64,000 nt of DNA from Rugalucina vietnamica. Taxonomy: Eukaryota; Mollusca; Bivalvia; Lucinida; Lucinidae. The translations under genes and the position numbers were made by a program. The stretch lies in the NCBI GenBank assembly GCA_964017185.1, contig OZ024876.1:14819726-14883725 (forward strand), given 5' to 3'. Under the pieces are notes generated by a model, which searched no databases, had not been told where the DNA came from, and saw only the letters and a program-made list of their open reading frames with translations. Shown in pieces: positions 1 to 64,000 of the stretch (the stretch's first letter is position 1; the number at the start of each line of letters is the position of its first letter).

Positions 1-727
1 CAGTGTATTTGCTTATGTAGTGGGCATTTATTTTACAAGTTGAGGTCTTAACGATGGTGTTAAGCTAACACCGGGCCCAGGTTGACAAATGAAGTAAGCG
101 ATATATATAAAGCCCGGGTTACATTTTTGGCACTAAACCCAGGAACATCTGCGAGTATCTGGTTAGTTGCCAACTTTTTGATATTTAGCAAATGTCAACT
201 GCTACGTTATTCAGTTGATGTGTGATTGGTTTATATCTTTAGTACATTACATATATAGGTGGCGCTGAGTGACTGACCTTTATTTTGATTGGCTAGCCAT
301 GACGTAAGTAGATGGCGCCTTGAAAGCATAGAGGGCGCTTGGCCAGAGAGTATATAAGATGATGTCTCCGTGATAGAAAGTCGGTTTTCTACTACTACTA
401 TACTGAGAGGAACTAGAAACTTAAGTTTCAAACTTCCCTCAGTTTGGTGGTTGGGCTCCGTATAATCGATTTTAGAACTCTGGTAATTTTTTTCCTGCAA
501 TGTAAAGATTAGTCACAGCGGAATCGCCTTCAGCCGGTCAGTAAAAGAATTAGTGGAGGGTTCAAATCGATTCTTACGGGGTTCCAACCCAAAGTATAAT
601 AATTAAAAAACTTAAGTTTCTAGTTCCTCTCAGTATACTACTACTACTGATAGAAAGTCGGATCGTCCTTGTGGTCGAATCATGGATTAAGTCCGTTCAA
701 CCCGGCATGACGAAAAACTGCCACTTT

Positions 728-765
<38 letters not shown>

Positions 766-828
766 GAGAGAAGTCGGTTTATAAACAGAATATAACTCTT
801 TACGTTACCACTATACGATAACTTTATT
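1..828. other. Intergenic, no gene seen; inverted repeat and CTA microsatellite
   Basis: No credible coding region. Inverted repeat arms lie at about 400-430 and 607-637 (ACTGAGAGGAACTAG and its complement) with CTA triplets beside each arm. The direct repeat TGATAGAAAGTCGG flanks the pair (372 and 649). A CTA microsatellite occupies about 728-765. Together this looks like a decayed palindromic element grown around CTA repeats; no family recognised. Confidence 0.5.
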
Positions 829-1702
829 ATGCCCCCAACTTCGGAAGAAGTCGAGGGGCATATTGGTTTGGGTCTGTCCGTGCAGTGAGTGCAGTCAGTC
901 AGTCTTGTCTGTCTGTGATGCGTGAGCACTCGGCCAGGAACCGTTAGAGCTAGGATCTTTAAATTTGGTATCTAGTTTGTATATGAAAATTAAGAGGACC
1001 CGTATTTTTTCTTTCAGGTAAATTCAAGGGGCTAGGGGCCAATTCTGTGAGAGTCATTTCTCTTTTGTAATTCTTGATAAAGCAAATAGATAGTGGATAC
1101 CTTGTGTGCGCAACTCCTACAGTTTTATTCCGATTCTCTTGAAACTTTAAAGATGTTGTGACCATGCTTTGAAGATATGCATGTGGTTTGGATATAATCC
1201 TCAGATGAATTTTTGTCACTTTTTTTCACAATTTGAACTTAGCCATTTTTCGGGCATTTTCACAATGAAAGTGAATGGGCAGTGGGTACCTTGTGTGCGC
1301 AACTCCTCCTACAGTTTCATGCCAATTCATTTAAAACTTTACATGTGTTATGGTCATGGCCTGAAGATATGCATGTGCTTTGGATATAATCCTTGGATTA
1401 TTTTTTGTCATTTTCTTTTTTTTTTTCACAATTTGAACTTAGTCATTTTTTCGGGCAATTTAGTGGATGTGCGCAATTTAGTTGTGTGCGCAACTCCTCC
1501 TACAATTTAATACCGATACTTTTGAAACTTTGCAGACATTGTGACCATGCTTTGAAGATATGCATGTGGTTGGGATATACTCCTCCGATTAATTTTTATC
1601 ACTTTTTTTTACAATTTGAACTTAGTCATTTTTTGGACATTTTTACATCTTGAAAGTGGCTTACCAGTTGGGGGCATAGTGTTTCATAAACACATTTTCT
1701 AG
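829..1702 (+). mobile_element. Helitron-like non-autonomous element, family P copy 1
   Basis: Starts in a T/A run with a hairpin (GCCCCCAACTT against its near complement, 831-870), followed by a GTCTGTCCGTG-type tract. Three degenerate internal units of about 190 bp follow (each containing GTGTGCGCAACTCCT). It ends with GGGGGCATA, a GTGTTT/AAACAC hairpin and CTAG. A hairpin just before CTRR is a Helitron 3' hallmark. The ends match the copy at 44.6 kb although the internal units differ. Family assignment is inference. Confidence 0.55.
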
Positions 1703-2245
1703 TTTTAATTTATTGTTGGAATCATTTAAATAATTAAATATGTAGTTTGATACAAGACTTATCTAATGAGTGTTTGGGCCATCTGAGGACTGACCCACAA
1801 CTACGCTACAGGTACAATGGTCATTGGTCCACATAAATTAATAATTTATCTCGTATAGAAACATACTCAAGATTCAAATAGAATTTCACAACAGAACAAT
1901 TTTGAACTGCATTTCGTGCAACATGAGTACCGTCGAGGACGAAAATCATTAGTTTACACTTGCATGTCCTTATTGTATACTACTCAAAGTTTGGCCATGG
2001 ATCAAAACATAAATGTCTGCGAGCGCTTCTTGCAGACTTGCAGAAACAATGGAAAACCTTCAAATTGAAGTTGTCGCTGATGCCTATCCTTTAAAATTCT
2101 GTCATTCAACCCTTCTTACTGGGTCATTCAACTGCAAAAAAGTGTTGATAATCAAAATGATATTGCTTTGGTGATTTAAATAGACTTTCTGAAAATTCTA
2201 AAACTGATTCGTGATTTTTGGTAAAAAAAAAAAAAACGCGAATTT

Positions 2246-2295
<50 letters not shown>

Positions 2296-2467
2296 TAATA
2301 ATAATAATGTACTGCTTTACAATGTATGAAACTTAGGTCCTATTTGGAATACCCACATTGGTTAGCTCAAAATAGCGTTTCAAAAACGTGAAGTATCAGT
2401 TTCCAATAACCATGATAACAAACGATTTAAAACCCTGAAAAATCTAAACCAACGTTATCGATTTACT
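1703..2467. other. Intergenic with TAA microsatellite, no gene seen
   Basis: AT-rich DNA with a (TAA)n microsatellite at about 2248-2312. I see no ORF of substance and no recognisable element. Confidence 0.5.
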
Positions 2468-2617
2468 GTACGCCAACAAAATGATATACAGTGTATTCAG
2501 CGTCACCACTAAAATTTCGATATTTTGAAAAAGATAAATTTCTTTCAAAACTGTTTTGAAAGAAATTTATCTTTTTCATTGACGCTGAGTACACTGTATA
2601 TCATTTTGTTGGCGTAC
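2468..2617. repeat. 150-bp near-perfect palindrome (MITE-like)
   Basis: Outer arms GTACGCCAACAAAATGATAT and its complement at 2598-2617. Inner arms AAGATAAATTTCTTTCAAAA and complement meet near 2550-2570. One side carries an extra segment of about 20 bp. The structure would fold into a long hairpin; no coding capacity. Confidence 0.7.
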
Positions 2618-2791
2618 ACTATCAGTATGATCACTATAACTATGATATTATGACTCGTCCATATTTTTCGTGCTTAGCATTGCGTAGCATTTTTCCCCAA
2701 ATTGAAGAAGTTATTTGTATTTCAAGTCTCCTATTTCTTTCCTGTATTCCAATATTCTCGTACACTTCTTGGCACCATGAAAGAAATAATA

Positions 2792-3027
2792 TGAGCCGCC
2801 CCATGGGAAAACCAACAATCTGCATAGGCGAAAACAAAGACGCAGATCAGCTTCGCGGTAACCGCGAAGCTGATCAGCGCCTTTGTTTTCGCTACTCGGA
2901 TAGTACAATTCCTCCTCTACTTAACTCCAAAATTTCAAGCTTCTAGCCTGCTTCTGTAGCTGTGTAGGCCGGTCTGTGTCAGACCTGTTCGGAAACCACA
3001 TTGTTGGTTTTTCCATGAGGTGGCTCA
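2792..3027 (+). repeat. MITE-B copy 1 (palindromic MITE, about 235 bp)
   Basis: Reference copy for MITE-B. Ends are TGAGCC...GGCTCA, with inner inverted motifs AAAACCAACAATCTG and CAACAATGTGGTTTTCC-like. The centre is a palindrome around GCTTCGCGGTAACCGCGAAGC, followed by a tract ending TTTCAAGCTTCTAG. About 20 copies or fragments occur in the window, most in the NMRK introns. This copy begins 4 bp beyond the stop codon of the GPCR gene at 3032-4177, so it forms that gene's 3' UTR start. Confidence 0.85.
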
Positions 3028-3031
3028 TATA

Positions 3032-4177
3032 TCAGCGGCATGATCTACAATAAAACGATTGTATTTCTGTTCTGAACTTGGTATCTAAGAAAAAGTAAAC
3101 TACGGCGTTGGCTACGTTATTCACATAAAAGAACCATGTAAAAGTATTATATAAAACTGCACGGTTTTTCTCTAGATGTTGAAAGGTTTCATAGGGAGCG
3201 ACCGTGAAAAGTTTAATGATAATGTTAGGAATGTAGCTGCAGAAGTAAATCGCAACTATGATAAAGAAGATAACAGTCAAGCGCCGCGTTTCTCTGAACT
3301 TGTACACATGCTGTCTGGTACTTGAGTTTGTGAAACCTTCAACTGAACAAAGGCTTGTTACGCTGGTGTTCCGCATGACACTATCTACTTGCGATACTGA
3401 ATCTACCGGATTCTTTCCCTCATATGGAATATTTATAACTGATAATAACACTAATGAAACTTTACTCCTTTTAGCCATTTTCTTTTCCGGGTTGGATACA
3501 GCCGAGGTACCCTTTCCTCGATTGAAAATTGTACGACTTATCATGGCATACAGTACAATATATACAACAAGAAGTATTCCAGCCAGTGTCATTAACACAA
3601 TATTGTATATTGTTGGGTAATGTGTATTTAAATACTCATCGTCTATAGAACACTGGACTCCTGTTATATTTGGATGACGGGTCTGTATCGTCCTGTGGCC
3701 AGAAATAAAAAAGGCCGGTATTGACAGTCCCAGTGAAAAAATCAGAGTCACAACACAAATTATCTTTGCCGTCTGATTGTTGATTTGCCAGTCCATCGGG
3801 TGACAGATTTTTCTATAACGATCAACGGTTACGACGAGCAATATGAAGGCAGAGCTCCAACATACAAAATAGTTCACATTCCTGGCCAATTTACAAACGG
3901 TTGTGTAGTAGTATGTTAAAGGATTGGTCAGGTCCAGAAGAGTTGTTGGCATGCTGACGGTACAGGCGAGTATATCTATCATTCCAAGACACAAGATAAA
4001 GGTTTTATGATTTGACTGGTTAATTTTTCTAGAAAACACATACATTATATGGATATTGCCAATAATTCCAAACAACATCAAAACGCTAACAAAAACTATT
4101 CCCCCGATCATTTTCTCCTTTTCCTCTGAGTTAAGCATATCTAAAATTTGGACATCCGACTCGTTGGAATGTTCCAT
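3032..4177 (-). CDS. Rhodopsin-like (class A) GPCR, orphan, intronless
   Basis: A 381-residue seven-helix receptor of the plasma membrane; ligand unknown. TM1 carries GN at 40-41, TM2 has Asp68, TM3 ends in DRY at 119-121, and Cys95 and Cys176 can form the usual TM3-ECL2 disulfide. TM6 reads YFCSYIP (311-317), so the toggle Trp of the common CWxP motif is replaced by Tyr. TM7 has NAVVY (357-361) where NPxxY is usual. Possible N-glycosylation at Asn4 and Asn170. The start is the ATG at 4177: the longer frame opens only with GTG directly after a stop, and the paralogue's first residue aligns with this Met. A MITE-A copy lies about 50 bp upstream and a MITE-B copy directly after the stop. The C-tail (FYCRSCR) is shorter than the paralogue's and may have been cut by that insertion. 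Probably a lineage-specific orphan family. Confidence 0.85.
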   Translation of the reverse strand: MEHSNESDVQILDMLNSEEKEKMIGGIVFVSVLMLFGIIGNIHIMYVFSRKINQSNHKTFILCLGMIDILACTVSMPTTLLDLTNPLTYYYTTVCKLARNVNYFVCWSSAFILLVVTVDRYRKICHPMDWQINNQTAKIICVVTLIFSLGLSIPAFFISGHRTIQTRHPNITGVQCSIDDEYLNTHYPTIYNIVLMTLAGILLVVYIVLYAMISRTIFNRGKGTSAVSNPEKKMAKRSKVSLVLLSVINIPYEGKNPVDSVSQVDSVMRNTSVTSLCSVEGFTNSSTRQHVYKFRETRRLTVIFFIIVAIYFCSYIPNIIIKLFTVAPYETFQHLEKNRAVLYNTFTWFFYVNNVANAVVYFFLDTKFRTEIQSFYCRSCR

Positions 4178-4227
4178 GGCAGGAATAAAACGTTTATCGT
4201 TTAAGCTTAGAAACTGCACCTAAAACG

Positions 4228-4520
4228 TGTCATCAGGAAAACATGTCCGTGAAATATATACCCCCTTATACCCCACATTTATATAGGAAAACTGGGGTAT
4301 GCAGGGGTTTACCTATTTTTCTTATTTTTGCTCCAAAACATAGATTGTGGGTACTCGTAAGAACCGCCTCACCGAGGCGGTTGGTGAGGCGGTTCTAACG
4401 TGTACCCACAATCTATGTTTTGAGCAAAAATAAGAAAACTATTAAAATTTGTCCACTGAAAATTTTCATTTTTACATCCAAAAAATTGCTCTGTATATTG
4501 CATGGGCAAGTTTTCGTAAT
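4228..4520 (+). repeat. MITE-A copy 1 (central hairpin MITE)
   Basis: Reference copy for MITE-A. Ends are inverted TGTCCRTGCAATATA-like motifs, then a CCCCCTTATACCCC tract. The centre is a long palindrome: TTTTTGCTCCAAAACATAG, GTGGGTACTCGT, AGAACCGCCTC, then the complement. The loop of this copy has an extra GAGGCGGTT. It lies directly upstream of the GPCR gene start, so it could contribute 5' UTR or promoter sequence. Confidence 0.85.
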
Positions 4521-4849
4521 GGATAACTGCTTTATCGTGACTAGTTACAAAAGATTGAAGAGTCGAGGCATCTCTACATGACGGACGGACACACCAGAGT
4601 CATTGAATCAACGCAAACATTGGAACTGCATATAAACATTTTAAAAGTTTCCAGACATTTAAATTGTAGCATTTCTGGAGAGCGTATCGTTCGTTTCCTA
4701 GTAATTTTCAATTATATGGACATGCTTTACATTATTTCTACGCTTCAAAATTGCTAAACCATTTGTCATTCTCTTGTTTATCTGTTTATACGCATTACGA
4801 AATCTTCCCCATACAATAAACAGAGATTTTTGAGCTTAGATATTGAAAA

Positions 4850-5090
4850 TTTTCAGCTGATTTTTTTTTTTTTTTTAATTATCTAATAGTTTCGATCAAA
4901 ACATACATTGTGGGTACATGTTAGAACCGCCCCGCCGAGGCGGTTCTAACGAGTACCCACAATGTATGTTTTGGATTAAAAAATAAGAAAAGTAGGTATA
5001 CCCCTGTATACCCCAGTTTTACTATATAGAACTTGAGTGGGGTATAAGGGGGTATACAGTACACGGACATGTTTTCCTGATGGTATACTT
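4850..5090 (-). repeat. MITE-A copy 2
   Basis: Reverse-oriented copy between the two GPCR genes, centred on the palindrome GAACCGCCCCGCCGAGGCGG and ending in ACACGGACATGTTTTCCTGA. It faces copy 1, so the GPCR1 upstream region carries two MITEs in inverted orientation. Confidence 0.85.
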
Positions 5091-5281
5091 CAAAATTTCA
5101 AACAAAGTTTCCATTGTAACTGAACATTTTGATCATTTCATATAACATCATGCTTCACTTGCTAAGATTTGTATTCATGGTATATGTACACCTGCTTAGC
5201 TGTAGAACTATTATAGTGGTGATTGTGTTTGCTCCTCATGTTGTTTCGTGTTAGTAACCTGAGTGTAATAAAGAAAATGAA

Positions 5282-6457
5282 TCAAAAAGAGATTGAACTG
5301 TTTCGAAATCTGTTTATGCAATTACCATAGAAATGCTTCAATTCTGCTCGAAACTTTACATCCAGAAAAAGGTAGACAATAGCGTTCACCACATTATTTA
5401 TAAAGAAAATCCAGCTGAATATAGTGTAGATTGTCAGTTTGTCTCTAGCAAGATCCCGAAAATAATCATAGTTCAGAAAAGCGATTATTTTCAAAACAAG
5501 GCTCGGTACATAACTGAAGAAATATGCGGCGATTAAAACCAAGAAAATTACTGTCATTCGTTTCTTATCTTTTATCAAAGAGTCTTGATTTTTCAGGTTC
5601 AGTTTAATCCTACCTTCTGTTGCAGACCTTGGATATTCTGGTTGATTTTGGTATGCTGTGTAATGATCTGTCGAAGAAATATGTTGACGTTCGTTAGTTA
5701 AGAAAATGTTTGTCACCGACAAGATTGCTTCCGCCGTAGAATAACTCTGCTTCCCCGTTTTGTTTGCCTTTGTTTTCTGTACATATTCCTGTCTTCCGCG
5801 ATTCCAGATTACACGATTTATTAATGTATAAAGAACTGCAATAACTATGAAACCTATAGTAGCTAGAGTAATCAAAACGAGATTGAAAATCGTTGGATAT
5901 GCCATGGCTACAAATTTATCATCTGTTGAACAATGACTTCCGGTCACATTGTCTAACTTCGTGGAAAATGTATTGTGTCCAAATAAGAAGAAAGCTGGGG
6001 AGGAAAGTATGGCAGCGACACAAATAATTATTACACATATCAGTTTTGCAAGTTTATGGTTTAGTTGCCAGCCCAGAGAGTGACATATCTTCCTATACCT
6101 ATCTATGCTGATCAGGATATAGATAAGTCCTGAGCACGCGCAAACGAAATAGTTCACGCCTATCATCATTTTGCATGAAGACATGTCATAGAAAGTCAGG
6201 GGATGAGTTAATGAATAAATAGTGAAGGGCATTCCGATGCAACAGCCAACCATGTCAATTATTCCAAGACACAAAATGAACGTTCTGTTATTTGAAGGTT
6301 TGATCCTAAATCCGAAAACTATCAACACGTGCAGGTTCCCGATACATCCAATAAACATCAAAATGGCCACATATAATATCGCACCCATGCTTGTTCTTAC
6401 ATATTCTGAATTCAGTTTTTCAAGGACTTCTCTTGCACTAGGCGTACCGTTATGCAT
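5282..6457 (-). CDS. Rhodopsin-like (class A) GPCR, orphan, intronless paralogue
   Basis: 391 residues, ATG start, tandem paralogue of the receptor at 3032-4177 in the same orientation. The first about 210 residues align without a gap: GN at 40-41, Asp68, DRY at 119-121, Cys95 and Cys176 fall at identical positions. TM3 ends SIDRYRKICH. TM6 contains YFFSYVP, again without the CWxP Trp, and TM7 reads NAIVY instead of NPxxY. The third intracellular loop is long and poorly conserved between the two. The C-tail ends NRFRNSSISF and is longer than in the neighbour. N-glycosylation sequon at Asn3 (NGT). Class A identity is clear from DRY, the disulfide and the seven helices; the ligand cannot be told. 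Looks like a local tandem duplication. Confidence 0.88.
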   Translation of the reverse strand: MHNGTPSAREVLEKLNSEYVRTSMGAILYVAILMFIGCIGNLHVLIVFGFRIKPSNNRTFILCLGIIDMVGCCIGMPFTIYSLTHPLTFYDMSSCKMMIGVNYFVCACSGLIYILISIDRYRKICHSLGWQLNHKLAKLICVIIICVAAILSSPAFFLFGHNTFSTKLDNVTGSHCSTDDKFVAMAYPTIFNLVLITLATIGFIVIAVLYTLINRVIWNRGRQEYVQKTKANKTGKQSYSTAEAILSVTNIFLTNERQHISSTDHYTAYQNQPEYPRSATEGRIKLNLKNQDSLIKDKKRMTVIFLVLIAAYFFSYVPSLVLKIIAFLNYDYFRDLARDKLTIYTIFSWIFFINNVVNAIVYLFLDVKFRAELKHFYGNCINRFRNSSISF

Positions 6458-8234
6458 TTTTCACAGTGGAAACGCGTATTTGAAAAAGAAAAATGTTTCA
6501 CGAAGTTTACTTGTATTGTGCAAAGATCGTGTGTATTGGTAAAACAGTTCATTAGTTTGTCTTTTCTGTAACCATGACAAAATGAAACAAAATCCAGTCG
6601 AAGTAAAGTAAAAGTAAACAATGCTCAGCTAATGGTTTATTGGTGACTTAGAGATCTCAGATTATGACGTTCGATCGTCGGTGAGTGTTTTAACCTTTTG
6701 GTTTTAAATCTGTGACAAAAAATACAGTATTCTTTTGTCTAGCTTACAGGGACAAAATTTTGCGTCTGTAGCCAAGCCGGCCTGTCATGATCACCCAGTA
6801 CACACTAGAGTATCATAAACTGACATGTGAAAGATAATCAGTGTAGCATCAGCAGTAGGCTGTGATATTTATCAGCACTATTGTTTTTATCTGCCGTGCC
6901 GTCGCCACGCTCGTCAAAATTATCACCAATCATATTGTCACAAAACTGATTTGAACAAGCCCTAGAACACCTCAATATATTCCTGACACACTGACATTCA
7001 GGGCCTTTGCATCACGGATCTTCGTTTGCTCTCGACCATCTTCATCCTAGACACCAGCTAAATAAGATAAATTATACTATCCTTTATATTCATCATTTCA
7101 GAATTTCTTAATTTTATATAGTGCACATTTCCCAAAATGTTACAAACGTTACTGCCATCTGGCCGGAACAATAGATTTTTATCATCACAAAGGGCTGAAG
7201 TCTATAGGAGGCTTTCTTGGCCTCAAATTTTCTGAAATATGAAGTTCCATATTTTATGTAGATTCCACACACATTTCAAAGGCGACATGCCATGGTAACA
7301 AAATGTATGCTGAAACATCTGTTTACATGTCATCCGTTGCCACGGACACACTGGCAAAAGTAATTAATTATAAGAAAATGCTATTTTTCAAGTTTTTCAA
7401 GCAATTTTTCTGCTGAGTTTGGAGCTTTGAATAAATACAATATCACACCACTCGAGAACCAACCCCATACTTCAGTGTCAAGTAAATCTATGTAAAATCT
7501 TGATTTATGTAATGTTTTGTGTTGTTTCTCGGGTGGTGCAATATTTAAATTATCCATTCAAAGATTGGAAACTGACAGAAATATGATGAAAATCGCCATT
7601 TCGCCTGAATTATTCGGGTATCATGGCAACACCGGGTGCCTGATGGGAATTTTGAACATGTTTCCGTGGACTGTAGTATAATAGATTTCATTTGTAAGAA
7701 AATTATTAATTTGATAAGAATTTGGGATTTCTCTCAATAGGTGAGGTCAAAAATGGACCGTATCAATCCCAGTCCTAGTTTGTGTGACACGGAAAAATGA
7801 GTATAAATGAGGTTACTTCCTTTTACATGTTGTTTCATGATCAAGCTACAGAGATCCATAATACTTTAAGTTCCTTCACGGTTTTTGTATTTTGTGGGGT
7901 AACGTAATAAACTCGAAAATTTGGCCCTAAAGCTACCACTTAGAATGGTCTGCCCCCCCCCCTGCCCCCACCCCCAGTTTTTTCTAATGTTGTACATATC
8001 CCAGTTATCGAAAAAAAGCAGGGGGATCTGTTCAGTCCAGGTGGTACCGACATCTTAAATAGCTCATCGCCTATATGCATGGTTCTCCTGTGCAGGAGGT
8101 GAATATTTTATAGAATACAGAATATGGCTGAGCTATAAGGTGAGGGGGTCCTTTTGGTCGTGCAATTTTTGGTAACCGATGAGAGTGTCACAAAGTGCGA
8201 CAATTTTCATTGTGAGGAGATTTCCAGTAATACC
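6458..8234. other. Intergenic, nothing recognised
   Basis: Upstream of the second GPCR gene on its strand, so it should contain that promoter, but I recognise no core element. A C-rich run sits near 7952-7973. No ORF, tandem array or inverted repeat stands out. Confidence 0.4.
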
Positions 8235-9291
8235 CGTTCGAGAATTATGGACAATTCGGACCTTTGCTAATTCGGCCCTAGTCAATTTGGACTCTAAAAA
8301 AATCGGCCTTTAGTCAATTCGGACCTCGACCACTGGTAAATTCGGACCTCGACCACTGGTCAATTCGGACTTCAAAACAGAAAATCTTTGGTCAATTCGG
8401 AGCTTTTCTATTGGTCAATTCGGACCTTTTCCCTTGGTCAATTCGGAACTTAGTATAAACACAGGGATCCCATTTGAAGACACATTGATACACATACATA
8501 TCTCAATATAATACGTCCAAGTTAATGTTAAGGAGATAAATTGAAAGTGTATTTATATACGTGTATTATGTAATTTTAGATATAACTTTGCAAAAATGAT
8601 CTAACAAACACGACCAATTCAAAATAAACTTTGAATTTTTAGCTTATGAAACTTAAAGAAATTGATATCTCACGTAAAGAACCACCATTTAACATTTTAC
8701 AGTTTGCATGACGGACCGGCGTTCCATAATTTGGAATAATTTTATTTATAACAAAGTTTGTTTCTTTGTTGTTTAGGTCATTAGCGTCTTATATGATGAA
8801 ATGCACAATTGAAAACGTAAGGGTTTGTAAAGTTGTCTAAAATTGTGTTAAAGGCGCAGACAATGATTCCATTTTGGCCAGTTTCGACCTTGAATCGATT
8901 CAAGCATTGGCTGATTTGGACCTTATTTCTGTTTCACATTGTCTATCTTCTGATACTGAGCTCGGATCCGAGTACTGAGTCGATCAATTTCTGATCATCA
9001 CCTCAGGTAATGATTGGTCAATTTGGACCTTAAACACATTCTGACATTGGCTAATTCGGACCCTGAACGGAATCGGTCACTGGCTAATTCGGACCCGAAA
9101 CCGATTCGGACCTTGGCTAATTCGGACTCTATTCTCAAAAAATTATTGGTCACTTCGGACCTTGATTTTCCGGGGTCCGAATTGACCATGGTCGAGGTCC
9201 GAATTGTCCAAGGTCCGAATTGTCCAATGTCCGAATCGTCCACAGCCGAGGTCTGAAACAGGTCCGAATTAGCCGCCAAGGACCGAATTGT
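8235..9291. mobile_element. Foldback-like element F1 (unit GGTCCGAATTGTCCAA)
   Basis: Left array (8250-8450) repeats GGTCAATTCGGACC at 16- and 23-bp steps. A second forward array starts about 9014. An inverted array (9175-9291) repeats GGTCCGAATTGTCC at 16-bp steps (9197, 9213, 9229). Outer ends are inverted TGGACAATTCGG. The interior is AT-rich and non-coding. Exact outer boundaries and duplication could not be fixed because F2 inserted at the right end. Confidence 0.65.
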
Positions 9292-9300
9292 CCACGTATC

Positions 9301-9982
9301 GGTTCCGGGTCATTTCGGCCCATAACCATTTCGGCCCATGACCATTTCGGCCCATAACCATTTCGGCCCATACCATTTCGGCCCACAACCATTTAAGTCC
9401 ATAATCTTTATTCCTATGAATATAAAGGGAATTTGGGATGTCTTATTGTTACCTAGATGCATTATTCTTGATTTTAGTACTAATTTGATAATATTGGAGA
9501 TTGATGACGACATTCTCTGCGATTTTGGTCATTTTGGGTCTTATGGAGGTACGAGATTTAAGGCCGCTGATGCCAATTCTTTTCAATGATGCACATTGGG
9601 GATCGTTAGTTATTTCACTATTTTTGTTTTAAAATTATCTTGGTGCTTTTTATCTATGATTATAGAAATCTCTCATAAACCCCAATGGAATTCAAAACTG
9701 TTAAAACAAAATTTCAAACCTTTGACTCCATATGACACTAAATGGCAGGGATAATTTTTTCTTTTAAAAGAGACAAAATCTGCAAATAAAAACAATAAAA
9801 ACTGGCATAAACTCTTAATCGATTCATTTATCCATTAACGTATGCAAATAACAAACATCTAAACAAATACAAATACGGTATTATAGTAGTATACTTATGG
9901 GCCGAAATGGTTATGGGCCGAAATGGTAATGGGCCGAAATTGTCATGGGCCGAAATGGTTATGGGCCGAAATGACCAGTTAC
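9301..9982. mobile_element. Foldback-like element F2 (unit GGGCCGAAATGGTTAT), 9-bp TSD
   Basis: Five units at exact 16-bp steps at the left end (ATTTCGGCCC at 9312, 9328, 9344, 9360, 9375) and five inverted units at the right end (GCCGAA at 9901, 9917, 9933, 9949, 9965). The direct repeat CCACGTATC flanks it (9292-9300 and 9983-9991). The interior is AT-rich with no transposase. Nested in or beside F1. Confidence 0.85.
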
Positions 9983-10049
9983 CCACGTATCCAGTGTCAA
10001 ACTTAAAGCGGCTTACTCCAAAAATGAACCAAACAAGCATACCATTTCA

Positions 10050-10301
10050 ATGGAGGACGACGACTCAAAAAATCGATGCGATGAAGAAAATAAACTAGAA
10101 AAGGGCATAGAAAGCATAAAAGTAGCCCCCAAATATCCTGACGAAGCTGAAAATCCTGTGAGAGAAATAACACAAACTGATCATTTGAACAAGAAACTGC
10201 TGAGTGCATTTTTAGAGAAAATAAATGAGAAGGGAGATAATTCTGTTGAAACTGAAAACTGTTCGAAGAGCTCGGACTGGGAATCAGAAACCAAACAATA
10301 G
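10050..10301 (+). CDS. Unrecognised 83-residue charged ORF, possible small gene or last exon
   Basis: I do not recognise this protein. It is lysine- and acid-rich, begins MEDDDSKNR, has a leucine-bearing amphipathic stretch (HLNKKLLSAFLEKINEKG) and ends in an acidic Ser-rich tail. Composition looks like genuine coding sequence and unlike the repeat-derived ORFs around it. The frame is open upstream to 9975, so it could be a terminal exon rather than a complete gene. AATAAA at 10350-10355 lies 48 bp after the stop, a suitable polyadenylation signal. It lies between foldback elements F2 and F7. It could also be a chance ORF. Confidence 0.45.
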   Translation: MEDDDSKNRCDEENKLEKGIESIKVAPKYPDEAENPVREITQTDHLNKKLLSAFLEKINEKGDNSVETENCSKSSDWESETKQ

Positions 10302-10503
10302 GTGAATACCAATTTTGATTAGTATTGCTTCGTTAGGAATATTAGATGAAATAAAGGCACACCGCCTTATCTGCAACAAGGACCCTATATCGAGAGGACA
10401 GGATACTCAATGGAGATTGATCATAAAATATTGACTATGTACTATGCCACTTTTACTTGTCCGCTTAGCCGAAGCAGTCAATATTTTCATAGTGTATGTC
10501 GCC

Positions 10504-11093
10504 GGTCCATAGAAAAGCCGGAACGCACCAAAACACCAAAACGCACCTGTATTTACCAGAACGCACCATTTATATTTGTTTCTTATGCATATTGATGTTG
10601 GAAATAATTTATTGAAATGCATATTTGAATGCAGTGACGTTAACTGACTTACATTTATTTTCTAAATCTTTCATCATGTTTGCTTGAATTCTGTACTCAT
10701 AGGCAAAAGTTGTAAAGTGTTAAACTTGCTCGTCTGCCAATTGACTCCTCCGCCAGCAAGGTATAACCACGCCCACCCCTATTTCCTTAGACAAACATTG
10801 TGTTTTTGCACCTATATTTACCTGTAAAATGCATGTGTTGGTTTGTTTGTCTAACCCCCATGTTTTCTAACTGTCATTGACCGATAGCTTATGTGCTGAT
10901 TTGAATGGTCAATATAAAAATGAACACTAATTATGGGTGGTTTGACGGAGGACTCAATTAGCAACGAAGGATATTTAATCTAAAATGTTTTAACATACTC
11001 AATGTGCTTGATAACCCATTCTTTATGGTGCGTTCTGGTAAATACAGGTGCGTTTTGGTGTTTCGGTGCATTCCGGTATTTCTACGGACTCGC
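10504..11093. mobile_element. Foldback-like element F7 (CCRRAACGCACC units), 8-9 bp TSD
   Basis: Left arm holds three CCRRAACGCACC cores at 10518, 10536 and 10556. The right arm (11024-11085) is the inverted copy. Ends GGTCCATAG and, inverted, AGTCCGTAG. Direct repeat ATGTCGCC at 10496-10503 and 11094-11101. Arms of about 75 bp; the interior is non-coding. Unit spacing here is 18-20 bp rather than 16. Confidence 0.8.
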
Positions 11094-11992
11094 ATGTCGC
11101 CATTTTGAAATAAAACAAATCACACCTGTCAGAGTTTTTATTGAATAACCCCAAAGATTGATTGCATTCGAATTGATAAAGAAATTTAAGTGCGCAGTGT
11201 CTACCATCATCATAACAGACAGTTTTAAAACCAATTTTCAAACGAAAACCTAATAATTTAGGAAAAAAACATAGGAAAAAGAAACCCCTAAAAACAAATT
11301 TGTAGGCTAAATGTGAGTCGTAAATTTCCCGGAAAAAATCATCCTGACATATTGACAGTAAAGCTCGAACTAAGGTTTCACATATGTTAACTGGTTAATG
11401 ATTTGCCTTTAACATATAAAGTAAACAAAATAATTATTGGTAGAAAGCTCAAATAAAGCTGTAAAGTGTTCCGAAGTGCCACCGTCGATTTTCATTTTCA
11501 AAAAACAGTCGGCTATTTTGTCACGCAGACTTTGTAATTTCTAATGAATTTACTGCTACAGATTTCAAAATATCAAACTCACATTTAAATTTTCCGGAGC
11601 CTTGATGTATCTGCTTTTCATTAATATTATACTTACTAACAGGGTTGGGGTAATAAAAACTGTAATTGTAATTAATTGCATTTTAATTATATTTTTCAAA
11701 ATAATTGAAAACAATTGTAATTCAGTCTTTGCTTTAATTACAATAATTGAAATGTAATGAATTACAGTGTCAAAAAGGGGTGTAATTAACAATTACTTTT
11801 GAATTACTTTTAATTACTTTAAAGAAAAGTATCTCTAAGATATATTTAAAGATTAATATTGTAAGAGTGCACTACAGATTATTCTGTTGTATATTTTTTG
11901 TGCACATCTAATTGAAGTATCTGGTCAATCATAAAGTATTTTCTCATAGACATCAGTTACAACAGTAGAAAAAATGTATTTGTCTATTCATC

Positions 11993-12948
11993 TACGGGGG
12001 TCATTCAAGAATTAATGACAATGGATCCATATCTCGGAAAGTATAATTAAGCTCAGCTTTATTTGATATGGTACATGTGGATACATATATTATGCATTCG
12101 TGCTGAAAATTTTGTGCTTTTATCATGTCTAGGTTTGACGCTATGCTAATTTGAATATGGCTCTTGAAGTGTCCATGGACGCGAAAAAGTCAATTTTTAC
12201 TTATTTTGTATGGGGGTAGGGTAAGTAAAACGTGTAGGATTGTTGCTTGGACAGTCTTATCAGTGATTTTTTATGATTAATGAAAGCACTAGAGGTCAGC
12301 AAGGGCAACCATAACATTCATGTCAATTTCCTGATTTGCAACACGCGTGGTTGCTAAGCAACAACAGAACAGGACAAAATAAACCCATTCTGAGCCTACA
12401 AGTGTGTTTTAAACCAAATAATGAAACAATCAAATAAATTCCAACAGCTAATGATGTGTTTAATCTTAAAGGTATTCCTATGGCTTCTACACAAAAAGGA
12501 AAATTAAAAAATCTGAGACTGTTATGGAACAAGTATTAGATTTTAAAAAGACTAGCTACATTTGATACAGTTAAATTTGAACTGGGGGCGGTGCTGATTC
12601 ATTTTGAAACTCTGTGTACAGTGTCACTGTGATCAAGACCATTGACAGTCATGCTTACAACAACCACATATTAAATCCTCATGAAATGTTGTTAACATAT
12701 CCAAGATACTGGTCTTCCATCCAGACAAGTACTAGCTTTTATAAACAGCAGTATGTCGTGTCCAAGCTCATTTACCTTGTATTCTTTGGTTGCCTAGCAA
12801 CCACACAACTGGCATCTAAGCGAACTTTTGGAGGAACCATTGAATAGCATACATCTTCAAATTTGGTTATAAGTATATGAGAACCACACAAGTGTTAAGA
12901 ATAAAGTTTAATGGAATCATTGTCATTAATTCCTGAATGACCCTCGTA
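11993..12948. mobile_element. Mariner/IS630-type inverted-repeat element, decayed
   Basis: Inverted ends TACGGGGGTCATTCA and TACGAGGGTCATTCA (right end 12934-12948), continuing GAATTAATGACAATG. TA follows the right end; the left TA has mutated. TACGAGGG ends with a TA target are typical of mariner-like elements. The interior has no intact transposase. An X-box-like GTTGCCTAGCAAC lies at 12789-12801. Confidence 0.6.
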
Positions 12949-13486
12949 TAAACTGTTTCTCATTCTACTGACGAAATTAAGTCTTGGGTACTTTTAAACC
13001 TTTTCTAACTTAGGATTTATTATCTTACAATAACACAAAACAATGATTGAGCAAAGAAAGTGTAAAAACTTATTATCTTTTCTTTTGTGTCTTGATTGGT
13101 GTATTATCCCCAATTGCTGTTAATTTTTCACACCTCTGACAGATTCATAATTGAATAAGATGCATTGTACAGAAATGTGTTTTAGGCTATTTAAAGGTTT
13201 TGAAGTCATTTTAACCAAAATGGTCACAAAATTAAACTGCTTTCCCTCAGGGTCCCATTCTATTGCTAATTAGAGTGAACTTGAATATCATGTTTTCCAA
13301 ATGGGAAACTGACAGAAATTTTTGGTCAAACAATTCATTGTCATGTTCTTATGATTGTAAGATACCTGTGCAGTCAGATAGTTTAGCTGTTGTTAAGACT
13401 CTTTTAAGTTATGGTATGCCTCTTGACATTTTGTCGAGTTTAAAGGACAGTGCATGCAGACATTTAAATCTTTAGACATTTAAAAC

Positions 13487-14091
13487 CGGTGCATGACACT
13501 TTGCCGAAAACCACTTCGCCGAAAAGACATTTCGCCGAAACGACACAATGCCGAAAATTCTTCTCCGGTGCGACACTTCGCCGAAAGCTTCAAATGATTA
13601 ACAATGAGTTATGCTTGAGGGAAACTAACGTTATTAGACCTTAATTGTCTTAATGGGGACTTAATATCAGTTCATTTTAATTACGTGTTATGTTTGTTAT
13701 ACCTTGTTTGTTTATTTATGAAGTAAAATGTGTTCATGCCAATTATAATACGATTAGGTTAATCGCCATGTTTTATATTGGTCATATGTTAATTAGTTTG
13801 ATCGCCATAATTGGTCATTGATGTACCTAATCATTTATTTCCTTAAGAATTTAGAATGCCTCTCTTTATAGATTTATACATTGTAATCGTTAAAATCGTT
13901 ATAATGCTGTGGATTTAAGTAAAAGTTTAGAAAAAATCACATTCATTTGTATAAAATACTCTTAAAAACATCTTTTTCGGCATTTTTGCCGAATTTCGGC
14001 AATATTTCGGCGAAGTGTCGCATTCGGCAAAGTGTCGTTTCGGCAAAGTGTCTTTTCGGCAAAGTGGTTTTCGGCGAAGTGTCACGGACTC
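13487..14091. mobile_element. Foldback-like element F3 (unit CGCCGAAAAGACATTT), 8-bp TSD
   Basis: Left units (CCGAAA at 13504, 13519, 13535, 13551, 13581) and right inverted units (TCGGC at 14007, 14024, 14040, 14056, 14071) step by about 16 bp. Direct repeat TTTAAAAC at 13479-13486 and 14092-14099. Inverted ends CGGTGCATGACAC and GAGTCCGTGACAC. AT-rich, non-coding core. It interrupts an unrecognised 70-codon ORF of the hAT-like element just after that ORF's stop. Confidence 0.82.
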
Positions 14092-14187
14092 TTTAAAACT
14101 TGGAATGTTATTTTTTGTGATCATTCGCTCTTTTAACAATAAGCCAGCATAGTCAGCAAAATGATCTTTGAAGAATTAAAAAATATA

Positions 14188-15151
14188 TACGAGGGGGGTT
14201 CAAAAAGTTCGAGGAAAAGTGCTGCCAAATTTGTAATTGTCTTCGGAAATTTACGTTCTCTGTGCATTTTGTAAATTAACATATAGTTAACATATGCACA
14301 GAATTTGAATAAATCGGATGAAAAGTAGGCATTAAATCACGTGCGTTTCTAAGGTAACAACAGTAAAACCGGCCCAACGTCACAACAACGTCATGCTACA
14401 CGCATTCATGCCGCTGTTGGCTAGCTCTTAAGCATTTTCGGAATCAACCTGGCATATGGGCGTCTGATTGTCAGTTCTGTGTGTGTAATGCGGTAAATGT
14501 GTCGAAACTACAATTCGATATGTTGTGTATTTCACGAATTCTAGTCTTTTCTATCACGACGATCATTTTAGACAGTATGACGTTATTTGACGTTACACTG
14601 TGCGAGTCGACATGGACGCATTTCTGGTCGTGTAGAAATCATGCATACTACTTGTTGATTGCCGTTTTCTTAATTTTCTTGTTGCCATATGCGCTTTCTG
14701 CTCTTAGCAGTGTTCTTTCATTTATAGTCCTTTCCAAACACACAATTTATCGAATAACGTTGTTCCCTTCGCATTTTAGGCATACCCACTAAACAAAATG
14801 GGCGCTTAACGCCAAAATGACGTCACAGACTTATATGACGTAATGTGCTCATCGCAAACATATTGAACTTTGCTCATACAAAGTTTGGTGAAAAAAGCAT
14901 GGTTAATTATCAAATGCAACCTCATCATTAGACATCGACTTTTTGCAAAAATGAACAAAAGTGGGCCGGTAATCGTGATGTACGGTTTCCATTGCAACCA
15001 CTGTTAGCATTGTGTTCATGCCAGAGCAGCAAAATTTGCTGTATAAATACAAATCATGTTGGTCTATATAAATGTATTAGTTTAATTCACCTGATTTACA
15101 AAATAAGAATATGATGGCACTTTTCCGCGAACTTTTTGAAACCCCCTCGTA
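14188..15151. mobile_element. Mariner/IS630-type inverted-repeat element, decayed
   Basis: Ends TACGAGGGGGGTTCAAAAAG and, inverted, TACGAGGGGGTTTCAAAAAG. TA precedes the left end. About 960 bp, as expected for a short mariner, but the ORFs inside do not resemble an intact D,D34D-type transposase to me. Confidence 0.65.
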
Positions 15152-16813
15152 TTGTGCTTCAGTGTGAGAGTTAACAATTTTCAGTCACGTCAGAGAGATA
15201 TACTGCTTCCTTATAATAAATCAGTGATATGAGGAGTTGTTATATTTGCAACTAAAATTTTGACATTTGATGTGACACATATGTCAACCATATAACCATA
15301 TCATTTAATGGTTAATTTATATACATCAGTAGTTTAAAACATTCCTTTTCAATGGGGACAAAAAGACAAGGAAAACGCTTAGTACAAAAGGTTCCTGTCA
15401 GATAATTCTTAACACTCCAAGAGTTGTCAAATTTTAATTCCATTTATCAACATTTTGGGACTTCGAAATTTCATGCATCTAAACGGTCTGTGCAAAGTAA
15501 TTGTATGTAATGAATTACAATGGGCTAAGTAATTGTATGTAATGAATTACTTTACTGAGATGCCTAGTAATTGTAATTGTAATTTAATTGAACAATTGTC
15601 AATGTAATTGTTATTCAGTTAATTACTTTGTAAAACCAGAGGACCAATGGTCCTGTAAACGCTCACCTGAGATCTGCTGCATATACCAATAAACATGTTG
15701 GAATATCATGGTATTTAACCCCAGTGCAGGGACAGATGAAGCCCTTGGGCCATTTTCTTTTTTCAGAATAATCAATGTTCTGTCCATTTGCCAATTTCCC
15801 GATAGTTTTCCCCTTCAAATGGCATTTTAACAGTTTTCCCCTTCAAATGGCATTTTAACAGTTTTCCCCATTCAAATGCATAGGCAACCCATGTTGACGT
15901 TGCCATAAACTGGGTCAAGGTCATCACAGGGTCATGATTTGTATGTACATTGTAGTACTTTAGCCATCAATGCTTCATGCAAAGTTTCTTTGAAATCGGT
16001 CAACCGGTTCCGGAGAAGAAGATTATTCAAGTGTTTTTACCATATATGGGCATGGCAGCCACCTTGGTCATGTGACCTAGATTATTTATATACACATTGA
16101 TTCCCCCATTCTATAGATGCTTCACATAAAATTTGGCTTTGATTGGCCAAGCGGTTTCAGAGGAGATGATGTTTGAATATTATGGTAATATACAAGCATA
16201 ATGCCCCGGGGTGGGGGCAGATGAGCCCCTGGGGTCCATTTTTTTCAGAATCATTAATATTCAGTCCTACTGCCCATTTCCTGCAAGACTTTCACTTTAA
16301 ATGATATTTTAAAAGTTTTCCCCATTCAAATGCATTGGTGACCTATGTTGACCTTGCCGTAAAATAGGTCAAGGTAATCACAGGGTCATGATTTATATAT
16401 ACGTTGTAGTACTTGAGTCATCCGTACTTCATGCTAAGTTTCGTTGAAATCGGTTCACCGGTTCTGGAGAAGAAGATTTTTAAGGGTTTTTATCATATAT
16501 GGGCATGGCGGTCATCTTGGTCATGTGACCTGTATTATTTATATATACATTGGTTCCCTTTTCCTATAGATGCTTCATATAAAATTTGATTTGATTGGCC
16601 AAGTGATTTCAGAAAAAAAGATCATTGAAAAGTGTGTATGGACAACAGACCAGCCAAGTTCAAGAGATGACCTTGACCTAAATTAATCATAATTATACCT
16701 TCATCTTATCCATTAGTTGTTTGCATCTACCACTTTTCAGGTCTCAGGCTGCAATAGTTTTCAAAAAATAGCTAATTTCCACTTTTCCCATTATAAGTCT
16801 ATGGAAACTTTAA

Positions 16814-16827
16814 GTTACCATAGCAAC
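16814..16827. promoter_or_regulatory. RFX X-box-like site in repeat
   Basis: GTTACCATAGCAAC fits the X-box pattern GTNRCC-N(0-3)-RGYAAC. Further matches lie at 20777-20790 and 21112-21125 in sister units of the same repeat. Function in vivo unknown; the motif is seen directly. Confidence 0.35.
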
Positions 16828-17116
16828 CAGAGTTCTTATCCGATTGGAATAAAAAACACAAATTATGTAGAGGCTACTGTCAGGAACATATATACAAAGT
16901 ACAGGATTCATCCACTTGACAGTTTCTGAGGAGAAGATTTTTGAATGTTTTTTTTTTTCAAAATTTTGCCCTTTATGGGGCCCCAGCAACCAATCAAAAT
17001 AAAGGATTAGGACAAAACTCACAAGAAACGTCAAACACTACTCAATAAACATTTCTGCAAAAACAAAATTCAAATGTCTGCAATTTTAGCGGAAAAATAG
17101 CCGATTACCACTTTTA

Positions 17117-20100
17117 GTGAGGGTCGAGATGTATTTCCGTGCGATTTTCGTGCTAAAATTGATTTCTTTGCTTTAAATGATTGTTTGTGTGTTATTATTA
17201 TGGAAAATGATGGGGTTCAATTTTTCCGACTCCGCAAGCCAATTCTATGGGCTCTTTTTCTAGGCCACGCCCATTTTTGCGCATTAACCACACTGTTGAC
17301 ACTTGTTGTGTTGTTTCTGCTACTAAAACTGGCTTTTTACCTTGTATTTTGCATTTAAGACCCCCTTTAGAAGGATATGTAACAATAAAACACATTTATG
17401 ATATGTATTAGCGATGTAAGCACAATATATCTCTAAAACATAGTGGGTGGGGTAATTTAATGGGGGAAATAAGTATGAAAATTAACCATACTCTATCACC
17501 AGCGTATAATCACACTTAAAGAAAACGAACACATCAAACAGATGAATATTATGTAATAAACAGTTGTTAACATGGTATTATCTTTGTGTTGCCCTTTATT
17601 AACTATATACGAGGGCCATTCAATAAGTAATGCGAATTGGCATGCAATTTCTTCTACGTTAGAATTTTATGCCCTTAACCCTGTATCTAAATATATTAAG
17701 CTAAATTCGTTAGGATAAAGCTACTGCATGTTTGATGGTGTCGACGCAGTGCCTTTACATATTATACACGTGGGTCGTTAAAAAAGTAGTATAGATACAT
17801 ATGTAATTTCGCGCATTGCACTGTACATGTAATGCATAAAATGCACACATAACATTATTACAATACAACTGTGCTAGAATCGATCTTGGCTAATATAAGA
17901 TTACACACTTCTGGTGAATTAAATAGTGCCATGTCAACGCGATTTTGTTGTGATTTTAATAATTGTATGATAGTTTCAAATGATGGATAAACCGAAAGCC
18001 CATGCATTTTATTGAATAAAGTATCGTTAATAACATCCGACAATGATTTAAACGTCATACAAGTTAACAAAAATATGCAATGACTACGCATTAGAGTCAT
18101 CGTGTTAGCTGAAAGCAGCAAAGGCGTTCATAATTAATAACTCTAAGTGATAAATAGCAATGTATTGCAGGGTATAGCCACTTACATCAACATCGGAAAT
18201 AACTCTGCAAACACCTTTGTACTTTCCATAATAAGCATCTGAAAGGACAAGTATCTATGCAAAGGGTGATCGGGTGGGATATGGACACCAGCCTATATTG
18301 GTCTAAAGAAATAGATGGTCTGCGTTTGCCTCCGGACAAAGCTTCTAAGGTAATGACTGACCATCTGCTTACTGGTCTAAGCTGCCTAGAAAAAGTGGTT
18401 CAAGTAGAATCGTACATACATGAGCCTTAGTGGCTGAGTTGGGTGGTTATATCTGAAGCACTTTTTGGTTGTCATGACATCCACATTTTGGGTAAAGTCC
18501 CATAAAATGAAGTCAACGTCCCAACATGACTATAGCTGTTGGTTTGGACGATAAGCATCAACTCAAACAAACAACACAAAATATATATTCCAAAAACACA
18601 TAAATAGTGTCGTTTTGATGCGAAGAGGAGTGCCCTGTATGTGTTTCATTGGTCACACGATTTGCACAATTTGTTGTCCCATTCACTTTATTACAAACAT
18701 TTGAATTGTACTACTGCAATAAAGTGTTATGTCTAGATTACCGGCAGAAATATGTCGGGGCTTGGATAGCGTATTCGATTACAAATGTACTTGTCACCGA
18801 CGCGGTCCAGTTCCAATCTGGGTCAAGGCATGTGACAGGCGTCGTTGGTCTTTGTCACTTCCTTTCGACATTTGGGTGAAATGGCACACCATTTCCCTTC
18901 AGTGCTGATCAGTATTACATAACCAATTTTATAGACCCTCAGGTTAACAATTGCTCATGTGGTCAGGTATTTACCAGCTCTGTGCGGGAGACATCTTGTG
19001 ACTCATTAATTTCTTAAAGCCCTGATGTTGGAAGGAAATCCAAATATACCCATTCAGTCGCAAACAACCTCCAGGAATGACCATAGCTGTAAATGGAATC
19101 AAACAAAGCAAACTAAATTATTGACCTCTCTAGCACCCTCTCCTACTCATTCCTACTCTTTCTCTCTGTACTGTATGACCAATTGTATTTATCAACTTAT
19201 TACTTTGAAATTAAGGAGATTAAAAAGCATAGTCGCCATCAAGTGTTCCTCTTTGTTCTCATACAACACCCCTATTTGGACGCTGATACAGACAAGTCCG
19301 AATTGAACACCGGAATAACTTACTGGTACTGGAGAATTGTTCTCCGAAGTTGACCGAAACGTATTTTGCTGCGATTACGATAGTACAATATTGGGAGCAG
19401 AGAGTTATTAATCTGTAATATTATTTCAGAGGTTTCACGTTTAGAAACATACTTCCAAGCAATGTTTTAATTATTCGACCCCGAAACATACGTCTAAGCA
19501 TTGTTTAAATTATTCGACCCAGTTAAGCAATATGTCTTTTATTTAGACTTCTCATGTAAAGTTTCGAAATTGCAGTACAATAGTCTGGCTTTTGTTGCTG
19601 GTTTAAAAAGGGCTACTGATGAGGGTTTATTACCCGAAATTGCGCAATATACTATCTCCCTTTGATGTTTTACTGCTTCTAAATGACCAACCTTTATACT
19701 TTATTCATGGTTCGTGATAAATAGAGATCACCAAGGTTTCTCCTACAGCAAGGAATGTAGGTTTAACCATTTATTCTCGGGCTGATTACGTTCTGGTCAT
19801 ATTCGAGATCATCTTGTCTTTCCCCCCAAAAAACGAAAAGTACCCCAGGACACATAAACATGTACGAAATGTCCATTTCGGAAGTCCATTCAGGTAATTT
19901 AGATCCATGCCTGTTAATATGTGCTTCACCAAGACCTTAAATTGTGATTTATTCGTTTAACATTGACCGTGATGATGACTCATAAGAACGAAATAAGTAA
20001 CTAAATACTTAACGCAACTGGACTTAGGATCGCGTTTTCAACGGTTGAACGCTTGCATTTGCATTTCTTATTGAACGACCCTCGTGCATTATCTGTATAA

Positions 20101-20743
20101 GTATAGCTAATACTATAGCACTGCGCACACAAGCCTGTTTTACTCTTAAACATTTATTTATAGCGTTGTTAATCAAGATATAAGAATATTCTCCGACATG
20201 TTAGTGGAAAAATGCATGTGAGTTCGCACTACTTATTGAATGTCCCTCGTATAAAAATGAAATTGTAGGTTTCTTCTTAAACAATAACACGTGCAACTTT
20301 TTTATACTTGTTCATCTGATTCAATGTCGGTTTTTACTCTGCCAGTATATGTAAGCGAGCAGACCGAATTATTCCATTGAATTTCCCCATTAAGTTACCC
20401 CACCCACTTTCAATTAGAAGAAAATGAAGAAAATATAAACAACAACTGTAATAAATTGGTTCTCTGGCATTATATAAGCCACAAAATGATACATTCGATG
20501 CTACATACCACACAAAAGTAAAGTTTTCATTCAGAAACAGCTTTATTATTGTCTGCAGTGTAGAAAAATCATAACATGGGCGTGGTCTTAAGAAAAAGCC
20601 CACAAAATTGGGTCAAGGTGTCGAAAAAATTGAACCCCATAATTTTTCAACAATATAACCCATAAACAATCATTTAAAGCAAAAATATCAATTTTAGCAC
20701 AAAAATCGCACAGGAGCAATATTTCTTACATCTCGACCCTCAC
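17117..20743. mobile_element. TA-flanked long-inverted-repeat element
   Basis: Ends GTGAGGGTCGAGATGT and complement, flanked by TA (17115-17116 and 20744-20745). Arms run about 170 bp and include GCTAAAATTGAT, ATGATTGTTT and GGCCACGCCCAT. The uninterrupted host sequence is visible in the sister unit near 21080, which supports the boundaries. No coding region of its own seen; it hosts the element at 17608. Confidence 0.72.
17608..20251. mobile_element. Mariner-type inverted-repeat element, 2.6 kb
   Basis: Ends TACGAGGGCCATTCAATAAG and, inverted, TACGAGGGACATTCAATAAG, with TA on each side. A further right-end-like motif (GAACGACCCTCG, 20080-20091) suggests another decayed copy inside. Only short ORFs are present; none recognised. 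Confidence 0.65.
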
Positions 20744-21574
20744 TATTTTCCCATTATAAGTCTATGGAAACTTTAAGTTGCCATAGCAACCAGAGTTTTT
20801 ATCCGCCTGGAATAAAAAACACAAATTATGTAGAGGCCACTGTCAGGAACATGTATACAAAGTACAGGCTTAATCCCCTTGACAGTTTCTGAGAAGAAGA
20901 TTTTTGAATGTTTTTCGAAATTTTGCCCTATATGGGGCCCCTGCAACCAATCAAAATAAAGGATTAGGACAAAAGTCACATGAAACGTAGAGGACTACTC
21001 AATAAACATTTCTGCAAAAACAAAATTCAAATATCTCCAACAAGACAGCAAAAACTGGCAATTTTCACTTTTTTTCCATTATAAGTCTATGGGAAGCATA
21101 AGTTGCCATAGCAACAAGAGTCCTTATCCGATCAAAACAAAAAACACAATTATTCTTTCCCCCTACCTGTAGATGGTGTATGTGTAATATAAGAACAATC
21201 GGCCCAGCGGTTTCAGAGAAGAAGATCTTTGAAATTGTGGACGACGGACGGACGACGGACGGACGACGGACGGACGCCGGAGCATGGTTATACTATAAGC
21301 TCACCTATGAGCCTTCGGCTCAGGTGAGCTAATAATTGACCCCAATCCTGCTTACTAATAGCAAGCAGCTAATATCTAAGTAATTGGTTCCGATTTATGA
21401 CGACTGTGCGAAAATAGGTCGCCATGACGCCATTTTAAGGCCAAAAATAGAAACAAAATAAGGGTGTCAGAAGAAATCCACGTAAAATAACCTGTACCAT
21501 GATAATTAGGGATAAAATAAATATGTCAGATGAAAGATAATTAATAAGTCTTTAATCTGGTAAATGGATTTAAT

Positions 21575-22525
21575 TATGTCCTGCCAACCGAAGGTGGGGG
21601 ACATATTGTTTTTGGTGCGGATCCCGTCGGCGTACGCGTCCAAGTAGCTTCTTTCCGACCCAATATCTTTTGAACCAGTCGATGGATTTTGACCAAACTT
21701 GCATAGATACATGGTTGGGAGGGGGGAAAGAGTTGATTAGATTTTGGTGACCTTGATCTCATTTTCAAGGTCACCAGCCCATGAAAACTGATCAAATTAG
21801 ATTTTCCGACACAATATCTTCTGAACAAATGAATGGATTTTGACTTAACTTGCACAAGAGCATTGTTGGGAGGAGGCTCAGAGTTGATTAGATTTTGGTG
21901 ACCTTGACCTAATTTTCAAGGTCATGAGTCCATAAAAACTGTTGAAATTAGTCTTTCCAACGCAACATCTTGTAAACCAATTGATGGATTTTAACCAAAC
22001 TTGCACAGAAGCATTGTTGGGAGGAGGCTCAGAGATGGTTAGATTTTGATGACCTTGACCTAATTTTCAAGGTCACGAGTCCATAAAAACTGTTGAAATT
22101 AGTTTTTCCGATACGATATCTTGTAAACTAATTGATGGATTTTGACCAAACTTGCACAGAAGCATTTTGGGAGGAGGCTCAGAGTTGATAAGATTTTGGT
22201 GATCTTGACCTAATTTCCAAGGTCACTAGTCAAAAACTGTTGAAATTACTGGTAGTCTTTCTGACGTGATATCTTGTAAACCAATTGATGGATTTTGACC
22301 AAACTTGCACAGAAGCATTGTTGGGAGGAGGCACAGAGTTGATAAGATTTTGGTGACCTTGACCTAATTTCCAAGGTCACTAGTTCATAACTGTTGAAAT
22401 TAGTCTTTCGGATGCGATAACTTGTAAACCAATTGATAGATTTTAACCAAACTTGCACAGAAGCATTGTTGTGAGGAGGTTCAGAGTTTATAAGAATTTG
22501 GTGATTGTGACCTAATTTTAGACAG
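21575..22525 (+). repeat. Tandem-unit dispersed repeat, family V
   Basis: Opens with a hairpin (ATGTCCTGCCAACC to GGTGGGGGACAT), then about six units of roughly 150 bp, each with GGGAGGAGGCTCAGAG, GACCTTGACCTAA and TTTCAAGGTCA. Architecture resembles families P, Q, S and T. Each unit carries TCAAGGTCA, an SF-1/ERR-type half-site. Confidence 0.6.
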
Positions 22526-23071
22526 GGTCCAAAACAAGTTTAAACTACCACACCATACAGAACAAGATGGGCATGGTGTCTTCCATAGAAAAAACTTCAT
22601 ATCACAAGGTAACTACATTTCAATTACTAAACGATTGGGGGAGGACATAGTTTTCCTCAGAAAACACTATTTTAATTGTTAAAAGATTCTACTTACTGGC
22701 TTAAAGAAGATAATTCCATTCAATTAATACTATTTTTGAAACTACCGCTCTCGTATTTCGGATCACGTGGGGCAACGGGTTGTTTCGGTCCAATAGAAAA
22801 AGGGCAAAATAGTCAGAGTGATCCGTCCTCTTGATATAGGGTCCTTGTCTGCAAACACACACTGTGTACTTTTGTTGATAAACTTGGCATAACATTGTAA
22901 CGTGCAGCCGATCATAGCCACAGCTAACCCCATCGGTGGAAAAGCATGCTCATCCACCAAGGGTAGTTTACTGCACTACATACTCAACACTTCCTCACGT
23001 CTGAAAGTATTGAGTTTCTAATTTGCATATTACAAGCACTCAAGATGCCGATAATACGTTGCACCATCATA
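22526..23071. other. Intergenic, nothing recognised
   Basis: Short ORFs on the minus strand (22701-22960) have no recognisable features. No repeat structure seen. Confidence 0.35.
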
Positions 23072-23308
23072 CGAGCCGCATTGTGAGAAAACCGGATTTT
23101 TGCCTAGGCGAAAACAAAGGCGCAGATCAGCTTCGCGGTAACCGCGAAGCTGATCAGCGCCTTTGTTTTCGCTACTCGGATAGTACAATTCCTCTTCTAC
23201 TTAAATCCGAAATTTCAAGCTTCTAGCTCTTTTCTGAGCTTGTACAGGCCGGTTTGTGTCGGACCTGGTCGGAAACCCCGACGACCGGTTTTCTCGCGTC
23301 GAGGCTCA
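23072..23308 (+). repeat. MITE-B copy 2
   Basis: Complete copy with an intact central palindrome at about 23128-23150. Outside the NMRK gene, 1.2 kb upstream of its first coding exon. Confidence 0.85.
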
Positions 23309-23371
23309 TATATATACCAAGGAAGGCTAGCCCATCACATTATAATCATTATGTAGGTGGGTAGGCAGGTA

Positions 23372-24387
23372 GGCCAAAATGACTCAGCACCGAAATGACT
23401 CTAAATTGAAACAAACCAGGACCAAAACGACACTGGACCGTGATCTGGGGCCGAAAGGACATGGGACCGAAATGACACAGGACCGAAGCGAGCAACAACC
23501 AGGTATCGGAATGACATGGGACCGAAACTCTAGATTGAAATGATCCAGGACTGAAATGAATCCAGATTGAAACAACCCAGGACCGAAATGACCGAGGGCC
23601 AAAACGACGCGGGATCTAAATAATACAGGGCCAAAACGACCCGGAACCAAAATCATCCAGGGCCAAAACGACCCGGAACCAAAATCATCCAGTGCTGGAA
23701 CTACCCTGGACCAAAACGATTGGGGACCAAAATGACCCTGGGCTGAAACGACTTGGGACTGAAATGACTAGATTGAAGTGACCTGGGACCAAAACAATCA
23801 GGTACTGAAATGACTGTGACCAAAACGACCTGGGTCTGAAACGATCCGGGACTGAAAAGACCCGGTACCAAAAAGACCCCAAACAAAAATGAACTTGGAC
23901 CAAAATGACCAGGTACCAAAATGATACGGGACCAAAATGACTCTAGATTGAAACGATCCGGGGCACAAATGACCCGGGACTGAAATGGCGCCACACGGGA
24001 CCGAAACGACTCCAGAATGAAACAGACCGACATGACCCGTCTGGGACCAAAACGACCTGGGACTGAAATGACTAGGATGAAACGATACGGGACTGAAATT
24101 ACCAGGTACCAAAATGACTGGGACAAAAACGACTCGGGTCATTCAAAGGGTCTGAATGACCCGTGACCAAAATGATATGGGACTGAAATGACTGGGTACC
24201 AAATCAACGGGGGCCGAAACAACCCTGCATTGAAAGGACCTGGGACCAAAATGATTCGGGACAGACTGCCTGGGGACTAAAATGACCCGGGGCTGAAATG
24301 ACCCAGGACCAAAACGACCCAGGACTGAAACAATGACTCGGGAATGAAATGAACCAGGGCTGAAAAGGCTCAGAACCGAAATGACAT
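23372..24387. repeat. Single-orientation 16-bp array F6 (unit GGACCGAAATGACCCG)
   Basis: About 1 kb of degenerate 16-17 bp units, for example AAATGACCCGGGGCTG then AAATGACCCAGGACCA then AAACGACCCAGGACTG (24281-24330). This is the same core as the foldback arrays, but no inverted partner array is visible. It ends 129 bp before NMRK exon 1. Long minus-strand ORFs here (repeating FGP/SFQSRV) are a product of the repeat. Confidence 0.8.
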
Positions 24388-24515
24388 AAAAATTCAATTA
24401 AAATCTTCCACAGAGAGAAGGAGTTATTGATGAATGATTTGCTGATCGACGATTCAGATTTTCTTATATCAACTTTATATTCCAGTAAAAAGAATTGTCT
24501 ACAAGATTTCTACTG

Positions 24516-24562
24516 ATGTCTGTGGATGTGGTCAGTCGTGTATTGGTCATAGCAATTAGTGG
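24516..24562 (+). CDS. NMRK1: NMRK1 coding exon 1
   Basis: Fifteen codons from ATG plus two bases, ending in ATT AGT GG before donor GTAGGT. Encodes MSVDVVSRVLVIAIS and most of the P-loop Gly. The same frame upstream has a stop at 24486. Too short to appear as a separate ORF; identified from the phase required by exon 2 and from the human GISG motif. Confidence 0.82.
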
Positions 24563-27500
24563 GTAGGTGCCCATCATAACTGAGCCTTTGCCTGAGAAAA
24601 CCAACTATCTGGGTTCCTGACCAGGTCTGACACAAACTGGCCTTGAAGCTTGAAATTTGGGTTTTAAGAAGACGAGGGATTGTACTATTAGTGGAGCAAA
24701 AACAAAGGCACTGATCAGATATACAGTTACTGCACAGCTGATCTGTGTCGCTGTTTTTGTATATGCAGATTGTTGGTTTTCTGGTGCCGCGGCTCATAAA
24801 TACAGCAAGTATAAACACGCTGGGTCTGATCACTTGATTGGTAGCCTTTCTGATTCATTTTTGAAGCAGCCTTTTTGATTGGATGATTACTTTTGAACAG
24901 AGAATTATACACCTTCGCTGATTTAAAAATTACAGTTTCATTATAGTGTTTGGCTCACTGGTCAGAATGTACGTTTATCCTTTGACCGAGCATTCCATTT
25001 ATAAATGGACATTATAATGTCCATCTAAAAATATATCATTACTGAAATATGTCCATGCAATATAGAGAGATTTTAAAAGTTGTAAAAAATGAAAATTTTC
25101 TGTAGAAAAACTTTGATATTTTTCTTATTTTTGCTCAAAACATAGATTGTGGGTACACGTTAGAACCGCCTCGGCGAGGCGGTTCTAACGAGTACCCACA
25201 ATCTATGTTTTGGAGCAAAAATAAGAAAGATAGGCATACCCCTGCATTCCCCAGTTTTTCTATATAAAAGTGGGGTTTAAGGGGGTATATATTGCACGGA
25301 CATGTTTTCCTGATGTGCTTACCACGTCCAGTTTCTGTATGACCAAAATTGTTGGCAAAATGTTTAACACAAGCAGGAAAAGCTTTCAGGTCATATTCAC
25401 TTAATAGAGCATTTTTTTTGCTTTTTTTTTTTTTTTTTTTTTTTTTTTTGTTTGAAACACAGCATAACAAGTCTTCTTTGGGTTTGTGACCAGGTCTTAC
25501 ATAAACAAGGTTTTTATAACAGTTTTTTTTATAGAGACTTAAAACCAATTAAGAAAACAAAGGCTCTAATCAGTTTTCACATATGAGCCTCGTCATGAGA
25601 AAACCGGATTTTTGCCTAAGCGAAACCAGCTTCGCGGTAACCATGAAACAGATCAGTGCCTTTGTTTTCACTACTCAGATAGTACAATTCCTCTTCTTCT
25701 TAAATCCAAAATCTCAAGCTTCTAACCTTTTTTATACCCCGCCACTTTAAAAAGTGCGGGGTATTATGTTATACCCTCCGCAAAAAATTTGCGTTCGAGT
25801 GTCCGTCTGTCCGTCCGTCCGTCAGCGCTTCGTTTCCGTGCTCTAACTTGAGCATTTATTGACCAATTTTTTTCAAACTTTGTATATGAGTTTATATCAG
25901 GAAGGAGTGGTTTGGGATTGAAGATGGGCAAATTTCGTCAAATAAGTACAGAGTTATGGCCCTTGATTTACTTTAAAATTTCGTTTCAGTGCTCTATCTT
26001 GAGCATTTATTGACCAATTTTCTTCAAACTTTGTATAGAAGTTCATGTTAAGAAGGAGTGGTTTGGGATTGTAGATGGGTAAATTTCATCAAATAAGTAC
26101 AGAGTTATGGCCCTTGATTTACGTTAAAATTTCGTTTCCGGGCTCTATCTTCAGCATTTATTGACCAATTTTCTTCAAACTTTGTATAGGAGCTAATATT
26201 AGGAAGGAGTGGTTTGGGATTGAAGATGGATAAATTTTGTTGAATAAGATTAGTACAGAGTTATGGCCTTTGACTTATATTAAAATTTTGTTTCCGGCCT
26301 ATATCTTGGGCATTTATAGACCAATTTTCTTCAAACTTTGTATAGGAGTTCATATTAGGAAGGAGTGGTTTGGGATTGAAGATGGGAAAATTTCGTCAAA
26401 TAAGTACAGAGTTATGGCCCTTGATTTACGTTAAAATTTCATTTTCGGGCTCTATCTGGAGCATTTATCGACCAATTTTCTTCAAATTTTGTATACTTAT
26501 ATATACATAGGAGTTTATATCAGGAAGGAGTGGTTTGGGATTGAAGAATGATAATTTTCGTCAAATAAATACAGAGTAATGGCCCTTGATTTATTTTACA
26601 ATATTGTTTTTAGGCGCTATCTTGAGCATCTGTAGGCCAATTTGCTTCAAACTTTGTTAAGGAGTTCATATCTGGAAGATGTGGTTTGGTATTGTAGATT
26701 AATGCCATGCATTTGTACTAAATTAAATTTGCATGGCGGGGTATCATGCATGCCTGCAGCGCTTTTATTTTTTTCTGTGACTGGAAAGGCTGGTTTGTTT
26801 CAGACCTGGTTGGAAATCCTGAAGACCAGTTTTCTCACGTCACGGCTTATAAGGGAAATACAGATTTTTCTCATGATGCAGCTCGTTTTTTTTATATGAG
26901 CTGCCTTGTTGGAAAACCAACAATGTGGTTGCGGAACGGGTCTGACACAAGCCGAACTGTACAAGGACAGAAGATAGTTAGAGGCTGGAAATTTTGCACA
27001 AATTTAGAGAGTAGAGGAATTGTACTATACATGTAGCGAAAACAAAGGCGCTGATCAGCTTCGTAGTTACTGTGAAGCTGATCTGCGTCTTTGTTTTTGC
27101 ATATGCACATTGTTGGTTTTCCCATGTGGCGGCTCATTTTATATGAACAGGACAACGAACAGCGGTAAGACAACCTTGGTACAGAGACTGTTAGAACAAT
27201 ATAAGAACAGCTGTAAAGTGGGTCAAGATGATTTCTTTCTGGTAAGCGGCTGGAATGTAGACATACATGAGCCAGTGCATGAGAAAACCAACAATTGGGG
27301 TTTCCGACCAGGTCTGACACAAATCAGGCTGTACAGTTACAGAAGATAGCTAGAAGCTTGAAATTTCGGATGAAGGAAGAAGAGAGATTGTACTATCCAT
27401 GTGGCAAAAACAAAGGCGCTGATCAGCTTTGCGGTTACTGCGAAGCTGATTTGCGTCTTTGTTTTCGCATATGCAGATTGTTGGTTTTCTTATGCAGTGG

Positions 27501-30500
27501 CTCAGGTGTAAATTATTCTGGAAAATCATTTGAGCCCTATGAGCTGCATCATAAGAAAACCAGATTTTTTGCATTATGTGAAAACTGAAGCTGATCAGCG
27601 CCTTTGTTTTCACTACACGGATAATACAATTTCTCTTCTTCTTAAATCTGAAATTTCAACCTTCTAGCCTGCTTTTGTGACTGTACAGGGCAGCTTGTGT
27701 CAGACCTGGTCGGAAACCCTGAAGACAGATTTTTGCGCATCACAGCTCATAAAGATTAGCTGCATTGCATTGTCACTGTTTTCACATGAGCTGTGACGCA
27801 ATAAAACCATTCTTCGGGGTTTCCAACCAGGTTTGACACAAACCCACCTATGCACCTACTGAAGATGTCTAGGAGCTTGAAATTTTTGATTTAAGAAAAA
27901 GAGGCATTGTACTATTTGTATAGCAAAAACAAAGACGCTGATCAGCTTCGCAGTTACTGCGAAACTGGTCTGCACCTTTGTTTTCGCATGGGCAAAAATC
28001 CGGTTTTCATGGCTCACATATTTTTGTCAATAATTTAGGACAACAAACAGTGGTAAAACAACACTTGTGCAAAGATTGTTGGAAAACTATAGGAGCAGTT
28101 GTAAAGTGTGTCAGGATGATTTTGGCCTGGTAAGCACTGCTGGATTCAGACATTGTAACATATGAGCCACTTTATTAGAAAACAAGTGATTTATATTTAC
28201 AAAGCAAACTTAGTTATAACCATTGATTCGAGTCAGAATTTTATTTGTTCAGTCACTTGAACAGCGACGAAATGGGTGTACAGTCAGAGTCATTGACATT
28301 CTAGTTGATATATGCGAAGCGTAGACCAAGCTTTTTGTTAAAGCTTATACTTGTTCGTGAACAATTTTGTGTTATTGTTTCAGTCTCCCGCAGATCCAAG
28401 ACTTGCCGAAATTTATCTTCCAGACATAGGACACCATAATTGGGAAGGTATACATAATCTATGTGCAATATGAGCCCCGACCTAGAAAATCTGTCTCCAG
28501 GTTATCTGATCAGTCCTCGGATTATAAAACTTTTTTCATGCTTCATGCTCAGCTCAGCTGAGACCAGAATTTATCTTGCTCATAAATGTTAAAATGCCAA
28601 CAATTGTTGGCATTTCAACATTTATCAGCAGGATAAATTACTGGTTTTGGTGATCTAAACGTGAAATTTCAATTTATTATGGCTATTTCAGCATTTATGA
28701 GCAGTTAAAATTTTTTGCTCAGCTGAGTTGTGCATGAAAACAGTTTTATAACCTAGGGACCAGCTCTGACACAAATTGAGTTGTACATTCTATATACTTG
28801 AGATTGATATGCAGTGACATACCACCAGTTCATATTAATACGCCTTAGTTCTGATATTTGCAAAGTTTATTGTTCAGTGTAGTTTCTCATATGCTGTCAA
28901 CATGATGCAGTGTTCCTATACTTGTTCATCAAACATTGTCCAATACACAGTCTCACTTTTATAGCATCAAGCAAAACCAATCTGGAGAGGCAAAGACTGT
29001 AAAGTACTTGACATTATGACCAATGATAACTATGTTTGAATGCGATTTCAAGTCCACAAATACATGCACAAAATGTCACTGTATGAGATTGAAAATATTT
29101 TTTGATAACCATAGTGCGTAGTGGTCAGAGATACAGGTCAAACGGTCTCGTGGATTTGAACCCAGCTGATGATGAGTTGACTTGGAACATTAAACTACAG
29201 AACAAACCATCACTAAAACATGTCCATGTAATGTATACCCCCCTTGAACCCCTCTTATATATAGCAAAACTGGGGTATGCAGGGGTATACCTATTTTTAG
29301 CTCACCTGAGCTGAAGGCTCACAAGGTGAGCTTATAGGATGGCCATGCCCCAGCGTCCGTCCGGCGTCGTCTGGCGTCCGTCGTCTGTCCACAATTTCAA
29401 AGATCTTCTTCTCTGAAACCACTTGGCCAATCATACTGAAATTTTATATGGAGCATCCATGGAAAGGGGTAACAAAAGTTTGTTCGCGGGAACTTGATAA
29501 CATGACCAAGATGGCCACCACGCCCATATTTGGTATAAACCACTCAAAAATCTTCTTCTCCAGAACCGGCGGGCCGATTTCCACAAAACTTGGTATGTAG
29601 CATCGGGGACTCCAGCCCATCATAGTTTGCACAAATGATGACCCTGGGATGACCTTGACCTATTTTACACCAAGGCCAATTTTGGAAACATAAGCTTTTA
29701 CATGGGAAAAAGTGAAAACTGGATTTTTTGAAAACTATTGCAGCCTGAGACCTGAAAAGTGGTAGATGCAGAGAACTAATGGAGCATATGAAGGTATATA
29801 ATTAATTTAGGTCAAGGTCATCTCTTGACCTTGGCCTGTCTGTCGTTCATACACACTTTTCAAAGATCTTCTTCTCTCAAACCGCTTGGCCAATCAAAGT
29901 GAAAATTTATGTGGAGCATCCTTGGGTAGGGGTTACGAAAGTTTGGTCGCAAAATTCAGGTCACATGACCAAGGTGGCCGCCAAGCCCATATATGGTAAA
30001 AACCTCTCAAAAATCTTCTTCTCCAGAACCAGAAGGCCTATGATTTTGAAACTTGGCATGAAGCATCAGGCAAAAGAGCTCTATAAAGTTTATATAAATC
30101 ATGACCCTGGGATGACCTTGACATATTTTATGGCAAGGTCAACTTAGGTCGCTAATGCATTTGAATGGGAAAAATTAGTAAAATGTAATCAAATGGGGGA
30201 AAACTTGCCGGGAGTATGCATTGACAGAAAATTTATGTTTATGAAAAAACATTTGACCCAAGGGGGTTGTCTGCTCCTGCCTCGGAGCTATATACATGTA
30301 TATGACCATAATATTCAAACATCTTCTCTGAAACCACTGGGCAAATTAAAGCCATACTTTATTCGGAGCATTGTTAGGAACAGGGAATGAAAGTTTGTAT
30401 AAATGGTCAAGGTCACATGACCAAGATGGCCGCCATGGCTGTAAATAGTAAAAACCTTTAAAAATCTTCTACTCAAGAACCAGAAGGCCTATGATTTTGA

Positions 30501-33500
30501 AACTTTGCATGAAGCATCAGGCAATGGAGCTCTACAAAGTTTATATAAGTCATGACCCTGGGATGACCTTGACCTATTTTACGGCAAGATCAACTTAAGT
30601 CGCATATCCCAGATCTCAGGTGTGCGTTTATAGGACCATTTGTCCTCTGGTTCTTATTTTTGCTCCAAAACATAGATTGTGGGTACTCGTTAGAATCGCC
30701 TCGCGGAGGCGGTTCTAACGTTTACCCACAATCTATGTTTTGAGCAAAAATAAGAAAAATATCAAAATTTTTCTAGAAAAATTTTTCATTTTTTACAAAA
30801 TCTCTGTATATTGCATGGGCTTGTTTTTGTATTGCAACCATGTAATTTTGCTTCCAGATTTTCGAGCCCTTGACATGGAGAGGATGGTTAAGACAGTGAA
30901 GGATAAGATCAGACTGTTGGAGAGTAGAGCAGACAGTGAGCAGCCTGTATTATTTGTTGACGGCTTCTCTATCTTTGGATGGAAGTAAGTTTGATTTTGA
31001 TTCTGTCATAGGGTTGGAAATGTACTGTAAATTTGGAAATGTTTGTGAGAACTTTCACAAATTTTCACAAATATTCGCAAATTTGATGCCCCATGAATTC
31101 ATTGTTCTCACTAATAAAGAATCTCTATAAGCCATGAAGACTACACAAACTCTCGTTTGCAAATATAAGACCTCACAAATACATGTAATTCACAAATAGA
31201 AAAGTCACAAAATTAAAGTCACACAAATTTAAATTTACAGTAATGTGGCCCAATCAGGACTTCAAGATTGGACCTCTAGTTTACCATGTGGGTAGTTATA
31301 CTTACTGAGACACCAAGCACATGGTCAACCCATAACAAGTTTACAAAATAAAGTCAGGATTATGAGACTTGAAGTGTTATGACGCGAGAAACCCGGTCTT
31401 CGGGGTCTCCGACCAGGTTGAAACAAACCAAACTGTACAAGCACAGAAGATGACTAGATAGACTGGAAATTTTGGATTTAGAAAGTGGAGGAATTGTACT
31501 ATCGGAGTAGCGAAAAACAAAGGGGCTGATCAGCTGTGCAGTTACTGCACAGCTAATCTGTGCATTTGTTTTCGCATAGGCAAAAGTCCGGTTTTCTCTC
31601 GGTGTGGCTCATATATCTTTTACCTTCATTTTAAGCTTATACAAATGAAAAGACTGATTTAGCGAAAAGTGTTTGAGCTAGAGCCTTTATATTTGATAAA
31701 CTGATTGGGGCTGAGGAGTAGTTTGAATGTTTAAATTTTGAGAATTTTACCTCAAATTTTGACAAAATTACAGAATTTTGAAATTTTGATTGATAATTCC
31801 ACTTTTAGGTGAAATAATTATGAATAATGAAACTTTTGCTAGGGTTTTGAAATTTCATATACAGATTCCTCATAAAAGAATCGTTGACCCATATTTTTAG
31901 CTCACCTGAGCCAAAGGCTCACAAGGTGAGCTTATAAATAGTATACATGTAGTAGTCGAGCCGGCGTCCGTGCATCTGTGCGTCCGTTAACACTTTTAAT
32001 CTTTAATATCTCTAAGACAACAAAGCCAATCATATTCAAAGATTGCATTAGGTTTTGGGCCAGGTCCAATCAGAACTCTGGTTTCCATGGCAACAGATAG
32101 CTCCCATTAAGTTATTATGGGGAAAATGTTGTGGCCACTCTAGCAACTTTATTTTTGATTGGATCTTCTTCAGTCTTGCAGGTAACAAGGACAACCATAA
32201 CATCTCAGATGAGTTCGAATTTCGGCTAGGTTCGACCTCAGATTGCGGAGTTAGCTGCCCCATGAGCGTCTGGAAAAATCCCCATAGACTTATAATGGGA
32301 AAAATGTTGTGGCCACTCTAGCGCCATTATTTTTCAGTGGATCTTCTTCATTCTTGCAGGTAACAAGGACAACTATAATATCTCGGATGGGTTCGAATTT
32401 CAGCTAGATTCGACCTCTGACTGTGGAGTTAGCTGCCCTCGAGTGCTTGAAAAATCATTATTTTGTGTTGTGGCCATTCTAGCGCCATCAATTTTGATCG
32501 GATCTTGTTCATACTTGGAAGCCACAAGGATAGCCATAACATCTCGGATGAGTTCGAATTTCAGCCAGATCAGACTCTTGACCGCAGAGTTATGTGCCCT
32601 TGACTGTGTGAAAAGTCAATATTTAGTGTTGTGGCCACTCTAGCGCCTTCATTTTTATTCGGATATTCTTTATTCTTGGAAGTAACAAGGACATCCATAT
32701 CATCTGGAATGAGTTCAAATTTCGACCAGGTCCAAGCTCTGACTGCAGAGTTATCTACCCTTGAGTGTTTGAAAAATCAATATTTTGTGTTGTGGCCACT
32801 CTAGCGCCTTCAATTTTGATCGGATCTTCTTCAAACTTGGAAGTAACAAGGATAGCCATAACATCTCAGATGAGTTCGAATTTCAGCCAGATCCGACTCT
32901 TGACTGCAGAGTTATCTGCCCTTGACTATGTGAAAAATCAATATCTAGCACCTTCATTTTTATTCGGATCTTCTTTATTCTTGGAAGTAACAAAGACGTC
33001 CATAATATCTTTGATTAGAATTTCGACCAGATCCGACCTCTGACTGCAGAGTTATCTGCCCTTGAGTGTTTGAAAAATCAATATTTATACCCCCCGCAAA
33101 ACGAAGTTTTAGGGGGGTATACTGTTTTCAGCCTGTCCGTAATTCCGTGATTCCGTGACTCCGTCATTCCGTCAACATTTTGACATCTTTGCTGAATTAC
33201 TTAAGTAGTTTTTGCCCGATGTTCTTCAAATTTTCAACACACCTTCACCATTAGACAACACATGTGTGATATGAATTTAGGGGCCAAAGGGTCAGTTTTG
33301 CAAGAGTTATGGGACTTTTTAAATCTATACATAGAATGTTTGCAATAGTGCTAATAGTGCATACTTTGTGAAATCAACTCCTCCTTACAGCTTTCAATAT
33401 TCTCTTTTGATACTTTGCAGATATGTGCCAGAGATATTGAAGATATGCATGAAGAAGTATTATGCTGAAGAAATGAATTTTGACAAATTTACAGCATTTT

Positions 33501-36500
33501 GAACTTAGCCAATTTTCAATAATTGCCATATTCAACAATGGTTGGTAGTGCATAGTTTGTGAAATCAACTCCTCCTAGGGCTTTCAGTATTTCTTTTCAA
33601 TACTTAGCAGACATGTTCCACACATATTGAAGATGTGCATGAAGAATTATTATGATGAAAAAATAATTTTTGACAAATTTACAGCATTTTTCAACATAGC
33701 CCTTTTTTGACCATTACTTATATACAATAATGGTTGATAGTGCATAGTTTGTGAAATCAACTTCTCCTAGGACTTTCAGTATTTCTTTTCAATACTTTGC
33801 AGACATGTTCCACGCATATTGAAGATGTGCATGAAGAATTATAATGCTGAAAAAATAATTTTTGACAAATTTACAGCAATTTTTAACGTAGCCATTTTTT
33901 GACCATTGCTTATGCAATAATGGTTGGTAGTGCATATTTTGTGAAATCAACTCCTCCTAGGGCTTTCAGTATTTCCTTTCAATACTTTGCAGACATGTTC
34001 CACACATATTGAAGATGTGCATGAAGAATTATAATGATGAAAAAATAATTGTTGACAAATTTACAGCATTTTTTAACATAGTCAATTTTGACCATTGCTT
34101 ATATACAATAATGGTTGGTAGTGCATACTTTGTGAAATCAACTTCTCCAAGGGCTTTCAGTATTTCTGTTCAATACTTTGCAGACATGTTCCACCCATAT
34201 TGAAGATGTGCATGAATAATTATAATACTGAAAAATTAATTTCTGACAAATTTACAGCATTTTATAACATAGCCATTTTTTTACCATTGCTTATATACAT
34301 TAATGGTTGGTAGTGCATAGTTTGTGAAATCAACTCCTCCTAGGGCTTTCAGTATTTCTTTTCAATACTTTGCAGACATGTTCCACACATATTGAAGATG
34401 TGCATGAATAATTGTAATACTGAAAAAGTGATTTTTGACTAATTTACATCATTTTTAGCTCGACTGCACGAAGTGCATAGAGCTATTGCAGTCACCCCGG
34501 TCGTCCACGTTCCCGTTCCCGTTCCCGTGCGCGTGCGCGTGCGCGTCACACTTGCGTTAAAGTTTTCTAGAAGTCCATATCTTGACAACCACTCATCAGA
34601 AAGCATTCATACTTGGACCATAGATACCCTGTAGGGTTAGCTTTCATTCCATGGCATCGGGCCCCTGGGTCCAGGCCAGGGGGTGGGGCTGGAGGTTAAA
34701 ATCTAGAACACCTTCAAAAATTGCAATTCTTATGTTAAAGTTTTCTAGAAGTCCATATCTTGACAACCACTCATCAGAAAGCATTGATACTTGGGCCATT
34801 GACACCCTGTAGGGTCGGCTTTCATTCCATGGCATCAGATCCCTGGGTCCATGCCAGGGGGTGGGGCTAGAGGTTAAAATCTAGAACACCATTAATAATA
34901 ATGGCTTTTCTGTGATATAGTATTCTAGAAGTCTATATCTTGAAAACTTTTTATCAGAGGGCTTTCATACTCGGACCATAGGTACCCTGTAGGGTTGAGT
35001 TTCATTCCATGGCATCGGGCCCCTGGGTCCATGCCTGTGGGGTGGGGCTGGAGGTTAAAAACTAGAACACTAAAAAATAGATGTACTGCTGTGTAACTTT
35101 TACAAGGAGGCATATCTTGACAACAACTTATCATAAAGCATTCATACTTCATACACTTTAGGTTCCATGACATCGGACCTCTGGGTCGGAGTCAGGGGGG
35201 CAGGGCTAGAGGTCAAAATCTAGAACTCCCCGATTTTTTTCTTCTTTTTATTTCTTAATAGAAACAACTTAGGAGGATGGTTGGTCATTCATCTTTTGAC
35301 TTTGTGACACTGACTTGTGTGTCATGACGATAAGGGTCGGTTGACCTACTTTCCATGGTTCAGTGATTTTGCCTTATATCTTGACACTCAATTAGTATAT
35401 TTTCTTACTTCTTTTAGATTATGAGTTAGTACGACCAGGCCTTTGACCCCAATATACTTATAGGTCACTGTGACCTAATTTCACGGTTCAGTGATTTTGC
35501 CTTATATCTTGACACTCAATTAGCACGGCTAACAAACCTTTAAATGCGTAACCGCCGGTTAAGAAAGAAAATCCGATTCACGCCCTTCCGGTTCCGCATA
35601 TGAAGACCAAGAAAAGGTAAACAAAACATACACTACTAGGATCGATTGATGATTATATTTTAGTACAGAATTATATCGATTATCTATGAATGCTATTTTG
35701 TCACTTATTTACTATTGTAACTCAGCACCAAAGTAGCTCGCAAAATAATTTGATGGTCTTTGAGTTATTTATTCCCTTCTTCGAACCTGGTGTTCCAACA
35801 AGGCCAAAGTCGGCGAAATACAACTAAAATTGGACAATTTGCTGGTAAATATCAAATTTTAGTGATTGTTCCACGACAAATTTACTGATATGTATTAACT
35901 AAATTGCATCTGATGTCTGAGCCAGTATTTCGTTGTGTTAGTGCCCGTCATTATCGATTTGAAGGGAAGGAAAAGATGGGTACGCATTTAATCATTAAAA
36001 TATGAAGGATATATTTCAAGATACGTTTGAAAACCTCAACCAGTTCAAGTTATGGTATTTATTTCCCTGTAAAGCGTTTTGAAAGACATAAAACCAAGAA
36101 AAAACAAATTAAAGTATACAGAATGCTGTAAAATCGTCTTCATGAACAGGAATATCATGCATGTGAACTATTGTATTACATGTATTTCATAGACAGTTTG
36201 TATTATTTTATATCAAACATTTTCACTGAAAATATCACAAACACACCAAATTTGAGTAAGCAACTATTAAGAAAGGACGAGAGAATGTAACAATAATCTT
36301 CAGCGTAAAACAATTAACAAAAACAAAAACTTTCATACATGTGTTCTATAATGACTATATTGCTATCATTCTAATGATTAAATTCGTAACCAAAATGCTG
36401 ACACAGCTTTTATCCACATATGCATAGAATGCATTGGCCAGAGGCAACGAAACTGTCACCAGACCTCACACAGTGTTAAAATCATCTGCGCACTGTATTG

Positions 36501-39500
36501 CTTTCCGTTAATATGTACGTAATGAGCGGAAATCTAAAAATATCCCTGAGACTGACCGACATTTTCGTCGTGTACAATGCAATCCCAACATGTGTTTTGG
36601 GGTAGGGAATAAAAATCATGATTATCAAGAAAAAATTTCTAGAAATCCTTTTGGGTCCAAATATAGCAATGTCTAACTAATAAAATAGCATTGAGAGAAT
36701 TATAATATTTGTCTTCGAATCGAAATATTTTACTCGGAAACACGAGCTGCAAAAGTTTGTTTACCTTTTGTTGGTCATCTGATGCGAAACCGGAAGGACA
36801 TGAATCGGATTTCTTTTCTTAACCGCGGTTACGCATTTAAAGGTTTGTTAGCCGTGATTAGTATATTTTCATACTTTTTTCAGATTATGAGTGAGTATGA
36901 CCAGACCTTTGACCCCAATATACTTATAGGTCACTGTGACCTAATTTCACGGTTCAGTGATTTTGCCTTATATCTCGGTACTCAAATGGTTTATGAACAA
37001 ACTTCTTTCAAAGTATGTTTGCGTATGACAAGACCTTTGACCCTGAAGTAGTCCTAGGTCACTGTGACCTAATTTCACGGTTCAGTGATTTTGCCTTATA
37101 TCTTGACACTCGATTAGTATATTTTCATACTTTTTTCAAATTATGAGTGAGTATGACCAGACCTTTGACCCCAATATACTGACAGGTCACTGTGACCTAA
37201 TTTCACGGTTCAGTGATTTTTGCCTTATATCTCGGTACTCAAATGGTTTATGAACAAACTTCTTTCAAAGTATGTTTGCGTATGACAAGACCTTTGACCC
37301 TGAAGTAGTCCTAGGTCACTGTGACCTAATTTTATGGTTCAGTGATTTTGCCTTATATCTTGACACTCAATTAGTATATTTTCATACTTTTTTTCAGATT
37401 ATGAGTGAGTATGACCAGACCTTTGACCCCAATATACTTATAGGTCACTGTGACCTAATTTCACGGTTCAGTGACTTTGCCTTATATCTCGGCACTCAAG
37501 TGGTTTATGAACAAACTTCTTCTACTTGTACCTTTTTCTTTCACACTATGTTTCCGTATGACAAGACCTTTGACCCTAAAGTAGTCCTAGGTCAATATGA
37601 CCTAATTTCACGGTTCAGTGATTTTCCTTTATATCTCGGCACTCAATTGGTATATGAACATACTTCTTTCACGATATGTATGAGTATGACAAGATCTTTG
37701 ACCGTAAAGTATTCCTGGGTCACTGTGACCTAATTTCATGGTTCAGTGATTTTGCCTTATATCTCGACACTCAGTTCGTATTTTTTCATACTTCTTTCTG
37801 ATTATGAATGAGTATGACCACACCTTTAACCCAAATATACTTATAGGTCACTATGACCTAATTTCATAGTTCAGTGATTTTGCTTTATATCTCAACACTG
37901 AATGGGTATATGATCATTTTTCTTTCACATTATGAGTAAGTATCACTAGACCTTTGACCCTGAAATACTTATAGGTCAGTGTGACCTTTTTTCACGGTTC
38001 AGTGATTTTGCCTTGTGTCTTAGCACTCAGTTGGTATATGAACACACTTCTTTCACAATATGAGTGAGACCTTTAAATCTTAGGTAGTTATAGTTAACTT
38101 TCATGGTTCAGTGATTTTGCCTTATTGCATCAAGGCAAAAAGATGTATGAGCATAATGCTTTGGGTTACTGGTCGTGTTTGGCCTTATGTTTGACAAAGG
38201 TCAGAAGCAGTCGAGCACGCTGTCCTGCGACAGCTCTTATTCAACATAGCCATTTCTTGACCATTGCTTATATACAATAATGGTTGGTAGTGCATACTTA
38301 GTAAAATCAACTCCTCTTAGGGCTTTCAGTGTTTCTTTTAAATTCTTTGTAGATTTGTTCCAGATATATTTTAGATGTGCGTGGATAATTTTCATGCTGA
38401 AAAATTAATTTTTGACAAAATTTACAGCTTTTATTTAACTTAGCCAATTTTTTACCATTTCTCATGATAAGCGATAAGGATCATAGCGCATACAGTGAAA
38501 TCAACCTCAAGCTTTTAATATATTCTTTTAATATCTTATAGATGTGACTGGCATACTGAGGATGTACATGAAGAACTATAATGCTGAAAATATATCTTTG
38601 ACAAATTTTCTGCATGTTTGACTTAGGAAGTTATTGGCTAGCTTCAGATAATTTTGCGGGGTATATACTGAAAGCCTTGCTTGCAGCCAATTTCTAGTTT
38701 GTGTTGTGGCCACTCTAGCATCTTTGTTTTTCAGTGGATCTTCTTCATTCTTGTAGGTAACAAAAATAACTACAATATCTCGGATGAGTTCGAATTTCGG
38801 CCAGATCCGACCTCTGACTGTGGAGTTAGCTGCCCTTTAGTGTTTGAAAAATCAATATTTTGTATTGTTGCCACTCTAGCGCCTTCAATTTTGATCGGAT
38901 CTTCTTCATTCTTGGAAGAAACAAGGATAACCATAACATCTTAGATGAGTTTGAATTTGAGCCAGATTCGACCCTGGACTGCGGAGTTAGCTGCCCTTGA
39001 ATGTTTGAAAAATCAAATTTTAGTGTTGTTACCACTCCAGCATCTTCAATTTTGATCAGATCTTAAAAAAAAACAAAAAAAAAAAACACTTTGTCCAGTG
39101 ACTGTACTTGTTGACTCTCAGGTGAGCGATTGTTGCCCTTGGGTTACTTGTTTCATGTAAAGGTTCATTTGTTGTTGTTATTGTTGCAGGCCATTGTTAC
39201 CACTGTTTGACAGGAAATATTTTATCAAAATTGACAGAGATATATGTGAGACCAGGAGAAGGTAAAACATACTTTAAATTCGTAAATGTTTGCGGGGACT
39301 TGATTTTCATGAATTCGTTGCCTCTCGAAAATCAAGTTCTCTTTATTAAAGAATTACTATAAGCTTTATAGACTGCACCAGTAATCGCTGAAGAATTTAA
39401 GAACTCGCTAATAATTCAAAAATCAAAAATTTGTGAAATAAAACTCAGCTTGCAGTACCATCCATCTGAAGGTTCCACTATTTGAGCCGCCTCGTGGAAA

Positions 39501-42500
39501 AACCAACAGTGTGGTTTCCGAACAGGTCCGACACAAACCCGCCTGTGCAGCTACAGAAGATGGCTAGAAGCTTGAAATTTCGGATTTAAGAAGAAGAGTA
39601 ATTGTACTATTCATGTAGCGAAAACAAAGGCGCTGATCAGCTTCACAGTTACTGCGAAGCTGATCTGCGCCTTTGTTTTCGCCTATGCAGATTGTTGGAT
39701 TTTTCATGTGGTGGCTCATTTGTTAGTGTTGTTTTCACTTGAAGATACATTACATTTCCTGTAAACCATTTTATTTTCATGATTTTCAAGAAAAATGTCT
39801 AATTTGATATACTTTGCATTAGCTTTATTTTTGGGTAGGCAAGTTCGGCAATCAGCAGATATAAATAAGACAAAATATTGAAATTTAATAGCTTCAAAAT
39901 TAAATAGGTTTGCACTTTATGATAAAAAGGTTATCCTACTTATATCAATCCATATTGTTCCTCATTATGATATCAATAGACTCTCAATATAGTGCTCTTC
40001 GATTTCAGTCCTCATGTCTAGCACATTTCTTTCATGAAGCAAGGTGGACAGTCACGTGACAAAAATCAATTATAATGTACTAGTATTCAGAAAGTACCAG
40101 TACGCAAATCAGTCATAAATTTCTGAAAACTGAATGAATGAAATTTCACTGGGTAAAGTGCACATACCCCGGAACGGTAGGCTCTAAACTGCTATTTAAC
40201 AGTCAGTTTAATGTGCTCTATAATTTAGTAGATTCCCCGGAGCAACTGGATTTATATTTTAACACCGAGGTTGCTCAGGGGTATTTGGGAAACAAAAGCG
40301 TGCATTATACTGACTGTTGTAAAACAGTTTAGAGTGTACCATTCCGGGGTATGTGCACTTTAACCCATGAAATTTCATTCAGTTTTAAGAAAAATACAGC
40401 CGATTTGCTAAATGGGTTATGTCCGAATTCTAGTACAAAAAATCAATTTTAGTCACGATTGCCCACCTTGATGAAGATGTGATCAGGAACATATTTCTAA
40501 GGCCATTCTTTCTATTCTTTGGATTCAAGAAGAGCTTTTGTCCATTAGTGGTGGAGGCAGTATGTACCAAGTACTGGTAATCAGCCTACGGTAGGCTTGC
40601 TGTGGAACAATATGATAGAATAAATGACCATTTCAACATGACCCTAGCTGTTGACTGTGAATGTAAAGTATTGAGTTGGATAAATCAGCTATGGAATTAT
40701 TTCTTCTTGTTCATTTGTTGTAGAGCCCGACTCTATGATCCTCCTAAAAAAAGCCTTCAAAAATCATCTTCTCCAGACCTGATGTACTGATATCATTGAA
40801 ACTTAGCTTCGATGACTCAAGTACTACAATTTATATATAAATCATTACCTATACTAGGGCAAGGTCAACATGGGTCGCCTATGCATTTGAATGGGTAAAA
40901 CTGTTAAACTGTCATTTGAAGGGAAAAAAACTTGCAGGAAATTGACAAATGGACAGTATATTGATTATTCTGAAAAAAAAAAATGGCCCCAGGGCTTCAT
41001 CTGCCTCTAAAATGGGGCTATTTTCCATAATATTCAAACATGTTTATCAGTATATACAGCAGATCTCAGGTGAGCATTTACTGGACCATTGGTCCTTTGG
41101 TGTTTAAGTGGTGGAGGCAATATGCGCGAAGTACATGTACTGGTAATCAGCCTCCAGTAAGCTTGCTTAGGAACAATATAATAGTATAGATGGAATTATT
41201 TCTTCTTGTTGGTTTGTTGTAGGGCCCGACACTATGATCCTCCTGATGTACCAGGTTATTTTGAGGCAGTAGTTTGGCCAGAGTATCTCAAACATCTGGA
41301 AGCTATAGGAGAACAGCAAGATATAGGTTTGTTTAATAATGAGCCGTGTCATGATAAAACCGGATTTTCGCCTATGCAAAAACCCTGGGGCAAAAACAAA
41401 GGCGCAGATCAGCTTGGCAGTAAATGCGAAGCTGATCAGCACCTTTGTTTTTGCTACACTGATAGTACAACCCGTCTTCTTCTTAAATCTGCCACCTGTG
41501 TCTGCACAGGCCAGTTTATTTGAGACCTGGTTGGAAACCCCGAAGACTGGTTTTCTCGTGTCGCTGCTCAAATGTTTTTTTCTTCCCTTCAGTTCTCTGT
41601 TTGCATGGTTTGACCCAGTTTGATTTAGTTTCAAGTACTCACAGACAATGATTTTTCAAACAGACATTATTTTTAAAATGACTTACTTATAAGGAAATGA
41701 TTACTGGCCAGAAATGAGCATTAAACTATCATGGCACTGACCCATGAAACAGCCTAGGTCATTATTACATCATAAATGAGCCATTGTGTGAGATAACCAA
41801 CAATTTGGGTTTCCGACCAGGTCAGACACAGACTTGTCTGTACTGTCACAGAAGAATGCTAGAAGCTTGAAACTTTGGATATGAGTAGCAGAGGAATGGC
41901 ACTATCCATATAGCTAAAACAAAGGTGCTGATCAGCTGTGCAGTTACTGCACAGCTGATCTGCGCCTTTGTTTTTGCATATGCAAATTGTTGGTTTTCTG
42001 ATGCGGCGGCTCTTTGATGTGATTTGTCATTACCAGAAGCAATGAATATTTTAGAATAAAACGGTTCTCATAGTAAATCAATACAATGCATTTAATGCCA
42101 TCAATGTAAACATGCCAATAGGTTGGTATTTAATCATAGCATTGCTAAGCAATGCAATATAAATAGGCACTATAGTATTTGACCATAGCAGTGCAATAAT
42201 TAAGCAATAAAGTATTTGATATTAGCAATGCATTGAACATGGCGTACACAAGTCTTATTGTTTTGGACCCCGAGATACCTTTCACTCTGCCTGAGATGAA
42301 AGGTATCTCAAATACAGATGGTGCAAATTACAAGGTAATAAAATAATTAACTCCCCCAGTGCAACTGCGGTCATTATGCAAATTTTGGTATGGTTATCCC
42401 GTGATTAATTATCTGTTGATAATTGATATATCTATATAAAAATCAAAATATTTAATTGTACAAATTAGGCAAAAACAAAGTAAAAATTCATAATTATCAG

Positions 42501-45500
42501 AATCTTTTGAATGAAATTGCATTTTCAATCTGTTTTCTACATGAAATATTAACGATTTTGCACCTTGATGAAAATAGTATTTTACCTGACATGATCAGCT
42601 AATTACACACCCCCTGCAGTGAGCTACTGCATCAGCAACACCTTATTGCCCAGTTTTATAGTTGAAACCATATGCCAACTTCATGGTTCAGTGAAGAAAA
42701 AATGCACAAAAAAATTTATAAGAGATGTGTACGCTATGATTATACTGCAACAAATCAGCTCTTTTAAAAGTATTGATCATAGCACATTGAATAAGCACTT
42801 AAGTATTTGATAGTAGCAATGCAGTGAATTTGCACTTCAGTATTTGATCGTAACAATGCAATGGTTAGCTCTAAAGTATTTGATCATAGTAATGCATTAA
42901 ATGCATTAGTATTTGATCATAGCAATGCATTAAATAAGTGCTAAAGTATTTTGTCATAGCAATGCATTGAATACGCATGTATATTTGATATTTGATCATA
43001 GCAATGCGTTGAATAAGTGCTAACATGTTTTATCATAGCAATATGTTGAATAAGTGCTAAAGTATTTGATCATAGCAATGCATTGAATAAGTGCTAAAGT
43101 ATTTGATCATAGCAATGCATTAAATAAGTGCTAAAGTATTTGGTCATTGCAGTGCATTGAATAATTGAAAGTATCTGATCATGGCAATGCATTGTGTAAG
43201 TACTTAGGTATTTGATCATAGTAGTGCATTTGTTCATAGCTGTGCAATGAATAAGCATGAAAGTATTGCAAAAATAGTGACTTATTATTAAAGCTTTATT
43301 TGATCTGTGTCATAGAGGAAAACCTTGTGCCTAATAAAATTATTTAAAGCTCAATACATTGTATACTCTTCTAAATCCTAAATGTGAGATTCAAAGCAAT
43401 GACTGGGTTGGACCTACTGTCCATACACCATCTTGCAGAAACTACCTTTTTTCAAAGTCATTCTTAAACACCTCAAGAGAAATAAGTTTATGTCACCTGT
43501 TTGCATTTAAAAAGTCTCAAAAAGAGCCACAAAAATTTTGAAAATCGATTCATATATGATTTTTTTATTCAGTTTTAGGTGTGTTTCAAGATTATTTATA
43601 GGAATAGGTCCACAAACTATTGTGTATGCGTTTTATGAAAGCCTTCATGTAGCTGAACAGTTTGCATCAAATTTCATGAAAATCAACCAAGGTATAAGAA
43701 AATTATAGCGCTTTGAAAATTTTGATGGCCCAAATCCAGAACGAGGCTGTGAGGGTATGATGTCACTCCCTCACAATCATGGAATTATAAATATCTGCCA
43801 TTTCCATGCATATTAAAGTATGAAAGTTGTTGAAATACTTTTCATTCACTTTATAGAATCATATTGATCTGTTTTCGAATGTAAAAAGTAAGTCTACTAC
43901 TGTAAATAAGCACTTTTCCTTTTTGGTCATGTGACTACCTAAACAAAATGGCGGCCACCATAGGCGGCCATTGTTGAATCTTAAAACTCATATCTTCAAA
44001 ACCACTTAACCGATTTTGATAAATGTGGTGTCAAAATGTTTGTTTCGCTGATCTCTTTCTTTTGAAACGAAAGATAATGTTTGTAAACCTATTCCTTTAA
44101 GCTAATGTGAGAAAGGCCAATCAGTTGGTTGGGCGACAACGAGAGAACCCAGAGGAAAAACACCTGGCACATGCACAAGCAGAACTTTGCCAATGTCTCA
44201 TATGTGCCACATGTGGGGCTCGAACCCACACCAGACACAGCAGTGAGAGGATTAGAATGATTAAGCATATTAATGAAATATCAGCGCTCTTTACCACTCA
44301 TCCACGGGTTCAGTAGATTCTTTTTTCTTATGTCAGAAAGCAATTTTGAATAGGGCTTTTTACATTGGGAAAATTTTTACATTGGGAAAATGTGAGCAAG
44401 GTAAGTAACTATTTTTCTGGAAAATTTAAAAACTTATAATTTTTCATTTAAAATGCACCAAACCAAAAGAAAATTGTAAGGTATACATAAAATGAAGTCC
44501 AGCATTTAAAAATTATTTGAATATTTGCTAGAATTTCAAGTTTTTTGTTTTTTTGATTACCTCCCTTGTACATGCAAAAGACCTATCCAAGATTTTTTAT
44601 GCCCCCAACTTTGAAAAAGTTGGAAGGGCATATTGCTTTCGGTGTGTCTGTGGGTGGGTGCGTCTGTTAACTTTTGAACGGTGAATGCTAGGGTTTTGAA
44701 ATTTCATATGCACATTCCTCATGAAAAAATAGTTGACCCATATTTTTTTCATGTCTGAGTTATGCCCCTTTTCTGAGTTATGTCCCTTTGAAAACAAAAT
44801 TTGAAAATCTTGTGTGCAAGATATCTCAACAAGTATTCAAGCTAGAGCCTTCATATTTGGTATATTGGTTGGGTCTGAGGAGTAGATCACCTGGATAACT
44901 TTTGAGAACTTTACCGCAAATTTTGACAAAATTACGGAATTTTGAAATTTTGATTATTTTTTCAGTTTTTCAGTGAAATTTGAAACTTTTAAACGGTGAA
45001 TGCTAGGGTTTCGAAATTTCATATGCACATTCCTCATGAAAAAATAGTTGACCCGTATTTTTTTTCATGTCCGAGTTATGCCCCTTTTCTGAGTTATGTC
45101 CCTTTGAAAACAAAATTTGAAAATCTTGTGTGCAAGATATCTCAGAAAGTATTTAAGCTAGAGCATTCATATTTAGTATACTGGTTGGGGCTGAGAAGTA
45201 GATGACCTGATTAACTTTTGAGAACTTTCCGTCAAATTTTGACAAAAATACGGAATTTTGAAATTTTGATTGATCTTTCGAATTTTCGGTGAAAATTGAA
45301 ACTTTTGAACGCTGCATGCTAGGGTTTTGAATTTTAGTATACAGATCCCTTATGAAAAAATAGTTGACCCGTATTTTTTTTCATGTCTGAGTTATGCCCC
45401 TTTTCTGAGTTATGTCCCTTTGAAAACAAAATTTGAAAATCTTGTGTGCACAATATCTCAAAAAGTATTTGAGCTAGAGCCTTTATATTTGGTATACTGG

Positions 45501-46640
45501 TTGGGGCTGAGAAGAAAAATTACCTGATTAACTTTTGAGGACTTTCCGTCCAATTTTGACAAAATAACTCAATTTTGAAATTTTTACTCCATTTTAACTT
45601 GTCGGCATAAAGCTTACATTCTCTGTTTCTGGATCGAGGTCAAAACAGAAGCAACCGAACAGTTTCTACAGGAAATTAAATTTCACTTCATTCAAATGAA
45701 ATAAACAAACCCTACAATTTGCCAGTTTAAGGACAAACATACAGTTGGGGGCATAGTGTTTTACAAACACCCATTTCTAGTATGTTTCATGTTTTTTGCA
45801 TGATGAGAACAAGTCTTATATCTGTAAACCAGAATTCTTATCTTACTGTTATGCACATATTATGCAAATGAATTAATTAGCACCTAGAGTCTTTAGCAGC
45901 ATTTACCTGTATTTTGCTCAAGTTTCCTTACTTTAACCCTGAGATAAAGATGTATAGTATATATCTCTGTTTAACCCGATATTCAAAGTGTTATTTGTTG
46001 GTCAAATTTAACATTTGAAAAACGAAATTCAATTAACTTTTCCTCCTCTTTAACTCTATAGCCTTAAATTTTTTGTACAATTTAAAAACAAAAAACTTAT
46101 ATATTTTACATTCTTTTGATTAAGGTATCAGATTACCTTTTAATGACCAAGCAGATATCAGACTCGACCACCACAGCATTTTATTGCCATAATTAATACA
46201 TGGTAAATCAAAGCCACCTGTTATCAGCAGGAAGCCTCAAAACCGCACTTCCTTATCTAATCCAAGTTAGCACCTATTTTCTCGGGTAACCACACTTAAT
46301 TTTATAAGAGAATGTTCTCAGCATGGGCATTAAATTTTTGTGAGTGAACCATTTTCAAAATTTATGCAACATTTTTTAGGACTTTTGGAATGCAAAAGGA
46401 TGTCAAGGTCATAAATTTCTTGAGGTGTTTCAAATAAGGGTGATTTTGAAAAAGGCAGTTTCTACAAGATTGTGTAAGGACAGTAGTCAGGCTTTCACAA
46501 GACAACATTCATTTCATAAGACATACTTGTTATTACTGTTTGTGTTTATTTCAGTTTATGTGGATGGCAACACTGGCATAGAAAGACTATACAACCAAAT
46601 ATGTAGTGACATTAGTGAAAGGTTAAATATTCAAAGATGA
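24516..46640 (+). CDS. NMRK1: Nicotinamide riboside kinase gene, 7 coding exons over 22 kb (196 aa)
   Basis: Phosphorylates nicotinamide riboside with ATP to give NMN, the salvage entry to NAD; expected in the cytosol. Coding exons: 24516-24562, 27151-27241 (or alternative 28039-28129), 28384-28447, 30858-30984, 39190-39261, 41223-41326, 46555-46640. All introns are GT-AG, phases match throughout, and the sum is 591 bp. The N-terminus ends AISG, followed by the P-loop TTNSGKTT (Walker A at 16-23) and the QDDFF motif at 41-45. VLFVDGFSIFG matches the ILIIEGFLLF strand of human NMRK1. The lid region reads RRRARHYDPPDVPGYF (human RRSTRVYQPPDSPGYF), then VWPEYLK, and the last exon VYVDGNTG (human VVYLDGTK). 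Length is close to human NMRK1 (199). NMRK1 is favoured over NMRK2 on length only. Introns are almost entirely repeats. Confidence 0.9.
24581..24796 (-). repeat. MITE-B copy 3
   Basis: Starts 18 bp after the exon-1 donor of NMRK1, so the intron begins almost directly with the element. Central palindrome somewhat diverged. Confidence 0.8.
25040..25320 (-). repeat. MITE-A copy 3
   Basis: Complete copy with perfect core GAACCGCCTCGGCGAGGCGG (25164-25183). A poly-T run follows at about 25418-25449. Confidence 0.85.
25584..26850 (+). repeat. MITE-B copy 4, split by family T element
   Basis: Left part 25584-25732 stops within CTTCTAACCTTTTTT. The right part resumes at about 26774 with TCTGTGACTGGAAAGGC and runs to about 26850. 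The intervening 1 kb is element T1, giving a natural map of that element's ends. Confidence 0.75.
25734..26770 (+). mobile_element. Helitron-like element family T copy 1
   Basis: Begins ATACCCCGCCACTTTAAAAA with hairpin partner AGTGCGGGGTAT, then GTCCGTCTGTCCGTCCGTCC. About six internal units of roughly 150 bp follow (CAATTTTCTTCAAACTTTGT; GAAGGAGTGGTTTGGGATTG). It closes with GGCGGGGTATCATGC. Inserted in a T-run inside MITE-B with no clear target duplication. Confidence 0.62.
26897..27136 (-). repeat. MITE-B copy 5, abutting NMRK1 exon 2
   Basis: Its right end lies 14 bp before exon 2, so the branch point and most of the polypyrimidine region of that acceptor must come from the MITE. Confidence 0.85.
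27151..27241 (+). CDS. NMRK1: NMRK1 coding exon 2a (P-loop exon)
   Basis: 91 bp after acceptor ATGAACAG, donor GTAAGC. Encodes the end of the Walker A loop (NSGKTT) and QDDFFL. Phase 2 in, phase 0 out. Duplicated at 28039-28129. Confidence 0.88.
27268..27504 (-). repeat. MITE-B copy 6
   Basis: Starts 27 bp after the exon 2a donor. A matching but truncated MITE start follows exon 2b at 28163-28185, so the flank is part of the duplicated block. Confidence 0.85.
27540..27749 (+). repeat. MITE-B copy 7, central deletion
   Basis: Oriented opposite to its neighbours. The left arm of the central palindrome is largely missing (sequence passes directly from GTGAAAACTGAAGC to the right arm). Confidence 0.75.
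27787..28016 (-). repeat. MITE-B copy 8, abutting exon 2b
   Basis: Ends 22 bp before the alternative exon 2b, paralleling copy 5 before exon 2a. Confidence 0.82.
28039..28129 (+). CDS. NMRK1: NMRK1 alternative exon 2b (duplicate P-loop exon)
   Basis: 91 bp after acceptor TAATTTAG, donor GTAAGC, with the same entry and exit phases as exon 2a. Of 30 codons about 12 differ silently and 5 change the residue (Q32N, K34R, N35S, G40C, F45G). NSGKTT and QDD are kept. If both exons were included the frame would break (91 is not a multiple of 3), so use should be exclusive. Selection on the protein is implied by the silent bias; expression is unproven. Confidence 0.75.
28384..28447 (+). CDS. NMRK1: NMRK1 coding exon 3
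   Basis: 64 bp between acceptor TGTTTCAG and donor GTATAC. Encodes SPADPRLAEIYLPDIGHHNW, equivalent to the human segment after QDDFF. Confidence 0.85.
29210..30835 (+). repeat. MITE-A copy 4, split by family Q element
   Basis: Left half 29210-29298 ends in CCTATTTTT. The right half resumes at 30651 with TCTTATTTTTGCTCC and runs to about 30835. Joined at that point the halves read like the intact copies at 4228 and 62448. Its right end lies about 22 bp before NMRK1 exon 4. Confidence 0.85.
29299..30650 (+). mobile_element. Helitron-like element family Q copy 2
   Basis: AGCTCACCTGAGC hairpin start, GCGTCCGTCCGGCGTC tract, internal units with ATCTTCTTCTCCAGAACC and GACCTTGACCTATTTTA. It ends with an AGGACCATTTGTCCT hairpin and CTGG, then a T. 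Boundaries are defined by the interrupted MITE-A; no target duplication visible. Confidence 0.68.
30858..30984 (+). CDS. NMRK1: NMRK1 coding exon 4
   Basis: 127 bp, acceptor GCTTCCAG, donor GTAAGT. Encodes FRALDMERMV through LFVDGFSIFGW, the helix and strand before the substrate-binding region. Confidence 0.88.
31380..31611 (-). repeat. MITE-B copy 9
   Basis: Complete; the central palindrome has diverged to GCTGTGCAGTTACTGCACAGC. Confidence 0.8.
35462..37987. promoter_or_regulatory. Array of ten palindromic AGGTCAnnnTGACCT sites, 128-bp period
   Basis: AGGTCACTGTGACCT occurs exactly at 35462, 36928, 37056, 37184, 37313 and 37442. Variants with a perfect 13-base half-site palindrome start at 37589 (ATA spacer), 37717 (GGGTCA), 37845 (CTA) and 37973 (GTG). 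Steps are 128-129 bp, once 147. It matches the classical estrogen-response element. It lies in NMRK1 intron 4 inside element S1; a regulatory effect is inference. Confidence 0.6.
35524..36856. mobile_element. 1.33-kb inverted-repeat transposon with 5-bp TSD
   Basis: Arms of about 100 bp begin CACGGCTAACAAACCTTTAA at both ends. Direct repeat ATTAG at 35519-35523 and 36857-36861. Neighbouring units of the host array show the empty site (CTCAATTAGTATATTTTC). No ORF, so non-autonomous. CAC ends and a 5-bp duplication recall Transib-type elements; assignment tentative. Confidence 0.85.
39190..39261 (+). CDS. NMRK1: NMRK1 coding exon 5
   Basis: 72 bp, acceptor TTGTTGCAG, donor GTAAAA. Encodes PLLPLFDRKYFIKIDRDICE and TRR. 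Element Q3 ends only 40 bp upstream. Confidence 0.87.
39483..39718 (-). repeat. MITE-B copy 10
   Basis: Complete, in NMRK1 intron 5. Confidence 0.82.
40040..40470. repeat. 431-bp MITE with about 140-bp inverted repeats
   Basis: Ends CAAGGTGG with direct repeat ATGAAG outside (40034-40039 and 40471-40476). Strongest arm segment is AAGTGCACATACCCCGGAA and complement (40156 and 40339 onward). A 64-codon ORF inside is not considered coding. Confidence 0.75.
40542..40744 (+). pseudogene. NMRK1: Truncated duplicate of NMRK1 exon 6 and its 5' flank
   Basis: GTGGTGGAGGCAGTATG (40545) and TGGAATTATTTCTTCTTGTT (40692) recur before the true exon at 41109 and 41191. The exon copy starts at 40724 after GTTGTAG and reads R-ARLYDPP in the correct phase. 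It then runs into the family Q fragment at about 40743, losing the rest of the lid and the donor. It could act only as a decoy acceptor. Confidence 0.75.
40743..41100 (+). mobile_element. Family Q element fragment (5'-truncated)
   Basis: Only the last internal unit and the 3' end (AGATCTCAGGTGAGC, GGACCATTGGTCC hairpin). It lies between the two copies of the exon 6 region. Confidence 0.6.
41223..41326 (+). CDS. NMRK1: NMRK1 coding exon 6
   Basis: 104 bp, acceptor TTGTTGTAG, donor GTTTGT. Encodes ARHYDPPDVPGYF, VWPEYLKHLEAIGEQQDI; the PPD-PGYF and VWP motifs are diagnostic for the kinase. Confidence 0.9.
41340..41570 (+). repeat. MITE-B copy 11
   Basis: Begins 13 bp after the exon 6 donor. 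Confidence 0.82.
41777..42012 (-). repeat. MITE-B copy 12
   Basis: Centre GCTGTGCAGTTACTGCACAGC, the same subtype as the copies at 31380 and 48083. Confidence 0.82.
42130..43275. repeat. 37-bp minisatellite, interrupted
   Basis: Unit resembles AGCAATGCATTGAATAAGTG plus CTAAAGTATTTGATCAT (exact 37-bp step at 43074 and 43111). The block 42240-42780 interrupts it with a hairpin (GAGATACCTTTCA and complement, 42270-42312) and AT-rich sequence; no gene seen there. Confidence 0.75.
43276..44195. other. NMRK1 intron 6, nothing recognised
   Basis: AT-rich intron DNA with only short ORFs. A segment at 43920-44060 (GGCGGCCACCATAGGCGGCC) resembles internal units of bivalve dispersed repeats. Confidence 0.35.
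44196..44312 (-). repeat. tRNA-derived SINE-like head
   Basis: On the minus strand GAGTGGTAAAGAGCG resembles a pol III A box. About 60 bp later GTGGGTTCGAGCCCCAC contains a B box (GGTTCGAGCCC). The spacing suggests a tRNA with a long variable arm. No acceptor-stem pairing seen, so a SINE relic is likelier than a tRNA gene. Confidence 0.4.
44599..45780 (+). mobile_element. Helitron-like element family P copy 2
   Basis: Same ends as P copy 1: GCCCCCAACTTTGAAAAAGT hairpin, GTGTGTCTGTGGGTGGG tract, and 3' GGGGGCATAGTG hairpin with CTAG. Three to four internal units of about 310 bp (GTTATGCCCCTTTTCTGAG) are unrelated to those of copy 1. Confidence 0.6.
46555..46640 (+). CDS. NMRK1: NMRK1 coding exon 7 (terminal)
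   Basis: Acceptor TTATTTCAG; encodes VYVDGNTGIERLYNQICSDI and the C-terminus SERLNIQR, then TGA. The split Val codon completes from exon 6. Confidence 0.88.
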
Positions 46641-48773
46641 TATATGTGTTCTAAGATACTGTTTTATAAAGCTTGAAAATGTTATTGGAAAATCAATTTC
46701 ACACAAATCCAAGTTCTTGCAAGTATTTTTTTAAAAAAATACATTTTTATCTATATATTGATAGTTAGGCTCTCACATGAATTCAAAGACTTGTATGGAA
46801 GCAGAAAATTTGAGAACTAAAGGTCATGTGAAAAATTTTAAACTTACAGTACATGTAAATGTGCCATCTCATGAGAAAACCAACAATCTGTACATACAAA
46901 AACAAAGGCGCAGATCAGCGTGGCAGTAACTGTGAAGCTGATCAGCACCTTTGTTTTCACTACATGGATAGTTCTATTCCTCTGCTACTTATATACAAAT
47001 TTTCAAGCTGCTAGCGTTTTTCTGTACAGATCTGTGTCGGACCTGGTTTGGAAATCCAAATTGTTGGTTTTCTCATGTGATTGCTCATTTGTATTGAGTT
47101 ACATCAAGGGAATTCCATCTTTACAACAAATAAGCCTTTCAAATTAATTTGGCTCCAATTGATATTGCAAGCAAGCTTCTGCATAACGAAAACACTCCCA
47201 TGCAATTTACATTGATTTTTAGAGCTGTAAAAATTGAACATTTTTAGTTGAAAAATTTTGATATTTTTCTTAATTTTGCTCAAAAAATAGATTGTGGGTA
47301 CTCGTTAGAACTGCTCGGCGATTGTACCCCCAATCAATGTTTTATGCAAAAATGTTGAAGACATCAGATTTTTTCCACTGAACCTTTTAATTTTTTACAG
47401 TCCCCCCAAAAACTCTGTAGATTGCTTGGACAAGTTTTCATAATCAAATCTGTGGAGAAATCTGTAGACTTCCTGAGAATTTTCAAAAATGTAGAAACCT
47501 TTTCCACACACTTAAAAACGACATTTCTGGTAGTGAGGCATTTTTAAATGATATAAAAAGTTAACATTCATTATCTTTGATTAAACTAAGAAAGTTTAGC
47601 AATGTGAATTTCTGATGAATGGAAATTGTTCTTTTGTTACTTCAAACATTTGGAGTAGTGTTGATTTAAAAGCATTGCATTTTAATATTCCTAATAATTG
47701 TGAAACCAATCTTCACTTGAGGGATCAAACATGATTTCCCATTCATTAACATTTGAATCACTGCACCAGAAAACCAACAACCTGCATTATGCAAAAACAA
47801 AGATGCAGATCAGCGGTGCAGTAACTGCAAAGCTGGTCAGCGCCTGTTTTCACTACACAGATAGTACAATCCTTCTTCTTAAATTTGAAATTTCAAGCAC
47901 CTAGCTTGCTTTTGTGACTGTACAGCCTGGTTTGTGTCGGACCTGGTTGGAAACCAGAATAGCTGGTTTTCTCATGTGAGAGCTCATTTTACTAGGTCCT
48001 GAAGGGAGTGTTGAAGACCGAGGGTGTAGCCTCTAGTTTAGGGATCTTGAAACATACAATCTCTTTGACATTATACATCATTTGAGTGGCGACGCAAGAA
48101 AACCACCAGTATTCGGGGTTTCTGATCAGGCCTGACACAAACCGGGCTGTACAGTCACAGAAGATGGCTAGAAGCTTGAAATTATAGATACATATAAGTA
48201 TAAGAGGGATTGTACTATCTGTGTAGCGAAAACAAAGGCGCTGATCAGCTGTGCAGCTGAGCTGTAACTGCATAGCTGATCTGCGCCTTTGTTTTTGCGT
48301 AGGCAAAAATCTGGTTTTCTTATGACAGGGCTCACATACTGTAAACACATGTATTTACTGAGCTCTTGTGATAATGACAAATCAAAAAACTAAAATGCAG
48401 CAAAAAATTGAAATTTAGATATGGCCGACATGCATGTTTTTCATAGTTATTGCAAAATTTACACTGTCCTTACACTATATTTCAGAAAGTGTCTCTTTTC
48501 AAAATCACACTTTTTTGAAACACCTTAAGAAAAATCTAATGAGGTACATTTGTGTATGTCATTCTTTTGCATCCCAAAATAATAAGTGCCGCAAAAATTT
48601 TGAAATTCCATCACAAATAAGAATTTCAGGCTGGAAAATAATTTCAAGATTTTGGATTACCTTCTTAGTTTGTAAATGCAGAATGCCTGTTTAAGATGAT
48701 TTTTGGGCTTTAAAATTTTATCAGAGAACAGACTTTCAAATTTTTTGTGGCACTTTTGGAATGCGAAAGGAAG
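46641..48773. other. NMRK1 downstream region, repeats only
   Basis: Contains MITE-B copies at about 46861-47087 (+), 47755-47986 (+) and 48083-48334 (-), and a scrambled MITE-A copy at 47195-47445 whose central palindrome is largely lost. I found no clear AATAAA close after the stop and no further gene. Confidence 0.6.
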
Positions 48774-49580
48774 GGATCCATGACATTTCGTCTAAAACCA
48801 TTTCGTCTAAAAGCCATTTCATCTAAAGGACATTTCGTCTAAAAGACATTTGGTCTAAATGACATTTTGTCTAAAGGACATTTCGTCTAATGGACATTTC
48901 GTCTAATGGACATTTCGCCGAATACGACATTTCGTCTAAAATTTGTCTAAAAATGTCTAAATTCGTCTAAAATTCGTCTAAAACTCATCTAAAACATAAA
49001 TGATAAGGAAAATATTTTTGAACAACATTTTATTGGATATCATTTCATTATTTAATATGACAAATTGTAGCCATTCCCTCCAGCGATGTTGCAGCAGTAT
49101 CTTTTATTTTAAAAATATATAATGCTTTTATTGTTTACCAATCAACAACTGCAACAGACAACAATGGACCAAAACTAAACACTGCATTATAGCTACCAGT
49201 CTGATAGCTACCAGTCTGATAACTGCTCACAATGACCAGTTAAGATAGATCAATATACATGTATTGTCACCATAAGCTTGCAGGTAAAGGGAAATGATAA
49301 ATAAATATTTCAAGTCACATCTATGAAATTGATTTCCAGTAAGGTGCGACATTTAAATAAATTCTTATTTTTTCTTAACCTTTTTTTAGACCAAATGTCG
49401 CACCCACTAGATTTTTTAGACGAATTGTCCATTAGACGAAATGTCCTTTAGACCAAATGTCTATTAGACGAAATGTCCTTTAGACGAAATGTCCTTTAGA
49501 CGAAATGTCTTTTAGACGAAATGTCCTTTAGACGAAATGGCTTTTAGATGAAATGGTTTTAGACGAAATGTCCTGCACCC
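48774..49580. mobile_element. Foldback-like element F4 (unit GACGAAATGTCCTTTA), 9-bp TSD
   Basis: Left units CATTTCGTCTA at 48784, 48799, 48815, 48831, 48847, 48863, 48879, 48895 and 48911 (nearly all 16-bp steps). Inverted units at 49430-49570. Direct repeat GAAAGGAAG at 48765-48773 and 49581-49589. Inverted ends GGATCCATGACATTTCG and GGGTGCAGGACATTTCG. AT-rich core, no ORF. Confidence 0.9.
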
Positions 49581-49823
49581 GAAAGGAAGATAGAGTCATA
49601 ATTTTCTGCCACTGGAAGTGTTTCAGAAAAGCATGATTTTGAAAGAGGCAGTTTCTGAAAGATGTTTAACGGACAGTAGCTCTGCAATCTGAGAGAAATT
49701 TGTCACTATGTCAATTTCAATCTTAAACAAAAATCAAGTGACAGAAAAGAGGGTTGGATTATGGTAATTAAGTATGGCTTGCATGCTTCAGTTGCTGTGT
49801 TCATGGTGAACAGGTTAGACATT

Positions 49824-50062
49824 TGAGCCGCCGCCTCATGGGAAAACCAACAATCTGCATAGGCGAAAACAAAGACGCAGATCAGCTTCGCGGTAACCGC
49901 GAAGCTGATCAGCGCCTTTGTTTTCGCTACTCGGATAGTACAATTCCTCTTCTACTTAAATCCGAAATTTCAAGCTTCTAGCTGTTTCCTGTGCTTGTAC
50001 AGGCCGGTTTGTGTCGGACCTGTTCGGAAACCACATTGTTGGTTTTCCCACGAGGCGGCTCA
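49824..50062 (+). repeat. MITE-B copy 16
   Basis: Complete; the centre is identical to copies 1 and 2 (GCTTCGCGGTAACCGCGAAGC), suggesting a young subgroup. Confidence 0.85.
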
Positions 50063-50151
50063 TTTATCACAGCCTCACTGTTCTTGAACAAGCCTCTCAG
50101 AGGCAGGTAACCAGTAATAAGTTCTCATGTTTTTCACCGTTAAATGACATA

Positions 50152-51807
50152 TGAGCCGTGACATGAGAAAACCAGTCTCTAAGGTTTCCAACCAGGTCTG
50201 ACACAAACCAGCCTGCACAGTCAAACAAGCAGACTAGAAGCTTGACATTTCGGATTTTTAAAAGTAGAAGAGATTATACTATCCATGTAGCGAAAACAAA
50301 GGCGCTGATCAGCTGTGCAGATACTGTTATGCAGATTGTTTGTTTTTATTAGCTCGCCTGCACGAAGTGCATAGAGCTATTGTAGTCACCTCGGTCGTGC
50401 TCGTTTACGTTTACGTGTGCGTCCGCGTCCGGGTCACACTTTCGGTTAAAGTCTATATCTCTTGACCATGTTGATGGATCAAGTTGATACTTTGCATGTT
50501 GCTAGATATTGGTCTGAAGTTTTACGCAGTACCATCATGACCCACCCTGGGTGACCTTGAGGTCAAGGTCACGGACTTAGAAATTTTGTGTTTAAGTTTT
50601 TGGTTAAAGTTTTTGTAAGTCTATATCTCTTGACCTTAGTGATGGAATGAGTTGATACTTTGCATGTTGCTAGATATTGGTCTGAAGTTTTACGCAGTAC
50701 CATCATGACCCACCCTGGGTGCCTTGAGGTCAAGGTCACAGACTTAGAAATTTTGTGTTTAAGTTTTTGGTTAAAGTTTTTGTAAGTCCATATCTCTTGA
50801 CCTTATTGATGGATTGAGTTGATACTTTGCATGTTGCTAGATATTGGTCTGAAGTTTTACGCAGTACCATCATGACCCACCCTGGGTGCCTTGAGGTCAA
50901 GGTCACAGACTTAGAAATTTTGTGTTTAAGTTTTTGGTTAAAGTTTTTGTAAGTCCATATCTCTTGACCTTATTGATGGATTGAGTTGATACTTTGCATG
51001 TTGCTAGATATTGGTCTGAAGTTTTACGCAGTACCATCATGACCCACCCTGGGTGCCTTGAGGTCAAGGTCACAGACTTAGAAATTTTGTGTTTAAGTTT
51101 TTGGTTAAAGTTTTTGTAAGTCCATATCTCTTGACCTTATTGATGGATTGAGTTGATACTTTGCATGTTGCTAGATATTGGTCTGAAGTTTTATGCAGTA
51201 CCATCATGACCTACTCTTGGTGACCTTGAGGTCAAGGTCACAGACTTAGAAATTTTGTGTTTAAGTTTTTGATTTAAGTTTTTGTAAGTCTATATCTCTT
51301 GACCATGTTGATTGATCGAGTTGATACTTTGCATGTTGGTAGATATTGGTCTGAAGTTTTATACAGTACCATCATGACCTACCCTGGGTGACCTTGAGGT
51401 CAAGGTCACAGACTTAGAAATTTTGTGTTAATTTTTTTGGTTAAAGTCTAAATCTCTTGAACATGTTGATGGATAAAGTTGATACTTGCATGTTGATAGA
51501 TATTGGTCTCGGGTTTTATGCTGTACATCACAACTCACCTGGATGACCTTGAGGTCAGGGTCACGGACTTGGAAGTTTTGTGTTTAAGTTTTGGTTAATG
51601 TTTTTATAAGTCTATATCTCTTGAACATGTAGATTGATCAAGTTGATTCTTTGCATTGGTCTGAATTTTTATGTTATACCATCATGACCCACCTGAGTGA
51701 CCTTGAGGTCAAGGTCATGGGTCATAGATTTTAACAGATGTAGTGGCAAAGCACAAGTCAGGCGAGCTACGCTGTCCTGCGACAGCTCTTATCTGATGCA
51801 TTGGCTC
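50152..51807 (-). repeat. MITE-B copy 17, split by family S element
   Basis: Left part ends at about 50347 in GTTTGTTTTT. The right end resumes at 51793 as CTGATGCATTGGCTCA. Confidence 0.72.
50351..51792 (+). mobile_element. Helitron-like element family S copy 2
   Basis: AGCTCGCCTGCACGAAGTGC start, GTTTACGTTTACGTGTGCGT tract, about eight units of roughly 168 bp (those at 50590-51180 nearly identical). It ends GCTGTCCTGCGACAGCTCTTAT. Each unit carries TGAGGTCAAGGTCA. Confidence 0.68.
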
Positions 51808-52073
51808 ATAATTATGCTCTTCTTGAATCAGCAGTAGAGGAAGAAAATGGTTGTAGAAATATGTGCTGGATGTTCGATCACTGGTCCGCTTCATTACAAA
51901 TGGGACACACTATTGACTGAGCTATGGCACCATAAAATGTGTACAACACATAGAAAAAAAAGTGAATAATCTATGTTTGAATCTATGTATAAATAGAAAC
52001 AAAAACATTTTAGTTCTCTGTGTTTTCCTATTATTTTATAGATGTGATTGAGCTATGGGGCGGGCTAACATTT

Positions 52074-52309
52074 TGAGCCGCCTCGTGGGAAAACCAACAA
52101 TGTGGTTTCCGACCAGGTACGACACAAACCAACCTGTACAAGCACAGAAAAGAGCTAGAAGCTTGTAATTTTGGATTGAAGTAGAAGAGAAATTGTACTA
52201 TCCACGTAGCGAAAACAAAGGCGCTGATCAGCTTCGCAGTTACTGCGAAGCTGATCTGCGCCTTTGTTTTCGCCTATGCAGATTGTTGGTTTTCCCATGA
52301 GGTGGCTCA
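52074..52309 (-). repeat. MITE-B copy 18
   Basis: Complete. On either side, two copies of a local direct repeat (TTTTAGTTCTCTGTGTTTTCC at 52009 and 52618) show a small duplication in this region. Confidence 0.8.
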
Positions 52310-53202
52310 TATATTTGACTCTACCAGATAGTCTTAATTCTTACTGAAAGGTACATAACCAATGAAGGGCTATTACCATGGTACTTTATTACTTCCCCAT
52401 TAACTCGGACTTTGATAGTAAATATTTGCATTCTGAATCTGATGGACATTTTTTTACTTTTAAGTGTTTGTCAAGTGATATTGTTTCATTTAGTGGACTG
52501 GTACCAGTCTGTTGATTGATCTATGGCACCTGATGCTAATGGTAAAACGTATACAACATGTAGAAAAAAAGTGAATAAATCTATGTTTGAATATATGGAT
52601 ACATAAAAACAAAAACATTTTAGTTCTCTGTGTTTTCCTATTATTTTATAGATGTGATTGAGCAATGGGGCAGTCTAACATTTATTAGCAGGATAAATTA
52701 ATGGCTTTGGTCTGCCATTTTGGGCCATTTCGGAATTTATTAGAAGTTTAGATTTTAATCTCAGCTGAGTTGAGCGTGAAAAAAGTTTTATAATCTTGGG
52801 ACCTGGAATGCATGGACATGGAATTATATGTAATCATGTCAGACAAAGTAAGAATAGAGGGACCAGGAATGGATGCAATTGAATTTAAAGTCCCAACATA
52901 GACACCAGGTGGGAAAGAAAATACATCAAAATACATACCAAAACATTTTTCTGACAACACACTCGAAGAGCAGGATGACTAGCTCTTTCCCGACAAGGTA
53001 GCCATTCAGAACCAAAGGCAACAAGCACAACTTAGAGGCAGACAGAATAAACAGAAGATGTATCATGAAGATAAATCATTTTACTGGGATGCTGTTTTTA
53101 TTGTTTTTACTGGGGACAATGCTGATTACTGGTTTTACTGGGGACATTTTCAAAAATTACATAAAAGCAAACATAGTGTTCAACTGGCAAACAGTTCCGA
53201 AC
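52310..53202. other. Intergenic, no supported gene
   Basis: A 61-codon ORF at 53065 begins with ATG and a hydrophobic stretch (MLFLLFLLGTMLITGF) but runs into element F5 and rests on a local TTTACTGGGG repeat. Not called as a gene. Confidence 0.4.
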
Positions 53203-53470
53203 GGTTGTGGCCCGGTATTCCGAGGGCACTATAGTCCGAGGGCCCGGTAGTCCGAGGGCCCGATGGTCCGAGGGTCCGATGGTCCGAGGGCCCGATAGTC
53301 CAAGGGTCCGATGGTCCGAGGGCCCGATGGTCCGAGGGCCCGATGGTCCGAGGATTTATGGAATAAATCCAATACCAATATTCTGATTCTCGGACTAGCG
53401 GGCCCTCGGACTATTGGGCCCTCGGACTATCGGACCCTCGGACTATCAGGATCTGCAACATTTTCCAAGG

Positions 53471-53538
<68 letters not shown>

Positions 53539-53652
53539 GCGCGCACGCACACACGCACGTGCTTTCATACATACACATACATACCTATACACGAATACAG
53601 ATACATTCTTACACAATGATACATACATACATACATACATACATACATACAT

Positions 53653-53691
<39 letters not shown>

Positions 53692-54081
53692 CGCACGCAC
53701 GCACGCACGCACACACGCACGCACGCACACTTTTTAGTTCAGTTTAACGCCCCTGTCAAGATTATTTCACTCGTCGATCACTTTTGAAAAGAGGAGGAAA
53801 TTGAAGTACCCCATGCATGGCGATCACATTCAAATGAATTAATTATTTTCCTTTAACCTCCTAAGAGGAACGCATTGGTAGTGGCCTTCAATTGAAGCTC
53901 CGTGATCAGTGGTTGTCAGAGTGATACAGCAAATTACGTGTTGTACAGTGTAATCTTCTGATCCTCGGACTATCGGGCCCTCGGACCATCGGGCCCTCGG
54001 ACCATCGGGCCCTCGGACTATCGGGCCCTCGGACTAACGGACCCTCGGACTACAGGGCCCTCGGAATACCGGGCCTACACG
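53203..54081. mobile_element. Foldback-like element F5 (unit GGTCCGAGGGCCCGAT), 9-bp TSD
   Basis: Left units GTCCGAGGG at 53234, 53250, 53266, 53282, 53298, 53314, 53330 and 53346, every step 16 bp. Inverted units follow directly at 53388-53450 and again at the right end (53963, 53979, 53995 onward). Inverted ends share GGCCCGGTATTCCGAGGGC. Direct repeat GTTCCGAAC at 53194-53202 and 54082-54090. The core holds (CA)n and (CATA)n microsatellites. Confidence 0.9.
53472..53730. repeat. CA, CATA and CGCA microsatellites
   Basis: (CA)n at about 53473-53535, (CATA)n at about 53617-53670, then CA and CGCA runs to 53728. Overlapping His/Thr- and Cys/Val-repeat ORFs here are artefacts. Confidence 0.9.
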
Positions 54082-54090
54082 GTTCCGAAC

Positions 54091-56782
54091 ACGTGCAACA
54101 AAAACTTACGATGCAATTAAGTTAAAATCCCAACCAAAGAGTCACCAGATATATAGGTATTTTTATTAGTAGTAGTATTAATACAATGTACTATTTTAGG
54201 ACCGGGAAATGGTATTCACAATTTACTAAAAACAGATTTAAATAAAAATAAATGATATGCTCAACTGACACATGCTAACACATGTTTCACAAAATTTTTA
54301 TGCAATCAAGCCAAAACCCACACCCAAAGATACTAGGCGGGATGGTGACATTTCTGCTGGGTCATCAAAATGGTCATTAACAGCAGTACAAAAAGGATCA
54401 TTTGAATAAAAATAAACATATCAACTGCCTAAATGAAAATCCCAACCCAAAGACAGCAAGCAGAACAGAAAAAATAATAAAAAGCATCACAAAACACAAC
54501 CAACACACGCGAAGAGCCCAACGAGAAAAGCAGCGACCTGACCATCATAATTCAAAAACATTATGACGAGCATAACAGACAGACAAATGGACAAAACACG
54601 CAACATAATTAAAATTCACAACAGAACTGCCTTGGAACAGTCAGTAATGAATTACTGGAGGGCTTAAATCTATTTTACGAAGTCCAGTCAAGTTAGATAC
54701 AGTGTACTGTGTTGGAACCAAAAGAAGTGCAATCAGGTCTGCCCCTATTTACAGAGCATCAGGAAAATGTTGCAAAAAGAACTTCAGAAACACTTTACAG
54801 ACGTATAGGTTATAACTTAAATGTGTGCGACAGTCTGCATGCTTAGTTTTTAACCCAATCATGGTTGATAACTATGCTGCCTTCTTTAATTGCACGCCGG
54901 TGGGTCGGGCGTCAGACTCTATGATGGCCCCGACATAAAGCTATTCATTTTAGTTGGTTGGGGCCGGAGCTTCTTGTCTGTTGCTTGGCCCACCGGGGTC
55001 CAAATGGTGTTTTTCTTTTGCTCCGGAGTTAGTAGGTTATTCGGCGCCCAGGGATCTCCATCGTCGGGCAGCTTACTCAGTCTGTGAGTCCTGGTTTTTG
55101 ATTCATCAGGATGTTTATCATGATTTATTTGTTTGTTCTTGATGATTCATTGACTAGTTAGAGATTCACCACGAGGACCAAATAACTAACTAAATGTTAT
55201 GAACCACTGCAGAAGCTGAGGGTGAGGTTATGGCCATGTAAAACCGGTTTAAGCCCGCCAGTAACTTTGTGTTACTGATCGTTCCAAGTCGATACTTCTG
55301 TGGTGGTTCTTTTTGTTTTATGTCTTGGTGTATAAAAAAATTTTTTGTGCTGTTGGCGCCTTATGTATGTTTTCATATTTTTAGTTAAGTTAAGGTAACT
55401 GAGTGGCCACCTATTGGGAAAATAGCTGCTCATTCGGCTTACGATATGTTTCATTCATGGTATAAGTACCTGATTGTTAGTTTGGTTTTTTCCCACCTCG
55501 GTTTTTGGAGTGGGAATCTTTTTCTGATTGCGCCTTTTCCTGATCTTTGCCTACTTGTACCTTTTCAGAGTATCTGTGAACAATATTGCCATTTTAGTAT
55601 TCGGTGCAGAAAGCAAACAACAAAATACCCCCCCCCCCCCACCCCCTAAAAAATCCATTTAGTTTGGTTGTGGACTGACTGCAGCTTGGATGAAAGAATT
55701 TGTAAAGAAACACATGCTTTCTTTGGTTTCACTTTACACCCGAACCTCTATATAACACTGTTATTGCAGTGTTAATCAATTTCCATGTTAGCTATCCAAT
55801 CCATGTTATAGCTCTAAGAATAAGATATATAGCAAAGTTAGTCAAAAATGACCATTTGAAGTCCATGAATTGGTTCTGATAAGGCTATATCCAAAACCCT
55901 TCTGTAATGACACCCTGTATCTTGCCTTTTTTGCTTGTAAATGAGTTTGGAGGATAGGTTTTTGTTTCTGATTATGTCCTTTCCTGGTCATTGGCTCATT
56001 GCTTATCTTCTTGCTTTGTTGTTTGTGGGCAATGTTTTTGAAAAGCTGTAACTTGTTTTGTTAACATTAATATTCTGGTTGAGTCTAGTATTTGTTGAAC
56101 TGCCTTGAACCAGGCCTCGAGGTTATAAAACATTTTTCATGCTCAGCTTAGACTAAAATTTATCCTGCTCATAAATGTTAAAATGTCAACAAATGTTGCT
56201 ATATACTGAAACAAAAAGGAAACACACTGGTTGTCATTAAGTTCCATTATTTCAAGTCTGCCAGAAAGACGTTTAATGTCATTTTTGCTTGGCGCGACAG
56301 CGTCAAGCAATTGAAACGGAACGAGGATTTCTCCTCAATCTGTTGGGGTTTTCCTTCAATCTGTGGGGTTTCCCTTTGACATCCAGGGGCCTGGTTCCAG
56401 TCGCAATGTTTTGCTACACTTCTTGTATAATAAAGCAATTGAAGACGGAAACCAGACTTGCTCTCCGCCGTTTTTATTAGGACTTGTGGGAAGAATGACG
56501 TACTTAGATCTAACGTTAAACCTTAAGCTGGTGTTCTGGACGGATAATGCTAAAACCCGGAACTTTGTCCTAGGTCCGACCAAGTACGAAAGCTTGAAAT
56601 CCACCGTAGCGAGGAAGTGTTCATGACCGATGCGATCCATCGAGTTACCGAAAAACTCCACAAGCCTACGAAAAACCGCAACACACGGACAAATAATGGT
56701 ATATACAGACTAGCCAAGCGTTCCTTTTAACAAGGAAAATTTATATTTTGCTATATCAATAGTCTATCAATATTGAGCACAT
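54091..56782. other. Intergenic, no supported gene
   Basis: A relatively GC-rich patch at 54890-55090 and another at 56240-56660 have ORFs on one or both strands, but none has a recognisable domain, start or splice context. A C-run lies at 55628-55647. Confidence 0.35.
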
Positions 56783-56935
56783 CAAGCAAACACGTCCATG
56801 CAATATGTACCCCCTTATACCCCACTTTTATAAAGTAAAACTGGGGTTTACAGGGGTATACCTATTTTTCTTATTTTTTATCCAAAACATATATTGTGGG
56901 TACTTGTTAGAACCACCTCCGCGACAATGTATGTT
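56783..56935 (+). repeat. MITE-A fragment
   Basis: Left half only (CACGTCCATGCAATATGTAC, CCCCTTATACCCC tract) up to GAACCACCTCCGCG; the right palindrome arm is mostly deleted. Confidence 0.7.
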
Positions 56936-57362
56936 CAGTAGAGAAAGCCAGAAGTATATAAAAATATTTGTTTTAAGGTCAACCAAACAAGTTATTTGCA
57001 CATTTTACCTGTTTGTTTCTTTTCTATTGCAGTAAATATATAGCCTTGACATGGCCTAATGGATTGAGATGTCTTTCTCAATTAGTTTGACAGCTCAGAT
57101 ATGCTCATAAACTGTCAGATTGTAATGTTAACCTCCAGATGTTTTCACAGGTACTGTAACCTGTTTGAGCCCTAATGCGAGAAAACTGGTCTTTGGAATT
57201 TCAGACTTGGTCGGTCTGTCCATACTTTCAAATACAAATATCTCAGCAAATAGTCAGCCAATTGCAACCAAATTTTATCAGAAGCATCATTGAGGTGGGG
57301 GAAAGGTTGAATTTGGTTTTTGGCCAGTCAGATAAGAACTTTGGTTTCCATGGCAACAGATT

Positions 57363-57379
57363 AGCGTTTGTACGATATC
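57363..57379 (+). repeat. Left terminal inverted repeat of the two-gene transposon
   Basis: AGCGTTTGTACGATATC, 81 bp upstream of the YqaJ gene ATG. Confidence 0.8.
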
Positions 57380-57459
57380 AATGAACTTCTACGTCACGAT
57401 CGATGATTATCATATTCTAAATATAGCGCATGACGTTTTCGGACAAACATTGAAGAACA

Positions 57460-59901
57460 ATGGCCGCTTCCAATGCATTTCAATCTATAATTCTTCATGA
57501 AACCGATGTTCCTGGTGCGAAATTTGTATATGAATCGGTTGAAAAACATTCGAATATTCAACTGCAAAGATGGTTAGAATGTCGGGGCCTCGCTAAAACA
57601 GGCAATCGGAGTGAATTGATTAAAAGGTAAGCGATTTCGTGTGTACAGGTGTTTTGTAAACAAAAGAAGTCGGTCACTTTTACACAATAAAATTGACAAG
57701 CGTGTGCGGTTTTAAATGAATATTTGAGACTGACATCTGAACCTAATGAATTTTCTGTGTAATTTTACTTTCTTACTATCTGCTCTGCATTTATCTGCTA
57801 AAATAATTAAATAATTACAAGCCATAAATAATAATGTATGGCATATATTCGGCATGTACCTGTTATTCGGCAGCTGGCTTGTTAACCCCAAGAATGAGCT
57901 ATGCCAGGAGAAAAGTGTACCAGTTTGACTGTTTGTATGAATGCCCTACTTGCCAATTGTAGCCACTACTCAACACCCCACCCTGGAGAAATTGTATTCT
58001 TTGTTTTCTGTCCAGCATATATTCAATGTTCTCTTTTTCTTAAAGGTGCAAACCAATGAATGGACTGTGTAAGTCAAATCCATGTTTAGGTTTCCCCTTC
58101 ATATACCCCAGGACTGGCCAGTGCTTGTTGTGAGTGAAGGGGGTGATGTCGTTATTAATGTCTGGTTCATAAATCTAGTGATTGAATAGCAGCAATATTA
58201 GCGTTTTTGTTTTTATGTGCACATGGGTAAAGTATATTCAATTATATTTCCAGGATCAAAAGCTGCATATCAGCAGGTGAAGATCAGACTATACCAGTCA
58301 GTGTGGATGGTGGCAGGTGGTACACTCTTAAAGTGGAGAAGATAAAACAAAACATTCCAACACAAGCTAGCACAGGCATTCCCCTTCTGCCATACAGTGG
58401 TTGGGGAAAATTCCCCTCTCATGGGCCACAGATGCCCAAACATTTCAACAAGGGACACATTCATCACCACATAGTGGAATCAGTTCAGTTTCTCAATGAA
58501 GACACATTTGATGATGACAGTGACAGTGATGGTGACTGTGATGATGACTGTGATATTGAAGATCTGCACACAGCCAAACCAATGAAAAAAGGTTTGAAAT
58601 ATTTCACCAGCGGACATGTACAGAAAATGCAAGACAGTGCTAAGTGTGGACATTATTTTTTGAAGTCCAAAGTACGTGCTTCATACACTTCGGAAGTTTA
58701 TGATGTGACAGTAACTCTATCCCAGCAGTCAGGTTTTGTACGGGATGCATCCTGTACATGCCGTGCTTCTGCTATGGGCAGATGCAGCCATGTTACAGGT
58801 TTATTATATGCTCTTGTAGATTATATCGATACTTGTGAGGCTATAAAGATTGATCCACAAAGCTGCACATCTCTGCCTTGTGCATGGAATCAAGGCAGAA
58901 AGTCCAACAAGCAACCTAAAAAAGTGCAAGAGTCGGTTTACCCAAGTGCAAAGAAGAGAAAAATTCATGATATTATAAATTATGACCCTAGGGCACCAGT
59001 CACCTGTTGCACTGATGCGGAGAAACAAGCAGGACAATTGATCTCTTCTTTACAGAATCACAAACATTGCATGTGGTTGTCTTTACTTACGTATAATTAT
59101 AAAGATTACTGTTTAGACATTGAACACACTTCCATACTTAAAGAACAAATACAACAGTTTATACAAAACTTGAAGGTTGGGTCAACATCCAATTTCCCTG
59201 TAGTAGAACTGGTTAAACAGCAAGGTAGTCAAGGGTGGTTTAATGAGCGTCGTGTTCGTTTAACTGCGTCAGTATGTAAAGATGTTGTTTCCCTAAAGTC
59301 CGACAGTGCTAAATTTAATTTTCTTAATAGATGCCTTTGGAAAACAGAGCAAATTAGTGCACCTGCTTTGCAATATGGCACAAAATATGAAAAAGTAGCA
59401 AGGGAGTCATACAGGAGCTTAAAGAATGCAGATAGGTTTATGGCTGTTGAAACTGGTCTCTGGGTGAGCTGTGATGATCCAGAGCTAGCCTGTAGTCCAG
59501 ATGGATTGATTATGGATCATGATGAGCCAACAATTTATGGCATTCTAGAAATTAAATGTCCAAAGTCACTTGAAAATGAATGTGTTTCACACTTTGATGT
59601 AAAGCTTTCAGATCAGCAGAAAAAATCTTTTTTCTTAGAGATCAATGATGAAATAAAAATAATGCTGAAGAGAACCCACAAGTACTATTACCAAGTTCAA
59701 ATGCAAATGGGAGTAACTGGTACTAAGTTTTGTGACTTTGTAGTATGGTCTAGTAAAGAGACACTTGTTATTAGAATTCGCTTTGACGAACATTTCTGGG
59801 CTGATCTAAAAGCTAAATTAATTGAGTTTCACCATTCTTACTTATGTCCAGAAATCTTTGAGATGAGGATTCCTAGAAATCTGTTGCCAGTAAAGCTTTA
59901 A
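57460..59901 (+). CDS. SAP-SWIM-YqaJ nuclease-like protein, 2 exons, 604 aa
   Basis: Predicted nuclease-like protein encoded by a transposon. Exons 57460-57626 and 58254-59901, joined through donor GTAAGC and acceptor TTTCCAG with phase 2 kept; start ATG GCC GCT. Residues 34-66 form a SAP DNA-binding motif (QRWLECRGLAKTGNRSELIK). An Asp-rich stretch lies at about 140-158. A SWIM zinc finger (CTC...RCSH) has Cys223, Cys225, Cys233 and His235. The C-terminal half is a YqaJ/lambda-exonuclease-type fold: GWFNERRVRLTAS at about 383, GTKYEKVARE with Glu435, SPDG with Asp472, EIKCP with Glu488 and Lys490, and YYYQVQMQM at 533-541. The acidic residues and Lys of the PD-(D/E)xK site are all present, so activity is plausible. 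The frame beginning at 58303 would use GTG and lack the SAP exon, so the spliced start is preferred. Lies 1 kb from the convergent transposase gene. Confidence 0.88.
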
Positions 59902-60885
59902 TTTCTTGAGAAGCTATGTGATTCATGCTTTAGAGCAGTTCGACCAGTATCATTGCTGTTCAGCATTCCATATTTGTAGGTTTAAATAACAGACCAGTAA
60001 AACAGCTTAAGTTGTTAACCAGTACTCAGTGCATATTTTATAACCACCCCTTCTGGTCAGACTAGCTTGGCTATTACATTGAAATGCATTAATGTATACA
60101 TAATATGCGAGTGTTATTATTCGATCATTGTCTGGGCAAGAGCAATGAGACAAAAAGAAATAATGAATGTCTTTTTTTATTTTTTGATTGTTCAAAATTA
60201 TAGTTGAAGTGTTGTAAACACTGCATTAAAAATAGAAACAATCATAAATACTGTCTTACTTCCATGTATTATCCCATGAAACATTCTACAAGTCACATTT
60301 TTCAAAATCTTTCAGAACATTTGAATATTCTAACATGTCCACGCTGGTTATCCAGAGACATCCAACACAACCGAGAACAATCTTCATGGAGAAAATCAAT
60401 ATGTTACCATAGTAAACAAATACCTGTCTGGCAACAACTTTCTACACATGGGAACGACTCGTTGAAAGTTGTTCCAACACAGGCATTTGAATAGTCTAAT
60501 CAAATATTGAGTGTCTCTGGATTCCGTTAACCAGTGTGATATCTTGCTTCATAGTGGCATGTCCTTGGTCAAGAAATATTAATTCCAAAAAAGTACTGGT
60601 TAATACCCAGGAACAAGTGGCTCTGTCCCAACATGGCTGAAAAATTGTTTACTGGGATGTTAAACCTCAAAACAATCAAAGTATGATGACTTTTAAGTCT
60701 TAGCGTTACATAGCTTTTGTTTGATGTGTAATTAATACTCATTATGAGGTTTAAATAAGCTAAGTTTAGCAGGTAAAAGATGAAACAGACTGTTTGGTAA
60801 TTTCATGGATTTAAAAAGCAAATTCCAGATTCAATGTGTCTCACCAGGGTTGACACTGAAAATTCCATGACAAGTCAGTCAGGGC
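59902..60885. other. Intergenic spacer between the convergent transposon genes
   Basis: AT-rich, about 1 kb, presumably holding both 3' UTRs. The ORF at 60204-60494 has no recognised feature. Confidence 0.45.
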
Positions 60886-63220
60886 CTACTTTACTAATGG
60901 TTTTTGAAAATTGACTAAACAGGCAATTACATAAACACACTGTGAGAAGACAGGCTGAAGTTTTTGTGGAACAACTTTCTGAAGAATTCGAAATTTCTTC
61001 ATTCGCTCGATTGATCGTTCAACATGGATTCTATGTTTAGCTATGTCCTTGGTTAAGGCTTCCTCTTGAGGAGTAAATCTATGTCTTGCTCCCAAAAAAG
61101 GAGGAATAATGAGTTTAACATGCCTTTCATTTAAGAGCTCTTTTATGAGAAATCCACGATCTGCCATTACAACATCACCAGGATTCAAAAAATCCAAGAA
61201 ACCAGACAAACGTACTATTTCTTTATCACTTATACTACCCTCATATGCATCACTTACAAAAAGTATGGCACCATTTGGAGCTATCGCAACCAAGAATTTA
61301 TATGTCGTATGGCCTTTGTAAGAAGAATATTGATTTCCTTGGGCCTCAAAATTGCCCGGTGACTGTACATGAACTTCCGTGCAATCAATAATGCAACGGA
61401 TGTTCTTGTACTTTTTAAAGGTTTTTGGTAAATGCTTCCTGACTTTGTCTCTAGTTGCAAACATTAAATTCCGAATAGTGCCAAACTGTTTGTACAAAAG
61501 TTGTACCCATGTAAGAATAATAGTGGATATTTGACGCGTATTGGTTTTAAACCGGTATGCTAAATCCTGGTGAAGCAGGCCTAGTCTAAGTCTCATCAAA
61601 GTGAGGAACAATTCATTTTGTGGTGAAAGCTTTCTTCTTCTTCCTGGCCTCTTACTTGGGGTTTTGTTTTTGTCACCCACATTTGTATTCCAGTAATTGA
61701 TTTTTTTAACACTATTCCCCAAAAAATCCCATAAAGACAAAAACTGTAAATATGTCAGGCCAGTGTAAAACTTAAAGGCTTTGTCATCATTTTTTAAGCT
61801 GTCTACTCCAAAAGAATCCTGAAATACTGGCCTGGCTTTCGAATCAGTAACAGAATTGGAATTGATTGGTTTTTTGATTGAAAAATTTGATTTTAATTTT
61901 AACTCATTCTCTAAAATTTTGTTCTTCAAACTTAGTTGTACTGTCTGTGTTGTTGCTTTCTCTTCTGTCTGACTGCTTTTAGTTTCAGTGTCTGGGGCAC
62001 AGTTGACACCAATACTTTTAGAAAATGGCTCAGTTTCAGATAATGTCAGATGAGTTGAAGTTGATGGAATGTCCTCGGTTGATGACGGACTTGAAATAAT
62101 TCTGTTGAGCTGTAACATCCCATCAGCAGCCTCTTGAACATCCAGTCTCTGTTGTTTAGGCGATTTATACGGCGTGCGTTGCTTTGGAGCTTTTCGCTTT
62201 TTTCTTTCTACCTGAAAATAAGAATGTGAAAATAATGAACTTCCGTTAGTTCAGTGCATGGTCAACAGCTAAGGTGATATCCAGTCGCTCACACTGATCT
62301 AACACAAATCTTTGGGGATGGATTACCAGTGCTAAGTGTGCATTACATATACATGTATACATGTACCTATTTATATATAAGCTAAAACTACTGATCTTGA
62401 ATCTGCAGAACAGAATGAAAAGCCATATAGTAATATTAAGTAGAAACTCACCACACCTGAGTTCACAGCATGAAAATACGTCCGTGCAATGTATACCCCC
62501 CTGAACCCCACTTTTATATAGTACTGGGGTATGCAGGGGTATACATATTTTTCTAATTTTTGCTCCAAAATATAGATTGTGGGTACTCGTTAGAACCGCC
62601 TCAGTGAGGCGGTTCTAACGTGTACCCACAATCTATGTTTTAAGCCAAAATAAGAAAAATTTCTACTGAAATTTTCAATTTTTACAGCTGAAAAAAATCT
62701 TTATATATTGCATGGACAAGTTTTCGCAATGAAGTGTTTAACCCCAATGCAATTTCAGCACTTTTTATTTTGCTACAGTGCTGACTGTTGTCTGTTAATT
62801 ATTTCAAAGTGAGCCAATTATTTCTGAAAGTAATATACTTTATGACAGCCTTTTTACGCGTCTAAGTATAGACGCTAGAAAGAGATGCACGAAATTATGT
62901 TACGCACGAATAATTGATCAGCGAAATATAAGCGTCTGTTTCCTCACCTGAATTCCACATTTAATTGGGTCCGGATTTTCGATCGTCGGTCCATTGCCAC
63001 CCACAAAGTGCAAGGAACACATGTAGGTGTCCTTCGTCACATTCTTAACGGTGAAATATTTCCGTCCACAATTTTGTACCCAACGTAAACATTTTTCCCT
63101 GTCTTTGCCGTCCGGTTTTGGAAAACCATTTCCAAATCCAATGAAATAAACGCCCTGTGGACATCCTGTTCTCGAGTCACTTTTACAATCGCCCCAACAA
63201 CAATGTTTCGTTGTGACCAT
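60886..63220 (-). CDS. THAP-DDE (DDE_Tnp_4/Harbinger-like) transposase, 2 exons, 532 aa
   Basis: Predicted cut-and-paste transposase. Exon 1 (63220-62948) starts ATG and carries a C2CH THAP finger: Cys7/Cys8, Cys12, Trp47, then CSLHF with Cys68 and His71. It ends GIQ at donor GTGAGG. Exon 2 (62211-60886) follows acceptor TTTTCAG, phase 0, with a basic segment VERKKRKAPKQR. After a Ser/Thr-rich linker comes a helix-turn-helix region (about 280-325) and a DDE_Tnp_4 core: IIDCTEV with Asp367, VMADRGF with Asp442, HVERSIERMK with Glu489. The triad is intact and no stop interrupts the frame. The 736-bp intron contains a MITE-A. A domesticated gene is possible, but the inverted repeats around it and its partner favour a transposon. 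Confidence 0.9.
62448..62725 (+). repeat. MITE-A copy inside the transposase intron
   Basis: Complete copy with centre GAACCGCCTCAGTGAGGCGG (62591-62610), opposite to the transcription of the host gene. It arrived after the transposon's intron was in place. Confidence 0.85.
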
Positions 63221-63368
63221 GATCAGACGCTAGTTAAACTTTAAGTTTTCTAATTCTTATGCGAATTTTTAGATCTCGATTCCAACGTGTATCAACAGGC
63301 TGTTTGTCCGAAAATCAATATGGCTGCTGCTGTAGGCGGAGTCTGCATAATCGCAGAATCTATTTATA

Positions 63369-63385
63369 GATATCGTACAAGCGCT
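63369..63385 (-). repeat. Right terminal inverted repeat of the two-gene transposon
   Basis: Read on the minus strand AGCGCTTGTACGATATC, 148 bp upstream of the transposase ATG. Confidence 0.8.
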
Positions 63386-64000
63386 CAAAAAAACATAAAA
63401 AAAAATCTTCTTCTCCAAAACCACAAGGCCCAGAGCTTTCATATTTTGTATGTAGCAATGTATAGTGGTCCTCTATAAATCCTGCCAACCGTGCCACTGG
63501 CGTTCATACAGGCCTCGCCCCGGATGCATCATTATCTGCCATAGGCGTATAATGGGTAATACATGAAAAATCTTCTCTGAAACCACAAGAGCCAAAGCTT
63601 CTATATTTGGTATGCAGCATTTTTATCTGGAGCTTTACATAAATCCTGTGGATCATGACCCTGAGGTCAAAAATGGCCATCAGCTCCCATAGACTTACAA
63701 TTAATGGGACAAACATAAAAAAATCTCCGAGACCACAAGGCCCAGAGCTTTCATATTTTGTTTGTAGCAATGTATAGTGGTCCTCTTTATAAATCCTGCC
63801 AACCATGCCCCTGGAGTTCATACAGGCCCCACCTCTGGGGTATGATCATCTGCCATAGTCTTTTAATGGGAAACACAGAAGAGCCAAAGCTTCTATATTT
63901 AGTATGTAGCATTGTTATGTGGAGCTTTACATAAATCCTGTGAATCATGCCCTTGGGTCAAAAATGGCCCCACCCCAGGGGTCATTAGCTCCCATAGACT
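63386..64000. repeat. Dispersed-repeat units, family Q-like, running off the window
   Basis: Two units of about 310 bp (AGAGCTTTCATATTTTGT at 63432 and 63744) with AGCTCCCATAGACTTA motifs. Similar text (TTTCCATGGCAACAGA) flanks the transposon on its left, so the transposon sits inside such a repeat. No gene. Confidence 0.55.

What the first reader, a model, noticed from the sequence alone, without database searches (positions are those of the whole stretch)
8235..54090. Seven arrays with a shared degenerate 16-bp unit: a foldback superfamily whose unit diverges but whose length persists
Aligned on CCGAA the units read GGTCCGAATTGTCCAA (F1), GGGCCGAAATGGTTAT (F2), TCGCCGAAAAGACATT (F3), TAGACGAAATGTCCTT (F4), GGTCCGAGGGCCCGAT (F5) and GGACCGAAATGACCCG (F6). 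The pattern is about GGnCCGAAATGnCC. Within an element the units are homogeneous and step by 16 bp almost without exception; between elements they differ. F2, F4 and F5 have perfect 9-bp duplications, F3 and F7 8-9 bp. Ends of F3, F4 and F7 share (G)GGTCCRTGACA-like sequence. Nine-bp duplications with arrayed inverted arms fit Mutator-like or foldback elements. The constant period suggests the arrays are transposase-binding sites that co-evolve with a protein and homogenise locally.
Basis: seen in the sequence. Interest (0 to 1): 0.88.

Follow-up and report, generated by a model that had tools for sequence, protein, structure and literature searches.

The report
Foldback transposons with 16-base end arrays
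This stretch of what is probably an animal genome holds several families of small jumping DNA elements whose two ends are built from a short 16-letter unit repeated many times, possibly handles for the enzyme that moves them; the kind is known, but these related families let one ask how such handles evolve.

Summary
The arrays are real. F2-F5 are foldback-type DNA transposon insertions: inverted 16-bp arrays, fixed asymmetric ends, target-site duplications, each multi-copy in an unnamed 1.09-Gb genome. F4 copies show 9-bp duplications (24 of 30 loci), F2 and F3 mainly 8-bp (9 of 11; 10 of 11); mismatched flank pairs never match (0 of 870, 90, 110). Clean empty sites were found for three F4 copies. 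F2's two end types pair inverted in 66 of 66 cases. F2, F3 and F4 have homologous ends (F3-F4 38 of 50 bases), so a superfamily exists but is smaller than claimed: F1 resembles F2 only and is irregular, F5 shows weak hints at one end, F6 is an unpaired minisatellite, no F7 array was found. A 123-kb flank sample shows no excess of 16-bp arrays; local homogenisation was not seen. Most likely these are non-autonomous elements moved by a Mutator-like (MULE) transposase binding the repeated units. MULEs exist here, one inside inverted 43-bp arrays, but no MULE between 16-bp ends was proven; two candidates failed their checks.

The parts
8249..9293 (.). F1: old inverted pair of irregular arrays (periods 23, 33, 16), ends GGACAATTCGGNCC; no target duplication seen
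   Evidence: arms 8248-8370 / 9175-9294, 73%
9301..9983 (+). F2: foldback element, 683 bp, ends GGTTCC / GGTAAC, inverted 16-bp arrays 9308-9388 and 9895-9976; inserted at the very end of F1
9293..9300 (.). F2 target-site duplication, left copy (CACGTATC; its first base is the last base of F1)
9984..9991 (.). F2 target-site duplication, right copy
13487..14091 (+). F3: foldback element, 605 bp, ends of CGGTGC / GGGTCC type, inverted 16-bp arrays
13479..13486 (.). F3 target-site duplication, left copy (TTTAAAAC)
14092..14099 (.). F3 target-site duplication, right copy
23372..24390 (+). F6: degenerate 16-bp minisatellite, not paired, no defined ends
48774..49580 (+). F4: foldback element, 807 bp, ends GGATCC / GGGTGC, inverted arrays 48779-48941 and 49414-49575
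48765..48773 (.). F4 target-site duplication, left copy (GAAAGGAAG)
49581..49589 (.). F4 target-site duplication, right copy
46324..46486 (.). Degenerate (72%) relative of the F4 insertion site, without the element
53203..54081 (+). F5: foldback element, 879 bp, arrays 53219-53353 and 53963-54075 inverted, an extra inner array 53389-53447 and an inner CA/CATA microsatellite
53194..53202 (.). F5 target-site duplication, left copy (GTTCCGAAC)
54082..54090 (.). F5 target-site duplication, right copy

Best explanation
F2, F3, F4 and F5 are non-autonomous, MITE-sized foldback DNA transposons that insert by a cut-and-paste type of transposition and duplicate 8 or 9 bp of target (shown by duplications for all four, by empty sites for F4). 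F2, F3 and F4 descend from a common ancestor whose terminal inverted repeats were built from 16-bp units (supported by the outer 50 bp). They are mobilised in trans by a Mutator-like (MULE) transposase supplied from elsewhere in the genome (inferred). The 16-bp units are repeated binding sites of that transposase, which recognises ATTTCGNC or its relatives read inward from each end; the unit diverges as transposase and ends drift together, while the spacing, about one and a half helical turns, is kept by the way neighbouring transposase molecules pack (inferred, untested). Each copy seems to inherit its arrays as a block from the family's source; no sign of re-homogenisation within copies was seen (a test that did not reach significance either way).
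For: Transposition: F4 9-bp duplication 9/9 in 24 of 30 loci, control 0 of 870 mismatched flank pairs at 8 or more of 9; exact 8 bp or longer in 9 of 11 F2 (one of the 11 not scored, an end is lost) and 10 of 11 F3, controls 0 of 90 and 0 of 110. Empty sites with a single target copy: L012 in L027 (94% over 298 columns), L016 in L032 (95%), L011 in L108 (100% over 40); these are 3 of 28 joined sites. Families: 40 scored copies each, the scoring limit and the window copy included, for F4 and F3 (89-100%), of 410 and 273 first-look candidates; F2 40 scored of 617 (69-100%), 109 and 107 exact ends, reversed pattern 0; F5 40 scored of 949, 206 exact ends, reversed 0. F2 ends: with all 100 + 100 listed places, 66 pairs within 15 kb, 66 of 66 inverted and of mixed end type, 562-6846 bp. 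Homology: F3-F4 76% over 50 bp with no gap, z 11-12; F2-F4 z 6.6-8.7; F2-F3 z 4.5-7.0. MULE: 59 PF10551 matches at E 0.001 or less, 47 FLYWCH matches, several beside MULE domains as in Phantom; L071 is an 889-aa MULE plus PHD-finger frame between inverted 43-bp arrays, 949-1200 and 6355-6600. Tm1, a Phantom-type MULE of nematodes, has the same plan: asymmetric ends, about 14-bp tandem units, mostly 9-bp duplications (PMC3169594, abstract and passages).
Against: No MULE inside 16-bp-array ends was shown. Of 9 MULE loci looked at out of 59 (3 with much of their flanks, 6 on one side only), none has a 16-bp array. The one F2 end beside a MULE (C7:63137615, MULE 2.7 kb away) has no second array in 39 samples of 28-30 bases between 63140740 and 63143992; 63137721-63140739 stayed unsampled and short or decayed arrays could be missed; by my arithmetic such a neighbourhood is expected about 0.06 times by chance, and typical F2 sizes would place the other end before the MULE. 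The 5.2-kb F5-ended stretch at about C2:78024421-78029652 holds a FLYWCH match, but its two flanks share no duplication and its right end is damaged, and no MULE match lies there even at E 10. F2 and F3 duplicate 8 bp, which hAT, P and Merlin elements also do (recalled). Binding by the units was not tested.
Confidence: 0.62

Rival explanations
1. The same foldback transposons, but moved by a transposase of another superfamily with 8-9-bp duplications (hAT, P or Galileo type, Merlin), so that the foldback shape and arrays are convergent.
For: F2 and F3 duplications are 8 bp. Galileo shows that P-type transposases can have array-filled long ends with several binding sites (PMC3688188, abstract and passages). 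No 16-bp array lies at the 9 MULE loci examined, and no PF10551 match lies inside the three longest F2-end pairs, 3.5-6.8 kb (comparing).
Against: F4, with ends homologous to those of F3, duplicates 9 bp in 24 of 30 loci, the usual MULE length; ends begin with GG, not CA (hAT and P ends, recalled). Arrays inside inverted ends are documented for a Phantom-type MULE and seen at L071 here. No non-MULE transposase family was searched for genome-wide.
Confidence: 0.25
2. The 16-bp arrays have no function: they are slippage products that grew inside the inverted ends of MITEs, and unit likeness only reflects descent.
For: Array length varies: F4 left arms 12-14 units, right arms 9-12. Other inverted arrays in this genome have other periods: 43 bp (L071) and 33 bp (L016 flank). 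F6 is a free minisatellite of similar sequence.
Against: Period 16 and an inward ATTTCG core are kept in F2, F3 and F4 while the rest of the unit changes, and F5, whose unit is not significantly like those of F2-F4, also has period 16. Repeated sites bind transposase in Galileo (passages).
Confidence: 0.3
3. They are not transposons: palindromic minisatellites that arose in place.
For: F1 and F6 show no duplications and F6 no fixed ends.
Against: Target duplications, dispersed copies and fixed ends for F2-F4, and empty sites for F4.
Confidence: 0.01

Closest known systems
Tm1, Mutator/Foldback elements of root-knot nematodes (Phantom-type MULE)
   Same: Asymmetric terminal motifs outside the inverted repeat, a variable number of short tandem units in the ends (13-15 bp, mostly 14), 8-10-bp (mostly 9) duplications in 45 of 53, MITE-like copies (PMC3169594, abstract and passages)
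   Different: Here the unit is 16 bp with another sequence (ATTTCGNC core), several sister families coexist with 8- or 9-bp duplications, and no copy with a transposase was proven
Foldback elements of Drosophila and Tetris of D. virilis
   Same: Long inverted ends with inner tandem repeats, 8-10-bp duplications, no coding capacity, autonomous partner not found for Tetris (PMC4079207, abstract and passages)
   Different: Tetris repeats are about 220 bp; Drosophila FB units were not compared (recalled only)
Rehavkus and the array-bearing MULE L071 of this genome
   Same: 9-bp duplication, ends up to 400 bp, PHD finger and a minisatellite before the 3' end (Rehavkus, PMC6446971 passages); L071: MULE domain with PHD finger and arrays near both ends
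   Different: L071 has 43-bp units unlike the 16-bp unit; its duplication was not resolved
Galileo (P superfamily)
   Same: Foldback-like long ends with several transposase-binding sites, shown by footprint and gel shift (PMC3688188 abstract and passages)
   Different: P-type THAP transposase, direct repeats far longer than 16 bp; no THAP gene was looked for here

Membership tests
Cut-and-paste DNA transposon (TIR order), non-autonomous | Inverted ends, target-site duplication, dispersed copies, empty sites | tested here: met
   F4 24 of 30 with 9/9; F2 9 of 11 and F3 10 of 11 with 8 or more; three clean empty sites, all F4
Foldback-type element | Ends composed of short tandem repeats | tested here: met
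   F2-F5
MULE (Mutator-like) superfamily | 8-11-bp duplications (PMC6446971 passages) | tested here: met
   8 bp (F2, F3) and 9 bp (F4; F5 in the window copy)
MULE (Mutator-like) superfamily | MULE transposase encoded between the same ends | tested here: inconclusive
   C7:63137615 second end not found; C2 stretch no shared duplication and no MULE match; 9 of 59 MULE loci examined for arrays, none with 16 bp
Phantom-type MULE | FLYWCH plus MULE transposase between ends with arrays | tested here: inconclusive
   FLYWCH next to MULE exists in this genome but not shown between 16-bp arrays
P superfamily (Galileo) | THAP-type P transposase | not tested
   No genome searches left
hAT, Merlin | Superfamily-specific transposase and ends | not tested
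   No family search made; ends begin GG, not the CA of hAT ends (recalled)

The most novel reading that the evidence does not exclude
One transposase lineage drives a whole set of foldback families in this genome whose binding unit changes letter by letter but whose 16-bp pitch cannot change, because transposase subunits must stack side by side at a fixed helical phase; F5, whose unit is not significantly like those of F2-F4 but keeps the same pitch (and whose left end shows weak likeness to F4), would then be an extreme member, and the pitch would be the conserved trait rather than the sequence.
Probability: 0.25. Interest if true: 0.65.

Novelty: new member of a known kind. Interest (0 to 1): 0.42.

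Why it matters
A 2013 study states that it was untested whether the tandem repeats of Foldback and Phantom ends act as binding sites (PMC3688188, passage). Several multi-copy sister families in one genome, with homologous ends, differing units and differing duplication lengths (8 against 9 bp), are a natural experiment for that question. The families also bear on how such inverted arrays are kept: the F4 copies give no sign of re-homogenisation within copies.

Tried and rejected
Tried without success: finding the autonomous partner through MULE flanks (L071-L073, L115-L120), through large F2-end pairs (L114, between two halves of one F2 copy, has 31-bp inverted ends and no open frame of 150 aa, probably a nested insertion), and through FLYWCH and relaxed PF10551 searches. 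The CCGAAATGTCCGC pairs lying 8-30 kb apart looked like large autonomous relatives: L070 is an 8.7-kb element with about 1.1-kb inverted ends starting in 16-bp units, but I could find no target duplication, its inside holds an endonuclease fragment of a non-LTR element, and the inside of a second one (L121) showed a frame that looks like reverse transcriptase (by eye) and no obvious transposase (L121 frames were not run against Pfam). Rejected: one shared unit for all six arrays; local homogenisation; a general 16-bp preference; a 9-bp duplication for F2. Results that cut the other way: in an ungapped test F5's left end matches F4 at 21 and 23 of 50 and F3 at 20 of 50 (p 0.002, 0.0006; 0.007-0.013), though gapped scores are near the top of the shuffles; the F5 right end was framed 3 bases too early by my slip and was redone. 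L018's relatives lack the target stretch and were not counted as empty sites. L104 (F3) and L080 (F2) show no clean duplication with fixed ends; L074 was not scored. The first count for F4 scored 28 of 30 loci and gave 24 with 9 bp, 3 with 8 and one (L032) only with a shifted end; one search scored all 30. Not done: copies of F1 were not searched genome-wide. The host was not identified beyond probably an animal (two rhodopsin-type receptor frames).
Full report
The window lies at C8:14819726-14883725 of an unnamed 1.09-Gb genome in 47 contigs. Two rhodopsin-type receptor frames suggest an animal.

Observation. Tandem Repeats Finder gives eleven non-redundant period-16 arrays in the window, of 38 arrays with period 8-40; twenty first-order Markov simulations gave none of period 16. 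Among the inverted pairs printed for the window (within 3 kb, near-duplicates dropped), strong self-likeness at a shift of 16 is found at F2 (0.78), F4 (up to 0.73) and F5 (up to 0.88), less at F1 (0.50) and F3 (0.48); the others reach at most 0.40. So the paired arrays are real. F1 is irregular and F6 is unpaired. No seventh array was found.

Transposition. F4 ends GGATCC at one side and GGGTGC (read inward) at the other. Of 30 fetched copies, 24 have a perfect 9-bp duplication and one more (L032) has 8 of 9; 0 of 870 mismatched flank pairs reach 8. Of the remaining five, three (L011, L017, L031) have an exact 8-bp duplication, while L015 and L027 have none that is clean. F2 (GGTTCC / GGTAAC) has an exact 8-bp duplication in 9 of 11 copies (L080 fails, L074 not scored) and F3 (GGGTCC / CGGTGC) 8 bp or more in 10 of 11 (L104 fails); controls 0 of 90 and 0 of 110. 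Joining the flanks of 28 F4 copies and comparing them with the DNA then held found clean empty sites for L012 and L016, and L108 shows one for L011; the window's own F4 has a degenerate relative at 46324-46486. F2 sits exactly on the end of F1, its duplication sharing F1's last base.

Families. F4: 40 scored copies, nearly all full length, at 89% or more (410 first-look candidates). F3: 40 scored at 89% or more (273 candidates). F2: 40 scored of 617 at 69-100%; 109 and 107 exact 27-bp ends, reversed control 0; from all 100 + 100 listed places, 66 pairs within 15 kb, all inverted and all mixed in end type, none of the same type, sizes 562-6846 bp with 16 copies at 668-705 bp. F5: 40 scored of 949, 206 exact 18-bp ends, reversed control 0.

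Relations. Over the outer 50 bp F3 and F4 agree at 38 of 50 positions without a gap; F2 aligns to F4 with one inner gap (score 17.5, best of 1000 shuffles 2.5) and to F3 (11.5 against 1.0). F1's left end aligns to F2 (8.0 against 3.0, and 10.0 against 5.5) but not to F3 or F4. F5 is ambiguous: its left end matches F4b at 23 of 50 without gaps (p 0.0006), but gapped z is at most 3.4, with scores near the shuffles' best. In F2, F3 and F4 the core reads ATTTCGNC or ACTTCGCC inward from both ends.

Period. In F4 arms 436 of 616 steps are 16 bp. Across the genome the pattern CCGAAATG, gap of 1-31, CCGAAATG occurs 1278 times against 116 for its reversed control; of the 100 places listed, 61 have spacing 16, 15 have 17 and 11 have 15, but many are copies of one family: of 47 bins of 5 kb, 26 hold a 16 step and 14 hold only 17, the large family of L070 among them. 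In 123 kb of F4 flanks and MULE loci only 4 of 69 arrays have period 16. So 16 looks like a trait of these families, not of arrays in this genome; the sample is small and not random.

Homogenisation. Scores between the two arms of one F4 copy average 133.4 and between arms of different copies 133.2 (28 of 30 copies, permutation p 0.17): no sign of re-homogenisation within copies.

Source of the transposase. PF10551 gives 59 matches at E 0.001 or less and FLYWCH 47, side by side in several places (for example C12:13319973 and 13320510, each in a 437-aa open frame). L071 shows a MULE plus PHD-finger frame between inverted 43-bp arrays. L116, L117 and L119 have 34-, 36- and 43-bp arrays on the one side fetched, L120 a 39-bp one. 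None of nine MULE loci shows 16-bp arrays. Two candidates arose: an F2 end 2.7 kb from a MULE match at C7:63140349, where no second array was found in the samples taken, and a 5.2-kb stretch at about C2:78024421-78029652 bounded by F5-type ends around a FLYWCH match, whose flanks share no duplication. Neither is proven.

Mechanism. Shown: cut-and-paste type insertions of F2-F4, and of F5 in the window copy. Well supported: common origin of F2-F3-F4. Suggested: block inheritance of arrays. Inferred: mobilisation by a MULE, units as binding sites, pitch fixed by protein packing. The literature offers the same plan in Tm1 and binding to several sites in long ends of Galileo. Two MULE surveys were read in passages only: PMC6446971 notes minisatellites for Rehavkus and aphid Phantom, PMC13359780 notes conserved G/C at the first three end bases; the word tandem occurs in neither. 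Literature searches made; among the rows listed (16, 5, 5, 12 of 22, 8) none names, by title and opening of the abstract, a 16-bp array family of this kind; most subscription papers are not in that library.

Verdict: a well-supported new set of foldback families, of a known kind; the claimed superfamily holds for three of them, and the functional claims remain open.

Noticed in passing
L070 (C1:68261000-68270700), about 516-9195; similar end pairs at C1:20645746/20675812, 38840692/38855274, 41312991/41333805, C2:15646407/15658641: Family of 8-30-kb structures with inverted ends (about 1.1 kb, mostly 95-100% alike in L070) starting in GGACCGGAATGTCCGC units; the inside of L070 holds a non-LTR fragment, no transposase was seen there or in L121, and no target duplication was found
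   Followed up: partly
L071 (C3:72687000-72694500): MULE with PHD finger, 889-aa frame, between inverted 43-bp arrays; resembles Rehavkus by the PHD finger
   Followed up: partly
L072, L073: MULE frames of 1445 and 1754 aa with extra parts: a FAR1 domain in L072, a sub-threshold Ulp1-type peptidase match and long acidic runs in L073
   Followed up: no
L112-L113 (C4:48315455-48316175): An F3 copy inserted beside another array of period 16 with unit CCCATTTCGCCTACTC, a possible further family
   Followed up: no
L016 flank: Inverted pair of 33-bp arrays
   Followed up: no
window 58231-62250: YqaJ-type recombinase frame facing a DDE_Tnp_4 transposase frame: probably another DNA transposon
   Followed up: no
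window 3032-6460: Two neighbouring rhodopsin-type receptor frames
   Followed up: no
window 35524-36856: A TIR element of about 1.3 kb with 102-bp arms (90%) next to a 128-bp tandem array at 36857-38068
   Followed up: no
window 21652-22519, 25829-26699, 32303-33086, 33355-34456, 44669-45584, 50449-51656: Many different satellite-like arrays of 150-320 bp in one 64-kb window
   Followed up: no
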